Assembly (NCBI GenBank): GCA_024508725.1
Contig: JANINS010000004.1
Span: 1-64,000, forward strand
Direction: 5' to 3'
Source of the DNA: Chitinophagaceae bacterium
Lineage (GTDB): Bacteria > Bacteroidota > Bacteroidia > Chitinophagales > Chitinophagaceae
DNA length: 64,000 bases
In this document: piece by piece, positions 1-64,000 of the stretch
How positions within the stretch are numbered: position 1 is the stretch's first letter
Layout of the letters: each line of letters begins with the position of its first letter
Program-made: the position numbers and the translations under genes
The notes under the pieces: generated by a model
The model's input: the letters and a program-made list of their open reading frames with translations, nothing else
Databases searched by the model: none
What the model was told of the DNA's origin: nothing

Positions 1-1
1 G

Positions 2-1297
2 ATCACTGTACAGGATGTAACCAAACCTGTGATCACCTGCCCTGCAAGTGTAACAGTGAATTGCCAGGACAATAACACAAGTTCAGTTACAGGTAAAGCA
101 ACAGCAACTGATAATTGTGGACCGGTAGCTATTACTGAAACACAAACAAGCACACAGAATGCTAATGTTAACAGCCCTGCACATTACAATTATACCATTA
201 CAAGAACCTGGAGAGCAACTGATGTAACGGGTAACTACAGTGAGTGCGTGCAGACGATTACTGTACAGGATATCACTAAACCTGTAGCAGTTTGCAAGCC
301 AGTGACTATTACACTTGTAAATGGATCAGCATCTATTACACCACAAATGGTAGATGGCGGTAGCTCTGATAATTGTAGTCCGCTAACGCTTACTGTAAGT
401 AAATCATCATTCAACTGCAGTAACATTGGAGTAAATACAGTAATACTTACTGTGAAAGATGTAAGTGGAAATATCAGCACGTGCCAGGCAACTGTAAATG
501 TAGTAGGAGAGATACCTACATGTAAGATCACATCAGTACCAACTGATAATACTTACACCGGTGGTAATGTTAACAGCCTGTACTTAGGTTATGGAGCACA
601 AAGCACAACACTTAAACTGGATGTGCCTGCAAGCGGAGCTCCTTATACATTCTCATGGAGTGGTAATGGAACACTTAGCAGTACAACAGTACAATCACCA
701 CTGTTTGCACCAACAACAGCAGGATTGTACACTTTCACTGTGTTTATCACCAATAAATACGGTTGTACAACAAGCTGCACTATCTCAATCTGTGTAACAG
801 ACATAAGAGTATTGAATGCTAAAACCGGAACATGGGATGGTAAGAAGGTATATGTATGTCATGTGCCTCCTGGAAATCCAGGTAACAGCAATACACTTGA
901 GATCAGTGTGAATGCAGTTCCGGCACACATCGGGCCTTCAGGTCATGCTACTGACAGACTTGGCAAGTGTGAGGTTGCAGTGTGTACAGCTCCTGTATAT
1001 GCAAGAGGTGGAGCTCCAACAGAAGTTACACCACAAGTTTATGCCAGTGAGATCAAAGTGTACCCTAATCCTACAACCGGAGTGTTTGCCCTGTTACTAC
1101 AGAACTACAGTAAAGGCAAAGTAGAAGTACAGGTAGTAGATAATTACGGTAAGCTTGTAGCAAATCAAAGTGTTACAGTAATGAATCAATCAGAGAATGT
1201 AACGATAGATGTTACCAAACATGCTGCAGGAGTGTACCATGTAAGAGTACTTAGCGAAAGCGGTGTGAAAACACTGAGAGTTGTTGTAGCAAGGTAA
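2..1297 (+). CDS. Secreted HYR-repeat protein with type A T9SS sorting tail (5' end cut by window)
   Basis: The frame is open to the left edge, so this is only the C-terminal part of a longer protein; the GTG at 29 is internal. The visible residues begin with ITVQDVTKP followed by TCP, the linker of HYR (hyalin-repeat, Ig-like) domains, and the linker recurs as ITVQDITKP. A further beta domain follows, then a cysteine-containing segment with VCHVPPGNPGN at about 841-969, a motif I know only as an uncharacterised extracellular module. The last 80 or so residues (KVYPNPTTG onward, ending GVKTLRVVVAR) are a type A Por secretion tail, so the product should cross the outer membrane through the type IX system and be anchored or released. 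Its job is probably adhesion or matrix; no catalytic motif is visible. It converges on the xylan operon and shares its terminator. Confidence 0.85.
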   Translation: MTVQDVTKPVITCPASVTVNCQDNNTSSVTGKATATDNCGPVAITETQTSTQNANVNSPAHYNYTITRTWRATDVTGNYSECVQTITVQDITKPVAVCKPVTITLVNGSASITPQMVDGGSSDNCSPLTLTVSKSSFNCSNIGVNTVILTVKDVSGNISTCQATVNVVGEIPTCKITSVPTDNTYTGGNVNSLYLGYGAQSTTLKLDVPASGAPYTFSWSGNGTLSSTTVQSPLFAPTTAGLYTFTVFITNKYGCTTSCTISICVTDIRVLNAKTGTWDGKKVYVCHVPPGNPGNSNTLEISVNAVPAHIGPSGHATDRLGKCEVAVCTAPVYARGGAPTEVTPQVYASEIKVYPNPTTGVFALLLQNYSKGKVEVQVVDNYGKLVANQSVTVMNQSENVTIDVTKHAAGVYHVRVLSESGVKTLRVVVAR

Positions 1298-1321
1298 TTG
1301 CAACTGTTATAGCTAAATATT

Positions 1322-1354
1322 AAAGAGCTGCCGAAAGGCAGCTCTTTTGTTTTG
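1322..1354. terminator. Bidirectional rho-independent terminator between convergent genes
   Basis: An 11-bp perfect stem (AAAGAGCTGCC / GGCAGCTCTTT) closes a GAAA tetraloop and is followed by TTGTTTT on the plus strand. Read from the minus strand, the same hairpin is followed by a T-rich tail. It lies 24 bases after the stop at 1297 and 37 bases after the minus-strand stop at 1391, so it can end both transcripts. Confidence 0.85.
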
Positions 1355-1390
1355 ATATAGTGGGTGATAATAGTAGTTAGAACACAATTA

Positions 1391-2521
1391 TCAGAAATCG
1401 ATTACTGCAGTGTAAGGTTTTTTTGGTCTGAGATTTCTGTTAAATAGTAGTGGATGATCTTTCCTGTTTCTTACCGGGAAATCATCCAGCCAACTATGCC
1501 TGTCTGATATGTTCCAAAATGTTACACCTGTTAAATGATCTTTGTATTTTCTGAATAATTTAAAACACATTCCATATTGTTTGGTTTGCAAATCTTCTTT
1601 TTCCGTGGTGTAAGCAGTGTCTGCATCTGCCGGAACTTTTTTATCTCTTGCATTATGTTCTTTAGAATATACAGAAATATCCAGCTCAGTGATCTGCAAC
1701 GGTAGCTTCAGTTCTATAAAATCTTTAAATGTTTGATCAAGCTGTGCTTCTGTAGGTTCATTAATAGCCCAATGTGCCTGTAAGCCCACGGCATGAATGG
1801 GAACGCCTGCTGATTGAAGTTGCTTTATCATAGCAATGATCTTCGCTCTCTTCACAGGATTTATTTCATTGTAATCATTGTAAAATAAAACTGCATCAGG
1901 ATCTGCTGCATGTGCCCATTCAAATGCTTTGGTAATAAATTCATCACCGCAGATCTGGTAGAATTTCGACTGGCGATATACCTCTTTAGGATCATCAGAA
2001 ATGGCTTCATTCACTACATCCCATGCATATATTGATCCTTTATACCGTTGGACAACGGTGGTAATATGATCTTTTATTCTTTGCAGTAAAACTTCTTTAC
2101 TCACCTGCTTACCTTCCGCATCTTTAAATAACCAATCGGGGGTTTGTTGATGCCATACCAAAGCATGACCTCTTACTTTCATGTTATGTCTTTTGGCAAA
2201 TGCAATAATAGAATCAGCATCTTTCCAGTAATATTGATTTTCCATTGGATGGATAGGACCCATTTTCATAGCATTCTCAGGAGTGAGGCCATTGAACTGA
2301 TCCACGATCAAACCTGCTTCATCTGTTTTTAAAGCCCATGGTGATACTGCAACACCCATTGTAAAATAATCCCGGTAATAATATTTTAATCCTTTCACTG
2401 AAGTATTAGTGTCACTGGATTGCTGCCTTGTATTACTGCAGGAAGATCCAATAAAACAACCGATTCCCAGTATAAGCACCGGAAGACCAACTCTGGATCG
2501 TGTAACGATTTTGTATTTCAT
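1391..2521 (-). CDS. GH10 endo-beta-1,4-xylanase, lipoprotein
   Basis: A 376-residue GH10 enzyme that cuts the xylan backbone with retention. The N-terminus is a lipoprotein signal with Cys at about 28 (IGSSCSNT), so it is membrane-anchored, possibly at the surface. GH10 landmarks are present: HALVWHQQTPDW near residue 120, the acid/base Glu in WDVVNEAISD near 172, and the nucleophile Glu in ITELDIS near 278. The length suits a bare catalytic domain with no carbohydrate-binding module. It is the last gene of the minus-strand operon, 70 bases after the GH3 gene, and ends at the shared terminator. Family assignment is firm; xylanase activity follows from family and context. Confidence 0.95.
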   Translation of the reverse strand: MKYKIVTRSRVGLPVLILGIGCFIGSSCSNTRQQSSDTNTSVKGLKYYYRDYFTMGVAVSPWALKTDEAGLIVDQFNGLTPENAMKMGPIHPMENQYYWKDADSIIAFAKRHNMKVRGHALVWHQQTPDWLFKDAEGKQVSKEVLLQRIKDHITTVVQRYKGSIYAWDVVNEAISDDPKEVYRQSKFYQICGDEFITKAFEWAHAADPDAVLFYNDYNEINPVKRAKIIAMIKQLQSAGVPIHAVGLQAHWAINEPTEAQLDQTFKDFIELKLPLQITELDISVYSKEHNARDKKVPADADTAYTTEKEDLQTKQYGMCFKLFRKYKDHLTGVTFWNISDRHSWLDDFPVRNRKDHPLLFNRNLRPKKPYTAVIDF

Positions 2522-2548
2522 GTGTTTACTTAAAGTGTTTGGTATTAC

Positions 2549-2567
2549 TCAATAAAATATTTATTGA
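2549..2567. repeat. AT-rich inverted repeat between GH3 and GH10 genes
   Basis: TCAATAAA and TTTATTGA form a perfect 8-bp inverted repeat around a 3-base spacer. It lies in the 70-base gap upstream of the GH10 start. It could be an mRNA hairpin that alters expression of the last operon gene, or a chance AT-rich palindrome. Confidence 0.45.
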
Positions 2568-2591
2568 TTTTAAGAAATGAAATGGTTCTAA

Positions 2592-5213
2592 TTATTGTAT
2601 GATCATCTCTTGCTGCACAGTATTACTACTTGTCTTGAGCTTGACATTTGGTTGTCCTCCACCTACACTGATCAGTAATTTGCCTTTTGGATAATATTCC
2701 TGCAGTTGTTCCGTAGCAATTGATAACTGCTCTGGCCTGAGTATGAATTGAACGGTTTTAGATTCACCTTTTCTTAGAAATATTCTCTGAAATCCTTTTA
2801 ATGATCTCTCAGGCACTTCTATTTGTTGATCTTTCCAACTGATATATAATTGCACCACTTCTTCTCCATCCCGATCTCCTGTATTAGTTACATTCACAGT
2901 AACAGGAATGGAGGATCGTTGTACAACCGATGCAGGAAGTTTCAATTCATCATATTTAAAACTTGTATAGCTCAAACCAAAACCAAAAGGATACAAGGCT
3001 TCTCCTTTGAAGTAACGATACGTTCTGTTTTTCATAGAATAATCGTTGAAGCCTGGTAGGTCAGTGTCGCTTTTGTAGAATGTAACAGGTAATCTGCCAG
3101 CCGGATTATAATCTCCAAACAATACATCTGCTATCGCTGTACCTGCAGATTGTCCACCATACCATGCATTAACGATCGCAGGTATGTGCTCATTCTCCCA
3201 CGGAATGGCAATGGCACTGCCTGTCATCATAACGAATACAACGGGTTTGCCTGTTGCTTTAAGCTGTTTCATCAATGATGTTTGAATAGATGGCAGTAGA
3301 ATACTGGTTCTGTCGCCACCATTAAATCCGGGATAATCTACTTTCATTTCTTCACCTTCCAACTGTGGTGAGATGCCGCCAACATAAATAATGGCATCAA
3401 CATCTTTAATACTTTTTAGTAAAGCAGTATAATCTGTTTGCTGGTATGTTCCTGTACGTAAACGAACATTGCCTTTTCCTTCACCCTGCCAGTATTCTAA
3501 TACAAGATCATAAACAGAATCTTTTGTTGTCTGCAGTTTGTATGTTCTGGCTCCCCATCTGTTTCTGAGCCATGCATTGATCACTTCTTTTCCATTGATA
3601 AAAAATCGATAACCATCGTCTGCTTCCACTTCGAAAGTGATGTAACCATTTCTGTTCGCAGTAAAGTGAGTACTATATCTCGCTGAAAAAAAGTTCGCTT
3701 TGATATTATTTATCACCTGTTCACCTTCCTGCCACAAATGATCAGGTTGGTCTTCCATTCTTGTAAAAGAAGTTCCTTTTAAAGACGTGTCAGCAAAATA
3801 TTCAGCTTTGAATCCTTTTTTATTTTCTATAGAACATTGATCATAAGTATTTGCATAAGCAAGCAGTGTATCATTGGTGAAGTTGATGGCCTGGTGATAG
3901 ATAACTTCTGTTTTGCTACCAAGTTTTCTTTTAATCCCTTCCAATACAGTTATGATCTCTGACGGAATACCATTGTAATTGCCCAATACACTGATGCGAT
4001 TATCAGCATTTGGACCGATCACAGCTATGCGTTTTAATTTTTTGCTTAATGGCAATACTTTGTTTTCATTTTTTAACAACACGATCGATTGCAATGCCAT
4101 TTTTAATGAATGATCTTTATGGGCAGCACTTTCTAAAACGTTTGCAGATGTTTGTGCATATTTTACCAAAGCAGGTGGATCGAACATGCCCAGCCTGAAA
4201 CGTATCAGGAACAGTCTTTTTACAGAGATATTGATCTGCTCTTCTGTTATCAATCCTTTTTTTACTGCTTCTACTAATGACTTATATGCATCCGTACCAC
4301 AGTCGATATCTGTTCCATGCCAAACGGCATCTGCAGAAGCATGTGCAGCATCAGGATGAGTTTTATGATTCTTGAAAAAATCATCAATGGCCCAGCAATC
4401 AGAAGTTACATAACCGGTAAAGTTCCATTGCTTACGAAGTATATCCGTCATGAGAATATCACTGCCACAACACGGTTGTTTTCTAAAAGCATTATAGGCA
4501 CACATCACACCTGCAACATTTGCATTCACCACTAGTTCTTTGAAAGCTGGCAGGTAAGTATTCCATAGATCAGCATTAGTAACGTCTGCATCAAACACAT
4601 GTCGCAAAGGTTCAGGACCACTGTGTACAGCATAATGTTTAGCACATGCCGCAGCTTTAAGGTATTTGCTGTCTTCTCCCTGCAATCCTCTTACAAAAGC
4701 TCTTGCTAACATAGCAGTAAGAAAGGGATCTTCACCATAGGTTTCCTGTCCACGTCCCCAGCGAGGATCTCTGAATATATTGATGTTGGGAGTCCAGTAG
4801 GTTAATCCAAGGTATCTTTCTCTTGTTCTGCCAAGTTGTATCGCTTTGTTGTGTATGGCTCTGCCTTCCAATGCACTTTGATCGGCCATTTTGTAAAGTG
4901 AGTTGGTATCCCAAGTTGCAGCCATTGCAATAGCCTGTGGATATACGGTTGTTCTGAATGGAGTTCTTGCAACACCATGCAACACTTCATTCCACCAATC
5001 ATATCCTGGAATACCGAGTCTGGGAATGGCAGGAGCAGAGTTGAGCATTTGTGCTACTTTCTCTTCTAATGTTAGCCTTCTTACGAGATCATCCACTCTC
5101 TGCTCGAAAGACAAAGTATAATCATTGAATGGAAGTTTGCTGCTAGTATCTAATTGTGCTTTACATACAGATGAGATGAGAAAGCAACAGCTAAAAATTA
5201 TTTTTTTTGACAT
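2592..5213 (-). CDS. GH3 beta-xylosidase/glucosidase with PA14 insert
   Basis: 873 residues with an N-terminal signal peptide (ending SVCKAQ), so periplasmic or exported. Domain order is GH3 N-terminal barrel, GH3 C-terminal domain interrupted by a PA14 module (from about residue 455, GFKAEYFADTSLKG), and a fibronectin-III-like tail. The nucleophile Asp is in TSDCWAIDD near residue 272; the SDC form is common in GH3 beta-xylosidases. Other landmarks are RDPRWGRGQETYGEDP and KHYAVHSGPE. The PA14 domain probably shapes the substrate pocket, as in other PA14-containing GH3 enzymes. In this operon it most likely releases xylose from xylo-oligosaccharides; beta-glucosidase activity cannot be excluded. 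Confidence 0.93.
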   Translation of the reverse strand: MSKKIIFSCCFLISSVCKAQLDTSSKLPFNDYTLSFEQRVDDLVRRLTLEEKVAQMLNSAPAIPRLGIPGYDWWNEVLHGVARTPFRTTVYPQAIAMAATWDTNSLYKMADQSALEGRAIHNKAIQLGRTRERYLGLTYWTPNINIFRDPRWGRGQETYGEDPFLTAMLARAFVRGLQGEDSKYLKAAACAKHYAVHSGPEPLRHVFDADVTNADLWNTYLPAFKELVVNANVAGVMCAYNAFRKQPCCGSDILMTDILRKQWNFTGYVTSDCWAIDDFFKNHKTHPDAAHASADAVWHGTDIDCGTDAYKSLVEAVKKGLITEEQINISVKRLFLIRFRLGMFDPPALVKYAQTSANVLESAAHKDHSLKMALQSIVLLKNENKVLPLSKKLKRIAVIGPNADNRISVLGNYNGIPSEIITVLEGIKRKLGSKTEVIYHQAINFTNDTLLAYANTYDQCSIENKKGFKAEYFADTSLKGTSFTRMEDQPDHLWQEGEQVINNIKANFFSARYSTHFTANRNGYITFEVEADDGYRFFINGKEVINAWLRNRWGARTYKLQTTKDSVYDLVLEYWQGEGKGNVRLRTGTYQQTDYTALLKSIKDVDAIIYVGGISPQLEGEEMKVDYPGFNGGDRTSILLPSIQTSLMKQLKATGKPVVFVMMTGSAIAIPWENEHIPAIVNAWYGGQSAGTAIADVLFGDYNPAGRLPVTFYKSDTDLPGFNDYSMKNRTYRYFKGEALYPFGFGLSYTSFKYDELKLPASVVQRSSIPVTVNVTNTGDRDGEEVVQLYISWKDQQIEVPERSLKGFQRIFLRKGESKTVQFILRPEQLSIATEQLQEYYPKGKLLISVGGGQPNVKLKTSSNTVQQEMIIQ

Positions 5214-5257
5214 GGTATTAATTTGTTGGTCAGCTGAGGTTCAATTTTCAACTCCGA

Positions 5258-5296
5258 TGCGTCGCATTTATCACGTCTTTAGCGTGAGTCTTGTAC
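5258..5296 (+). repeat. Motif TGCGTCGCA ... TCTTGTAC, shared with 12224-12241
   Basis: The 102-base gap between the GH3 and GH43 genes contains TGCGTCGCA (5258-5266) and TCTTGTAC (5289-5296). The same two words occur, closer together and on the opposite strand, at 12224-12241 beside the GH115 start. I see no IS ends or gene here. It may be a small dispersed intergenic element or chance. Confidence 0.35.
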
Positions 5297-5315
5297 AGCA
5301 TTGCAAAAGGCATCA

Positions 5316-6977
5316 TTATCTGTTAAACACTGCATCGTTGCCTTTGTATTCAAACCAATCGATCAACATTTTATTAGTTGTATTCATTCTGTTTGATGTT
5401 GCATATAAGCCAAACATGCTTCCAACAAAACCACCTGCTTTCTGTGTACTCAAAAATTTTCTATCTACGTTCAATTGTAAAAGCTGCCAGTTATCTTTTG
5501 TAGTTGCATAATAAAATGAATATCCTTTATCTGATGCCACTATCTTAAGATCAATTGCATCCTTATAAGTAACAGGTAAAGAAGCCAACAATGTGTCAGG
5601 ATCATTGTTTGCACCCGACTGGTATAATTCAATTACTGGCTGGTCATCTTTTTTTGATATAGCCATAAAATAATAATGATGCTCATTCTGGAATATGATC
5701 ATCCCTGCTTTCTCATTTTCACTAGCGGCTTTAAAATGTATTCTTGAAGCGGCATAACATTCATGATGCGATTGACGAAAACCTATAAAAGCCGGATTCT
5801 TTTTCTCTGCAACTGTTGTTTGCTTTAATGGAAGTGAAAGCTTTTTCTTTTCGAAAGAGAACAGATCCGCTTCCGGATTTCTTAGGAATACATATCGATC
5901 ATTTAATTTATTCTTATCAAACTCATCTCTCCAATAAAAGTTGCCGCTGAAATTATTTTCCACTTTGTTTGTGGTAGATATAGGAACAGGATACAGGTAT
6001 TGAATTTCCTCAAAAGCTGGATTTATAATAGGCCATTCATTATTCCACTCAACCGGTGTTAGAAATGTTTCTCTGCCGATGTTGTAATAAAAAGTATCAT
6101 AAGGCCGACAAGCAAGAAAAACTGCATACCATTTACCTTCAGGTGTTTCTACAAGATCTGCATGACCTGCAGTAGTAACCGGATATTTCCTGTCAACACT
6201 TAGATGTCGCTGTGTTAGAATTGGATTTTTGTCAAACGGGATAAATGGACCATTCACATTCTTACTTCTGAATACAACTTCAGAATGATTATAAGCAGTA
6301 CCTCCTTCAGCACAAAGAAGATAGTACCAATCGTCTTTTTTGTAGATATGAGGTGCTTCAATCCAAACAGGCTTCTTTGCAATATCAACTCCTCCGTTTA
6401 CGAGAATCGTGTTTTCACTTACCACTTTCATCTTTGCACGATCAAATTCAACCTGCCTGATCGTTCTATGACCATCATACAATGGTTTATTGTTTGGTGG
6501 AATACTGTTGTAAGTAATGTATGTTTTGCCTCCTTCAAAAAACAGGGAAGGATCAATGCCATCTACTTCGGGTAACCAGGTTGGGTTACTCCAGGGACCT
6601 TTGGGATCTTTTGCTGTGATGATAAAGTTGCCGCCCTTGTCTATTAATGTGCAGATAATATAAAAAGTGCCATCATGATAACGAATCGTTGGAGCAAACA
6701 ATCCTCTCGAAACTCCTGTATTAGAAAGGTCAAGTTGCTCATTTCTGTTCAATGCATGCCCGATCTGTTTCCAGTTCAGTAGATCAGTACTGTGAAAGAT
6801 CGGTAATCCGGGAAAGTATGCAAATGATGAAGTGACGATGTAATAATCATTGCCGACCCTGCATATACTTGGGTCAGGATAAAAGCCTGCAAGAATTGGA
6901 TTTTGATAGTTTGTTTGTGCCGACAATGTTTTGCCAAGCAACAGAAGAGTAAAGATTACTATAACTGATTTTTTCAT
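5316..6977 (-). CDS. GH43 beta-xylosidase (or arabinofuranosidase) with C-terminal beta-sandwich
   Basis: 553 residues, signal peptide ending TLSAQ. The five-bladed propeller carries the GH43 triad: base Asp in FYPDPS near residue 34, the pKa-tuning Asp in GIDPSLFF, and the acid Glu in WIEAPHIY. The C-terminal 200 residues form the GH43_C2/DUF1349-type beta-sandwich found in two-domain beta-xylosidases. The size fits that subgroup. It likely removes xylose or arabinofuranose from xylan oligosaccharides. Its start overlaps the stop of the upstream esterase gene by 4 bases (ATGA), implying translational coupling. The exact subfamily cannot be fixed by eye. Confidence 0.92.
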   Translation of the reverse strand: MKKSVIVIFTLLLLGKTLSAQTNYQNPILAGFYPDPSICRVGNDYYIVTSSFAYFPGLPIFHSTDLLNWKQIGHALNRNEQLDLSNTGVSRGLFAPTIRYHDGTFYIICTLIDKGGNFIITAKDPKGPWSNPTWLPEVDGIDPSLFFEGGKTYITYNSIPPNNKPLYDGHRTIRQVEFDRAKMKVVSENTILVNGGVDIAKKPVWIEAPHIYKKDDWYYLLCAEGGTAYNHSEVVFRSKNVNGPFIPFDKNPILTQRHLSVDRKYPVTTAGHADLVETPEGKWYAVFLACRPYDTFYYNIGRETFLTPVEWNNEWPIINPAFEEIQYLYPVPISTTNKVENNFSGNFYWRDEFDKNKLNDRYVFLRNPEADLFSFEKKKLSLPLKQTTVAEKKNPAFIGFRQSHHECYAASRIHFKAASENEKAGMIIFQNEHHYYFMAISKKDDQPVIELYQSGANNDPDTLLASLPVTYKDAIDLKIVASDKGYSFYYATTKDNWQLLQLNVDRKFLSTQKAGGFVGSMFGLYATSNRMNTTNKMLIDWFEYKGNDAVFNR

Positions 6978-9643
6978 TTGTTCTGATTTTCCCTGATAAA
7001 TGTTGCGGCTTCTACCAATGGTGCGATCCAGATATCTGATTCATGATCTTTTAGAAATTGAAGTAACTCGGTGTGAGCAGCAGATGAAACATTCAATGAA
7101 TGATCTCCACCCACACCATGAAAAAGAAAGATGAGTAGTTTCTTTTCTGCGATTGCTTTTTTTACCAATACGATGAGCTGATCACCGGTTTCGTTGTTGA
7201 TCATGTAGGCAGGAAGATCATACAGCTGAACATCCTTCAACGATAACATCTCTGAACGAACTGATCTCGCTGCAATAAAATCTTTCTTTATTTGATTGAT
7301 GTAAAGTGTATCACCAATCGATGCATCAGCACAAGGAAAAGCAAAAGTCCGGTTTGTTTTTCCGTCAAGCGATTGAAGAAAAGTGTTCATGGTTCTTGCT
7401 TCTGCCCAGATGCGTTTCAATGAATAATTCCGCAGATCATTTTCGGGTTGCACCCATTCTCTTCCTTTGCCGCCATTACAAGGATGAAACACTGTATGAT
7501 TTCCTAACTCATGACCATTAAATGCAGCTCTTCTCCATCCTTGTAATTGTGTGCTTTGCTGATTTCTGTCGTTACAGATGTAAAATGTTCCTTTGAAATT
7601 AAATGAATCAAGTGCAGGTATCGCTTTCGAAAGATGATTATCCAAGGCATCATCGTAAGTTAACACGATCGCTGCTTTCTTTCCATTCCACGGATTTTCA
7701 CTCGATACAGTGTTACTTACTTCTGCTTCAAACGGTGATGCTGGTAAACCTTCCTTGTTATACAGGTTTGCATTGGCTGGATTATCGGCCCATGCATATC
7801 TCACAAATTTTGGATGAGGCACCGCCTCATTCCATACGATCACTTTGTTTCCTTCAAGTTTAGTATTTGCCCAAACAAAGCGTTTGTCAAAACCTGCTAT
7901 TGCAAATTCACCAGGTGATTCCCCAGCTTTTGTATTGATACCACTTCCTGTTTCTTTAAAATGAATGATGATCTTATTTCCTTCTGCAATAGCTGTATCA
8001 TATAAAGGACCTGAAGCGATAAGATCTTTTTCTCCGTAGCTAAGCTTCCGTGCAGCTAAAGCCATTCGTTCTCCCACATCTTTTTTATTATCGGGATGAA
8101 TATCATTCCATTCACCCAATTCAATCGTAACGGCCATTGCCGTGTTTGGTATTGATAATGTTTTCCGTTGGGCTTCCCTGATCGTTGCCCAATCACTTTG
8201 TGATGGTTTGAACTGAACATCCATGAAGTTGGGTAATTGTGCATAGATGAATGGAGCATCAGGCTGATCGAATTGTTTTCGCCAGTCGTTGATCAATGCC
8301 GGAAGAAGCTGCTGGTATTGTTGTGGATTTTTACCTGCATTGGATTCTCCCTGGTACCAGAGAAATCCCTTTACAGAATATTTTTTTATTGGTGCAACCA
8401 TTGCATTGTACAATGCCGTTGGCTGATGTATCAATGAAATACCTTCATAGTTTCTTTCAGGAATAAATACTGAGCCTATTTTGTAGTTCCATGTTCCTTT
8501 CAGATCGATCGTATCTGGGCCATTGGTAATGTAATACGGTTTGTCAGTAACAAATCCTCCTTTGCCTGAATAATTCGTTACCATTACCGTGATCAGATTT
8601 TTTCCTTCTTTTAATAACCCTGCAGGAATATTATATCGCCGTTGCGGATACTGGTAAGTAGTGTTGCCTATGGGTTTACCATTGATATACACATTATCTG
8701 CATCTACAATCCTGCCTAATGCAAGTGTTGTATTTTTTTTAGTGAAAGCAGATGGAAGATTAATCTCTTTTCGATACCAGACAATGCCATCGAGATCTTT
8801 TAAACCCTGGTCTTCCCAATAGCCAGGTAAATTGATGTTCTTCCAATCTGCAGCGGTATAAGATTCGTCAAACCATTTTATTGTTTCTGTTAAACCTTTA
8901 TTTAGTGGAAGTTTTTTTCTTAGATTAAGAAAGGCTGATCTCCTGTTCAGATCATTTACATAAGCCGTGTCTTTGTTTCTTTGGATCAATGATATTAAAT
9001 TGAAATCATGTAGACCTTCTTCACTTGTCCATGATTCTATTGGTGTTCCTCCTACACTTGCATTGATCAATCCGATGGGAACTTTGTATTTATCATAGAT
9101 GTTTTTAGCAAAGAAGTATGCAACTGCAGAAAACTGAGATATATGCTGTGCAGTAGCTGATCTCCAATATCCTGTTGGAAGATCGTCTTGTGGTGCTACA
9201 AGATTCGTGAGTGTTGGTATCCAGAATTGTCTTATTTGCGGGTAATTGGCTGATGCAATTTCAGCTGCATATCTTTCTTTATGGAGCGACATCTGGTGTA
9301 CCATGTTAGATTGTCCGGAACAGAACCACACATCACCGATCAAAACGTCTTTCAGTTCAATATGATTTTTCCCATCGATGATCATACTGTAAGGACCACC
9401 AGCTTTCATAGAAGGAATTGTAGTGCTCCATTTGCCATTTAAATCAGCAGTTGTTTTTACTTTCTGATGATTGAAACTTATGGTGATCTTTTCTTTAGGT
9501 GATGACCAGCCCCAAATTTTTATCGGTGTTTCTCTTTGTAATACCATACTATCTCTTACCAGCCTTGGTAAACGTATTTGAGCAGAAGCGTATGCACTCA
9601 GAGAAATTAAAAGAGACAGTAAGAATATATTCTTTGTTTTCAT
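6974..9643 (-). CDS. Fusion: SGNH/SASA-type acetylesterase plus NodB polysaccharide deacetylase
   Basis: 889 residues with a signal peptide (ending AYASAQ). The N-terminal two thirds is a sialate-O-acetylesterase-like SGNH hydrolase: catalytic Ser in SGQSNM near residue 113, an inserted jelly-roll with GH2-like sugar-binding features (about 280-385), then WYQGESNAG and a conserved DIHPDNK-type block for the His. From about residue 651 a NodB-fold deacetylase begins (AIVLTYDDALDNH, then GHELGNHTVFHP with the metal-binding HxxxH). Both halves are predicted to remove acetyl groups, so in this operon the protein is a likely two-headed acetylxylan esterase. It overlaps its neighbours on both sides by 4 bases. 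Whether both active sites work on xylan is inference. Confidence 0.88.
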   Translation of the reverse strand: MKTKNIFLLSLLISLSAYASAQIRLPRLVRDSMVLQRETPIKIWGWSSPKEKITISFNHQKVKTTADLNGKWSTTIPSMKAGGPYSMIIDGKNHIELKDVLIGDVWFCSGQSNMVHQMSLHKERYAAEIASANYPQIRQFWIPTLTNLVAPQDDLPTGYWRSATAQHISQFSAVAYFFAKNIYDKYKVPIGLINASVGGTPIESWTSEEGLHDFNLISLIQRNKDTAYVNDLNRRSAFLNLRKKLPLNKGLTETIKWFDESYTAADWKNINLPGYWEDQGLKDLDGIVWYRKEINLPSAFTKKNTTLALGRIVDADNVYINGKPIGNTTYQYPQRRYNIPAGLLKEGKNLITVMVTNYSGKGGFVTDKPYYITNGPDTIDLKGTWNYKIGSVFIPERNYEGISLIHQPTALYNAMVAPIKKYSVKGFLWYQGESNAGKNPQQYQQLLPALINDWRKQFDQPDAPFIYAQLPNFMDVQFKPSQSDWATIREAQRKTLSIPNTAMAVTIELGEWNDIHPDNKKDVGERMALAARKLSYGEKDLIASGPLYDTAIAEGNKIIIHFKETGSGINTKAGESPGEFAIAGFDKRFVWANTKLEGNKVIVWNEAVPHPKFVRYAWADNPANANLYNKEGLPASPFEAEVSNTVSSENPWNGKKAAIVLTYDDALDNHLSKAIPALDSFNFKGTFYICNDRNQQSTQLQGWRRAAFNGHELGNHTVFHPCNGGKGREWVQPENDLRNYSLKRIWAEARTMNTFLQSLDGKTNRTFAFPCADASIGDTLYINQIKKDFIAARSVRSEMLSLKDVQLYDLPAYMINNETGDQLIVLVKKAIAEKKLLIFLFHGVGGDHSLNVSSAAHTELLQFLKDHESDIWIAPLVEAATFIRENQNK

Positions 9644-12189
9644 TTGCGTAATGTTTCATGAGGACCGAGATACATGTATGGTGTAGGGTGAAACTCCAGC
9701 ACTATTTTTTGTAATACAACAGCAGGACTGATCATCCAATATTTGATCGTGTGTTTGCCTGGTGATTTGATATGCTGTGCAGATGTTTTGATAATGATAT
9801 TATCTGCTACCCATTTCTCCCAGGTTCTTGTATTGGTGTCGTCTTTGTTTAATGAGATTACTTCCGGTTTTTGATCGTCGATCGACACAGCAAATTGAAG
9901 CCCGGTGTTATTATGAAAATTTAAAGTAGGAGAGAAGTAAAGCTGCAGATTCACTTTTCCTGTATCGCCACAATAAAAATCATATTCGAGATGAGGACTT
10001 GTTTTTGACAATGCAGAAGTAGCATTAACAGGAAAGGTGGTGATACCTGAACCAGTTCTTCCGATTTCAGGAATGATGCCCCATTTGATATTAGATGCAT
10101 TGATCTTTCTCGTGTAATGTTCAGCTTCAATGGAAACATAACCGTCGAACTGGTAGAAAACATTTCCCTTGGCATTAGAAGGAATCATGTCAGAATAAGT
10201 TATCACTGTAGAATCCATCATCGGATCATCACTGGCAGAATCTTCTGATACATATTTAACCTGTGGCATTCTGTTGAATGGAGGTTGCTGCCAGTAAGTG
10301 TAACCAATATGTGTCTGGCTCATCATGTGGTTCCACTTATTGTTATTTAACTGATGATACCTGGTGGTGATCAATGAATCTTTGATAAAAGTCTCTTTTG
10401 CCTTCGCAGCGTATTCATTTGCTTTAAGATATTTTTTCTCTGCATACCATTTGTTCCGGGCAATGTTGTAATACATCTCGTTAAGGTTAGCGGAAGCTTC
10501 AACAGGATGTTCTACTAATTGGTAGAAGGCATCAAGATCGTTAGTTGATAAAGTAGAACGAATGTTTTTACAATTTTCGACTAAGCTGGTCCAGTCTTTT
10601 ATAATGTAGGGCCACTCTAACCAAACATTATAAGTATCAGCATTCAGCAATTCAGGTTTTCTTCGTGCATTGTATTGCGAATATTTTTGAATGATCTTGC
10701 CAATCTCTTTGGAATGGGCTACTCCGAATTGCTCTGTTGCCCATTTGGTATAATACTGCAAGAGATTTGTTTCGTTCCAGGCTTTCGGATTCCAGGCATA
10801 ATCTAAAAAGAATGAGATAGGAAATTCCATTGGCTTAATATCTCCAACATTCACGATCCATATTTGTCTTGCATTGTACTCCCAGGCCAGGTGCATTTGC
10901 TCCCAAACACGTGATATATTATTAGTGTTGATCCATTTGTAATTCCTTGGACCACCCACATAATCGAAATGATAATAAATACCATAGCCACCTTTACGTG
11001 AAGCCTCATTCAGCTTTGGAAGTTTCCTGATGTTTCCCCAGTTGTCGTCACATAACAATAATGTTACATCATCTGGAACACGCATGCCTTTGTCATAGTA
11101 ATCCTGTACTTCTTTATACAAAGCCCATAATTGCGGACTTTCTGATGCCGGCTTGCCGGTTACATCTTCGATAATATTTCGCTGATCTTTTACGATTCGT
11201 TCTAATAAAGCCGTTGCTGTTTCTCTTGTCATTGGTTCATCACCATCACCTCTCATTCCAATGGTGATGATCTTTTCGTTCGTTGATCGTTGCAATCCTT
11301 TTTTCCAGAATTTCTTTAAAACAACTTCATTGCTATCATAATTCCATTTCCCTTTGCCATAACGTCTCCATTCGTCATGTGCTCTCATTAATGGTTCATG
11401 GTGAGAGGTGCCTATTACAATTCCATATTCATCAGCTTTCCTGATGTTCAATGAATCATCATCATAAAATGCATTTCCCCACATGGCAGGCCAGATATAA
11501 TTGGCTTTTAAACGTAGCATCAACTCGAAAACTTTTTCATAGAAGCGATGATTGAAGCCACCGAATTTTTCCCTGCTCCAGTTGCTGAGTGCAGGAGCTT
11601 CATCGTTAATGAAGATGCCACGATATTTTACTTTGGGATAATCTGTGATTTGCAAACTAAGCGGCACATAAATGCTGTTCTTTTTCTTTGCAGGAACATC
11701 AGCCCACCAATACCATGGAGACACACCTAGTTGTTTAGAGAATTCAAAAATGCCATATGCCACACCTCTACGATCGCTTCCTGTTATGATAAGTATATTA
11801 TTTGCGTTACTGAATGGCTTGCTGATGTTTTTTATCGTAAATGCTTCCCACTTATTTTCTATCTGTTTCAGCGATATCTTTTTTTGCTGGACGAGTTTGT
11901 TGATGAGTTGAGATCTTGCTGTACCGATGCAAATCAATTGCTGATAATTTTTATCAATTGAATGAATGATGGGTGGCTTTATTCCGGTTACCAATGCGAT
12001 ATCTGATTGAAGCAGCTCAGCTGATTTTAAGATTAGAGCTGTTTCAGTGCTGTCTACATAGATAGGTGTTACAATATTTTTCTGTATTAATGGATAAAAT
12101 CCTTTAGCAGGTTTGTCTGCGACAATAGATTGAGTTCGTAGATCTCCAACTAATATAATGCAGAGAATCATGGCAAACAGTCTGAACAT
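9640..12189 (-). CDS. GH115 xylan alpha-1,2-glucuronidase
   Basis: About 849 residues when started at the Met at 12189 (MFRLFAMILCIIL), which gives a proper signal peptide; the frame could start at 12252 but the extra 21 residues look unlike a leader. GH115 signatures are clear: GMRGDGDEPM, LLLCDDNWGNIRKLP, YHFDYVGGPRNYKW, and NVGDIKPMEFP followed by FFLDYAWNP. The C-terminal 190 residues match the GH115 C-terminal beta domain. GH115 enzymes remove (4-O-methyl)glucuronate from internal xylose residues of the polymer, which complements the GH67 enzyme encoded two genes upstream. The stop overlaps the start of the esterase gene by 4 bases. Confidence 0.93.
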   Translation of the reverse strand: MFRLFAMILCIILVGDLRTQSIVADKPAKGFYPLIQKNIVTPIYVDSTETALILKSAELLQSDIALVTGIKPPIIHSIDKNYQQLICIGTARSQLINKLVQQKKISLKQIENKWEAFTIKNISKPFSNANNILIITGSDRRGVAYGIFEFSKQLGVSPWYWWADVPAKKKNSIYVPLSLQITDYPKVKYRGIFINDEAPALSNWSREKFGGFNHRFYEKVFELMLRLKANYIWPAMWGNAFYDDDSLNIRKADEYGIVIGTSHHEPLMRAHDEWRRYGKGKWNYDSNEVVLKKFWKKGLQRSTNEKIITIGMRGDGDEPMTRETATALLERIVKDQRNIIEDVTGKPASESPQLWALYKEVQDYYDKGMRVPDDVTLLLCDDNWGNIRKLPKLNEASRKGGYGIYYHFDYVGGPRNYKWINTNNISRVWEQMHLAWEYNARQIWIVNVGDIKPMEFPISFFLDYAWNPKAWNETNLLQYYTKWATEQFGVAHSKEIGKIIQKYSQYNARRKPELLNADTYNVWLEWPYIIKDWTSLVENCKNIRSTLSTNDLDAFYQLVEHPVEASANLNEMYYNIARNKWYAEKKYLKANEYAAKAKETFIKDSLITTRYHQLNNNKWNHMMSQTHIGYTYWQQPPFNRMPQVKYVSEDSASDDPMMDSTVITYSDMIPSNAKGNVFYQFDGYVSIEAEHYTRKINASNIKWGIIPEIGRTGSGITTFPVNATSALSKTSPHLEYDFYCGDTGKVNLQLYFSPTLNFHNNTGLQFAVSIDDQKPEVISLNKDDTNTRTWEKWVADNIIIKTSAQHIKSPGKHTIKYWMISPAVVLQKIVLEFHPTPYMYLGPHETLRK

Positions 12190-12223
12190 GTAGTTAGTTT
12201 TTCTTGTTGCTATTGTTGTATCA

Positions 12224-12241
12224 GTACAAGAGTGCGACGCA
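12224..12241 (-). repeat. Second copy of the TGCGTCGCA / TCTTGTAC motif
   Basis: On the minus strand this reads TGCGTCGCACTCTTGTAC, just upstream of the preferred GH115 start. The two words match those at 5258-5296, there separated by 22 bases. Its place in the leader suggests either a dispersed element or a shared leader sequence. Confidence 0.35.
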
Positions 12242-12279
12242 ACGATGTTCAACAGAGATTTTTAGCCGGCTACCAAAGG

Positions 12280-13017
12280 CTAAAACCCGATTGAATTACC
12301 GCCATCAACAGGTAGTACTGTTCCTGTAATATATTTTGCTCCTTCTCCTGCAAGAAAAAGTGCTGCTTCTCCAATATCAGCAGGTTCACCCAGATATCCC
12401 ATTGGTGTTCTTCCCAATGCTTTTGCTTTACGTTCAGGATCGTTGTTCAATGCTTTTGCACTCATTGCTGTGGCAATAAATCCGGGTGCGATACAATTAA
12501 CCCTGATCCCTTTTGGAGATAATTCTGTAGCCATAGCTCTTGTCATTCCTTCGATCGCAGATTTAGATGCAGTATATGCGATCACTTTTGGAATACCATA
12601 TTGCGAAGCCATAGAGCTGATATTGATGATACTGCCTTTGATATTGTTTTGCAGCATATGTTTTACCACTTCTCTTGAAAGTGCAAATACCGCTGTTACA
12701 TTAGTGAGGATGATCTTTTGAAAATCTTCGTCTGTTACTTCGGTAAATTCTTTTTTCATATTGATACCTGCATTGTTCACCAGTATGTCAATGTTGCCGA
12801 TTGTATTGGTGATATTCGTTACAACTTCGGGTAATTTGTTTAGGTCATTAAGATCAGCTACTATAGTGATACACATATCTCCAAGTAGTTCTTTCGCTGC
12901 ACTCAATTTTTGTTCATCTCTTCCAATGATCACTGTCCTGATGCCAGACAGCACAAACTTTTCAGCTATGGCTAATCCTATTCCTGATCCTCCCCCTGTA
13001 ACGATTGCTGTTCTCAT
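12280..13017 (-). CDS. Short-chain dehydrogenase/reductase, probably sugar-acid related
   Basis: 245 residues, cytoplasmic (no leader). Classical SDR features: TGGGSGIG cofactor loop near residue 7, NNAG near 90, catalytic Ser in NISSMAS and the YTASK Tyr/Lys pair, and a PVDGG C-terminal motif. It resembles the gluconate 5-dehydrogenase/KduD group. In a glucuronoxylan operon the natural guess is oxidation or reduction of a uronate-derived intermediate, but the substrate cannot be read from the sequence. It lies 11 bases after the GH67 gene and upstream of GH115. A distinct SDR occurs at 48805. Confidence 0.85.
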   Translation of the reverse strand: MRTAIVTGGGSGIGLAIAEKFVLSGIRTVIIGRDEQKLSAAKELLGDMCITIVADLNDLNKLPEVVTNITNTIGNIDILVNNAGINMKKEFTEVTDEDFQKIILTNVTAVFALSREVVKHMLQNNIKGSIINISSMASQYGIPKVIAYTASKSAIEGMTRAMATELSPKGIRVNCIAPGFIATAMSAKALNNDPERKAKALGRTPMGYLGEPADIGEAALFLAGEGAKYITGTVLPVDGGNSIGF

Positions 13018-13028
13018 GGTTGATTGTA

Positions 13029-15215
13029 TTAGTTATGACCTCCAATACCTGGTGCAAACGGAAATTGAAGGCTCTTGTAATATTCTAAACTGTATTCCGG
13101 CTGTTCGTATTTTGGTGGTATCGGCAATTGTGCAATCGAACTGAAATAAGAAAGGCAGGCATCTCTCCACCATTTTGCTTCTTTCAACTGGATGTTCAAC
13201 AACATCGTTACCTGGTTGGATCTTTCTTCATCCACCAACTTCTTTACACTATTCCACTGTTGTTGCATGGCTTTTACCGAATCCACACCGAGATTATACC
13301 GGTAACACAATTCCTCCCATAATGTTTTACCTGATCTCATCTTATGATTCCAACTGATGTGATGAAACCAGAGGATGTATTCATCACTACAACTATTACT
13401 GTCTTCCCATTGTTGACGAACCTGTGCTGCATATTGATTTAATGCATTGGTTCCGGAAGTAGTACGATTAAAGCCGATTCCATACTTGTCGGCTTTGTGA
13501 TAGTAAACAGGATTCCAGTCTGCTCTTGGAGCATTATTACTCCACGGTGCGGGGCCATAATGATGACCATTGCCCATAATGTGATGCAATCCTAAAGGCG
13601 TCATGTAATTAACTAATGTTTCTCTTGAGGAAAGCATCATTTGTGTAACGGTAGATATGAATGGAGCTTCATTCGAAAATGTTTGCGCTATCCATTCTGC
13701 TGCTATTGTATTTGATGATAGATCAGGATCCCAGGCCAGTCTTCCGAAGCCATACCAATTTGATTGATGAAATGGATGACCTGTCCAGTTACGATCGTTT
13801 CCAATATTGGCCACACCTGCAATTCCATTAAGCTGTTCTTTCACGAACGAACCTTTTCCGTTGGAATATGTGTCAGCATCTAAGATCTCTTTATAAAGTG
13901 TTGGAAGAAAAACAAGATGTGTTGCCTGACCCAGGTATTCTTGTGTAACCTGGAACTCCATCATCAACGGTGTTGCTTTCATTGCACCGAAAAGAGGGGA
14001 GAATGGTTCTCTTGGCTGAAAATCGATCGGACCATTTTTTACCTGGAGTATCACATTGTTTCTAAATTTTCCATCAAGTGGTTTGAATTCGCTGTAGGCT
14101 TGCTTGAAACGATCATTAGAAGCAATATCTCCTGCATTATGATCTACCGTTGACGATGAATCAAAATTCTCATTTGCTTTCTGTACTCTAACATCATATA
14201 CAAAAGCTCTCCACATTACGAGGCCGTTGAAAGGTGCTAATGCATCTGCAAGCATGTTTGCACCATCAGCATGTGTTCTGCCATAGTTTTGCGGGCCAGG
14301 TTGTCCTTCAGAATTTGCTTTAACGAGGAAGCCACCAAAGTCAGGTATATATTGATAGATTTCTTTTGCTTTATTCTTCCACCATTGTTGTACATCTGCA
14401 TCAAGCGGATCGGCAGTTTTTAAACCACCAATTTCTATCGGAGCACTAAATCTTGCAGTGAGATAAACCTTGATACCATATGGTCGAAACACATCAGCAA
14501 GTGCAGCAGTTTTTTTAAGATAAACAGGTGTGAGGAATTGTGCATTGGCATTAACGTTCGTTAAAACAGTTCCGTTAATACCTATCGATGCATTTGCTCT
14601 TGCATAATCGATATAACGTTGATCAATATAATCAGGAAGTTTATGCCAATCCCAAATAGAAATTCCTGCATAGCCCCTTTCTACAGAACGATTGATATTA
14701 TCCCAGTGGTTCAATATCCTGTTCTTGTATTTTGGTATTGACGTAATGGAGAGCTGATCGATTGACTGGTTGGTTTGTACTAGCCTGATCAAGTTGAATA
14801 CCCCATACAGTAATGCAACATCGGTGTTTGCGGTAATAATTATATGGGGATTACCATTCATTTTTTTTGCCAGGATCATGTAACCTTCTGATCCAAGAGC
14901 CAGCAAATTTTCATTGTTGATATATCTTTTTATTTCAGGAATGTGAGATGGCGTTCCGACGATGAAGTTCCCTTGTTGGTTAAATTGAATATTGTTGGCT
15001 AACAAACCTGATAGTGCAGTAGTGAGTTCTTTTTTTACTAATGTGATGGTTGCAGAATTTCCGGGAAGATGGATACTTCCTAATCGTTGAAAGTAATGTT
15101 GCCGAATTGTAGCATTACTAATTTTATCGTACCTGAGCCATAGACGATAACCATCTTCAGCATAACAATAAGATATGGCGATGCAGCAAACTGCTAAGAG
15201 CAATAGTTTCTTCAT
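13029..15215 (-). CDS. GH67 alpha-glucuronidase
   Basis: 728 residues with a signal peptide ending SYCYA, so periplasmic. After it comes EDGYRLWLRYDKI, the typical start of the GH67 N-terminal alpha/beta domain. The central barrel includes WDNINRSVERGYAG, IPDFGGFLVKANSEGQPGPQ and YGRTHADGAN, and the C-terminal helical domain includes WFHHISWNHKM. GH67 enzymes cleave (methyl)glucuronate from the non-reducing terminal xylose of short oligosaccharides, downstream of the GH10 and GH115 steps. It is 20 bases after the LacI gene and so probably co-transcribed with it. Confidence 0.94.
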   Translation of the reverse strand: MKKLLLLAVCCIAISYCYAEDGYRLWLRYDKISNATIRQHYFQRLGSIHLPGNSATITLVKKELTTALSGLLANNIQFNQQGNFIVGTPSHIPEIKRYINNENLLALGSEGYMILAKKMNGNPHIIITANTDVALLYGVFNLIRLVQTNQSIDQLSITSIPKYKNRILNHWDNINRSVERGYAGISIWDWHKLPDYIDQRYIDYARANASIGINGTVLTNVNANAQFLTPVYLKKTAALADVFRPYGIKVYLTARFSAPIEIGGLKTADPLDADVQQWWKNKAKEIYQYIPDFGGFLVKANSEGQPGPQNYGRTHADGANMLADALAPFNGLVMWRAFVYDVRVQKANENFDSSSTVDHNAGDIASNDRFKQAYSEFKPLDGKFRNNVILQVKNGPIDFQPREPFSPLFGAMKATPLMMEFQVTQEYLGQATHLVFLPTLYKEILDADTYSNGKGSFVKEQLNGIAGVANIGNDRNWTGHPFHQSNWYGFGRLAWDPDLSSNTIAAEWIAQTFSNEAPFISTVTQMMLSSRETLVNYMTPLGLHHIMGNGHHYGPAPWSNNAPRADWNPVYYHKADKYGIGFNRTTSGTNALNQYAAQVRQQWEDSNSCSDEYILWFHHISWNHKMRSGKTLWEELCYRYNLGVDSVKAMQQQWNSVKKLVDEERSNQVTMLLNIQLKEAKWWRDACLSYFSSIAQLPIPPKYEQPEYSLEYYKSLQFPFAPGIGGHN

Positions 15216-15235
15216 AAAGCAGCGTCGTTATTATG

Positions 15236-16261
15236 TTACTTCCTTACGGAAGATTTTCTCACAATCAGATCCGATCTGACAATGATGGTATTGGTTTGCC
15301 TGAGATTGCTGACACCTTTCAGGTGATTGATAAGGTTGGTTGCAACTATTTCACCCATATCCTGACCTGGGTAATCAATCGTTGTTAATGCAGGTTCGAT
15401 CAATTTACCAATGGCATCGTTATTAAATCCTACTATAGCAATATCTTCAGGAATGTTCACTTCATGTTCTTTCAACGTTCTCATGCAAACCGCTGCAACG
15501 AAATCATTAGTGATAAAAACACCATCTGGAAGTCGTTTCATTTTCAGGATCTGTCGTGCTGCTTCAATTCCTGCCTCTTCACTCAGATCGTTAATAATTA
15601 AAAGCGATTCGTCGAATGGAATGTTGTGATCGTATAATGCGTCTTTGTAACCCTTAAAACGTTGCGAATACACATTTCTTTTAAGACTTGATGTTACGTG
15701 AGCAATTCGGGTGCATCCTTGTTCGATCAGGTGCTGTGTTGCCTGGTAACCAGCTTTTGCATTATCGATCACTACAACGGTTGATTCACTATCCTGTTCT
15801 ACACGGTCGAAAAAGATTACAGGGATATTCTTATCGAAGAATGCTTTGAAATGTTCCAGGTTAGATGTGTCGAACGATAAAGAAGCGATCAATCCATCCA
15901 CTCTTTTATGAAAAAGATTTTTGGCATTGGCAGCTTCTTTTAAAGAGCTTTCATTTGAGTGAGCAATAATGATATCGTAACCCGCTTCTGTAGTAACTTT
16001 TTCAATTCCTGCCAATACCGAAGTGATGAAGTTACTATTCAATTCATGCACCAGCACTCCAATAGTATTCGTTTGTTGTATTCTCAGATTCCGGGCAAAA
16101 TGATTGGATCGGTAACCCAGTTCTTCAGCCATATCAAAGATCTTTTTCTTTGTTTTCTTGCTTACAACGGGGTCATCTTTCAGTGCACGGCTTACGGTAG
16201 CAATTGAGATGTTCAACTTCTCGGCAATATCATATATAGTTATGTCCTTTTCCTTCTGCAT
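15236..16261 (-). CDS. LacI-family transcriptional regulator of the xylan locus
   Basis: 341 residues. The N-terminal helix-turn-helix and hinge are classic LacI (ITIYDIAEKLNISIATVSRAL near residue 7, then ELGYRSNHFARNLR). The rest is a periplasmic-binding-like effector domain with the usual NTIGVLVHELNSNF start and IAIVGFNND motif. The effector is probably a pathway sugar or its phosphate, which I cannot identify. It is the first gene of the minus-strand operon and is divergent from SusC. Palindromes of LacI type lie in the 397-base gap, and one overlaps its own start codon, suggesting autoregulation. Confidence 0.92.
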   Translation of the reverse strand: MQKEKDITIYDIAEKLNISIATVSRALKDDPVVSKKTKKKIFDMAEELGYRSNHFARNLRIQQTNTIGVLVHELNSNFITSVLAGIEKVTTEAGYDIIIAHSNESSLKEAANAKNLFHKRVDGLIASLSFDTSNLEHFKAFFDKNIPVIFFDRVEQDSESTVVVIDNAKAGYQATQHLIEQGCTRIAHVTSSLKRNVYSQRFKGYKDALYDHNIPFDESLLIINDLSEEAGIEAARQILKMKRLPDGVFITNDFVAAVCMRTLKEHEVNIPEDIAIVGFNNDAIGKLIEPALTTIDYPGQDMGEIVATNLINHLKGVSNLRQTNTIIVRSDLIVRKSSVRK

Positions 16262-16274
16262 ACAATCGCTTACA
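16261..16274. promoter_or_regulatory. Possible weak LacI operator overlapping lacI start codon
   Basis: TACAATCGCTTACA matches the strong site at 16329 at 11 of 14 positions, including the central ATCG and the right half TTACA. It overlaps the first base of the LacI start codon, as expected for autorepression. Symmetry is imperfect. Confidence 0.4.
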
Positions 16275-16328
16275 TAATATTATACCTGATAGGATACCTC
16301 TAAAGTAGGAATTTTTTTAAAAAATTTA

Positions 16329-16342
16329 TGTAATCGGTTACA
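16329..16342. promoter_or_regulatory. Predicted LacI-family operator
   Basis: TGTAATCGGTTACA is a near-perfect palindrome with a central CG (12 of 14 bases symmetric; 14 of 16 with the flanking A and T), the standard shape for LacI-family operators. It sits 67 bases upstream of the LacI gene and 316 bases upstream of SusC. Its location in the divergent region supports control of both operons. Confidence 0.65.
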
Positions 16343-16383
16343 TTTTTAAAAAATGTTTCTATATTAGACCTGCCAAATTGAAA

Positions 16384-16401
16384 AACTGATCCTGATCAGT
16401 T
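16384..16401. repeat. Perfect inverted repeat in SusC leader region
   Basis: AACTGATC, CT, GATCAGTT forms an 8-bp perfect inverted repeat. It could be a second regulator's site or a leader hairpin in the SusC transcript. No T-tract follows, so it is not a simple terminator. Confidence 0.5.
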
Positions 16402-16532
16402 AACCAAAACAAACGATTGCTTATGTCAGCAAATGCATATCCACAAAGGATTTCAGCATTTATGAAAGGCTGGTTTAGCAGCTCTGCACAAGCCAGCTTG
16501 TTAATGCAACAGTGCTTACTGTGCTTATATAA

Positions 16533-16546
16533 TGTAATCGATATCA
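16533..16546. promoter_or_regulatory. Possible third LacI-like half-site
   Basis: TGTAATCGATATCA shares the whole left half and the central CG with the site at 16329 (11 of 14 positions). The right half is degenerate. It lies 113 bases upstream of the SusC start. Confidence 0.35.
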
Positions 16547-16658
16547 TTTCTATTCCACTTTACCTCGCCTGGGATAAATCAAGAAAAAAATACTGCAACA
16601 GCAGCTAGCATTGCCTGCTTGCCAACTGAAAAATTAATTCTCCATAACTCTCCTTTAT

Positions 16659-19600
16659 ATGAAAATCATGACTACACAAAAATTTCTCAAACCGTTAGCC
16701 GGCTTAAAACATTTGCCTGGTTTAATGATGGCAATCCTGCTGGTTTTAAGCGTAAATCTTGCCTTTGGTCAATCTTCCGTTGCTGTACATGGAAAAATTA
16801 CAGACGAGAATGGAAAACCTGTATTAGGTGCTTCTGTAATGGTCAAAGGAACAACCACCGGAACTGCAACAGATGAAACCGGTTCTTTTAAACTAAACGC
16901 ACCATCGAATGGTGTATTGGTGATCACGCATGCTTCTTTTATTTCTAAAGAAGTGAATGTAAGTGAAACAGTGAATGTGTCACTTACATCTGGCAACAAA
17001 GATCTTGAAGGCGTTATTGTAATTGGATATGGTAACCAGCGCAAAGAAGCTGTTACCGGATCGGTTGTATCTATTAGTGGAACTGCGATCAGGGAAGTGC
17101 CTTCACCCAACATTTCCCAGGCTTTGCAGGGAAGGATCGCTGGTGTCGAAATGACTCAAACCTCAACTCGTCCCGGGGCTGCTATGCAAATTCGGGTTAG
17201 AGGAACAAGATCGTTGAGTGCAGAAAACGATCCTCTAATTGTATTGGATGGAATTCCTTTCATGGGATCAATCAGCGATATCAATCCGGATGATGTAAAA
17301 AGTGTAGAGATACTGAAAGATGCATCGGCCACAGCGATATATGGATCTCGTGGAGCAAACGGTGTGATCCTTATCACCACTGAGAAAGGTGGTAGAAACC
17401 GTAAGCCAAGAATTACCTATAGTGCTTACCAGGGTATTCAAACTGTTTTTGCAAAGTATCCAATGATGAATGGTCCTCAGTTCGTAGCACTTCGTGCAGC
17501 AAGAGGACAATATACGAATGGCCAGGATGAGGCAAATGATATCAACACCGATTGGCAGGATCTGTTTTACCAGAATGGTGCAGTAACAGATCAGAACATC
17601 AGCCTTAATGGTGGTACAGAAACAGGTAATTATAATTTTGGTCTAGGATATTATCTGAACAAAGGAGTTATACCTACACAACAGTATAAGCGTTATTCTT
17701 TAAGAGGATCACTCGATCAGCAGGTTGGCAAGCTTTTCAAAGTAGGATTTACTACTTATAACAACTTCAATCAATCCGACGGAAACCAGGTAGGTCTTTA
17801 TAATGTGCTTAGCATGTCTCCAATCTCATCTCCATATAATGCAGATGGTACAACTAAGAGGATCATTCGTATGGCGGCAGATGATCAATATGTATTCACA
17901 AAAGATGTTGTAAAAGGACTTACAAATAATAATCAGTGGCTCAATGAAACACGTGGCTTCGCTTCTTATAATGTTGTTTATGGTGAAGTAAAAGCTCCGT
18001 TTCTTGATGGTTTAAAATATAGGATCAATCTTGGACTGGATTATTTACAAAGTAATACCGGTGCATATACAGGACAAGGTGTAGGAAGCACCAATCCTTC
18101 AACACTTTCTTCTGCTTCAGTTGATAACAGAAGCACTTACCATTGGACAGTTGAAAACCTTCTTACTTATGATCACACTTTTGCAGGTAAGCATGCGGTA
18201 AATGCAGTGGCATTATTTTCTGCAGAACAACGCAAATACAACAGGTCTAACATGTCGGCTCAGGATATTCCTGCTGATGCATTTCAGTTCTATAATCTTG
18301 GACAGGCAGCAGGTCAGATCACTATCGATCCGGCTAACCAGGATTACATTCAATGGGGACTTGTATCGGCTATGGGTCGTGTAATGTATTCATACGATAA
18401 CAAGTACATGATCTCTGCTACTGTTCGTTCTGATGCTTCTTCAAGATTGGCAAAAGGTCATAAATGGCATACCTATCCGGCAGTTTCTGTGGGTTGGAAT
18501 ATTGCGAATGAATCATTCATGCGTAGTATAAAAACGATCAATAGCCTCAAACTTCGTGTTGGCTATGGTCAAACGTCTAACCAGGCCATCGCACCTTATG
18601 CAACGTTAGGTTTACTGAGTACAAGGCCATATAATTTTGGTGCTACAGGATATGGTACAGGTTACTATGTATCGCAATTGCCTAATGAAAACCTGGGATG
18701 GGAGTTCTCTAAGACAATGAACTTCGGTCTTGATTTCTCTCTTTTAAAGAATCGTTTATCTGGTACAATTGAATATTATGTAACAAAAACAGAAGACATT
18801 CTTTTCAACCTCAATCTTCCTCCAACTTCAGGTGTAACAGGAACAACTGCTAACATTGGTACTACTCAGAATAAAGGAGTAGAGATCAGTTTAAATGGAA
18901 CCATCATCAATAACAAAAATGGATGGACATGGGATGTTGGTGTGAATTTTTACACTAATCGCAATAAACTGGTTTCACTTGCTTCTGGTCAAACAAGAGA
19001 TGAAGCCAACTGGTTCTTTGTAGGTCATAACATCAATGCTATTTACGACTATCAGAAAGTTGGATTATGGAATACATCAAAAGATAGTTCCAGTGCTTAT
19101 ATGAATGTATTGGAGCCGGGTGGAAAAGTTGGAATGATAAGAGTATTATACACCGGTGGATATAATGCAAGTGGCGTTCCTTTAAGAGCAATTGGTCCGG
19201 ATGACAGGCAGATCATTGATGTAGATCCTGAGTGGCAAGGTGGATTCAATACACGTGTCGCTTACAAAGGATTTGATCTTGGTATCGTTGGTTTGTACAG
19301 ACATGGTGGTATACTTGTAAGTACCATTCATGGATCAAATGGATATCTGAATCTGCTTACCGGACGTAGAAACAATATTGATGTTGATTACTGGACACCT
19401 ACCAATCCGGATGCAAAATATCCGAATCCAGCCGGTCCGATCAGTAACGACAATCCAAAGTATGCTTCTACACTAAGTTATTTCGACGCTTCTTTCCTGA
19501 AAGTACGTACGATAACACTTGGTTATAATTTCAGCAAAAGCGTAATTAAAAACTCAGATGTTAAGCTGAGATTATACTTCACTGCTCAAAACCCATTTGT

Positions 19601-19769
19601 ACTGTTTTCTCCTTTCCATAAAGAATCAGGGCTCGATCCAGAAACCAACTCTTTCGGAAATGAGAATGTGGCTTCAACGGGTTTTGTTATTCCAAGACGT
19701 GTGTTGACTGTTGGCTTCAATACTCCATCAACACGTAGCTATATACTAGGTGTTAATTTGACTTTTTAA
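16659..19769 (+). CDS. SusC/RagA-type TonB-dependent outer membrane transporter (xylan locus)
   Basis: 1036 residues, with a leader ending NLAFGQ. An N-terminal carboxypeptidase-D-like regulatory domain (about 41-112, GKITDENGKPVLGASV) precedes the plug (VIVIGYGNQRKEAVTGSV, then IRVRGTRSLSAENDPLIV and DASATAIYGSRGANGVIL) and a long 22-strand beta-barrel with the C-terminal SNLTF-like end (LGVNLTF). It imports oligosaccharides captured by the SusD partner encoded 12 bases downstream. The context (XylAB, GH10, GH115) suggests xylo-oligosaccharides or aldouronic acids. A second Met three codons in (MTTQK) is an equally possible start. Confidence 0.95.
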   Translation: MKIMTTQKFLKPLAGLKHLPGLMMAILLVLSVNLAFGQSSVAVHGKITDENGKPVLGASVMVKGTTTGTATDETGSFKLNAPSNGVLVITHASFISKEVNVSETVNVSLTSGNKDLEGVIVIGYGNQRKEAVTGSVVSISGTAIREVPSPNISQALQGRIAGVEMTQTSTRPGAAMQIRVRGTRSLSAENDPLIVLDGIPFMGSISDINPDDVKSVEILKDASATAIYGSRGANGVILITTEKGGRNRKPRITYSAYQGIQTVFAKYPMMNGPQFVALRAARGQYTNGQDEANDINTDWQDLFYQNGAVTDQNISLNGGTETGNYNFGLGYYLNKGVIPTQQYKRYSLRGSLDQQVGKLFKVGFTTYNNFNQSDGNQVGLYNVLSMSPISSPYNADGTTKRIIRMAADDQYVFTKDVVKGLTNNNQWLNETRGFASYNVVYGEVKAPFLDGLKYRINLGLDYLQSNTGAYTGQGVGSTNPSTLSSASVDNRSTYHWTVENLLTYDHTFAGKHAVNAVALFSAEQRKYNRSNMSAQDIPADAFQFYNLGQAAGQITIDPANQDYIQWGLVSAMGRVMYSYDNKYMISATVRSDASSRLAKGHKWHTYPAVSVGWNIANESFMRSIKTINSLKLRVGYGQTSNQAIAPYATLGLLSTRPYNFGATGYGTGYYVSQLPNENLGWEFSKTMNFGLDFSLLKNRLSGTIEYYVTKTEDILFNLNLPPTSGVTGTTANIGTTQNKGVEISLNGTIINNKNGWTWDVGVNFYTNRNKLVSLASGQTRDEANWFFVGHNINAIYDYQKVGLWNTSKDSSSAYMNVLEPGGKVGMIRVLYTGGYNASGVPLRAIGPDDRQIIDVDPEWQGGFNTRVAYKGFDLGIVGLYRHGGILVSTIHGSNGYLNLLTGRRNNIDVDYWTPTNPDAKYPNPAGPISNDNPKYASTLSYFDASFLKVRTITLGYNFSKSVIKNSDVKLRLYFTAQNPFVLFSPFHKESGLDPETNSFGNENVASTGFVIPRRVLTVGFNTPSTRSYILGVNLTF

Positions 19770-19781
19770 AAAATACTATAT

Positions 19782-21758
19782 ATGAAACATTTAAATATAA
19801 AAGCTGTTATCGTATCGGTATTGCTTGTACTCTTTATCCCGGGATGTAAAAAAATCCTTGAAGAAGAACCTCGCAGTATTTATACTCCTGATTTCTTTAA
19901 AACAGAAAAAGGTGTACAAGGTGGTATAACATCGATGTATGGTCACCTGCGTTCTATCTATGGTCAGCCATATTACTATAACACTTTAGAGACCGGTACT
20001 GATGAGTATACATATGCACAAAGTGCCGATGCGAATTTTAAAGACATGGACTTTACAGGTGTTGGAAATGTAACACCGGCCAGTAGCCGATCTGATGTGA
20101 TCTGGGGAGTATGTTTTTCAAATATCAATACTGCAAATGGCGTTATCGAAAACGCTGCAGCTGTTGGTACAATTCCCGCTTCACTTATTGCAGAAGCAAG
20201 ATTCTTCCGTGCTTTCGATTATTTCCTTTTGGTACAAACATTTGGTGGCGTTCCGCTTGATCTGGGTGCAGGTAATCTTAAGTTCAATACATCACCTTCA
20301 AGAAAATCAGTACGAAATACGGTTCCCGAAGTTTATACAAAAGCTATCTTCCCAGACTTGGTACAAGCAGTAAATGATTTGCCTGCCACACCAAGAGTAA
20401 CAGGAGCTGCAACCAAAACTGTAGCGAGACTATACCTGGCAAAAGCTTATTTAACTTATGCATGGTGGTTACAGAATCCAAACAACATTCCAACATATCC
20501 TGCGGCACCAAGAACAGATCCTGACGGACATGATGCAGCATGGTATTTCCAGAAAGCTTATGACATTGCTACTGACGGAATTGAAAATCCAGGGCCTTTT
20601 GGATTAGAGAATACATTCTATGATTTGCATAAAGGAGGTAACGACCGCAATAAGGAAATGTTGCTGTATGCAGATCATACACAGGAAAGTGCTTTCTATA
20701 ACGGTTCACCTTTAACTGGTTTTGAAAGTGAAACAGGAAATGGCAGAAACACTGCAGCATGGATGGTAACCTGGAACTATACAGTGATCAGAAGTGCACC
20801 AAACTCTAATGGAACAGGTACAGGCGTAAGTTCTGTACAAAGAGAAGCTGCCCAGAACCTTGGTAGACCTTATACTCGTATGGCACCACCAATTGGAGTT
20901 TTCCTAAACACTTTCGCTGACAAAACGCTAGACTCACGTTACGATGGAACATTCGCAACAGTGTTCAGAGGTAACTGGCCTAAAGGAGGAACAACGAATG
21001 CAACTTTGTATAACGCTAATGATTTGCCAATCACACCTGGTCAACCTGTATTAACTTTCCTTGAATATGATGCTCAGGCTGTAGGTATATCTTATCCTTC
21101 CGGTGCAAGTTTCCCCGGAAAAACTTCTAATAATGTAGGTGCAGGTGTATTACCTGGACGTGCTGATTTCGTTGTTGCACCAAGTGGCATCAGTAGAGTA
21201 ATGTTCCCTAATCTTTGGAAAATGGGTGTGTACCGTACTGATAATGGTACAGGCTTGGGAGAACCAAATACACCAAGTACACGCCCGTTTAAGATTGCTA
21301 AATTCTCCGAACTTTATTTTATCGCAGCAGAAGCAGCGGTGAAAGGCGCTACTCCTAAAGCAGGCAAATCAGCTCGTGAACTGATAAACGTTATTCGTGC
21401 AAGAGCCGGTAAATGGAGTTTCTCTAATAAAGACAACCAGGTTTTTGTTGCTGATAATAGTGCTGCATTAACTACAGCAACTCCTGTAACGATCGATATC
21501 AATTATATTCTGATGGAACGTTCCCGTGAATATTTTGGAGAAGGTCTTCGTTGGTTCGATCTTGTTCGTACACAAAAATGGAATGATCTGGCTGGTAGCT
21601 ACCAGATATCAGGAAGCAATTATGGAGATCATACACCACAAACATTTACCCGTACGATAGAGCAGAAGCATTACCTGAGACCGATACCTCAATCACAAAT
21701 TGATGGTATGGAAATGACGGCAGACGAAAAGAAAGCGTATCAGAATCCTGGTTATTAA
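19782..21758 (+). CDS. SusD/RagB glycan-binding lipoprotein (xylan locus)
   Basis: 658 residues, a surface lipoprotein with lipobox IPGCKK near residue 22. The N-terminal SusD-like region (EEEPRSIYTPDFFKTEKGVQ) and C-terminal RagB/SusD domain (ELINVIRARAG, ILMERSREYFGEGLRWFDLVR) are both intact. It acts as the lid and ligand-binding partner of the SusC encoded immediately upstream. It is longer than many SusD proteins, with extra loops in the middle that may set glycan specificity. A stem-loop follows the gene. Confidence 0.95.
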   Translation: MKHLNIKAVIVSVLLVLFIPGCKKILEEEPRSIYTPDFFKTEKGVQGGITSMYGHLRSIYGQPYYYNTLETGTDEYTYAQSADANFKDMDFTGVGNVTPASSRSDVIWGVCFSNINTANGVIENAAAVGTIPASLIAEARFFRAFDYFLLVQTFGGVPLDLGAGNLKFNTSPSRKSVRNTVPEVYTKAIFPDLVQAVNDLPATPRVTGAATKTVARLYLAKAYLTYAWWLQNPNNIPTYPAAPRTDPDGHDAAWYFQKAYDIATDGIENPGPFGLENTFYDLHKGGNDRNKEMLLYADHTQESAFYNGSPLTGFESETGNGRNTAAWMVTWNYTVIRSAPNSNGTGTGVSSVQREAAQNLGRPYTRMAPPIGVFLNTFADKTLDSRYDGTFATVFRGNWPKGGTTNATLYNANDLPITPGQPVLTFLEYDAQAVGISYPSGASFPGKTSNNVGAGVLPGRADFVVAPSGISRVMFPNLWKMGVYRTDNGTGLGEPNTPSTRPFKIAKFSELYFIAAEAAVKGATPKAGKSARELINVIRARAGKWSFSNKDNQVFVADNSAALTTATPVTIDINYILMERSREYFGEGLRWFDLVRTQKWNDLAGSYQISGSNYGDHTPQTFTRTIEQKHYLRPIPQSQIDGMEMTADEKKAYQNPGY

Positions 21759-21813
21759 TAAGAGCTGATTAGAAAACATTTTTTCTCATATGCAAGCGAT
21801 CACATTAGGTAAA

Positions 21814-21837
21814 GGAAGGATGTTTCGTCATCCTTCC
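21814..21837 (+). other. Intercistronic stem-loop between susD and xylulokinase genes
   Basis: GGAAGGATG / CATCCTTCC forms a perfect 9-bp stem with a 6-base loop (TTTCGT). The tail TGCACCTTTTAAAAAA is only partly T-rich. It may act as a partial terminator or an RNA-stability element that sets different levels for SusCD and the catabolic genes. Confidence 0.55.
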
Positions 21838-21861
21838 TGCACCTTTTAAAAAAGAAAGGAT

Positions 21862-23352
21862 ATGTTACTTGGAATTGATTTAGGAACATCGTCGGTGAAG
21901 GTTTCAGTAGTAGACCCTCAAACAAGAAACTGTATTGCTTCTGCTTCCTATCCTGAAACGGAAGCAGCGATCATTTCACCAAGATCCGGTTGGGCAGAAC
22001 AGTCACCCGATCAGTGGTGGGATTTTACAAAACATGCCATTCAAAAACTTCATAGATCAGGAAAATATCATTCAAAAGATATTACGGCAATTGGCATTGC
22101 GTACCAGATGCATGGATTGGTATTGGTTGATAAGGATCAGAATGTTTTACGCAATAGCATTATATGGTGTGATAGCAGGGCAGTAGATTATGGTAATGCC
22201 GCTTTTGAAAAGATAGGAGAAAGAGAATGTTTAACAACTTTACTTAATTCACCGGGAAATTTTACAGCAGCTAAATTGGCATGGGTTAAAGAAAATGAAC
22301 CACAGATCTATCAGCGAATTTATAAACTGATGTTGCCTGGAGATTTTCTCGCCATGAAGTTAACAGGTGAGATCACTACCAGCATCTCTTCTTTATCTGA
22401 AGGTATCTTCTGGAATTTCAAAGAGAATCATCTTTCGCAATCTTTGATAGAATATTTTGGATTTGATTATTCTTTCTTTCCGGATATAAAAGATGTATTT
22501 GCAGATCATGGTCATGTTACAACAGATGTTGCATCGGCTCTTGACCTTACCCCAGGCATTCCTGTAACATATAAAGCTGGTGACCAGCCCAATAATGCAC
22601 TTTCGTTAAACGTTTTAAATCCCGGAGAAGTTGCTGCAAATGCAGGAACATCAGGTGTGATCTACGGTGTGGCAGATGAACTTACATACGATCTTGAGTC
22701 ACGCATCAACAGCTTTGCTCATGTAAATCATACAAAAGTTCAAACAAGGATCGGTGTATTGCTCTGCATCAACGGAGCAGGAATAACAAGTAGCTGGATA
22801 CGTTCTTTATCTCAAAGCAATATCTCCTATGATCAACTGAACGAACAGATCAGTGAGATCCCGATAGGCAGTGAGGGCTTATCATTATTACCTTTTGGTA
22901 ACGGGGCTGAACGAATGCTAAACAATAAACAGCCAGGTGCAAGCTTCAATGGAATAGATTTTAATAAACATACAATAGCTCATTTTTACAGAGCAGGACT
23001 CGAAGGTGTGGCATTTGCTTTTCGCTATGGGCTTGATATCATGCAACAGAATGGCATGCAGCCATCAGTGATAAGAGCAGGAAATGCAAACATGTTTTTA
23101 AGCGATGTGTTTGCCACAACATTTGTAAATACTACCGGCATACCCGTAGAGCTATATAACAATGATGGGAGCTGTGGTGCTGCATTGGGTGCAGGCATCG
23201 GAGTAAAACTCTTTAGCCAGGGCGATGCTTTCAACGGTTTGCAACCAATCAAAAGAATAGAAGTAACCCAAGCTGCGGTTTACAATGACCTTTACCAGGA
23301 ATGGAAACAGCTACTCTTACAACAATTAAACAAGCAATTAATCACTTTATAA
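21862..23352 (+). CDS. xylB: Xylulokinase
   Basis: 496 residues of the FGGY kinase family. The N-terminal ATPase phosphate-1 motif is [15 protein letters not shown] near residue 4, with the xylulokinase-type [10 protein letters not shown] block near 76 and the NAGTSGV segment in the middle. It phosphorylates D-xylulose to xylulose 5-phosphate in the cytoplasm. The next gene, 10 bases on, is xylose isomerase, completing the isomerase pathway. Substrate is assigned from motif plus neighbour. Confidence 0.94.
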
Positions 23353-23362
23353 ATTAAGAACG

Positions 23363-24691
23363 ATGATAGCAACATCAAAAAGAACCGAGGTGTACAAAGG
23401 AATTGGGAAGATCAAATTTGAAGGGAGAGATACTGACAATCCTTTAGCGTTTAGATGGTATGATGAAAACAAACTGGTGGCTGGAAAGACAATGAAAGAG
23501 CATCTTCGTTTTGCCTGTGCATACTGGCATTCGTTTACAGGAAGTGGTGCTGATCCGTTTGGTGAACCAACACATATTTTTCCATGGGATGATGTTTCAG
23601 ATCCTGTAGAAAAAGCTTATGCAAAAGCTGATGCTGCGTTCGAGTTCATCACTAAACTCGGCTTGCCTTATTATTGTTTTCATGATGTTGACGCAGTAGA
23701 ATACACCAATGATGTTGCTGAAAACGAAAGAAGATTAAATCACATCACTGCATATCTCAAACAAAAACAGGAAGAATCAGGAGTAAAGCTTCTTTGGGGA
23801 ACAGCTAATCTTTTTTCAAACAAAAGATATATGAATGGTGCAGCCACCAATCCTGATTTTCATGTGCTGGCACATGCTGGTGCCCAGGTAAAAGCTGCAT
23901 TGGATGCAACCATCGCTTTGGGTGGAGAGAATTATGTGTTCTGGGGTGGAAGAGAAGGTTATATGACCTTGCTCAACACCAATATGAAACGGGAGAAAGA
24001 ACATTTTGCAAGATTTCTTCATACTGCAAAAGATTATGCAAGAGCAAATGGGTTCAAAGGAACATTTTTTATCGAGCCTAAACCTTGTGAGCCAAGCAAA
24101 CATCAATACGATTATGATTCTGAAACAGTAATTGGTTTCTTACGGCAATACGATCTGTTGAATGATTTTAAATTAAATATTGAAGTGAATCATGCAACAT
24201 TAGCCGGTCATACATTCCAACATGAGCTTCAGGTGGCAGCCGATGCTGGTTTACTGGGTAGCATCGATGCCAACAGGGGAGATTATCAGAACGGATGGGA
24301 TACAGATCAATTCCCAAATAACGTTTTGGAGTTAACAGAAGCAATGTTGGTGATCCTCGAAGCTGGTGGATTTGGTGGAGGCGGTATCAACTTCGATGCA
24401 AAGATCCGTCGTAACTCAACCGATCCGGAAGACCTGTTCTATGCACACATCGGTGGAATGGATGCTTTTGCAAGAGCTTTACTCGCAGCAAATGAGATTT
24501 TAGAAAAATCAGATTATAAAAAATTAAGATCAGATCGTTATGCATCTTTCGACAATAGCAATGGTAAAGCTTTTGAAGAAGGCAAACTCAGTCTCGAAGA
24601 CCTGAGAGAATATGCTGTTGCGAATGGTGAACCGAAGATCATCAGTGGTAAACAGGAATATTTCGAACTCATCTTATCTAAATACATTTAA
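23363..24691 (+). CDS. xylA: Xylose isomerase
   Basis: 442 residues, the class II length. It converts D-xylose to D-xylulose. Diagnostic segments are [14 protein letters not shown] near residue 193, [17 protein letters not shown] near 273 (metal ligands and active-site residues) and [14 protein letters not shown] followed by HIGGMDAFA. No leader, so cytoplasmic. It lies between the kinase and porter genes in one transcription unit. Confidence 0.97.
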
Positions 24692-24708
24692 TCCTAAAAA
24701 GATCAGCT

Positions 24709-26442
24709 ATGGCTTTCATCGATACCTCAGGTAAAAATGCTGCAGCAGGAAGTTACAACAAGAGTAATCCGTTTTATATTACGATGCTTACCCTTGTTGC
24801 AACTCTTGGTGGATTACTGTTTGGATATGATACTGCAGTGGTAAATGGAGCAGAAAAATCACTGGTAGAATTTTACATTGCTAAGATCCTGGTTCCGGCA
24901 AATTATGAAAGTGATGCGGTACCACTCATCAGCCAATATAAAATACTGATGGTTGCTGTACTGGCAATTGTGTTTATTGTTGTATGTGGACAGATCATGA
25001 AACTACTCGGTGCTAAAAAAGGTGGAGTGATCAGTTTACTAGTGATGGCTTGCTTGGCAGTATGGTCTGTTTCTTTTCTGGGAAAACCCATTCCAACTGA
25101 TACTATAGAGCTTCAAAGTACAGCAGATGCGATCAAGGGATTTGTAATTGCATCAGCATTGATCGGTTGTGTAATTGGTGGAGCTTTAGCTGGTTTTATT
25201 TCAAAAGCGATCGGACGTAAGAATGGATTGATCATTGCCGCACTCGCATTTCTGATATCAGCGGTCGGTGCATGGAAGCCGGAAGCTTTTAATGTATTCG
25301 GTACACTCGATGTGTACTCATTTGTTGTGTATAGAATTATTGGAGGTATCGGTGTTGGTATCGCTTCTATGTTGTCTCCAATGTACATTGCCGAAATTGC
25401 TCCTGCAAACGCAAGAGGTAAACTTGTTTCGTTCAACCAGTTTGCCATCATTTTTGGAATGTTGGTCATCTATTTTGTTAACTATTTCATCGCAAAACAG
25501 GGAAATGAAGAATGGTTGGTAACAGAAGGCTGGCGATGGATGTTCTTCTCAGGAGCTATCCCTGCTATCGTCTTTCTCGTATTACTATTCTTCGTGCCTG
25601 AAACGCCTCGTTATCTCGCCATGAAAGGAAAAGATGAGAAAGCTTTAAAGGTGTTGAACAAAATTGCAGGTACAGAGGCTGCTCCAAAAGTACTTGCCGA
25701 GATAAAAGGAACATTACACGAAGTAAATGCACCATGGTTAAGTTATGGTTTCATGGTGATCTTTATTGGAATCATGCTATCGGTATTCCAGCAATTTGTT
25801 GGTATCAATGTAGTATTATATTATGCCGGAAACATTTTTCGTGATATGGGTGCATCAACAGATGCATCTCTATTGCAGACCATTGTTGTTGGTGGAGTAA
25901 ATCTCGTATTTACAGTAGTTGCTATTTTAACAGTAGATAAGTTTGGCAGAAAACCTTTGATGATCATTGGTTCGATCGGAATGGCAGTGAGCATGCTGGC
26001 ACTTGGTTTTTGCTTTTACACGAAAGCTGTTGGTATGACTGCACTCGTGTTCATGCTCATCTACACTGCCGCATTTGCATTGAGCTGGGGTCCGGTTTGT
26101 TGGGTATTATTAGCCGAGATATTTCCTAACAGTATTCGGGGTGCATTATCCATTGCTGTGGCTGCTCAGTGGATCGCTAACTGGATCGTTTCATTAACAT
26201 TCCCAATGATGAATGATAACGTTTGGCTCACACAACAATTCAATCACGGATTTGCATATTGGATTTATGGAGTGATGGGATTACTTTCTGCATTATTCAT
26301 GTGGAAGATGGTTCCGGAGACAAAAGGAAAAACATTGGAGCAAATGGATAGTCTTTGGAAAAAGAAAACGCCTGCATCTAAAAGTGAATCAACATTTCAA
26401 TTAAAAGAAGAAGCTTTATATGTTGAAGAGAATGGTCATTAA
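24709..26442 (+). CDS. MFS sugar porter (XylE-like proton symporter) with an insert
   Basis: 577 residues, longer than usual sugar porters of roughly 480. Signatures include GGLLFGYDTAVVNGA in the first membrane segment, RIIGGIGVGIASMLSPMYIAEIAP, PETPRYLAMKG and VPETKGKTLEQ. Between the first segment and the usual second one (IGGALAGFISKAIGRKNG) are about 100 residues with two extra hydrophobic stretches (about 77-99 and 105-125), so 14 membrane segments may be present. It probably imports xylose across the inner membrane together with protons. The gene ends inside the start of the GH3 gene (23-base overlap). Confidence 0.9.
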   Translation: MAFIDTSGKNAAAGSYNKSNPFYITMLTLVATLGGLLFGYDTAVVNGAEKSLVEFYIAKILVPANYESDAVPLISQYKILMVAVLAIVFIVVCGQIMKLLGAKKGGVISLLVMACLAVWSVSFLGKPIPTDTIELQSTADAIKGFVIASALIGCVIGGALAGFISKAIGRKNGLIIAALAFLISAVGAWKPEAFNVFGTLDVYSFVVYRIIGGIGVGIASMLSPMYIAEIAPANARGKLVSFNQFAIIFGMLVIYFVNYFIAKQGNEEWLVTEGWRWMFFSGAIPAIVFLVLLFFVPETPRYLAMKGKDEKALKVLNKIAGTEAAPKVLAEIKGTLHEVNAPWLSYGFMVIFIGIMLSVFQQFVGINVVLYYAGNIFRDMGASTDASLLQTIVVGGVNLVFTVVAILTVDKFGRKPLMIIGSIGMAVSMLALGFCFYTKAVGMTALVFMLIYTAAFALSWGPVCWVLLAEIFPNSIRGALSIAVAAQWIANWIVSLTFPMMNDNVWLTQQFNHGFAYWIYGVMGLLSALFMWKMVPETKGKTLEQMDSLWKKKTPASKSESTFQLKEEALYVEENGH

Positions 26443-28762
26443 AGGATTTTGTTTATTGGTTACAATTGCCTCCGTACAGGTTTTCGCTCAGCAATTGCCT
26501 TATAAGAACAAGTCACTATCTCCTGAGCAACGTGCAAAAGACCTGCTTCCAAGAATGAATCTTGATGAAAAGGTGATGCAGTTACAATGCCTCTGGATCC
26601 AGAAGTCAACAATACTAGATGCCAATGGCCAGTTTGATTCAGCAAAAGCAGAGAAAGCAATTAAAAATGGTTTAGGAGAATTGGCAAGATTGAATGAGAA
26701 TGCTGGTCCAAACAGTTATGGTTATCATCCAAAACAAGCTGCACAGTTATACAATTCCATACAGCGATTCTTTATCAATAAAACAAGATTAGGAATTCCT
26801 GTTATGGTGCATGAAGAAAGTCTTCACGGTCAGCAAACACAGGATGCAACTAATTTTCCCATACCTATTGCTTTAGCAAGTACATGGAATGAAAATCTTA
26901 TGACAGATATTTTCTCCAATGTTGCTCAGGAAGTAAGAGCAAGAGGAGGACAACATGTATTAGCCCCTGTTGTAGATGTGACAAGAGATCCTCGTTGGGG
27001 AAGAACAGAAGAAACACTTGGTGAAGATCCTTATTTGATATCACGTTTGGCAGTTGCACAGATCAAAGCTTACCAGGGATCCAATACGCCATATCTTGGA
27101 AAATACAATGTAGCTACCACGTTAAAACATTTTGGTATTCACGGTCAGAGCGAAGGTGGCTTGAATGTTTCACCAAGCAATATTGATGAACGAACTGCAA
27201 GAGAAGTTTTTTTTCAGCCATTCAAAGCAGCGATTCAACAGGCCAATGCAATGAGTGTGATGGCAACATACAATGAACTGTGGGGATTACCAGCTCATAT
27301 CAATAAGTATCTTCTTACTAATATACTCAGGAAAGAATGGAAGTTTAAAGGATTGGTTGTGTCAGATTATTTTGCTGTTCGTGATGTAAGCACACTTCAT
27401 AAGGTTACACCGAGTTATGATGAGGCAGGTTTGCTTGCCTTTAAAGCTGGAATAGATCTGGAAACACCCGATCCTGATGGTTTTAAAAATCTGAAACAAC
27501 TGGTGGCCGATAAAAAAATATCGTTCCAGGAACTTGATGAACGAGTAATGCGAATACTCATAACAAAGTTCAGGCTGGGATTATTTGATGATCCTTATGT
27601 AGATGACAATAAAGCTGAAGATATTGTTGGCAGCAAAGAAAAAAGAGCAGTTGCTTATAAAGCTGCAACAGAAGGAATGGTATTATTAAAGAATGATAAC
27701 AACTTTTTACCGCTGGATCGATCTAAAGTAAAAAAGATCGCTTTCATTGGTCCAAATGCGGATAAATGTTTACTGGGAGGATATTCCAGCAAACCAAGAA
27801 TATGTGTTTCTCCTTTAGCTGCCCTCCGTGAAAAATATGGAAATGACATTGAAATCTTATATGCCGAAGGTGTAACGATCACAGATAAGAACAATTGGTT
27901 TGCTGATACGATTAAGCTTGCAGATCGTTCAGCTAATGATAAAAAAATTGCTGAAGCAGTAGCTGTTGCCAGCCAGGCAGATGTTGTAGTTCTTTTTATT
28001 GGTGGAAGTGAAAGTACCAGCAGGGAAGGTTGGGGTCCTGAACATCTTGGTGATCTTCCTACTTTAGAATTATTAAATGGACAGCAGGAGTTGATCAAAG
28101 CCATCACAGCAACAGGTAAACCAACTTGTGCTTTTATCAACAGCGGACCTCCACTTAGTATCAATGATCTTGTTAACTCTGTTCCTGCTGTAATGCAATG
28201 TTGGTACCTGGGTCAGGAAGGTGGTTATGCAATAGTGGATGCATTGTTTGGTGAGGTAAATCCTTCTGGAAAATTGCCTATCACCTTCCCACGAACTGCA
28301 GGGCATATTCCAGCTTATTATAACTATAAACCCTCTGCTCGTCGTGGATACAATGTTGGTTTCGAAGTATCGCCATTATTTGCTTTTGGTCATGGACTTA
28401 GTTATACTACATTCAGCTATAGTAATCTTCGTTTATCTGCAGCATCAATGAAAACGAATGGTACTGTTACAGTAAGTGTAGATGTAAAAAATACGGGTAA
28501 CCGTAAAGGTGGAGAAGTGGTACAAATGTATATACGAGATGATTACTCCTCTGTTCCAAGACCTGTAAAAGAATTAAAAGGATTTCAAAAGATCTGGCTT
28601 GAGCCGGGACAATCGCAAACCGTTAGTTTTTCCATCAACCCTGAACTCTTATCTTTTTATGATGCAAATATGAAATGGATTGTAGAGCCTGGAGATTTTA
28701 CAATCATGGTAGGCACATCATCTGATAAAACGCAGAGTATAAAACTTACGGTAGGAAAATAA
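26420..28762 (+). CDS. GH3 beta-xylosidase/beta-glucosidase
   Basis: 780 residues with a signal peptide ending QVFAQ; a Met four codons in (26432) is an alternative start. Standard GH3 two-domain core plus a C-terminal fibronectin-III-like domain, with no PA14 insert. Landmarks are [26 protein letters not shown], and the nucleophile Asp in VVSDYFAV near residue 315. The SDYFAV variant differs from the SDCWAI form in the first GH3 at 2592, so the two enzymes are probably not redundant. It likely works in the periplasm on imported oligosaccharides. It overlaps the porter gene and precedes mannonate dehydratase. Confidence 0.92.
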
Positions 28763-28775
28763 ATCAGAATACAGC

Positions 28776-29951
28776 ATGATGATGCATCAGACAATGCGTT
28801 GGTTTGGACCTAATGACCCGGTTGATCTATGGCATATTCGTCAGGCCGGATGTGAAGGTGTCGTTACAGCTTTGCATCATATTCCTGTGGGTGAAGTCTG
28901 GACCATCGAAGAAATTCAGGCAAGGAAAGCAATGATCGAAGCTACTGGTATGAGCTGGACAGTGATCGAAAGCCTACCGGTGAGTGAAGACATCAAAAAG
29001 CGATCAGGTAATTATATACAACACATCGATAACTATAAACAAAGTATAAGAAATGTAGCGGCTTGTGGCTTGAAGGTGATCACCTACAATTTCATGCCCA
29101 TTCTCGATTGGATGCGAACAGATGTGAACTATGAAATGCCTGATAGAAGTAAGGCACTTTACTTTGAGAAAGCAGCGTTTATTGCATTCGATCTTTTCTT
29201 ATTAAAACGCCCTGGTGCAGAAAAAGATTATAGTGAAGAGCAGATACGCAAAGCTGAAATTCGTTTTCAACGAATGTCAGGTAAAGAAAAAGAAACACTT
29301 TATCGAAACGCATTGCTAGGTTTACCAGGTAGTGAAGAACGGTTTACTGAAGAGCAGATACTTTCTGCATTAAAAACTTATGAGGAAATTGATGCAGCAA
29401 AACTAAAAGAACATCTCTTCGATTTTCTGAAAGATGTTGTTCCCGTAGCTGAAGAAGTGGGTGTAGTGATGGCTATTCATCCTGACGATCCTCCTTACCC
29501 AATATTAGGTTTGCCAAGAATTGTAAGTACTGAAAAAGACATAGATGAGGTTTTTGGTTCAGTGAATTCTCCTGCTAATGGCCTTTGCTTTTGCACAGGT
29601 TCTTTTGGTGCAAGAGCTGATAATGATCTTGTAAAGATGCTAAAGAAATTCGGCGATAGAATACACTTTTTGCATCTGCGAAACACCAAACGTGATGCAG
29701 AAGATAATTTCTATGAAGCTGATCATTTAGCTGGCGATGCAGATATGCCTTCTATTGTTAAAGAGATCGTATTGCTGCAACAAAGAAGAAATATTTCAAT
29801 ACCTATGAGGCCTGATCACGGTCACCAGATGCTTGATGATCTTTCAAAAACCACATACCCAGGGTATTCTGTAATCGGTAGGCTAAGAGGCTTGGCAGAA
29901 TTAAGAGGTCTCGAACTGGGTATCGTATCTGCTTTAAACAATAACCTATGA
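28776..29951 (+). CDS. uxuA: D-mannonate dehydratase
   Basis: 391 residues, no leader. It dehydrates D-mannonate to 2-keto-3-deoxygluconate in the glucuronate branch. Family segments are [43 protein letters not shown], the metal-ligand region [18 protein letters not shown], and [11 protein letters not shown]. The gene follows the GH3 by 13 bases and overlaps the epimerase by 4. Its presence shows that glucuronate released by GH67/GH115 is catabolised. The start may be at the second or third Met. Confidence 0.96.
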
Positions 29952-31018
29952 TCGGGAAAAGTATTCCTTCAGAAATATACGGATCAGTACAGCAAGAGCA
30001 TTGCGGTGTGATGGAGGAACAAGACATTTGGAAGATATCGCTATCAGATAATATCATCGACGTTGAGATCACGAATGTGGGATGTTCTGTGATGAAGATA
30101 TACGTTTCAGATAAACATGGGCAAAAACAAAATGTTATCGCCGGATTTGAAAAACCGCAGAACTATCTTAATAATGATTATTATGTAGGTTGCATTGTTG
30201 GAAGATATGCCAACCGTATTAAATACGGTAAGTTTTACATGGATGGTAAAGAGCATCAATTGACTCTTAATGATGGCAATCATCACTTACATGGTGGGCC
30301 AAAAGGTTTTCATAAACGGATATGGAAGTTAGAAAAATTAGAATCTACGTCATCCGGTGCATCAGTTGAATTGTCTTATGCAAGTTATGATGGAGAAGAA
30401 GGATATCCCGGTAAGTTAACAACAACTGCAGTGTATTCGGTGGAAAATGGTTCTTTGCATATCACGTATAAAGCTGTTTCCGATAAACCAACGATCGTTA
30501 ATCTTGCGAATCATTGTTTTTTCAATCTTAGCGGTTTCGCTGAATCAACTATATATACACATCTTCTGCAGGTAAACGCCAGTCAATATACGCTGACAGA
30601 TGAAGAACTTATTCCTACCGGTGCATTGGCTGATGTAGCAAATACAGCTTTTGATTTTAGACTTTTAAAAGACCTGGGTTCAAAGATTCAACATGCTACG
30701 AAAGGAAAAGGTTATGATGTAAACTTTTGCGTGAGTGAAAAAATCTCTTCAGCAATGTTGAAATCAGGTGTTCTTTATCATCCCGGATCTGGTAGAATGA
30801 TGGAAATATTTTCGAATCAACCAGGATTACAGGTTTACACAGCCAATAACTGGGATAGCACTGAAATGATAAGCAAGGGATTTCAAAAAAATGCTGCAAT
30901 TGCATTAGAAACGCAGGTCTTTCCTGATTCTCCGAATCAGTCGACATTCCCTTTCAATATTTTATTTCCGGGAGATGTTTATGAAGCCAAAACAGTGTTG
31001 AAGTTTGGGATCATGTAG
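29948..31018 (+). CDS. galM: Aldose 1-epimerase (mutarotase)
   Basis: 356 residues, no signal peptide, so cytoplasmic. It interconverts alpha and beta anomers, which speeds entry of xylose or other aldoses into the isomerase. GalM landmarks are [28 protein letters not shown] (active His), [12 protein letters not shown] and the C-terminal [13 protein letters not shown]. Overlaps the mannonate dehydratase gene by 4 bases. It is the last gene of the xylose operon, followed by a weak hairpin. Confidence 0.93.
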
Positions 31019-31057
31019 TTGATCTTCCCATTCAGTTTTCACTACATCGTAAATCTT
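31013..31057 (+). terminator. Weak possible terminator after galM
   Basis: ATGTAGT and ACTACAT pair across a 21-base loop, followed a few bases later by CTTTTT. The stem is short and the loop long, so this is tentative. Confidence 0.3.
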
Positions 31058-31071
31058 TTTACATTTAGCAG

Positions 31072-33987
31072 GTGAAGCGTTGGCAACTCCCTGGAAGATT
31101 ATATTTACTGATCTGTAGCCTGCTACTTGTTTTTACTTCTGCACTTTCGCAGAACACAATTGGCATTCCTACTATTATCAACTATAGTAAAGAGGTATAT
31201 AATGCAGGAACACAAAACTGGAGCATCGCACAAGATCAGTCGGGGATAATGTATTTCGCCAACAACCAGGGACTTCTAACTTTTGATGGTACTTTCTGGC
31301 GTAAATATGCACTTCCTAATAAAACAATTGTACGATCTGTTGCCGTTGATACTGATGGAAGAATTTATGTAGGAGGCCAGTCCGAGTTTGGATATTTTTC
31401 TCCAACAGCCAATGGTGAGCTTACCTATACTTCTTTGATGCCATTGATCGATGAAAAAGGGAAAGACTTCACCGATGTATGGAATATCTGCATCTTTCAG
31501 AACCGCATTTTTTTCCGGGCTTATAGAAAAGTTTTTGAATACGATCATAAGAAGATCGTTGTGCATGATGGTATCCATTGGAATTTTATGGCATCTACTG
31601 CATCTGATCTTTTTGCATTTGAATACAATAAAGGCCTGATAAGGTATACCAAACAGCGATGGAATGTAATTATTGATAAGAATGATCTTCCGGTGGGTAT
31701 CAATTTTAAATCAGCGGTATCTATAGGTAAAGACAGTGTTTTGTTTCCTTCTCTTGTAAACGGATTGTATATACTTTCTAATGACCAGTTAAAGCCATTT
31801 ACTACTCCTGATATAGAGTTAGCAAGAATGCAGAATATTTATGGTGCTACTTTAATATCTGATGATCGTATTGCATTAATGACTGTTCTGGGTGGTTGTA
31901 TCATCATCAATAAAAAAGGAGAATTTGTTCAGCAAATATCAAAGAAAGAAGGAGTACAAAATAATAATGTACTCAGTCTGTTTCTAGATAAGGATAAAAA
32001 CCTGTGGCTGGGTTTAAACAATGGAATAGACCTGGTGCTTTATAATAACGCCATCAAAAATATTTACCCTGAACTGCAGGATAGAAATGCAGGATATGCC
32101 TCGGTGATTTATAACAATCAATTGTACCTGGGTTTGGCTTCAGGTGCGTACCGGGTTTCGTTAGATCCGTTAAAAGATCTCAGCTACCAGCGAGGAAACT
32201 TTCAACCAGTGATGCAAAGCAAAGGGCAGGTTTGGAATTTCTCTGTCGTAAATGGTAAGTTATTAATGGGGCATAATAGTGGAGCTTATATTATTGAGCA
32301 GGATCGTGCCATTCCAATCGATACTAAAACAGGTTTTTGGGATTTTCAACCTTTGCAAAACGTTGAACCTGCAGAAACGATCATTGCCGGTACTTATAAC
32401 GGTATCAATATCTATAATTATAAGAATGGAAGTTTTGTAAATCCACGTGTACATGCTCATTTTGAATCTGCCAGGTTTGTTGTTCAACACAATGGGCTGA
32501 TATGGATCGCTCATCCATTTAAAGGGCTTTACATTGTAAGTTTTAATAAGCAGAACCTTCCACAGGTTGTATTATTCAAAGACAAGAATCATATTCTTTC
32601 AGATAATCATAATAAAATATTCAAGGTTCATGATAAAATGATCCTTACAACAGATAAAGGCATCTTTGAGTACGATGATAAACTGAACGATTTCGTTGTT
32701 TCCGAAACATATCAAAAACTGTTTGGTAAGAATACCGTTGATTATTTTAAAGAAGATCAATACGGTAATACCTGGATCATTATGAATAAACGAGTGGGTG
32801 TGCTGGATAAAACTGCTCCCAATGAGATCGTATTTATTCCGGAATTAAATAACAGGGTCCAGGCAGATGGATTTGAGAATATAAATATTATCGATAGCAG
32901 CAATATACTCATCACTGCAGAAAAAGGTTTCTTTCATCTGAATTATGCAGCGTATAAAAGAAATAAGTATCACCTGAATGTTCTGATCAGAAATGTAAGA
33001 TCAATTTCAGATAACAACATTCTTTTTTATGGAGGTTACAATAAGCCTTCTTCTCCATCGATAAAATATTCATACAATTCATTAAGGTTTGAAGCCAGTG
33101 CTGTATTGTATGGACAGGAACATACACTTCAATATAGTTTTTATCTCGAAGGGTTTGATAAAAACTGGTCAGAATGGTCAACAAGAACTGAAAAGGATTA
33201 TACCAATATTCCACCTGGCCGTTACATATTTAATGTAAAATGCAGGAACAACATCAGCAATGAATCTTCGGTTGCAAGTTTTTCTTTCTCCATATTAGCT
33301 CCGTGGTATAGAACATGGTGGGCTTATGTAATATATACATCAGCTATTGCATACCTGTTATATTATATATACAAAAGGCAAAAGATCCGGTACGTTCGTC
33401 AACAACAAAGAAAACTGGAAGAGCAAAAGAAGAAGTATGCCGAGGAGCAGAAAAGGCTCGAGATGGAATACCAGCTTGAGATCAGCGATAATGAAAAACG
33501 AATTGCCCGGCTTCAAAGTGAAAAACTACAGGCTGAAGTTAACCATAAGAATACCGAACTGGCTACATCAGCAATGAATCTTGTGCATAAGGTGGAGATT
33601 CTTAGTAAAATAAAAGAAGACCTGATCCATTACAAAGAGACTGCAGCAAATGGGTCGAAAGAAGTGCAAAAGATCATAAAAAAGATCGATGGTGAACTGG
33701 ATGATTCTCAGCAATGGGAACAATTTTCAAAGCATTTTGACAATGTTCATACTGATTACCTCAAAAAATTAAAAGAACATTGCCCCGATCTAACCACCAG
33801 CGAACTTAAACTCGCTGCCTATTTGCGACTCAGCCTAACCACCAAAGAGATCGCCCAACTAATGAACATTTCTGTTAGAGGAGTTGAAACAAGCCGTTAC
33901 CGGTTGAGAAAAAAACTGGGTTTAACCAACGATGAAGCCAACCTCTATGATCATCTCCTTAAGATCACTACTACAGATCAAACCTGA
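31072..33987 (+). CDS. Membrane-spanning regulator: beta-propeller, Y_Y_Y domain, LuxR-type HTH
   Basis: 971 residues starting at GTG; an in-frame stop one codon upstream leaves no earlier start. A leader (ending SALSQ) is followed by a long periplasmic propeller of the Reg_prop type (about 28-640), a Y_Y_Y domain (about 665-735, YSFYLEGFDKNWSEWS), one membrane helix (about 748-770), a charged coiled coil (about 772-850) and a C-terminal helix-turn-helix (from about 905, LTTKEIAQLMNISVRGVETSRYRLRKKLG). It resembles a hybrid two-component sensor without kinase, ATPase or receiver domains, so the DNA-binding domain would act while membrane-tethered. It lies between the two SusCD loci, and probably senses a glycan fragment that controls the second. 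Confidence 0.88.
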   Translation: MKRWQLPGRLYLLICSLLLVFTSALSQNTIGIPTIINYSKEVYNAGTQNWSIAQDQSGIMYFANNQGLLTFDGTFWRKYALPNKTIVRSVAVDTDGRIYVGGQSEFGYFSPTANGELTYTSLMPLIDEKGKDFTDVWNICIFQNRIFFRAYRKVFEYDHKKIVVHDGIHWNFMASTASDLFAFEYNKGLIRYTKQRWNVIIDKNDLPVGINFKSAVSIGKDSVLFPSLVNGLYILSNDQLKPFTTPDIELARMQNIYGATLISDDRIALMTVLGGCIIINKKGEFVQQISKKEGVQNNNVLSLFLDKDKNLWLGLNNGIDLVLYNNAIKNIYPELQDRNAGYASVIYNNQLYLGLASGAYRVSLDPLKDLSYQRGNFQPVMQSKGQVWNFSVVNGKLLMGHNSGAYIIEQDRAIPIDTKTGFWDFQPLQNVEPAETIIAGTYNGINIYNYKNGSFVNPRVHAHFESARFVVQHNGLIWIAHPFKGLYIVSFNKQNLPQVVLFKDKNHILSDNHNKIFKVHDKMILTTDKGIFEYDDKLNDFVVSETYQKLFGKNTVDYFKEDQYGNTWIIMNKRVGVLDKTAPNEIVFIPELNNRVQADGFENINIIDSSNILITAEKGFFHLNYAAYKRNKYHLNVLIRNVRSISDNNILFYGGYNKPSSPSIKYSYNSLRFEASAVLYGQEHTLQYSFYLEGFDKNWSEWSTRTEKDYTNIPPGRYIFNVKCRNNISNESSVASFSFSILAPWYRTWWAYVIYTSAIAYLLYYIYKRQKIRYVRQQQRKLEEQKKKYAEEQKRLEMEYQLEISDNEKRIARLQSEKLQAEVNHKNTELATSAMNLVHKVEILSKIKEDLIHYKETAANGSKEVQKIIKKIDGELDDSQQWEQFSKHFDNVHTDYLKKLKEHCPDLTTSELKLAAYLRLSLTTKEIAQLMNISVRGVETSRYRLRKKLGLTNDEANLYDHLLKITTTDQT

Positions 33988-34349
33988 CAACTTATCCTAC
34001 TCATTGATAATTCACTTACATCAGGTTTTAAACACTGCTTTCAATTGCAAATCATCTTTTCCCATTCAAAATTCTTCTTTGAGTAGCATGGATGTAATAT
34101 AAGTTATTGATTTTCAAAAAATATAATCATTCCTGTAGTGGTTTTGGCGTATCCTGTTTTTTCAGGCAACGGTACTTTGATGTCAACTTTGAAGTACCAA
34201 AACGCCTTGCTATATGATACAACTTGCATTGCCCAAGAGCAGAGACCATTCTGCCAGTTTGTCCTTCGAAGACATTCATGATCAAATCCAGCAAAGGAAA
34301 CATCCATTGTTTTCTTGCTCCTCATCTCTCACCGACAAAGAATCGCTAT
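33988..34349. promoter_or_regulatory. Intergenic region upstream of second SusC
   Basis: This 362-base gap should hold the promoter of the second locus. I saw no LacI-type palindrome like that at 16329 and no clear terminator for the regulator gene. It contains AT-rich stretches but no confident -33/-7 pair. A minus-strand frame at 34104-34325 shows no recognisable protein features. Confidence 0.5.
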
Positions 34350-37300
34350 ATGAATAAAACTACACGCAAAAGCAAATTGCCTGCTCTTATCAGCAGCATA
34401 AGCACCCTTTTATTGATGATGCTGTTGTGTTCCGGAACAGTCCTGTTTGCCCAGACCTCTAAAAAAGTGGAAGGCAATGTAACAGACTCGAAAGGCGTTC
34501 CACTGGAAGGAGTTAGCATCGTTGTAAAAGGAACTTCAAACGGGGTTTCTACAAATAATAAAGGTCACTTTTCCATCACAGTACCTGTTGGCTCTGTACT
34601 CGTGTTTACCTACACTGGGATGCTGGTAAAAGAAGAAGTAGTGGATGGAAGAGATCAACTCAATATTGTTTTACAAGACAATCCAAATTCTCTCGAAAAT
34701 GTTGTCGTTGTTGGATATGGTACCCAAAAAAAAGTGAACCTTAGTGGTGCTGTTACTCAGGTATCGGGTAAAGATCTTGCCAACAGGCCGGTGGTTAATA
34801 CAACAGCAGCGCTACAAGGAGTAATGCCAGGATTAACTGTAGTAAGAGGTAGCGGAAAACCAGGTGGTGAAGGATATGGAATCAGGATCAGGGGATTTAC
34901 TTCAGCCAATACTGCAAATGCATTGGTATTGGTAGATGGTATTGAACAGGATCTTAACCTTCTTGACCCAAGTGATATCGAATCAATTTCTGTTCTAAAA
35001 GATGCTTCTGCCTCTGCAATCTACGGTGCAAGAGCTGCAGCAGGTGTAATACTTGTAACTACGAAACAAGGTGCTCCCGGTAAAACAAGAGTTACGTTAA
35101 GCAGTAATTACGGCATCAACATTACTGCAAGACAACCACAACGACTTGATTCATGGGATGAACAGGCTTTGATCGATGAGTCTCGTTTAAATGCAACCGG
35201 TGCTCCTGAGTTCAATAGAGAACAAATTGAATGGTTAATGAATCCCAATTTCGATTATCGCCCAAATCCAACACAGGACAGATGGGAATATTTCGGTAAT
35301 AATAATTGGGTGAAGGAAGGAATGGACAGGATCAATTACCAGCAAAACCATTCTATCTCTGTTAGTGGAGGAGAACAAAAATTAAACTACCTTCTTTCAA
35401 TAGCATATTTCAAGCGTGATGGTGTATTGCGTTACGGTCCGGATGATAATAACCGCAGTAACATAAAACTGAATGTGAATGCTGATGTTAGCAAATACGT
35501 TACACTAAAATTCACTACCGGTTATATCAATTCAACAGTGAATGAGAATTCATTTGGTACAGAGCAGATCATTAACAGGTTATACCGTAGCCGTACACGT
35601 CAAAGCTTGTATACTCCTCCGGAAGATATTACAGGACAGATGTACAATGGAGATCTGCAGATCAATGCAATTGATATTGAAAAGAATGCTGGTTTAGAAA
35701 GACGTGCTTACGAAACATTTACCGGCAGGCTTAACATGCAGATCAAGAATATCGTTAAAGGATTAACCTTCGATGTAATTGGCTGGAGAAACCAGAACTA
35801 TTACAACATGGAAAATAAGTCCAGGACCCTTTACTGGTATGGACGAACTGTAAATACGGTAAGGTTCAGTATCAACACACCAAATTCTTATACGCTTCAA
35901 AAGAATAAAGCATATCAGAATAATCTGCAGGGTTATGCTACTTACAACTTTAAGGTGAAACGTCACGAGTTCACGATCATGCAGGGTGCGTCTTATGAAG
36001 AATATCGTAAAGCAGAAGCAACAGCATCTGCAAAAAGTATGATCACAAACGATTTCTTCAGTCTCAACTATGGTGATCCACTTACAAAAACCAGTACTGA
36101 TAATATCGAAACATGGGCTCTTGCTTCTGCCTTCGGAAGATTGAATTACAACTTCGCAGGTAAATATTTGCTCGAAGCTTCTTATCGTTACGATGGTAGC
36201 TCAAGACTTGCACCGGATAATCGCTGGCAACTTTTCCCTTCATTTTCTGCAGCATGGAGATTGAGTGAGGAAGGATTTATCAAACAAAATCTCTGGTACT
36301 TAAGCAACCTCAAATTAAGAGCTTCGTGGGGTCAATTGGGTAATGGTTCTCCTCTTGGTTTGTATCCATACATTCCACTTCTTACCAGCGGATTAACAAC
36401 AACCAATAACCTTGTTTTTAATGATACAAGAACGCAGTATATCTATCAAAACAGGTTGGCTTCACCTGAAGTTACCTGGGAAACGGTACAGCAATCCAAC
36501 ATTGGAATCGATGTGGGATTATTAAAGAACAGGCTCACCATCTCAGCCGACTATTATGTAAAAAGAAATAAGAACATGTTGGCTGAATTGAATTTGCCTA
36601 ACATTATAGGAGTAAATACTCCATCTTATAATGTTGGTGAATTAAAGAGTTGGGGTTCTGAGATCGAGGTTAAATGGAAAGACAAGATCGGAAGCCAGTT
36701 CAGTTATCATGTAAGTGTGAACATTTCCGATAATCAGAATAAAGTAGTGAAGTACGATGGTAAAAATTCTATCGGAAGCGGTGGTGTAGTGAGTTTGCTG
36801 GAAGGATATCCACTCAACAGCGTTTGGGGTTATCAAACCAATGGTTATTTCCAAACAACTGCTGAAGTGAATGATTACAAGAATAACAACACTCCATATT
36901 TTACCAATCTAGGTCCTGGTGATGTGAAGTATGTAGATCTTGACGGTGATGGAAAGATATCAGCCGGTGGTGGTACTCCGGAAAATCCAGGTGATCTCGT
37001 TTACCTCGGTACAACAAATGCCCGTTACAATTATGGATTCGAATTAGGATTTAATTGGAAAGGATTTGATTTTTCTGCTTTCTTCCAAGGAGCATTACAA
37101 AGAAAGTTCCTCATCAGCGAAGAGACTTTGTCTCCAATGTTAGGAACGGCAGACATGCCATGGACAATTCACATGGATCATTGGACACCTAACAACCCAA
37201 ATGCATTTTTTCCAAGAATGTACCAAACAAGTGCTCACAATTTCAGACCATCTGATAAATGGGTACAGAATGGAAATTACCTGAGGTTAAAGAACATTCA

Positions 37301-37490
37301 GTTGTCGTATACAGTTCCGTTGAAGAATAAAAGATACATCAAAGGAATTCAGGTGTATGCATCAGGACAAGACTTGTGGGAGACTACAAAAGTGTTGAGT
37401 GTATTTGATCCTGAAGTAGGAAACAATGTTAGTGCAACAGCATATCCATTTTATCGTACAGTTTCTTTTGGATTCAATCTGAATTTCTAA
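34350..37490 (+). CDS. SusC/RagA-type TonB-dependent outer membrane transporter (second locus)
   Basis: About 1046 residues from the Met at 34350 (MNKTTRKSKLPAL), which gives a normal leader ending TVLFAQ; the frame extends to 34224 but those residues are not leader-like. A carboxypeptidase-D-like domain (GNVTDSKGVPLEGVSI), the SusC segment NVVVVGYGTQKKVNLSGAV, the plug (IRIRGFTSANTANALVLVDG, DASASAIYGARAAAGVIL) and a full barrel ending GFNLNF follow. It should import a glycan distinct from that of the first locus, as the two SusC proteins differ widely. SusD follows 17 bases later. Confidence 0.95.
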   Translation: MNKTTRKSKLPALISSISTLLLMMLLCSGTVLFAQTSKKVEGNVTDSKGVPLEGVSIVVKGTSNGVSTNNKGHFSITVPVGSVLVFTYTGMLVKEEVVDGRDQLNIVLQDNPNSLENVVVVGYGTQKKVNLSGAVTQVSGKDLANRPVVNTTAALQGVMPGLTVVRGSGKPGGEGYGIRIRGFTSANTANALVLVDGIEQDLNLLDPSDIESISVLKDASASAIYGARAAAGVILVTTKQGAPGKTRVTLSSNYGINITARQPQRLDSWDEQALIDESRLNATGAPEFNREQIEWLMNPNFDYRPNPTQDRWEYFGNNNWVKEGMDRINYQQNHSISVSGGEQKLNYLLSIAYFKRDGVLRYGPDDNNRSNIKLNVNADVSKYVTLKFTTGYINSTVNENSFGTEQIINRLYRSRTRQSLYTPPEDITGQMYNGDLQINAIDIEKNAGLERRAYETFTGRLNMQIKNIVKGLTFDVIGWRNQNYYNMENKSRTLYWYGRTVNTVRFSINTPNSYTLQKNKAYQNNLQGYATYNFKVKRHEFTIMQGASYEEYRKAEATASAKSMITNDFFSLNYGDPLTKTSTDNIETWALASAFGRLNYNFAGKYLLEASYRYDGSSRLAPDNRWQLFPSFSAAWRLSEEGFIKQNLWYLSNLKLRASWGQLGNGSPLGLYPYIPLLTSGLTTTNNLVFNDTRTQYIYQNRLASPEVTWETVQQSNIGIDVGLLKNRLTISADYYVKRNKNMLAELNLPNIIGVNTPSYNVGELKSWGSEIEVKWKDKIGSQFSYHVSVNISDNQNKVVKYDGKNSIGSGGVVSLLEGYPLNSVWGYQTNGYFQTTAEVNDYKNNNTPYFTNLGPGDVKYVDLDGDGKISAGGGTPENPGDLVYLGTTNARYNYGFELGFNWKGFDFSAFFQGALQRKFLISEETLSPMLGTADMPWTIHMDHWTPNNPNAFFPRMYQTSAHNFRPSDKWVQNGNYLRLKNIQLSYTVPLKNKRYIKGIQVYASGQDLWETTKVLSVFDPEVGNNVSATAYPFYRTVSFGFNLNF

Positions 37491-37507
37491 TCCTCTAATC
37501 TACAATC

Positions 37508-39163
37508 ATGAAAAAAAGATATTTATTATATATTGTTTTGATCGGAGGACTATTGTCTGCCGGTTGTAAAAAAGGGCTCGACAGGTTTCCTGAAACACAG
37601 TTCAGCGATGCTGATTACTGGAACACAGAAAGTGACCTGATCAATGCTGCCAACAGAATGTACCAGCAACTACCTGGAAACTGGATTGATAACAGGGGAG
37701 ATGACAACGTTGCACAAGGTGGAGCTAATACCATCAGCAATGGAACCTGGGTTATTCCAAATACAAGTGGCGATTGGAATAATCGGTATAACGAAATTTT
37801 TACTTCTAACAACATACTTGAAAAAGGTGTGAAAGCTCAGGTTACTGATGCCATTAAAAACAGGTATTTCGGTGAAGCAAGATTTTTCAGAGCTTATTCG
37901 TATTTGCAATTGGTGCAGAAATATGGAGATGTTCCACTCGTTTTAAAAACACTCGACATTGGCTCTCCCGAACTTTTCATGCCTCGTACGCCAAGAGCAG
38001 ATGTGATGAAAGCGATCTATGATGATCTTGATTTCGCTGCAACATGGCTACCAACACGTGCTGCTTTACCAGCAACGCAATGGGGAAGAGTAACCAAAAG
38101 TGCTGCATGGGCTTTAAAAGCCAGAGCTGCTTTATACGAAGGCACACGCCAAAAATTTCGTAATGAAGCTGGTTGGCAGCAACATTTGCAACTTGCTATC
38201 GATGCAGCTATGAATGTAATGTCACAAGGACATGCTTTGTACAGCAATTATCAAAACCTGTTCACTCGTGTTGCTGAAGGTCCGTCAAATACCGAAGCGA
38301 TCTTTGTTAAGATATATGGCGTTAGCAGTGCGAACCTGCTTTTGGGTCATAACAATTCACGTGACCTGGAGAATGGAAGGATTGCCATCACAAGAAATCT
38401 CATCAGGCAGTATTTATATACTGATGGTTTGCCAGCTTTCAATACCGACAATACTCCGGTGTCAACGCCTTCTCCTCTATTTGTAGCCGAAGGTTCAGAA
38501 ACAAGCTATAATACTATTTTCCAGAATAGAGATCCTCGTTTAACAGCAAGTGTTTTCCAGGCAAATGAATCTGCTTACAAAGGTCCATGGGTACCTACTA
38601 CTTCACTTGGTGCAAGATCAGGTTATGCTACTAAAAAAGGATTTAGTCTTGATGATTGGACATTGAATGGCGCTGCTACAACAGACAGGATTTTGATTCG
38701 TTATGCAGAAGTGTTGCTCACTTATGCTGAAGCGAAATATGAACTCAACGGAACTATTTCTGATGCTGATCTTAACCTTACCATAAATGCACTCAGAACA
38801 AGAGCTGGCATGGCTGTTAAACTCACCAATGCTTTTGTTACAACGAATAACCTGAGTATGCGTGAAGAGATACGAAGAGAAAGAACGGTAGAGCTTGCTC
38901 TTGAAGGATTTAGATACGATGATCTGATCAGGTGGAAAACTGCTGAGACAGTGTTGCCAAAGGAATTGCTGGGAGCAAAATTTGTGGCGGCAGATTGGCC
39001 AGGAACAAATCCAAACACACTTAATCTGAACGCTAATAGTATTCTTATAGCTGAACCAGCAATCACTCGTAAGTTCCAGGCAAACAGGGATTATTTATAT
39101 CCTGTGCCATTAAATGAAATTGCATTGAGCGGAGGTAACGTAACTCAGAATCCAAATTGGTAA
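37508..39163 (+). CDS. SusD/RagB glycan-binding lipoprotein (second locus)
   Basis: 551 residues, lipobox SAGCKK near residue 20. The N-terminal segment LDRFPETQFSDADYWNTESD and the C-terminal LTINALRTRAGM and ERTVELALEGFRYDDLIRW are typical SusD. It pairs with the SusC just upstream to capture glycans at the cell surface. The length is typical, unlike the longer SusD of the first locus. Confidence 0.94.
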   Translation: MKKRYLLYIVLIGGLLSAGCKKGLDRFPETQFSDADYWNTESDLINAANRMYQQLPGNWIDNRGDDNVAQGGANTISNGTWVIPNTSGDWNNRYNEIFTSNNILEKGVKAQVTDAIKNRYFGEARFFRAYSYLQLVQKYGDVPLVLKTLDIGSPELFMPRTPRADVMKAIYDDLDFAATWLPTRAALPATQWGRVTKSAAWALKARAALYEGTRQKFRNEAGWQQHLQLAIDAAMNVMSQGHALYSNYQNLFTRVAEGPSNTEAIFVKIYGVSSANLLLGHNNSRDLENGRIAITRNLIRQYLYTDGLPAFNTDNTPVSTPSPLFVAEGSETSYNTIFQNRDPRLTASVFQANESAYKGPWVPTTSLGARSGYATKKGFSLDDWTLNGAATTDRILIRYAEVLLTYAEAKYELNGTISDADLNLTINALRTRAGMAVKLTNAFVTTNNLSMREEIRRERTVELALEGFRYDDLIRWKTAETVLPKELLGAKFVAADWPGTNPNTLNLNANSILIAEPAITRKFQANRDYLYPVPLNEIALSGGNVTQNPNW

Positions 39164-39178
39164 TCTCAAACTCTACAG

Positions 39179-39697
39179 ATGAAAACATTGAAATACATAC
39201 AAGCAATAATAATAATTCTAGGTGCTGTTACATTTTTAGCAGCATGTGAGAAAAGAGCTTATAACAAAGAAGGCCTGGAAGAGTATGCTCATCATTATTA
39301 TGTAGCCTATCTGCCAAATACAAATACCGGAGTTAGCGTTCAGCGAACAGCTCCTATACAAAAATTCGCAGTGCAGTTTTATTCTGCATATACAAGAGAC
39401 TACGATGCGGTAGCTTATTATAAAGTATCTACAACAGGGATTGCGAATCCTGCTGTGATCGGACAGGATTTTAATATCGTAGATAAAAATGGAAACACCT
39501 TGCAGCCGGTAGACGGTAAGTTCAGTTTCACTTTCCCTAAAGCGATCCGTACAACTGATACGATATATGTAAAGTTGCTAAACAGTTCTGTTGCAGGCAC
39601 TCGCAAAATGGAAATTCAACTTATGGAAAATGTTGCAGACAGATACAGGGTTGATACTTTTTCAACAGCATATACAAGACCCGTAGAAATTAAATAG
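39179..39697 (+). CDS. Small hypothetical lipoprotein of the second SusCD locus
   Basis: 172 residues with a lipoprotein leader (LAACEK, Cys near 23). The mature part is predicted beta-rich, with tracts such as HYYVAYLPNTN, KFAVQFYSAYTRDYDAVAYYKV and MEIQLMENV. Its place 15 bases after SusD, before the hydrolases, is where surface glycan-binding proteins are usually coded, but it is much shorter than SusE/SusF. It may be related to the DUF1735/DUF4843 type of lipoproteins; I do not assign a family. A terminator follows. Confidence 0.75.
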   Translation: MKTLKYIQAIIIILGAVTFLAACEKRAYNKEGLEEYAHHYYVAYLPNTNTGVSVQRTAPIQKFAVQFYSAYTRDYDAVAYYKVSTTGIANPAVIGQDFNIVDKNGNTLQPVDGKFSFTFPKAIRTTDTIYVKLLNSSVAGTRKMEIQLMENVADRYRVDTFSTAYTRPVEIK

Positions 39698-39712
39698 CAA
39701 GCAATCAAACAA

Positions 39713-39745
39713 GCCGTACTGTTATCGTGCAGTGCGGCATTTTTA
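39713..39745 (+). terminator. Terminator after second SusCD-lipoprotein unit
   Basis: GCCGTACTG pairs with CAGTGCGGC (9 bp with one G-T wobble) across an 8-base loop, followed by ATTTTTATC. It should end or attenuate the SusC-SusD-lipoprotein transcript before the hydrolase genes. Confidence 0.75.
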
Positions 39746-39855
39746 TCATGTTTTTAATTAGGAATAAACGTTAGATTGAGCCAGATATCTCAATATGATG
39801 AGCCACTGAAATCATCATGAAATAGAACAATAGCGATGAATATAAATTAGAAGAT

Positions 39856-41304
39856 ATGATTCCTGTGAAAAACCTTTTTATAATAATTTTTACTGTATCA
39901 TTTGCACTGAGTTCCAGTAACTTGTCTGCACAGATCAAAAACAAAACGATCGCCGTTTATACAACAGCAAAAGACTCTGATTTTAGGTTCTTTAAATCTG
40001 ATACATTTCAATTAAGAGAGTTCAAACAACCGTTAGAAACACAGCCTACGATCTTCGTTGATCCATCCGTTACTTATCAAACCTTTATTGGTATTGGTGG
40101 GGCTATCACAGATGCTGCTGCAGAAACATTTGCCAAACTCCTGGATGAGCGACAAAATGAATTGTTGAAAGCCTATTATGATCCCGTTGATGGTATTGGT
40201 TATACCATTGCAAGAACCAACATCAATAGTTGTGATTTCTCCAGCAGTAGTTATACGTATGTTACCGATAATGATACTTCGCTTCGGTCATTCGATATAA
40301 CGCATGATCTGCAATTCAAAATCCCATTGATAAAAAAAGCACTGGCAGCTACAAAAAATAGAATGCTGTTGTATGTAAGCCCATGGAGTCCTCCGGCTTG
40401 GATGAAAGACAATAATAACATGTTGCAGGGAGGCAAACTAAAAAAAGAGTTTGCACAAAGCTGGGCAAACTATTATGTGAAGTTCATCAAAGCGTATGAG
40501 GCACAAAAGATTCCTGTTTGGGGTCTTACCGTTCAAAATGAGCCAATGGCAAAGCAACGTTGGGAATCCTGCATATTCACTGCAGAAGAGGAGAGAGATT
40601 TTATAAAGAACTATCTCGGACCAACGTTGTATAAGAACAAGTTATCTGATAAAAAATTAATTGCATGGGATCACAATAGGGATCTGATGTATCAGAGAGC
40701 AAGTGTTATTCTGAATGATCCTGGTGCTGCAAAATACGTTTGGGGCATCGGTTTTCATTGGTATGAAACATGGACTGGTGGGCCCATGCAATTCGAGAAC
40801 TTAAAACTCACTTCACAGGCTTTCCCTGGCAAAAATTTAATCTTCACCGAAGGATGCAAGGAGAAGTTTCATATCGATAGCGTAAACAATTGGGCCTTGG
40901 GTGAAAAGTATGCTTATTCCATGGTGAATGATTTTAATAATGGAACAGTAGCATGGACGGATTGGAATATTTTGTTAGATGAACATGGTGGACCTAACCA
41001 TGTTGGCAATTTTTGTTTTGCACCAATCCATGCTGATGTGCAGAACGGAAAACTCATCTATACAAATGCATATTACTATATCGGTCATTTCTCCAGATTC
41101 ATTCAGCGAAATGCGAAACGTATCAGCGTTTCTTCTAACAGGGCACAGTTGCAAACAACTGCTTTTAAAAACCCCGACGGAGGTCTTGTTGTTATCGTGT
41201 TGAATAATTCAGATAAAAAACTTCCATATAAATTATGGATCAGTGGAAATGCAACTGATGTAGTGAGCTTGCCTCATTCAATAAGCACTGTGGTGATAAA
41301 GTAG
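39856..41304 (+). CDS. GH30 glycoside hydrolase
   Basis: 482 residues with a signal peptide ending NLSAQ. A beta/alpha barrel with a side beta-domain: FIGIGGAITDAAAETFAKL, the YVSPWSPPAWMK block, acid/base Glu in LTVQNEPMAKQRWESC near 235, and nucleophile Glu in IFTEGCKE near 334. The form resembles the glucosylceramidase-like and beta-1,6-glucanase-like GH30 groups rather than the shorter GH30_8 glucuronoxylanases. Substrate cannot be fixed: beta-1,6-glucan, beta-glucosides and xylosides all occur in the family. It opens the hydrolase segment of the second locus. Confidence 0.92.
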   Translation: MIPVKNLFIIIFTVSFALSSSNLSAQIKNKTIAVYTTAKDSDFRFFKSDTFQLREFKQPLETQPTIFVDPSVTYQTFIGIGGAITDAAAETFAKLLDERQNELLKAYYDPVDGIGYTIARTNINSCDFSSSSYTYVTDNDTSLRSFDITHDLQFKIPLIKKALAATKNRMLLYVSPWSPPAWMKDNNNMLQGGKLKKEFAQSWANYYVKFIKAYEAQKIPVWGLTVQNEPMAKQRWESCIFTAEEERDFIKNYLGPTLYKNKLSDKKLIAWDHNRDLMYQRASVILNDPGAAKYVWGIGFHWYETWTGGPMQFENLKLTSQAFPGKNLIFTEGCKEKFHIDSVNNWALGEKYAYSMVNDFNNGTVAWTDWNILLDEHGGPNHVGNFCFAPIHADVQNGKLIYTNAYYYIGHFSRFIQRNAKRISVSSNRAQLQTTAFKNPDGGLVVIVLNNSDKKLPYKLWISGNATDVVSLPHSISTVVIK

Positions 41305-41328
41305 AGGTTGAAGAATAAAAATTAATTA

Positions 41329-43974
41329 GTGAAACAATCATTTCTTATAGCTTGTTTATTTTTTGCCTGTTGTTTTGATGCTTTCTCGCAATCTCGGGTA
41401 ACGTCGAAGATCAATGATAACTGGTATTTTATTAAAGGTGATACATCTGCAACATCCCAATGGGAGAAAATTAGTTTGCCGCATACCTGGAATACAACTG
41501 ATGCGATGGATGATGTTCCTGATTATTACAGAGGTATCGGTTGGTATAAAAAAAACATCAATATTAGTAAGCAATTAAAAGATAAAGCTGTGTCTTTATT
41601 TTTTGAAGGAGCTAACCAGGAAGCAGAAGTATTCGTAAACGGAAAAAAAGCGGTTAAACACATTGGTGGTTATACCGGATTCAGCGTACAAATTGAAAAA
41701 CTGCTAAAGTTTGGTGAGCAAAATGAAATACTGGTAAAAGTTGATAACAGTTTTAATCCAGCGATCGCTCCGCTTACTGCCGACTTTACCTTTTACGGTG
41801 GTATTTACAGGGATGTTTGTTTGATCACAACAAGCAAAATCCACTTTGCCGGAGACAATGGAAGTAAAGGGGTTTACATTACTACTCCTGTTGTATCAGA
41901 TCGATCTGCACAGGTACAATCTAAAAGCATCATCTCAAATACTTCTGAAAAAGCAGTATCGCTAAATATTCTAAATGATCTTTTTGATGCTTCAGGAAAA
42001 AAGATATCTGAAAGTAAAACGAAAATTTCGCTTAAGCCTGGAGAGATAAAAACTATACATCAAAAATTATCAGAAGTAAAACTTCCCAAACTTTGGTCAC
42101 CGGAAAATCCATACCTATATAAATTAATAACGAAAATTATTTCCTCTTCCGGTGTGGTGCTTGACGAGATATCTAACCAGGTTGGGTTCAGATGGTTCAG
42201 TTTCGATGCAGGTAATGGGTTCTTTCTAAATGGCAAACCATATAAACTGATCGGAGCCAGTAGACACCAGGATTATAAGAATCTTGGTAATGCCGTTCCT
42301 GATGAACTTGCGATTAAAGATGTTCAGTTACTGAAATCAATGGGTGCAAACTTTTTAAGAGTTGCACATTATCCGCAGGATCCTTCTGTAATGGAAGCAT
42401 GCGATAGCATCGGTTTGCTGGCTTCTGTTGAGATACCAGTGGTAAATGAGATCACTGAATCAGATAGTTTTTATCGCAATTGCGAACAGATGCAACTCGA
42501 AATGATTCACCAGAATTACAATCATCCAAGTGTGATCATCTGGTGTTACATGAACGAGGTATTATTAAAACCACATCATAACGGTGACAAAGAAAAGAAA
42601 CAAGCTTATTACTCCAATATCCGTCAGCTTGCTCAAAGGCTTGAGAACATCACAAGAGTAGAAGACCCACACCGCTATACTATGATGGCGAATCATGGTA
42701 ATCTTGAACAATATAAAACAGCAGGATTGCTTCAGATACCAATGCTTATCGGATGGAATTTATATTCAGGATGGTATGGAGGAAGCATGGATGAGTTCCC
42801 TAATTTTCTCGATGATTTTCATAAGTCATATCCATCTATACCATTTCTTGTAACAGAGTATGGGGCTGATGCAGATCCACGTATCAGGAGTACTAAGCCT
42901 ATACGATTTGATAAGAGTGTTGAGTATACAACAAAGTTTCATCAATTCTATTTAACTGAGATGTTGAAACGTCCATATGTATCAGCAGCCATCGTTTGGA
43001 ATCTCGCAGATTTTGGATCCGAAACAAGAACCGAAACAATGCCGCACATGAATAATAAAGGCTTGTTGGAGTTTGATCGTACTCCCAAAGATCCTTATTT
43101 CTATTACCAGGCAATGTTGTCTAAAAAACCTTATATCAAAATACTTGGAGCTTCAAAAGTGTTTGGTACTGCCGACAGTGTATCATCTGTTTGCTACCAG
43201 GTGCTTGAAGTGGCAAGCAATTTAGATTCGCTCACTTTATATCTGAATGGAACAGCACAACAGCAGTCAAAAGTGATCAACGGTATTGCAGAATGGAAAT
43301 TGCCTTTTAAAGAGGGTTCCAACAGTATCAAAGTAACAGGCATAGGTAGTGAATACCATTATCAGGATACAAAGCAAATGTCTACTCATTTGTTGCCACA
43401 ATGTCTCAAGAGCAGTGAAGTTCCTTTCAAACAAATGAATGTGGTACTTGGTACATCAAGATATTATATAGATGAAGATGGAAATTGGTGGCAGCCAGAC
43501 AAGGCATATGAAAAAGGAGAGTGGGGTTACGTTGGTGGCGTTGCATTTAAAATAAAAAACAACAACCGACTACCTTACGGAACTGATAAAAACATAATCG
43601 GTACATCCAACGATCCCATTTATCAAACACAACAAAGCGGTATAAAGCAATACAAGCTCGATGTTCCTTCAGGTGAATATGAACTCAATCTGCATTTTGC
43701 TGAGCTTACCGGTGGTGGTAAGATTTCAGTTCCGCCTTATAATCTCACCGATACTGGCAGAACAGAAAAGAAGTTGAAAAGGATATTTAATGTCGTTATC
43801 AACGGAAAGCCTTTACTTCGGAATTTTAATATTGCAGAAGAATACGGAGTTGTTACTCCTGTAATAAAAAAAGCAGTTATCAAAGTAGAAAATGAAGAAG
43901 GCATCACCATAGATTTTGAAGCTGTGGAAGGTGAGCCTGTATTGAATGCATTACAAGTAAAAAGATTACAATAA
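41329..43974 (+). CDS. GH2 glycoside hydrolase with C-terminal malectin-like domain
   Basis: 881 residues starting at GTG; an in-frame TAA two codons upstream forces this start. Leader ends DAFSQ. GH2 order: jelly-roll sugar-binding domain (PHTWNTTDAMDD, GANQEAEVFVNGKK), Ig-like domain, barrel with acid/base Glu in WCYMNEVLL near 408 and nucleophile Glu in LVTEYGADADP near 509, then a malectin-like domain (GEYELNLHFAELTGGGK) at the end. Beta-galactosidase or beta-glucuronidase activity is possible. It is 24 bases after GH30. Confidence 0.92.
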   Translation: MKQSFLIACLFFACCFDAFSQSRVTSKINDNWYFIKGDTSATSQWEKISLPHTWNTTDAMDDVPDYYRGIGWYKKNINISKQLKDKAVSLFFEGANQEAEVFVNGKKAVKHIGGYTGFSVQIEKLLKFGEQNEILVKVDNSFNPAIAPLTADFTFYGGIYRDVCLITTSKIHFAGDNGSKGVYITTPVVSDRSAQVQSKSIISNTSEKAVSLNILNDLFDASGKKISESKTKISLKPGEIKTIHQKLSEVKLPKLWSPENPYLYKLITKIISSSGVVLDEISNQVGFRWFSFDAGNGFFLNGKPYKLIGASRHQDYKNLGNAVPDELAIKDVQLLKSMGANFLRVAHYPQDPSVMEACDSIGLLASVEIPVVNEITESDSFYRNCEQMQLEMIHQNYNHPSVIIWCYMNEVLLKPHHNGDKEKKQAYYSNIRQLAQRLENITRVEDPHRYTMMANHGNLEQYKTAGLLQIPMLIGWNLYSGWYGGSMDEFPNFLDDFHKSYPSIPFLVTEYGADADPRIRSTKPIRFDKSVEYTTKFHQFYLTEMLKRPYVSAAIVWNLADFGSETRTETMPHMNNKGLLEFDRTPKDPYFYYQAMLSKKPYIKILGASKVFGTADSVSSVCYQVLEVASNLDSLTLYLNGTAQQQSKVINGIAEWKLPFKEGSNSIKVTGIGSEYHYQDTKQMSTHLLPQCLKSSEVPFKQMNVVLGTSRYYIDEDGNWWQPDKAYEKGEWGYVGGVAFKIKNNNRLPYGTDKNIIGTSNDPIYQTQQSGIKQYKLDVPSGEYELNLHFAELTGGGKISVPPYNLTDTGRTEKKLKRIFNVVINGKPLLRNFNIAEEYGVVTPVIKKAVIKVENEEGITIDFEAVEGEPVLNALQVKRLQ

Positions 43975-43975
43975 T

Positions 43976-46438
43976 TTGATCCGGATTAATAAATACATAG
44001 TTGTTCTAGTTACTCTTTTCGCTTCATTAAACTTATACGCACAACAAACTACGAGGTTAAGTGCCAATTGGGAGTTTGTTAAACAAGATCTTGGTGGAGT
44101 TTGGGAAGCCGTTCGTCCTGTAGCAAAAGGAAGTCCTGAAAGCGTTCCGGTTTGGACAAAAGTAGAATTGCCTCATTGTGTGAATGCAACAGATGCTGTA
44201 GATCCTGATGTGCCTTATTACCAGGGGCCATCGTGGTATCGAACTCAATTGCAGGTGAGCAATCCTTACGAGGGCGGAAGAACTTTGCTTCACTTTGAAG
44301 GTGCAGGACAAAAATCTGAAGTTTATATATACACCACCAAAGTTGCTGAGCATATTGGCGGCTATGATGAATGGACAGTAGATATTACCAATGCGATAGA
44401 TTCGTTCAAAAGGTCTGATGCATTTCTAAAACAATTCGGTGGTAAAATACCTGTTTCCATTAGAACAGATAATAGCAGAGATCTGGAAATGATTCCATCC
44501 GATCTGTCTGATTTCAATTTATATGGCGGCATCTATCGTCATGTGAATCTTGTGTATGTTCCAAAACTCTCAATAGAGAAAATATTCATCACTCCACAAG
44601 TTGATGCAAAAGGAAAAGAAGCAAAGGTCAATATAAAATTCAGATGGTATAATCCATCTCATCAAACTGGTGAAACAGTGATCATAAAGCTTACAGATCC
44701 CAATGGAAAAATTCTGCTGGAGCAGGAAAAGAAATTGACTTCTTTGAATGAGCAATCTACAGTGGCTGAGTTAAAGATCAGTTCACCAAAACTTTGGTCA
44801 CCGGCTACTCCTTATTTGTATTCGCTTTCAATCTCATCGAAAAGCGCTGACGCTTATACAGCAGTGCAAAAGTTTGGTGTACGCCATTTTGAATTTATTA
44901 AGCAAGGTCCTTTTCTTCTGAATGGCGAAAGACTTTTATTGAAGGGGACACAGCGTCATGAAGATCATGCCGGAGTTGCTGCTGCACTAACAGATGAAAT
45001 GGTGAGAAATGAGTTTCGTTTGATGAAAGAAATGGGCTTAAATTTTATTCGCCTCGGTCATTTTCAAAACTCAAGACTTGCACTTGATCTTTGTGATAGT
45101 CTTGGCATTCTTGTGTGGGAAGAAATTCCCTGGTGCAGAGGTGGATTGGGTGGTGAAAAATACAGGCAACAGGCAAAGCAGATGCTGGTGAACATGATCG
45201 AACAACATTACAATCACCCATCAGTAATCATCTGGGGTTTGGGTAATGAAAACGACTGGCCAGGTGATTTTACCAGCTTCGATACATTGGCGATCCGGTC
45301 TTTTATGACGGAGCTGAACACTTTAGCTCACCAGCTTGATAGTAACAGGAAAACAGCAATTCGCAGATGTGATTTTTGTAAAGACATCGTTGATGTATAT
45401 TCTCCATCAATATGGGCTGGATGGTATCGTGGTGTTTACACAGATTATAAAGAAATATCGCAGCGAGAATTTTTAAGAGTTGATCATTTTCTGCATGCAG
45501 AGTGGGGAGGCGATAGTCATGCACATCGGTATTCTGAAAATCCGGATAACGCATTGCTAAAAGTGAAGAGATCAACTTCAGCAGATGAACGTTCCGGTGA
45601 TGCAACTTTTTATGGAGGTGCTGCAAGAATTTCCAAAGATGGAGACTGGAGTGAAAGTTATATCTGCAATCTATTCGACTGGCATCTGAAAGAACAGGAA
45701 ACAATGCCATGGTTAACAGGATCGGCTCAATGGATATTCAAAGATTTTTCTACACCGATACGTCCCGAAAATCCGGTCCCTTATGTAAATCAAAAAGGAG
45801 TATTGGAAAGAGATTTTACTAAGAAAGATGCTTACTATGTCCTCCAGTCATACTGGTCAACAAAACCAATGGTACACATCTTTGGACAGAACATGCCAGT
45901 TCGATGGGGAACCGAAGGTGAAACAAAAATGATTAAAGTATATTCTAATTGCGACGAAGCAGAGTTGTTTGTTAACGGTAAAAGTCTTGGATCAAAGAAA
46001 AGAAACAGCCAGGATTTTCCTGCCGCAGGATTAAGATGGGAACTGCCAATGTACAAAGGCAATTACAATATTCATGTTGTAGCGAAGAAAGGATCAACTA
46101 TTGTAAAAGATTCTTTGCAATTCAGCTATGAATCACAGGCCTGGGAGAAGCCTCACAAAATGATATTATCAAAAATTAAAGAGGAGAATGATGTTGTAAC
46201 TGTTGAAGTGAAATTATTCGATAGTAAAGGGATTCAATGTCTCGATGCAAATAACTGGGTGCGATTTGGTATAACGGGTGATGGAACTTTAATCGATAAC
46301 CTGGGAACATCTACTGCATCAAGACTGGTGCAATTGTATAATGGAAGAGCAATGATCAGCATCAGGAAAAATAAAGGCGTTACAGTAATGAGTGCCAGTA
46401 TCGATAATATACCTACAGCTTTTTTGAATATTGAATGA
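43976..46438 (+). CDS. GH2 glycoside hydrolase, likely beta-glucuronidase/galactosidase group
   Basis: 820 residues, TTG start one base after the previous stop; no ATG gives a leader, and TTG gives one ending LNLYAQ. GH2 domains are intact: PHCVNATDAVDPDVPYYQGP, barrel start LLKGTQRHEDHAGV, acid/base Glu in WGLGNENDWPGD near 426, and nucleophile Glu in FLHAEWGGDSH near 507. It differs from the preceding GH2, and lacks the malectin domain. With a lyase and GH88 next to it, removal of a beta-linked uronic acid or galactose is likely but unproven. It overlaps the following lyase gene by 4 bases. Confidence 0.9.
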   Translation: MIRINKYIVVLVTLFASLNLYAQQTTRLSANWEFVKQDLGGVWEAVRPVAKGSPESVPVWTKVELPHCVNATDAVDPDVPYYQGPSWYRTQLQVSNPYEGGRTLLHFEGAGQKSEVYIYTTKVAEHIGGYDEWTVDITNAIDSFKRSDAFLKQFGGKIPVSIRTDNSRDLEMIPSDLSDFNLYGGIYRHVNLVYVPKLSIEKIFITPQVDAKGKEAKVNIKFRWYNPSHQTGETVIIKLTDPNGKILLEQEKKLTSLNEQSTVAELKISSPKLWSPATPYLYSLSISSKSADAYTAVQKFGVRHFEFIKQGPFLLNGERLLLKGTQRHEDHAGVAAALTDEMVRNEFRLMKEMGLNFIRLGHFQNSRLALDLCDSLGILVWEEIPWCRGGLGGEKYRQQAKQMLVNMIEQHYNHPSVIIWGLGNENDWPGDFTSFDTLAIRSFMTELNTLAHQLDSNRKTAIRRCDFCKDIVDVYSPSIWAGWYRGVYTDYKEISQREFLRVDHFLHAEWGGDSHAHRYSENPDNALLKVKRSTSADERSGDATFYGGAARISKDGDWSESYICNLFDWHLKEQETMPWLTGSAQWIFKDFSTPIRPENPVPYVNQKGVLERDFTKKDAYYVLQSYWSTKPMVHIFGQNMPVRWGTEGETKMIKVYSNCDEAELFVNGKSLGSKKRNSQDFPAAGLRWELPMYKGNYNIHVVAKKGSTIVKDSLQFSYESQAWEKPHKMILSKIKEENDVVTVEVKLFDSKGIQCLDANNWVRFGITGDGTLIDNLGTSTASRLVQLYNGRAMISIRKNKGVTVMSASIDNIPTAFLNIE

Positions 46439-47616
46439 GCACAGCTAAAAAGATATTGATCATTTTGTGCATTAGCTTATCTGCATGTTCTTCTGCTTCT
46501 AAATTGAAGTCAGAGAAAACTTCTATTGATGATATTATCAATACCCTCAAAAAAACGGTGTTAAAGCAATCTGCTTGGGCGATGACCCAGGAGCCTGTTA
46601 CTGTCACAGCATCCTATTCAACAAGAAGTGCTGGCGGTAAGCATGATTTTTTTAGTGAAGGTGATTACTGGTGGCCAAATCCTGTTAATGCCGACAGTCC
46701 GTATATTCAAAAAGATGGATTAACCAATCCTGATAATTTTATTGCACACAGGCAGGCAATGATCCGATTCAGCAGAATTGTGGGTGCATTGGTTTCTGCC
46801 TATCGTATAACCGGCGATAAAAAATATGTCGAACATGCATTGAAACATTGCTATGCATGGTTTATTGATTCATCAACTATGATGAATCCACATTTATTGT
46901 ATGCACAGGCCATCAAAGGAAGATTTACTGGCAGAGGAATTGGCATCATCGATACAATACAATTGATTGAAGTTGTCCAGGGGTTGTTGTATTTAGAAAA
47001 TTCAGGAGCTGTGACAGATGCAGAACTTGCAGATATCCGGAAATGGTTTGAGCAATACATCTCATGGCTAACAAATCATAAGTACGGAAACGATGAAATG
47101 AATGCATTAAACAATCACGGCACTTGTTGGGTGATGCAGGTTGCAGCTTTCGCCAAATTTACAGGTAATAAACAAGTGATGAACTTCTGCCGGCAGCGTT
47201 ATAAAGAAGTGTTGCTTCCAAACCAGATGGCAGATAATGGTTCTTTTCCAAAAGAATTGCAAAGAACCAAACCTTATGGTTATTCCATTTTTAACCTTGA
47301 TGCAATGGCAACCATTTGCCAGTTATTATCTACACCAGAAGATGATCTTTGGAGCTATTCAACTTCCAAAGGACAATCAATTAAAAAAGGAATAGAATAT
47401 CTCTACCCATATATTGCAGACAAAAAAATATGGACACTCAAGCCAGACGTAATGTATTGGAAAGATTGGCCTGTTGCTCAGCCTTTCTTATTATTCGGAG
47501 GTGTAGCATATAAAAATAAAAACTGGATTGAAACATGGAAGAAACTGGATCATGATCCACAGGTTGATGAGGTGCTCAGAAATCTTCCGGTTCGAAATCC
47601 TTTAATATGGTTATAA
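46435..47616 (+). CDS. Alginate-lyase-fold polysaccharide lyase, PL38-like (putative glucuronan lyase)
   Basis: 393 residues, lipoprotein-type leader (SLSACSS). The fold is the alpha/alpha toroid of the alginate lyase superfamily: EGDYWWPNPVNADSPY, NNHGTCWVMQ near residue 223, and RTKPYGYSIFNLDAM near 280. The Asn-His pair and the later Arg/Tyr correspond to the catalytic set known in alginate lyases of this superfamily. The arrangement reminds me of PL38 endo-glucuronan lyases. It would make unsaturated glucuronyl ends, the substrate for the adjacent GH88. Alginate as substrate is possible but the context favours a glucuronate polymer. Confidence 0.8.
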   Translation: MSTAKKILIILCISLSACSSASKLKSEKTSIDDIINTLKKTVLKQSAWAMTQEPVTVTASYSTRSAGGKHDFFSEGDYWWPNPVNADSPYIQKDGLTNPDNFIAHRQAMIRFSRIVGALVSAYRITGDKKYVEHALKHCYAWFIDSSTMMNPHLLYAQAIKGRFTGRGIGIIDTIQLIEVVQGLLYLENSGAVTDAELADIRKWFEQYISWLTNHKYGNDEMNALNNHGTCWVMQVAAFAKFTGNKQVMNFCRQRYKEVLLPNQMADNGSFPKELQRTKPYGYSIFNLDAMATICQLLSTPEDDLWSYSTSKGQSIKKGIEYLYPYIADKKIWTLKPDVMYWKDWPVAQPFLLFGGVAYKNKNWIETWKKLDHDPQVDEVLRNLPVRNPLIWL

Positions 47617-47623
47617 AATTTAA

Positions 47624-48802
47624 ATGATATCAATGAAGCGTTTATCAATTGTTTGTTTTTTACTCTTAAGTGTAACATACTCATTCGCACAAAAGACTAA
47701 GGTGAAGAAGGTGATCAAAGATGCCGAGGTGCAAACAAGGCTCATGCTGCAGCAGATCCCATCAGCAAAAGAAAAGCAGGACCAGGTATCACCACGAACA
47801 TTGGAGAATGGAAAATTGAAACTGGTAAGTTCAAGAGATTGGACAAGTGGATTCTTCCCCGGTGTATTGTGGTTTTTATACGAATACACACAAGATCAGC
47901 AATGGAAAAAAGAAGCGGAACAATACACAGCTTTGATAGAAAGGGAAAAGACCAATGCAGGAACTCACGATATGGGCTTCAAGATATACTGCAGTTTTGG
48001 GAATGCATACAGACTTACGAATGATCAGAAGTATAAAGATGTTATTGTTGAATCTGCAAGAACGTTAAGTAAAAGATTCAATCCGAAAGTTGGTTTGATC
48101 AAATCGTGGGACGGCAGAAAAGAATGGAAGTATCCCGTGATCATCGATAACATGATGAACCTTGAATTATTATTTGCTGCTACAAGATTCACGGGTGATA
48201 GTTCATTTTATAAAATAGCGGTGTCTCATGCGAAAACCACAATGAAAAATCATTTCCGTCCAGACAACAGTTCTTATCATGTATTGGATTACGATACAAC
48301 AACGGGCAATGTGGTAGCAAAACATACACACCAGGGATATGCACATGAATCTGCATGGGCAAGAGGACAAGCCTGGGGTTTATACGGATTTACCATGTGC
48401 TACCGTGAAACAAAAGACACAGCTTTTCTTCACCAGGCTGAAAGAATTGCAGAATATATTTTGTCACAACCAAATCTTCCTGCCGATCTGATCCCTTATT
48501 GGGATTACAATGCTCCTGATCTGCAGACTCAGCCGAGAGATGTATCTGCTGCATCCATCACTGCAAGTGCTTTGTACGAACTAAGTACATATGGTAAGCC
48601 TAATAAAAAGTACAAAGCCGTTGCAGATAAAATTCTTTCAAATCTTACTAATAATTATAGATCTCCGTTAGGAGAAAATAAAGGCTTTATTTTGCTGCAC
48701 AGTACTGGGCACAAGCCTGCAAATTCAGAGATAGATGTTCCAATTAGTTATGCAGATTATTACTATCTCGAAGCACTGTTAAGAAGCAAAACAATGAAAT
48801 AA
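47624..48802 (+). CDS. GH88 unsaturated glucuronyl hydrolase
   Basis: 392 residues with a signal peptide ending YSFAQ. An alpha6/alpha6 barrel with the two GH88 catalytic Asp residues: THDMGF near residue 116 and IIDNMMNLELL near 174; the YAHESAWARGQAWGLYG block is also diagnostic. It removes 4,5-unsaturated glucuronate from oligosaccharides produced by a lyase. The lyase encoded 7 bases upstream supplies such ends. GH88 does not act on saturated xylan side chains, which argues that this locus has its own target. Confidence 0.94.
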   Translation: MISMKRLSIVCFLLLSVTYSFAQKTKVKKVIKDAEVQTRLMLQQIPSAKEKQDQVSPRTLENGKLKLVSSRDWTSGFFPGVLWFLYEYTQDQQWKKEAEQYTALIEREKTNAGTHDMGFKIYCSFGNAYRLTNDQKYKDVIVESARTLSKRFNPKVGLIKSWDGRKEWKYPVIIDNMMNLELLFAATRFTGDSSFYKIAVSHAKTTMKNHFRPDNSSYHVLDYDTTTGNVVAKHTHQGYAHESAWARGQAWGLYGFTMCYRETKDTAFLHQAERIAEYILSQPNLPADLIPYWDYNAPDLQTQPRDVSAASITASALYELSTYGKPNKKYKAVADKILSNLTNNYRSPLGENKGFILLHSTGHKPANSEIDVPISYADYYYLEALLRSKTMK

Positions 48803-48804
48803 AT

Positions 48805-49638
48805 ATGTCTGAGTTTAAAGATAAGGTTGTAGTTATTACCGGTGGAAGTGGTGTGTTGGGAAAAGCTTTGGCTGCTGCAATGATTCAGCAGCATGCAAAA
48901 GTTGCGATCATCGGAAGAAACAAAGCGAAAGCCGATGCTGTAGCAAAAGAGATCACAAAAGAAGGTGGAACAGCCTTGGGTGTTGCTGCAGATGTGTTGG
49001 ATATTCAAAGTTTGCGTACTGCTCATGAAGTGATCAAACGAGAACTAGGATCGGTTGATATCCTGGTCAATGGTGCCGGAGGAAATCATCCGGATGGTAC
49101 AACTTCGAAGAATTTTTTCTTTGAGGAAGATGTTGAGAATGCTGATGTAAGAACTTTTTTTGATCTCGATCCTGCAGGAGTGAAGTATGTGTTCGATCTT
49201 AATTTCCAGGGAACCTTTTTACCAACACAGGTATTTGCAAAAGATATGATCGGTAAAAAAGGTTGCAGCATCATTAATATATCATCTACCAGTGCCGGAA
49301 CACCGCTTACAAAAATCCCGGCTTATAGTGGTGCAAAGGCAGCGATCTCTAATTTCACACAATGGATGGCAGTTCATTTTGCCAAAGCCGGTATTCGTGT
49401 CAATGCGATTGCCCCGGGTTTTTTCCTTACAGAACAGAACCGGACTTTATTAACCACCGCAGAAGGACAATTAACCGAACGTGGTCAATCGATCATAACG
49501 CATACACCATTGGGCAGGTTTGGTGATCCTGATGATCTTAAAGGAACATTGCTATGGCTGTGCAGTGAAAGTTCACGATTTGTAACAGGAATCGTAGTAA
49601 ATGTTGATGGCGGATTTAATGCATACACCGGAGTATGA
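48805..49638 (+). CDS. SDR oxidoreductase, probable D-mannonate oxidoreductase (fructuronate reductase, YjmF-like)
   Basis: 277 residues, cytoplasmic. SDR elements: TGGSGVLGKALA near residue 13, NGAGGNHPDGTT near 93, catalytic Ser in NISSTSAG, YSGAK pair, and VDGGF at the end. The GGNHP insert after the NGAG motif is characteristic of the SDR-type D-mannonate oxidoreductase (Bacillus YjmF type), which reduces fructuronate to mannonate. That step feeds UxuA, encoded in the first locus. It starts 2 bases after GH88. I leave the symbol blank because the family also includes other sugar SDRs. Confidence 0.82.
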   Translation: MSEFKDKVVVITGGSGVLGKALAAAMIQQHAKVAIIGRNKAKADAVAKEITKEGGTALGVAADVLDIQSLRTAHEVIKRELGSVDILVNGAGGNHPDGTTSKNFFFEEDVENADVRTFFDLDPAGVKYVFDLNFQGTFLPTQVFAKDMIGKKGCSIINISSTSAGTPLTKIPAYSGAKAAISNFTQWMAVHFAKAGIRVNAIAPGFFLTEQNRTLLTTAEGQLTERGQSIITHTPLGRFGDPDDLKGTLLWLCSESSRFVTGIVVNVDGGFNAYTGV

Positions 49639-49760
49639 TCTTGCTGCCATGAAAACGGAACCACGAACTGAGCGTAGCAACAGACGATGCCATGTAATAC
49701 TTTGCTCACACAATAATATTAGTTGTAATAAATCGAAGTCGTGCATTTAAAAAAAATTAA

Positions 49761-51254
49761 GTGAAACAAACCTGCTTTCTTTTTATAACATTCATCTTCT
49801 GCACAATTGTTTCTGCACAATGGAGTTCAAAGTTTGTTCAACTAAATAAAAATGGTAAGCTCAGTTATGTTCCCGATGAAAAAGGAAACATCATACCTGA
49901 TTTTTCCCTGGTTGGCTATTATCATGGCAAACGAGATATTCCAAACATACCTGTTGTTAAAACCATTACTGCATCTGATACAAACAGCCAGTCTATCATT
50001 CAGTCTGCGATAGACGAAGTAGCTGCGATGCCATTAAATAAAAATGGATTCAGGGGAATGATCTTACTGAAAAAAGGGATCTATAAAATTCCCGGCACGA
50101 TAAAGCTCAATACAAGTGGAATTGTTTTACGAGGTGAGGGAAATGAAACGGTATTGATCGCTACTGGTAAAGGACAACGAAACCTGATCCAGGTTGCAGG
50201 ATCTGGTAGTATAAAAGAAGTAAAACAAAGCAGGCTTAAGATAACGGATAAATATGTTCCGGTTGGTGCGAAATCGTTCAACGTGAGTTCGTCAAAAGGG
50301 TTTAAAGTAAATGATCGCATAATCTTATTTAGACCTGGAACAAAAAAATGGATCGAAGATCTGAGGATGGACCAGATCGCAGTTCGTGATACGGGTACAA
50401 AACAATGGCAACCCGAAGAATACAATCTTACGTTTGAAAGAGTGATCACCAAAATTGAGGGCAACAGGATTTATATCGATAATCCTGTGGTAATGCCTTT
50501 AGAAGAACAATATGGAGGCGGCGAAATATTTAAGTACACATTCGATGGAAGAATAGGTGAAGTAGGAGTAGAACATTTGATGTGCAGGTCTGAATATGCA
50601 TTTGATACGGATGAAGATCATGGCTGGAATGCGATCATGTTTAACCGAATTGAAAATGGTTGGGTGAAAAATGTAACGGCTGTACATTTTGGTTATTCAT
50701 GTGTGAACCTTGGAGGTCAAGCCAAGAACATAACTGTTGATAGTTGCTATTATCTTGAACCAAAATCGCAGATCACCGGCGGAAGAAGATATTCTTTCAA
50801 CAATGATGGTCAACAAAATTTAGTGATGAACTGCTTTGCTTCGGAAGGGCGTCATGATTATGTTACCGGTGCAAGAGTGTGTGGACCGAACGTGTTCTAC
50901 AATTGCAGGTCAGAAAATGCAAAGGCTGATATTGGTCCACACCATCGCTGGGCTGTAGGTACTTTGTATGATAATATTGTTACTGATGGTGAGATCAATG
51001 TTCAGGATAGAGGTAACTGGGGTACAGGTCATGGTTGGAGTGGTGTAACACAGGTGATATGGAACTGCACAGCATCTGGTGCAGCTATTCAAAATCCATG
51101 GGTTAGTGGAAAGAACTATGTGATTGGATTAAAAGGAAAAAAACTGAATGGCCGGTTAAAGGAAAAACCTGATGGTGAATGGGAAGGTCAGAACCAGGAA
51201 GGGCTTTTACCTGCTTCTTTATACATCGTACAACTTAAGTCTAAATCTTATTAA
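49761..51254 (+). CDS. Secreted right-handed beta-helix protein of unassigned activity
   Basis: 497 residues starting at GTG directly after an in-frame TAA, leader ending IVSAQ. After a leader and a short beta region, residues 60-150 look like a Pectate_lyase_3-type start (QSIIQSAIDEVAA, GMILLKKGIYKIPGTI, LRGEGNETVLIA). Then beta-helix coils: NRIENGWVKNVTAVHFGYSCVNL, NVFYNCRSENAKADIG. A cluster near the C-terminal half (GRHDYVTGARVCGPN, GPHHRWAVGTLYDN, GTGHGWSGVTQ) is rich in His, Asp and Arg and may be an active site. It could be a lyase, hydrolase or epimerase for the second locus's glycan. I know no activity for this form. Confidence 0.75.
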   Translation: MKQTCFLFITFIFCTIVSAQWSSKFVQLNKNGKLSYVPDEKGNIIPDFSLVGYYHGKRDIPNIPVVKTITASDTNSQSIIQSAIDEVAAMPLNKNGFRGMILLKKGIYKIPGTIKLNTSGIVLRGEGNETVLIATGKGQRNLIQVAGSGSIKEVKQSRLKITDKYVPVGAKSFNVSSSKGFKVNDRIILFRPGTKKWIEDLRMDQIAVRDTGTKQWQPEEYNLTFERVITKIEGNRIYIDNPVVMPLEEQYGGGEIFKYTFDGRIGEVGVEHLMCRSEYAFDTDEDHGWNAIMFNRIENGWVKNVTAVHFGYSCVNLGGQAKNITVDSCYYLEPKSQITGGRRYSFNNDGQQNLVMNCFASEGRHDYVTGARVCGPNVFYNCRSENAKADIGPHHRWAVGTLYDNIVTDGEINVQDRGNWGTGHGWSGVTQVIWNCTASGAAIQNPWVSGKNYVIGLKGKKLNGRLKEKPDGEWEGQNQEGLLPASLYIVQLKSKSY

Positions 51255-51406
51255 TTTATCACTAACCAGCTTATTGCTTCAATGGATATGGTTATAAGTA
51301 TATTGTTTTTATGAATGATTATTAGCCATAGCTGAGTTTTTCTCTACACGTTCACCTGTATTGCTTTTATTTTGATGCCGGATTTCCTTAAAAGGGAACG
51401 ATAAAA

Positions 51407-52408
51407 ATGAACGATTTAAAGAATATCTCTTTCTCCATACTCGATCTCGCAACAATCATCGAAGGTGATTCTTCAGCCGGCGATGCATTTAAAAGGAGCC
51501 TGCAATATGCACAACTGGCAGAGCAACTTGGATATAAACGTTACTGGTTTGCAGAGCATCACAATATGGAAAGTGTAGCATCTTCTGCTACGGCTGTATT
51601 GATCGGTTATATTGCAGAGGGAACATCAACCATAAGAGTAGGCTCTGGTGGTGTGATGTTACCCAATCATGCCCCATTGATTATTGCCGAACAGTTTGGG
51701 ACACTGGCTTCATTGTATCCTGGTAGAATTGATCTTGGACTGGGCCGGGCACCAGGTACAGATCCACTTACTTCATGGGCTTTGCGAAGAAATTTAAAAG
51801 CAGATGTAGATGAGTTTCCCAATGATGTGGTTGAACTCATCAATTACTTAGGTCCACGTGATGCTGAAGCAAAGATCAGGGCAGTGCCTGGGCAGGATAC
51901 GAATGTACCCGTGTGGTTATTAGGTTCCAGCACTTACAGTGCACAGCTTGCCGGAATGTTAGGCTTGCCTTTTGCTTTTGCGGCACATTTTGCACCTACA
52001 CAATTGATGCAGGCTATAGAAGTATATCGAACGCATTTTAAGCCATCTGCATATTTACAACAGCCTTATCTTATGGTATGTGTGAATGTAATTATTGCAG
52101 ATACAACACAGCAGGCAGAATATCTTGCCACTTCATTTCACCAATTGGCTTTGGGTTTGTTTCGTAATGACAGACGACCTTTGCCACCACCGGTTGACTC
52201 AATGGATAGAATCTGGACAGAAAGAGAAAAAGCAGGTGTGCAACAGATGATGCATTATTCATTTATTGGCGATAGCAATAAGGTCAAAGATCAGTTAACA
52301 CAATTTGTTGCATCAACAGGTGTGAACGAGATCATGTTTAGCACACATGTATATGATACTGAAGCAAAACTATATTCTATGAAGCTAGTTGCTCAGCTAT
52401 TCAGTTAA
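51407..52408 (+). CDS. Luciferase-like (LLM class) flavin-dependent oxidoreductase
   Basis: 333 residues, no leader. The bacterial luciferase-like TIM-barrel fold is shown by [12 protein letters not shown] near residue 46, [38 protein letters not shown], and WLLGSS. It belongs to the MsnO8-type subgroup often called monooxygenase. Its substrate is unknown, and it shows no link to glycan use. It stands alone between the second locus and the adhesin, ended by its own terminator. Confidence 0.88.
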
Positions 52409-52432
52409 CCGGAGTTTCATACTTTATCTTAG

Positions 52433-52466
52433 AAGCAGTTATTCGAAAGGAGTAACTGCTTTTTTG
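52433..52466 (+). terminator. Terminator after flavin oxidoreductase gene
   Basis: AAGCAGTTA pairs with TAACTGCTT across an 11-base loop and is followed by TTTTG. It lies 25 bases after the stop. Confidence 0.8.
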
Positions 52467-52701
52467 TATTTTCCCGGGATGGGACGTTCAATATTTTGAA
52501 TGTTCGGGAAATGGACTTAGATTAGTTTTCTAAAGCCCTGGCTTTCTCCTGTATAAAGTAATATGCAGGTAGAGCATGCAACATTGATGATTAAGTGCAC
52601 CGGATCAGCATGCCTTTTTATTACACCGTATAGGTTGTAGATAATCCAATTCTCCGGCGAAACCAAAGCCCACGTATTTGTGCGATGCAAATGAATGTTA
52701 G
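52467..52701. promoter_or_regulatory. Upstream region of the giant adhesin gene
   Basis: About 235 bases with no gene. It should carry the adhesin promoter. I saw a short partial palindrome (TTCAATATTTTGAA near 52489) but no convincing promoter boxes. Confidence 0.4.
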
Positions 52702-55700
52702 ATGCAGCCTGACAAATGCGTTTTAATAATTAAACCCCATAGAGTGAGAATCAAATTTCTGTTGCTGGCTTGTTGTTTTTTTGTTTTTAAGTTGGCCTTA
52801 AGTGCACCGGTTATTAATATAGTCCGGTTTAATAATACTGCTACTTATTATCCCGGAGGATCGATCTCTATTCACATCAATCCTACAGGAGTTTTTGACC
52901 TGAATAATGCATTTACACTCGAACTGTCCGATGCAACTGGAAACTTTGGCAGTCCTACAGTCCTTGCTACCGTCAATGAATTTTTTACTCCGCTGATCAA
53001 TGGAATAATTCCAGCAGGAACATCAACAGGAGCATTATACAAATTAAGAGTAAGGGCATCAACAGCAGGAGTTACTTCCGTTGTTTCAAATTCATTTTCG
53101 ATTGGGGCGGCACCGAGTCCAGCTTTGATTACACCTGCGATAACCCCTCAATTTGCACCACAAACAAACTGTATTGCAGCTACGCAAAACCCTCCATATC
53201 TTGGGTGGCTGAATATCTCAACAGGAGTAGTAACTACAAACCGTGGATTCTCAATATCAGATTTTGATGCTTCTGAAACCTATACTGTTACAATAGTTGA
53301 TATTTTCTCTTCTGCCAGCACTACTTTGATTAACCCGACAATCAATGCTGGATCTTTTACATTCCCTGCTGGGAAGCCTACAGGGTATTATACGATAGAA
53401 GTGGAAAGAAAAAAGAACACTCAATCATCGATAAAGAGTTTCGTGTTTCAGCATAATACAGGTAACACTAACCTGGGAAATTCGAGTAACGAAACTGTTT
53501 GTGCAAATGATACTGTAAGATTTACTATCGACACTCTTAATATCAAATACAATTATCCGCTTTCAACTTATACAATAAATTTTGGAGATGGCACTCCGGT
53601 TAGAACGTATACACATGCTCAATTACTGGATTCTCTTTTAAAACATGTTTACAATAGTCCAACTTGCGTAAGCACTTTCGCAACGCAGAATGGGAATAAT
53701 GGTAGGTTTTATAAAATCGATATAAGGTTATTCAACAAGGGTATTCAGAATAACTGCCAAACTTTTGTAGAAAATGGGAATGGTACAACCAAATGGGCGA
53801 ATGCAGGTAAACCGCCTGATGCTGATTTCACAGTACAGTCAAACATATGCATTAACACACCACTCACAGCAACGAACACATCAATACCTGGACAATATGG
53901 AACTGGAACTACATGTGACAATGAAATGTTTACTATTTGGAAGGTGAAAAAACCTGGAGAAACAGACTTCACCATTGTTGCAAGTGGTGTAGGAAAGTTA
54001 AACCTAACAATACCAGCAAACCAGGTAAATGTAGCAGGTTGTTGGATTTTACGACTTGAAGTAAATAACATCGATGGATGTCCTACCGTTAGTATTGAAG
54101 AAAAAACAGTAGGCGTTGCACCTACACCTACTCCAGGATTTAAAATACTAAAATCCGGAGTTGAGGTTAGTACCATTTGCAATGGTGAGTCTGTTACGTT
54201 GAATAATGAATCTAACCTGGTAGGTATTCCATGTCAAAATCCAACCTATTCATGGACGATAAGCCCGAATTCGGGATTTACTTATATCGGTGGAACCAAT
54301 AGTTCGAGTTCAAGTCCTCAGCTAACTTTCAATACACCTGGCACTTATTCTATTACACAAAGTATCACGAATAGTTGTGGCACGTTCACGCTACTAAAAA
54401 CACTCAATGTAAATGGAGCTCCAACAGTAACTATTCCATCAGTCTCCAATCCTATTTGTAAGTTCAGTCCTGCTGATACAGTATTCGACTTCAATCTTAA
54501 CTCAATTAAACCCAACTACAGCACCGGAAGTTTCGCTCCATCTTCTTTTACGTGGGAGGTGAATGGATCATCTACACCCAATGCTGACTGGGATTTTGCC
54601 GGAGGTACAAACGCTTCTTCGCAGTTTCCAAAGATCCAGCTTAAAACGTTCCGTACTTATTCGATAAAAGTTACGGTGAATGGTGGTTGTGGTAATGGCA
54701 ATGCGACTTACACCATTGATCTTAGAGAAAGACCAAAGATCACCAATACAGATATTGAACAGAGAATTTGCTCAGGTGTACAAAGCCAGCCTTTTGCACT
54801 CACGTCAAACATGACGAATACTGCATACACATGGACAACCTCAATATCTCCGGCAGGAAGTGTTACTGGTGTTACCTCAACAACTTCGGGAGCCACCATT
54901 CCAGGAACAACACTTATCAAATCGACAACCGGAGTGGGTACTGTTACTTTCGCAGTAACTGCAAGCAATAACGGATGTTCTGTGAATGGAGATTTTAAAG
55001 TGTTTGTACATCCTATTCCTGCTAATCCAACTACATCACCTGTTACACTTTGCATCAATCAAACAGCCAGTGCACTAACTGCAACAACGTTGGCGGGACA
55101 TACATTATCGTGGTACACCGTTGCAAACGGAGGAACGGGTTCTTCAACAGCACCTATTCCTAGTACCACAACAGCAGGTACTACAACGTATTATGTTTCG
55201 CAGATCGCAAACACAACTCCTAATTGTGAAAGCAACCGAAGTTCCCTTGTAGTAACAGTGAATCCGTTAAATACTGCTGCAGCTCCTTCTGCTAATCCAA
55301 CGGTTTGTGTAGGTCAGTCATTATCTCCATCGATCACTATCGCTACAACAGGAGCTACAGGTATTGGTGCAGTTACAGGATTGCCAACAGGTGTTACAGC
55401 AACATGGAATAATAATACTATCACCATCAGTGGAACGCCTTCTGTTGCAGGAACATTTACTTATTCAATTCCCTTAACAGGAGGTTGTGGTAATATAAAT
55501 GCCAGCGGAACAATTACGGTTAATGCAACCAATACTGCTGCAGCGCCATCCTCAAATCCTTCTCTTTGTGTAAATACTGCGATCTCACCTAACATTACGA
55601 TCAATACAACAGGAGCTACAGGTATTGGTACAGTAAATGGATTGCCTGCAGGTGTAACAGCCAACTGGAATAGTAATGTGATCACCATTAGTGGTACACC

Positions 55701-58700
55701 ATCTGTAACAGGAACATTCAATTATTCTATTCAGCTAACAGGAGGTTGTGGAAACATTAATGCAACGGGAACGATCACAGTGGTTGCAGGAAATACAGCT
55801 TCTTCACCACCTGCTAAAATTGCATGTGTGAATGCTGCATTATCACCTAACATTACAATCAACACCGGAGGAGCCACAGGAATTGGTGCTGCAACCGGAT
55901 TGCCTGCAGGTGTAACAACCAACTGGAATAACAATGTGATTACGATAAGTGGTACTCCAACAGCTACCGGTGTGTTCAATTATTCTATTCCGTTAACAGG
56001 AGGATGTGGTAATGTTTCTGCAAGTGGAACGATAAATGTTAACGCTGTGAATACTGCTGCACCACCTTCTGCAGATCCATCGGTATGTATCAGTGCAGCG
56101 ATCACGCCTGTTACCATAGCAACTACAGGAGCTACAGGAATTGGTGCTGCAACGGGATTGCCTGCAGGCGTAACAGCCAACTGGAATAACAATGTTATTA
56201 CGATAAGCGGCACGCCAACTGTTGCAGGAACATTCAATTATTCGATTCCGTTAACAGGAGGATGTGGTAATGTTTCTGCAAGTGGTACGATAACAGTACT
56301 GTCGAATACAGTTACTGGTGCTTCGTCTAATCCATCTGTTTGTATCAATACATCTTTGCCTGCTCCCATTACCTTTACTACAACTGGTGCAACAGGAATT
56401 GGTACTGCCAACAATCTTCCGGCAGGATTAACAGCAACGTGGATCAGTAATAACATTACCATTAGTGGCACTCCAACTACAGCAGGTACTTTCAATTATA
56501 CTATTCCACTCACAGGAGGATGCGGTACTGTAAATGCTACCGGAACAATCACCGTTATTGCAAGTAATACAGCTGCATCTCCGGCTAATAGGATAACCTG
56601 TGTAAATGTTGTACTCTCTCCGGTTATAACAATTGCAACAGGAGGTGCAACAGGTATTGGAACACCAACCAATCTTCCTGCTGGTATCACAGCTAGCTGG
56701 AATAATAATGTTATTACCATAGGCGGAACACCAACAGCTACAGGAACGTTCAATTATTCTATACCATTAACGGGAGGATGTGGTAATGTTACCGCCAACG
56801 GCACGATCACTGTTAATGCAACAAACACTGCTGCACCACCTTCTGCTAATCCAACGCTATGTATCAACTCGACTTTAACACCCATTACTATTGGTACAAC
56901 AGGAGCTACAGGAATTGGTTCTGCAACAGGATTACCTGCAGGTGTAACAGCTTCATGGAATAATAATACTATCACTATTAATGGTACGCCATCTGCTGCA
57001 GGAACATTCAATTATGCTATTCCTTTAACAGGAGGATGTGGTAACATTTCAGCTACAGGAACCATCACAGTATCTATCAATACAGTTACCACTGCATCTG
57101 CCACGCCATCTATTTGTATCAATACGGCTTTGTCGCCGGATATTAGTTTCACTACAACAGGTGCAACAGGAATTGGTGCTGCAACAGGTTTGCCTGCCGG
57201 ATTAACTGCTTCATGGAATAATAATATCATCACTGTAACCGGAACACCTACGGCAACAGGAACTTTCAATTACAGCATTCCACTTACAGGTGGATGTGGT
57301 GTGGTGAATGCTACCGGCACCGTCACAGTTGTTGCCAGCAATACAGCTTCAATAGCTCCTGCAAGAACGTTATGTATCAATACAGGCTTAACACCGGTAT
57401 CCATTACAACAACAGGTGCAACAGGAATTGGGACAACAACAGGGTTACCAACAGGAGTGAACGCCACATGGAATAACAACACCATCACCATCAGTGGTAC
57501 ACCAACTGTTGCAGGAACATTCAACTATACAATTCCATTAACTGGAGGATGTGGTAATGTGGATGCCACCGGAACAATAACAGTTACTTCATTAAATACG
57601 GCTGCAGCACCTTCAGATAATCCAACATTATGTATCAATACTGCTTTAACGCCGATAACTATTGTTACTACAGGAGCATCAGGTATTGGAACTGCAACAG
57701 GATTACCCACTGGTGTAACGGCCAACTGGAACAGTAACACCATCACTATCAGCGGCACACCATCTGTTGCAGGAACATTTAATTATTCTATTCCACTAAC
57801 AGGTGGATGCGGCAATGTAACAGCTACAGGAACGATCATTGTACAAACAAATACTGTTTCCGCTGCATCTGCATCTCCTGCCATTTGTGTGAACACTGCT
57901 TTGTCGCCGGATATTACATTTACTACCAATGGAGCTACAGGTATAGGAACAGTAACAGGATTGCCTGCAGGGTTAACTGCCACCTGGAATAATAATACGA
58001 TTACTGTTAGCGGCACACCTACAGCAACAGGAACTTTCAATTATACGATTCCACTCACCGGTGGATGCGGAACAGTGAATGCAACAGGATCTGTTACTGT
58101 GGTTGCAACCAATACTGCAGCATCTCCATCAGCTAATCCAACATTGTGTATCAATACTGCTGTATCACCCATTACAATTGCAACAACCGGTGCCACTGGT
58201 ATAGGTGTAGCAAACGGATTGCCTGCAGGAATAACAGCAACCTGGAATAACAATATTATTACCATCAGCGGTACACCAACTGTTGCAGGTACTTTCAATT
58301 ATACGATTCCATTATCAGGAGGCTGTGGTACAGTTAGTGCCATCGGAACCATAACTGTAACACCGGCTAATACAGCAGGAAGCCCTTCTGATAACCCAAC
58401 ATTATGCATCAATTCTCCATTAACGCCAATCACTATTGCAACAACAGGAGCTACAGGAATTGGTGCGGTAACAGGATTGCCTGCAGGTGTAAATGCAAGC
58501 TGGAATAATAATACCATCACCATAAGTGGAACACCATCTGTTGCAGGCGTATTCAATTATTCTATTCCATTAACAGGAGGATGCGCTGCTATCATTGCCA
58601 CAGGCTCTATCAGTGTATTAGTAAATACAGCAACGAGTCCGGCTCCAAGATCTGTTTGTGTGAACGAGACAATGTTGCCTGATATCACCATAACAACAAC

Positions 58701-61700
58701 CGGTGCTTCAGGTATTGGATCACCAACCGGATTACCAGCTGGCCTCACAGCATCATGGAATAACAATTCACTTGTCATCAGCGGTACACCAACAGCTACA
58801 GGCATATTCAACTATTCTATTCCGTTAACAGGAGGATGCGGTAACATTAATGCCACAGGAACGATCACAGTTATTGCAAGCAACACAGTTACAAGTCCTG
58901 CTTCTCAATCCATATGTATCAATACTTCATTACCTGCCATCTCACTTACAACAACCGGCGCCACAGGTATTGGCACAGTAACCGGATTGCCAGCAGGTGT
59001 AACGGCAACATGGAATAACAATACGATCACGATCAGTGGTGCTCCTTCTGTCGCAGGAACATTTAATTATTCCATACCACTTACAGGTGGATGTGGAACC
59101 GTAGCTGCTTCAGGAACGATCACGGTTATCCCTGATAATACAGCTTCTGCTCCATCACAAACTCCTACACTCTGTATCAATACAACATTGTCGCCCGACA
59201 TTACTTTTACTACTACAGGTGCAACTGGTATAGGAACGCCTATCAATCTTCCTGCAGGATTAAATGCAACCTGGACGAATAACCAGATCACCATTAGCGG
59301 TTCACCTACCGTGTCAGGAACGTTTAATTATTCCATACCATTAACAGGAGGATGTGGTAATATCAATGCAACCGGAACCATTACCGTAACAGCTAATAAC
59401 ACTGCAGCAGTTACAACGCCTCGTACTATTTGCATAAACACTGCACTTTCACCTGTGATCACTATTGCCACAACAGGTGCAACAGGAATTGGTGCAGCAA
59501 CAAATTTACCTGCCGGACTTACTGCAACCTGGAGCAATAATCTCATCACCATCAGTGGAACAGCTACTACTTCCGGAACATTTAGCTATTCTATTCCATT
59601 AACAGGAGGATGTGGTATTGTGAATGCTACAGGAACCATCGAAGTAACTGCAGCCAATACAGTAGCAGCACCTTCAGCTGATCCAACACTATGTATCAAC
59701 TCGGCATTAACACCTATCACCATTGCTACTACAGGATCAACTGGTATTGGAACACCAACAGGATTGCCAACAGGTGTTACAGCTACGTTCAATAACAACA
59801 CCATCACCATCAGCGGTACACCTTCTGTTGCAGGTACATTCAATTACTCTATTCCATTAACAGGAGGTTGTGGCACTTTCAATGCTACCGGAACAATAAC
59901 AGTGCTCATCAATACAGTAACATCATCATCGGCAACACCATCGTTGTGTATCAACAGTGCCATAAATCCCATCACATTCACTACCACCCTGGCTACAGGT
60001 ATTGGAGCACCAACAGGATTACCGGCAGGTGTTACAGCTTCATGGAATAATAATACCATTACTATTACCGGTACACCTACAGTAGCAGGTACGTTCAACT
60101 ATTCTATTCCATTAACAGGTGGTTGCGGTGTGGTAAATGCAACAGGAACAATTGATGTAAAGCCACGGCCTGTTGTACAAACGATGACGACAACCATCTG
60201 CAGCGGTCAAACGTTTACTTTAACGCCTGCAAATGGTAATGGAAATCTCATCCCAACCGGAACAACATACACCTGGTCCGCACCTGTTACAACAGGTGGC
60301 ATCACAGGAGTTTCAGGAAGCGGAAGCAGTATTTCGGGTAGTTTAATAAACAACACTACCAATCCTCAAACCGCAACTTATACTGTTACACCTTCTGCAA
60401 CGAATTGTCCGGGTAACGATTTTACAGTGATCGTTACTGTTAATCCAACACCAGCCATCTCGTTCTCAATAGCAGACCAAACATCATGTTCAAGCAGTGC
60501 AACACAACCGGTAACCATCAGTTCTGCCACACCAGGAGCAGTGATCCAATGGAACACAACTTTCCCTGCAGGTATTTTAGCTACTCCTGCAACCGCAAAT
60601 GGCACAACACAAATCCCATCATATACATTTACCAACAGCACTACATCACCCATTGCAGTTTCTTTTGTAACCACTGTAACTACCCCGGGAACTCCATCAT
60701 GCCCTGGACCTGGTGGTACATACACAATTACAGTATATCCAGTTACACCACCACCTGTAGCTCAACCGTTGGTAGAATATTGCCACAACGATGTGCCTTC
60801 AGCACTCACAGCAACTGCATCTCCCCCTAATACATTATTATGGTACACACCAACCGGTCAAACGAGTACTGCAGCACCTGTTCCATCTACGGCTGTAGTA
60901 GGTAGCTTTATTTACTATGTTTCGCAGGTGAGTCCCACTACTCCTGCTTGCGAAAGTGTAAAACTGCCTATAGAAGTTAAGATAAAACCGATACCGCAAA
61001 TAGCGGTGAGTGCAGTGGCACCAACCACGTGTAATTCTAATAATGGTGTAATGACCATCAGCGGATTGTTTGCCAATACAACATACGAGCTGTATTATGT
61101 GGTGAATAATGTTTTGGTTAATTCAACCATCAATACAAATGCTGCCGGAAACATTATTGTGAACAACCTGGTAGGTGGTATTTATAGAGATATCAGGGTT
61201 ATTTTAAATGGCTGTCCATCTAATAACGTAGCAGGACCATTCAACCTTGTTAATCCCGATGTTCCGGCTACGCCAACAACTACAAGTAATTCTCCAATCT
61301 GTGAAGGAGGAACACTACGTTTGGGTGCAGTTTCGTTGACACCAAATGTAACGTATGAATGGACAGGACCAAATGGTTACACCAGTTCATTACAGAATCC
61401 GCAGATCATAAATGCAGACGTGAACAGAACAGGCCGATACAAAGTAGTGGCAAGAGCCAATGGTTGTGTTTCACAAGCCGACTCAATAGATGTTGTGGTA
61501 CACCCAAATCCGGTAGTTGATCTAGGACCCGATCTTCAGTTGTTACCTCCATCAAAGCATGTATTAAATCCAACTATTACCAATGGCCCGATCAGTCAAT
61601 ATGCATGGACTCCTACCCAAAACCTGAGTTGCACTAGCTGTCCATCACCCACGGCTACTGTTTTGTCGAGTATCACGTACAAACTCACCGTAAAAAACAA

Positions 61701-62040
61701 CAATGGATGTATTGGTGAAGATGATATACACATTACTGCACTTTGCGAAGAATCGGTAGTGTATATACCCAATGCATTTGTACCGAATGGTGGAACGAAC
61801 TCGATCTTCCGTGTACGATCAGCCGGTCCAATGATGGTTAAGCATTTCCGCATTTTCAATCGCTGGGGTGAGTTAATATTTGAACGTGATAATTTCCCTA
61901 CAAATGATGCCAGCTATGGCTGGGATGGACGGGTTAATGGTAAACTTTCAAACCCTGATGTATTTGTTTATACAGTAGAAGTGATGTGCGATACCGGCGG
62001 CATTTTGTTTTTGAAAGGCAATGTTACATTACTCCGATAA
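52702..62040 (+). CDS. Giant Ig-repeat surface adhesin with type B T9SS (CHU_C) tail
   Basis: 3112 residues. A GTG at 52744 gives a more normal leader ([16 protein letters not shown]..) and may be the true start. Order: Ig-like domains (about 40-270), a PKD-like domain with [14 protein letters not shown] near 290, further PKD-like domains to 770, an Ig_7-type domain (776-856), 19 tandem He_PIG-like repeats (857-2489), PKD-like and second Ig_7-type domains (to about 2765), more Ig-like domains, and the CHU_C gliding-motility C-terminal domain (about 3018-3112, [37 protein letters not shown]). Secretion is by the type IX route with a PorP/SprF partner, encoded next. SprB-like proteins of this shape serve in adhesion and gliding; the role here is inference. 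The repeats each carry two conserved Cys. Confidence 0.93.
55270..60168 (+). repeat. 19 tandem repeats of about 258 bp (85-87 residues) in the adhesin
   Basis: Each unit begins NTA or NTV, has a Cys near position 13, the core ATGIG..GLPAG, a NNxITISGTP turn, [12 protein letters not shown] with the second Cys, and ends ATGTITV. The core resembles putative-Ig He_PIG domains. Units average 257.8 bp. Several fall into an A (85 residues), B (87), C (86) order: 4-5-6, 7-8-9 and 10-11, with C-like 3, 14 and 17 and B-like 16 and 19. In other words, part of the array looks built from about 774-bp blocks. Confidence 0.95.
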
Positions 62041-62050
62041 AGACTTGATT

Positions 62051-63067
62051 ATGCGTGTACGATTATTAATATTTTTTCTTGTATGTGGTGTCTCTGCTGC
62101 AGCTCAGGATCTTAATTTCAGCCAGTTTCATGAACTTCCACTGCTTCGTAACCCGGCATTGGCAGGTATATATACGGGAGATTTTCGTGCTGCCAGTGCT
62201 TTTCGTAGTCAATGGGGTAGTGTTACTGTTCCATATACATCACAGGCATTGAGTGTTGAAATGAAGACAGGTATTTCTGAAACTTCCAATGATTTTTTCT
62301 CTGCCGGTATCCAGTTTACACGTGATAAGTCTGGTGATTCAAAATTTGGTAAAATACAAATACTCCCGATGCTGGCCTTTCATAAAAGCCTTGGAGGTGA
62401 AAGGGATTCTTATTTAACGCTTGCATTTATGGGAGGCATCGTTCAACAAAGATTTGATCCTTCACAATTACGATTCGATGATGAATTCCAGAATGGAGTG
62501 TACACTCCAAATACTACCAGCCAGGTATTTACCAGAACCCATTTGAATTATATTGATGCTGCCGTTGGTTTATCTTTTTCGAGTGAGACAGGCGAAGGTA
62601 TCAAGTATTACCTTGGTGGAGCCTTGTTCCATTTTACCAAACCCAAAGTGGCGTTTTATCAAAAAGATGAGATCGTACTCAATCAAAAATGGATCGTAAA
62701 CGGAGGTTTTGCACTTCCCATCAGTGAGTCAGAGAACTTTATAATGTATATCGATTATTTTAAACAGGGCCGTTATTCTCAAGGCCAGGGAGGGATGCTG
62801 TACAAAAATGAATTATGGAGTGATGGAGAAACGAATGGTGTTGCATTAACCGGCGGAGCATTGATCCGTTGGAATGATGCAGTAATACCTGTGGTACGAT
62901 TAGATTATAATAAGATAGGAGTAGGGCTTTCTTACGATGCCAATTTTTCAAAACTGAAAGTAGCCTCACAGGCCAGGGGCGGTTTTGAATTAACACTGTC
63001 ATATAAAAGCGCTTTAAATATCCGAAACAGTTCGTTGCAGAAAATGAAATGCCCGGTAGGTTTTTGA
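62051..63067 (+). CDS. PorP/SprF family type IX secretion outer membrane protein
   Basis: About 338 residues from the Met at 62051 (MRVRLLIFFLVCG..AAAQ), the start with a clear leader; 62021 is an in-frame alternative that overlaps the adhesin stop. PorP/SprF traits: DLNFSQFHELPLLRNPALAGIYTGDFRA near the N-terminus, then a barrel ending in RGGFELTLSYK. In Flavobacterium johnsoniae SprF is needed for surface delivery of SprB, and type B CTD proteins are commonly paired with such partners. Here it lies 10 bases after a CHU_C adhesin, so it is likely dedicated to it. Confidence 0.93.
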   Translation: MRVRLLIFFLVCGVSAAAQDLNFSQFHELPLLRNPALAGIYTGDFRAASAFRSQWGSVTVPYTSQALSVEMKTGISETSNDFFSAGIQFTRDKSGDSKFGKIQILPMLAFHKSLGGERDSYLTLAFMGGIVQQRFDPSQLRFDDEFQNGVYTPNTTSQVFTRTHLNYIDAAVGLSFSSETGEGIKYYLGGALFHFTKPKVAFYQKDEIVLNQKWIVNGGFALPISESENFIMYIDYFKQGRYSQGQGGMLYKNELWSDGETNGVALTGGALIRWNDAVIPVVRLDYNKIGVGLSYDANFSKLKVASQARGGFELTLSYKSALNIRNSSLQKMKCPVGF

Positions 63068-63349
63068 TTTATATATTTTTCTTTGCGATATGATAATCAT
63101 GATGGCATTTATCATATCATATACCGGTGAAGGAGTTTCTGATGCATTGCACAACCCTGTGAAGGATATTATTTTCTCCTGAACTAGTTTATGCTATTTG
63201 AGTCTCATTTGTATCAGGTATGTTTCCAGAACAATATACATCTGGATTTTTTCCTTAATTCAAATATTCAGAATACCTATTCTAAGGTATGGAAGCGTAG
63301 TCTCTAGCGGCTATTTTTACTGCTTTTCCGGATATAATCACTACTCAGA
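63068..63349. other. Intergenic region before final gene, with AT-rich hairpin
   Basis: A gap of 282 bases. GATATGATAA (63087-63096) and TTATCATATC (63109-63118) form a perfect 10-bp stem with a 12-base loop and no T-tract; it may end the adhesin-sprF transcript or be regulatory. Apart from this I see no gene. A 69-codon frame at 63198-63407 overlaps the next gene and looks spurious. Confidence 0.5.
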
Positions 63350-64000
63350 ATGCTACTACTTGCAAAGCCATCCAGGCTGTATATGGTTTTTATTGCCATA
63401 CTCATAACCTTATGTGTAGATGCACAGGTGCGAAACTATACTTTTTCTGCATCAACAGGTGTTGTTCCAACTATGTCGCAGCCCAAGGTCTTGATCAATC
63501 CCGGTGTTGATGATGGCTCTTCCATAGTAACTGCGCTACCATTTGAGTTTTATTTTGGAAATGGGATACAGAAGCAGTTTTCTGTTAACTCAAACGGACT
63601 AATAGGTTTTGGTACTAATCCTGTTTCATCCTTACCAAACAATGGAGGTATCGGTTTTAATACAATTGCACCTTTCTGGGATGATCTTATCACAAATTCG
63701 CAATCAAACGGAACTGGTGTTCAATATGAGGTTTCAGGTGCAACGCCTAACAGGCAATTGGTGATACGATGGACTGCATACAATAATACGGCAGCAGTTA
63801 ACGTACAGTTCTATTGTATAATTGAAGAAACTACTTCCAGGATCAGGTTCATTTATGAAGCAGGCATAGGTGGTTCTGCATTTATCGGAATCAGCTCGAA
63901 CGATTACCTGGCAGTTAATTCTTTATCGAACACTGCAAGCTCTTCTACCTTGCATACTGGTTCATCTTTTCCAACAGGTACAACCGAGTACATATTTACA
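63350..64000 (+). CDS. Secreted T9SS-type surface protein, N-terminal part (3' end cut by window)
   Basis: 217 codons read through to the right edge with no stop. Start at the ATG at 63350 (MLLLAKPSRLY); a Met at 63383 (MVFIAILITLCVDAQ) is a good alternative with a clean leader. The mature part begins VRNYTFSASTGVVPTM, and continues with FEFYFGNGIQKQFSVNSNGLIGFG and TIAPFWDDLI. This beta-sandwich opening is common at the N-terminus of Bacteroidota secreted proteins whose far end carries a T9SS tail and Ig or FN3 repeats. The tail is outside the window, so the export route is inferred. Confidence 0.8.
   Translation, partial: MLLLAKPSRLYMVFIAILITLCVDAQVRNYTFSASTGVVPTMSQPKVLINPGVDDGSSIVTALPFEFYFGNGIQKQFSVNSNGLIGFGTNPVSSLPNNGGIGFNTIAPFWDDLITNSQSNGTGVQYEVSGATPNRQLVIRWTAYNNTAAVNVQFYCIIEETTSRIRFIYEAGIGGSAFIGISSNDYLAVNSLSNTASSSTLHTGSSFPTGTTEYIFT

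Follow-up and report, generated by a model that had tools for sequence, protein, structure and literature searches.

Which glycan is served by the gene set that adjoins a glucuronoxylan locus in this Chitinophagaceae bacterium? The 64,000-nucleotide stretch of DNA that was analyzed (contig JANINS010000004.1; hereafter the window) had been predicted to carry, at 34350-51254, a polysaccharide locus aimed at a glucuronic-acid polymer and not at plain xylan. We assign a polysaccharide utilization locus (PUL) comprising 34350-51254 plus a regulator at 31072-33987. With a probability of about 0.72, it serves a 4-linked β-D-glucuronic-acid-rich glycan that also bears β-linked glucose. The original prediction stands in so far as it set a glucuronic-acid locus apart from xylan use; its reading of the lyase motifs as singling out glucuronan does not.

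Organization of the locus

Ten genes lie head to tail on the plus strand, in the order SusC, SusD, lipoprotein, GH30, two GH2, PF05426 lyase, GH88, SDR and β-helix protein (Table 1). Open reading frames and profile searches bear out the predicted content and order. The gaps from SusC through SusD, the lipoprotein and GH30 to GH2a are 17, 15, 158 and 24 bases, and those from GH2a through GH2b, the lyase, GH88 and the SDR to the β-helix gene are 1, -4 (an overlap), 7, 2 and 122 bases. With such short spacing, the set looks like one operon. SusC starts at the ATG at 34350; the mechanically called frame begins at a TTG (34224). The arrangement is more than chance, as sub-blocks of the gene set recur in other genomes.

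The SusC-SusD pair, with a regulator and enzymes, makes this a SusC/D-type PUL. The functional unit probably extends leftward to include a Y_Y_Y/propeller/LuxR-type regulator, which is probably the sensor of the glucuronic-acid locus. Its orthologs (44-57% identity) accompany parts of the gene set in related loci (numbered with L) L160, L167, L170, L175, L214 and L216; the one in L167 directly precedes SusC. The original prediction included neither this regulator nor a part for the SDR in glucuronate use, and it did not present the locus as one variant of a modular family.

The 172-aa lipoprotein is a companion of this SusC/D type. Clear homologs occur in 11 others of the 195 family genomes and are adjacent to SusD in all 11. 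A Pfam search at E up to 5 gave zero matches for the window copy, and only weak, unrelated matches for four of six relatives. A single-sequence structure model (pLDDT 39) was unusable.

Table 1. Features of the glucuronic-acid locus and its upstream genes in the window
Feature	Coordinates	Strand	Evidence
UxuA, D-mannonate dehydratase	28776..29951	+	PF03786 422 bits; TIGR00695 534 bits (above cut-off)
Y_Y_Y/propeller/LuxR-type regulator	31072..33987	+	PF07495, PF07494, PF00196
SusC/RagA TonB-dependent transporter	34350..37490	+	TIGR04056 869 bits
SusD glycan-binding protein	37508..39163	+	PF07980 136 bits
172-aa lipoprotein	39179..39697	+	LAAC lipobox
GH30, glucocerebrosidase-like	39856..41304	+	PF02055 261 bits
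GH2a, C-terminal malectin-like domain	41329..43974	+	PF02836, PF00703, PF02837, PF11721; NNKG motif
GH2b	43976..46438	+	NQKG motif; 6d7j 1112 bits
PL38-type polysaccharide lyase, probable lipoprotein	46435..47616	+	PF05426 308 bits; LSAC lipobox
GH88 unsaturated glucuronyl hydrolase	47624..48802	+	3wiw 368 bits; PF07470 48 bits
UxuB-type D-mannonate oxidoreductase, SDR	48805..49638	+	NF006132 424 bits (cut-off 281)
β-helix protein	49761..51254	+	AlphaFold2 model pLDDT 86, pTM 0.88

The PL38-type lyase

The lyase covers the Alginate_lyase profile PF05426 in full (1-275 of 275). Seven PDB sequences match it at E ≤ 0.001: 3nfv, which we take to be a PL38 member (212 bits), and six of the 8bdq/9fhu kind (8bdq, 148 bits). 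As 9fhu is BoPL38, according to the available part of its source, this relates the lyase to a structurally known PL38 enzyme. N227, H228, R277 and Y283 are conserved in 130/130 alignment rows, and H228 and Y283 align with H243 and Y298, the catalytic His and Tyr of BoPL38 in the accessible portion of PMC13169297. The lyase motifs had been said to fit glucuronan-type enzymes. These catalytic residues are identical in every row, an alginate lyase included, so the motifs cannot single out glucuronan. Characterised PL38 enzymes as a group act, in the portions of the literature available, on alginate, glucuronan or glycosaminoglycans.

Two quick trees, supported by SH-aLRT only, placed the lyase and BoPL38 on opposite sides of the family (SH-aLRT 100 in the first tree, 87-92 in the second); the lyase does not fall in the clade of this alginate enzyme. 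From the first tree, flagged for long branches near 3nfv, 11/141 rows were removed as identical over a fixed stretch; sequences needed at least 240 aligned residues to enter it, and L001-L030, which are short loci, were excluded as duplicates. The second added the lyases of L219 and L224, which fall on the window lyase's side. It also contains a very distant outlier, L222:3751-4830 from Asticcacaulis, which carries the annotation alginate lyase family but probably belongs to another one; with it included, the side support is 87 and 92 instead of 100. Caulobacteraceae relatives (Asticcacaulis, from a plasmid scan) lie opposite the window lyase on long branches, and are therefore an uncertain guide to where CUL-I would fall. 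Both trees were drawn without CUL-I, TpPL38A, Aly38A, RiPL38 and Amuc_0771; among the enzymes placeable in them, none on the window lyase's branch has been assayed.

Several described systems resemble the locus in part. The alginate PUL of Bacteroides ovatus CP926, which contains BoPL38, shares with it the SusC/D type, a PL38 enzyme and the catalytic His and Tyr; unlike the window locus, it has the alginate partners PL6 and PL17, as far as its source is available. On a Bacteroides finegoldii plasmid, a PL38 enzyme that pairs with BoPL38 in the tree is accompanied by an SDR and by one protein each of the PL6 type, the heparinase II/III family and the cupin kind; in contrast to our locus, neither GH2 nor GH88 is annotated within 10 kb of it. 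The glucuronan lyases CUL-I (Brevundimonas) and TpPL38A (Trichoderma) share both the PL38 family and the proposed substrate, according to the available text of PMC13027841. Among the matches listed for open-licence PMC papers, work on PL38 dealt with alginate, with glycosaminoglycans and with these two glucuronan lyases; no described PUL was found with the same gene order or company, nor one in which this order is tied to a known substrate.

Glycoside hydrolases and hexuronate pathway

GH30 is probably a β-glucosidase on β-linked glucose, its best solved relatives being human GBA (280 bits) and 2wnw (270 bits). It is not a member of the glucuronoxylanase family NF052681 (49 bits; cut-off 650) or of NF053856, the endo-β-1,6-glucanase BT3312 family (235 bits; cut-off 700). 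Since GH30 relatives were found in 127/195 family genomes, this gene is weak evidence on its own, and our assignment depends on it for the β-glucose part.

Both GH2 enzymes are probable β-glucuronidases by motif and homology. GH2a is near full-length homologous to the solved enzymes 8dhl (616 bits) and 6d50 (609 bits), and also to 5uj6, while GH2b matches the solved β-glucuronidase 6d7j over residues 20-819. We take these four solved GH2 enzymes to come from gut bacteria. The NxK(G) motif appears as MNNKG in GH2a and VNQKG in GH2b; NEVLL/TEYG and NENDW/AEWG, read by eye, presumably hold the respective catalytic glutamates. In the parts of the sources available, NxKG marks β-hexuronidases, mainly β-glucuronidases, and NxK is shared by some β-galacturonidases. 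Neither GH2 reached the cut-off of BetGlucuronLacZ4 (NF050095; 478 and 311 bits against 950). GH88 shows near full-length homology (residues 43-388) to the solved GH88 3wiw, which is presumably a heparin-type unsaturated glucuronyl hydrolase.

The SDR, which also matches PF00106 (154 bits), would supply the UxuB step of glucuronate use. UxuA sits among the xylan genes and is probably common to both loci; in the related loci L156, L157 and L158 it adjoins UxuB and SusC/D of this type. UxaC and KduI are encoded elsewhere in the genome.

The β-helix protein

A Pfam search assigned no family to the last protein of the locus. Its structure model confirmed the parallel β-helix fold of uronan lyases and epimerases, aligning with the alginate epimerase/lyase 8ja4 (Z 26.8, rmsd 2.4, 270 aligned), the K1 capsule lyase (Z 25) and AlgE epimerases (Z 24). 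Hydrolase 1bhe (Z 24.1) has the same fold, so function cannot be read from it. Its match to NF058554, the family of the BT3328 hyaluronan lyase, is weak (40 bits; cut-off 1100), which excludes the protein as an equivalog member; this homology spans residues 38-306 and is seen in 10/11 aligned β-helix members. Residues H394, R396, R417 and H424 are invariant. We regard the protein as a candidate for a new lyase or uronan epimerase.

Gene company in related loci

Counts were made over 84 loci whose lyase falls on the window lyase's side of the tree and that have 6 kb or more of flanking DNA in both directions. Left out were 21/105 rows of this side (the window and 20 with <6 kb on a side, including L163 and L156) and 5/25 other-side rows (two PDB rows and three with short flanks, including L160). 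Identity thresholds were set for each family, among them 50% for GH2b and GH88, 55% for the β-helix protein and 60% for GH30. Because eighty loci had been picked for their similarity to the query, these frequencies do not reflect natural ones. Within the fetched stretches at these thresholds, the GH2b type is present in 50/84 loci and absent within reach in 34/84; for GH88 the figures are 43/84 and 41/84. Both are near the lyase in 38/84, and 31 of those 38 also have GH95/GH29. GH2b was further seen in 6/20 other-side rows; in each of these six, the locus contains a window-side lyase as well.

In the window, the GH2b-lyase-GH88 core comes together with GH30 and another GH2. None of the counted loci has GH30 (0/84), with L163, which has core and GH30, excluded for a short flank. 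GH30 and GH2a occur without the lyase in 4/7 fetched loci of this GH30 type (L170, L173, L214, L216); a fifth with GH2a is L163, where the lyase is also present. L170 and L214 each have another GH30 as well as a GH5-type gene. Some components are also fused into single polypeptides, as PL38-GH88 (L057, L070) and β-helix-PL38 (L195), and a GH31-PL38 fusion exists. GH88 and the β-helix gene are present without PL38 in L167. L160, an otherwise similar locus that has GH2a, GH88 and GH5 along with the lipoprotein and this SusC/D type, contains an other-side PL38, and L204 has another with GH88 nearby; tree side and locus type are therefore not one to one. A Catenovulum member of the lyase's side combines UxaC, GH2, PL38, KduI and GH88. 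The locus is thus one variant of a modular family.

Assignment of the target

The tree place of the lyase, the NxKG motif in both GH2 enzymes and a UxuB-type SDR scoring above cut-off indicate that the locus very probably targets a β-glucuronic-acid glycan, and neither alginate nor xylan. Together with GH88, these genes uphold the prediction of a glucuronic-acid locus distinct from the xylan locus. The neighbor is indeed a glucuronoxylan locus, with GH10, GH3, GH43, GH115, GH67, XylA and XylB. Pfam names the lyase Alginate_lyase, BoPL38 is an alginate lyase (available parts of PMC11381880 and PMC12448869), and PL38 and GH88 are predicted as alginate enzymes in an alginate-using Verrucomicrobiote (PMC13274419, in the portion available). 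An alginate locus is nevertheless very unlikely, given the position of the lyase off the BoPL38 side of the tree and a separate genomic cluster that encodes PL6-like proteins together with another PF05426 protein (C2:25017). Moreover, we know of no role of β-glucuronidases or UxuB on alginate. That the locus is an accessory half of the adjoining glucuronoxylan locus is suggested by their abutting position and an apparently common hexuronate pathway, with UxuA on one side and UxuB on the other. We consider this quite improbable: the locus has its own SusC/D, orthologs of its regulator travel with the glucuronic-acid gene set, GH30 is by score not of the xylanase type, and XylA, XylB, XylE and GalM gave zero matches in 110 related loci (30 of them <4.2 kb). 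The glucuronic acid of xylan, moreover, is α-linked, and is already served by the neighbor's GH115 and GH67.

A glycosaminoglycan-like target (hyaluronan, heparosan or chondroitin) is unlikely, if somewhat better founded. The PL38 enzymes RiPL38 and Amuc_0771 act on such substrates in the available parts of their sources, the β-helix protein is weakly akin to the BT3328 family, and the closest match of GH88 is 3wiw. The window locus shares only the PL38 family with these systems and is without glycosaminoglycan-type partner genes; profile searches of the ten genes turned up no family of sulfatases, of hexosaminidases or for amino sugars, and the lack of hexosaminidase and sulfatase keeps this reading low. 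A role of GH30 on glycosaminoglycans is not known to us. A polymer in which β-GlcA alternates or branches with β-Glc, with no need for a glucuronan run, is a tentative option that overlaps our assignment and does not exclude it. Such polymers occur among some bacterial exopolysaccharides and GlcA-decorated fungal β-glucans. The lyase-free pairing of GH30 with GH2a in most fetched GH30-type loci speaks for it; the GH2b-PL38-GH88 core, mostly free of GH30 elsewhere, speaks against it.

For the preferred glycan, rich in 4-linked β-D-glucuronic acid and bearing β-glucose, SusC/D and the small lipoprotein would bind and import the pieces. The PL38-type lipoprotein would cleave the uronate chain by β-elimination, possibly aided by the β-helix protein. 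GH88 would then take off the unsaturated end, the two GH2 enzymes intact β-GlcA from the other ends, and GH30 β-glucose. Glucuronic acid would pass through UxaC, UxuB and UxuA, and the unsaturated product to KduI.

Implications

A broader reading, which we regard as rather doubtful, holds that a modular family of Bacteroidota PULs, this locus included, dismantles β-1,4-glucuronan backbones that differ in their side chains. A core of GH2b, a separate PL38 clade, GH88 and sometimes also a new β-helix lyase or epimerase would be combined with GH95/GH29/GH31 for side chains with fucose, or with GH30/GH2a for those with β-glucose. Fucosylated glucuronans of Mucoromycota fungi would be the main natural target of the fucose version. 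In L167, where GH88 lacks a PL38 nearby, the β-helix protein would be the lyase. Glucuronan-type polymers occur in walls and slimes of Mucorales, where mucoran has α-linked GlcA (PMC6433966, available part). This α-linkage does not fit and makes the broader reading less likely, as β-glucuronidases would not cut mucoran GlcA. Neither PMC11497827, on the fungal necromass transcriptome (no PL38 or 'glucuron' in the available main text), nor PMC10449523, on C. pinensis fungal-wall PULs (no GH30, GH88, PL38 or 'glucuron' in the available text), supports a fungal target. No bacterial PUL for the Mucorales polymers was found among the matches listed for open-licence PMC papers. Fungal glucuronans are one candidate target for the wider family.

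SusC/D PULs with PL38 are known, and this gene combination appears to be a new form of them. If our assignment is true, the locus and its relatives would offer a ready enzyme set for direct tests of how bacteria use glucuronans from fungi or algae: a lyase from a clade with no placeable assayed member, two probable glucuronidases and a candidate new β-helix lyase. Likewise if true, the fused proteins and the swapping of side-chain enzymes around the core would make it easier to read substrates from gene company.

Results

All ten genes listed in the original prediction are present in the predicted order, on a single strand and tightly packed, in a genome of 3.88 Mb (8 contigs) that, judging by what its closest relatives are called, belongs to the Chitinophagaceae. 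The SDR scores above the NCBI cut-off as a UxuB-type D-mannonate oxidoreductase. Both GH2 proteins carry the NxKG motif; a recent subdivision of GH2 links NxK to β-hexuronidases, which are for the most part β-glucuronidases with some β-galacturonidases among them (PMC12243196), and a metagenome study relied on it to call β-glucuronidases (PMC6712278). The solved β-glucuronidase 6d7j is a near full-length relative of GH2b (1112 bits), while the closest solved relatives are 8dhl, 6d50 and 5uj6 for GH2a and 3wiw for GH88. The locus is a PUL, a known kind, in a new variant; its most unusual parts are the β-helix protein and a lyase clade in which no characterised member is placed. The MsnO8-family gene downstream starts 152 bases past the β-helix gene; no tie to the locus was seen.

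Positions of the locus, its surroundings and selected features of related loci (L, fetched loci; G, genomes of the family sample)
Feature	Coordinates	Content or remark
Lyase locus	34350-51254 (+)	SusC, SusD, lipoprotein, GH30, GH2a, GH2b, PL38-type lyase, GH88, SDR, β-helix protein
Regulator	31072-33987 (+)	Y_Y_Y/propeller/LuxR-type
Glucuronoxylan locus	1391-16261 (-), 16659-31018 (+)	GH10, GH3, GH43, GH115, GH67, esterase, XylA, XylB, XylE
Large protein	6974-9643	Esterase (SASA) and polysaccharide deacetylase domains; in glucuronoxylan locus
Luciferase-like monooxygenase	51407-52408	MsnO8 family (TIGR03558, 442 bits, over cut-off)
3112-aa protein	52702-62040	Downstream of locus; Ig_7, PKD_5, CHU_C type IX secretion domains
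PL38-GH88 fusion, single open frame	L057:9829-12039, L070:9977-12193	Two metagenome bins
β-helix-PL38 fusion, single open frame	L195:9475-12075	L195 and L022 are one genome
GH31-PL38 fusion, single open frame	L046:7763-11095, L191:9493-12753, L197:7058-10561	
GH29-GH88 fusion, single polypeptide		L040, L041, L183
β-helix-GH95 fusion, single polypeptide		L105
L167, close relative	G091:C10:242000-261900	Regulator, SusC, SusD, lipoprotein, GH5, GH2a, β-helix, GH88
L210	Own genome, C2:15000-34900	Another PF05426 protein (70 bits, in a 722-aa frame) amid PL6-like proteins

Solved structures matching the window lyase at E ≤ 0.001 were of two kinds only, 3nfv and the 8bdq/9fhu group, 9fhu being the alginate lyase BoPL38 (PMC12448869). 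The BoPL38 catalytic residues, His243 and Tyr298 (PMC13169297), correspond to His228 and Tyr283 of the window lyase and are conserved in 130/130 aligned rows. A quick tree placed the window lyase among 105 rows, separated with an SH-aLRT of 100 from 25 rows holding both solved structures. These sides (the window's side, and the other side with BoPL38) parted again in a second tree, built under a mixture model from a smaller set of rows plus three new sequences; they held 37 and 16 rows with support of 92 and 87, and a single very distant row lay between them. At 37 positions the window residue occurs in >95% of its own side and <15% of the other. Since the His/Tyr pair is kept on both sides, the motifs indicate a working PL38-type lyase but are unable to tell its substrate; the tree shows only that the window lyase is not of the BoPL38 kind. 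The predicted targeting of a glucuronic acid polymer stands, but the lyase motifs had been read too definitely as glucuronan-type. Window-side lyases at ≥52% identity occur in 33/195 family-sample genomes, counting the window's own and omitting one 31-residue match. L210, in the window's own genome, is probably a separate alginate-type locus.

Gene company was counted for 84 window-side lyases flanked on each side by ≥6 kb. Nearby were relatives of GH2b (50), GH88 (43), GH95 (41), GH31 (35), two GH29 types (41 and 30) and close β-helix relatives (9). GH2b and GH88 were both near 38/84, with GH95 or GH29 as well in 31 of the 38; by eye, the frequent layout is GH2b-GH95-GH31-PL38-GH29-GH88-GH29. 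Among 20 other-side lyases, GH95, GH29 and GH31 were near none, GH88 near two (L204, L218) and GH2b near six, each of these six loci also containing a window-side lyase. L160, outside the count for its short flank, is an exception, with an other-side PL38 in a locus otherwise resembling the window's. Two PL38 genes, one per side, were seen in L065, L066, L073, L076, L078, L083 and L218. The six of these that come from Mucilaginibacter and from a Sphingobacteriaceae bin of lichen origin carry, in this order, SusC, a ~490-aa protein in the SusD position, a second PL38 gene (PL38b), GH2b and PL38. Several of these families also occur fused (see table); a further GH31-PL38 fusion, in L084/L192, whose contigs are equally long, was counted as one. 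A stop missed in assembly could imitate a fusion; the GH31-PL38 and GH29-GH88 kinds recur across different genomes.

GH30 and GH2a lie outside the frequent layout and recur elsewhere as a separate module. GH2a is close to the window's GH30 type in 5/7 fetched loci (L163, L170, L173, L214, L216). In three of the five (L163, L170, L214) another GH30 and a GH5-type gene are present as well; in L163 the GH5-type gene encodes a GH5-CBM6 protein. Like the window, L163 unites both modules (GH30-GH30-GH5-GH2a-GH2b-β-helix-PL38-GH88). The SusC-SusD-lipoprotein trio forms a third module: clear lipoprotein homologs adjoin SusD in 11/11 cases from other family genomes, a weak twelfth match in G152 being excluded. 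These 11 stretches, two of them <8 kb, hold GH88 in seven and PL38 of either side in four, with a contig-end PL38 fragment in L159. Six fetched loci (L160, L167, L170, L175, L214, L216) contain orthologs of the regulator, which is absent from the original prediction; in L167 the ortholog immediately precedes SusC. In L156, L157 and L158, the GH2b-PL38-GH88 core, UxuB, UxuA and same-type SusC/D occur together, which unites the greater part of the uronate route at a single site.

Alignment of the β-helix protein with ten relatives showed His394, Arg396, Arg417 and His424 to be invariant. Its model is of good quality (pLDDT 86) and matched an alginate epimerase/lyase (Z 26.8), the K1 capsule lyase (Z 25) and the AlgE epimerases (Z 24), but polygalacturonases too. 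The NCBIfam BT3328 hyaluronan lyase family was found in 10/11 β-helix proteins, far under cut-off. In L167 the β-helix gene sits beside GH88, and the stretch also holds a 479-aa protein without family assignment; no PL38 was found within that fetched stretch. Our best guess is that the β-helix protein is a candidate lyase, with epimerase ranked second.

Discussion

There is good support for β-linked GlcA in the substrate. Both GH88 and the β-1,4-glucuronan activity known in PL38 (PMC13027841) agree with a run of 4-linked GlcA, and the one hint of β-glucose is GH30. For the wider family, the presence of fucosidase-type enzymes points to a GlcA glycan that is fucosylated; the window's own version of the locus has no fucosidases. 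Mucorales extracellular polysaccharides, described as consisting essentially of β-1,4-linked GlcA along with fucose, mannose and galactose (PMC6433966), would fit as the wider family's target, and mucoran, in which the same review gives GlcA as α-linked, would not. Two papers that deal with Chitinophaga using fungi (PMC11497827, PMC10449523) lend the fungal reading no support, and algal, plant or bacterial slimes are possible substrates.

The adjacent glucuronoxylan locus has two α-glucuronidase families, GH115 and GH67, close together. UxaC (53% to E. coli) and KduI (49%) are encoded elsewhere in the genome, and UxuA lies within the adjacent run of xylan genes. Going by the gene set, the two loci would supply a common route with glucuronic acid of both kinds, α-linked and β-linked.
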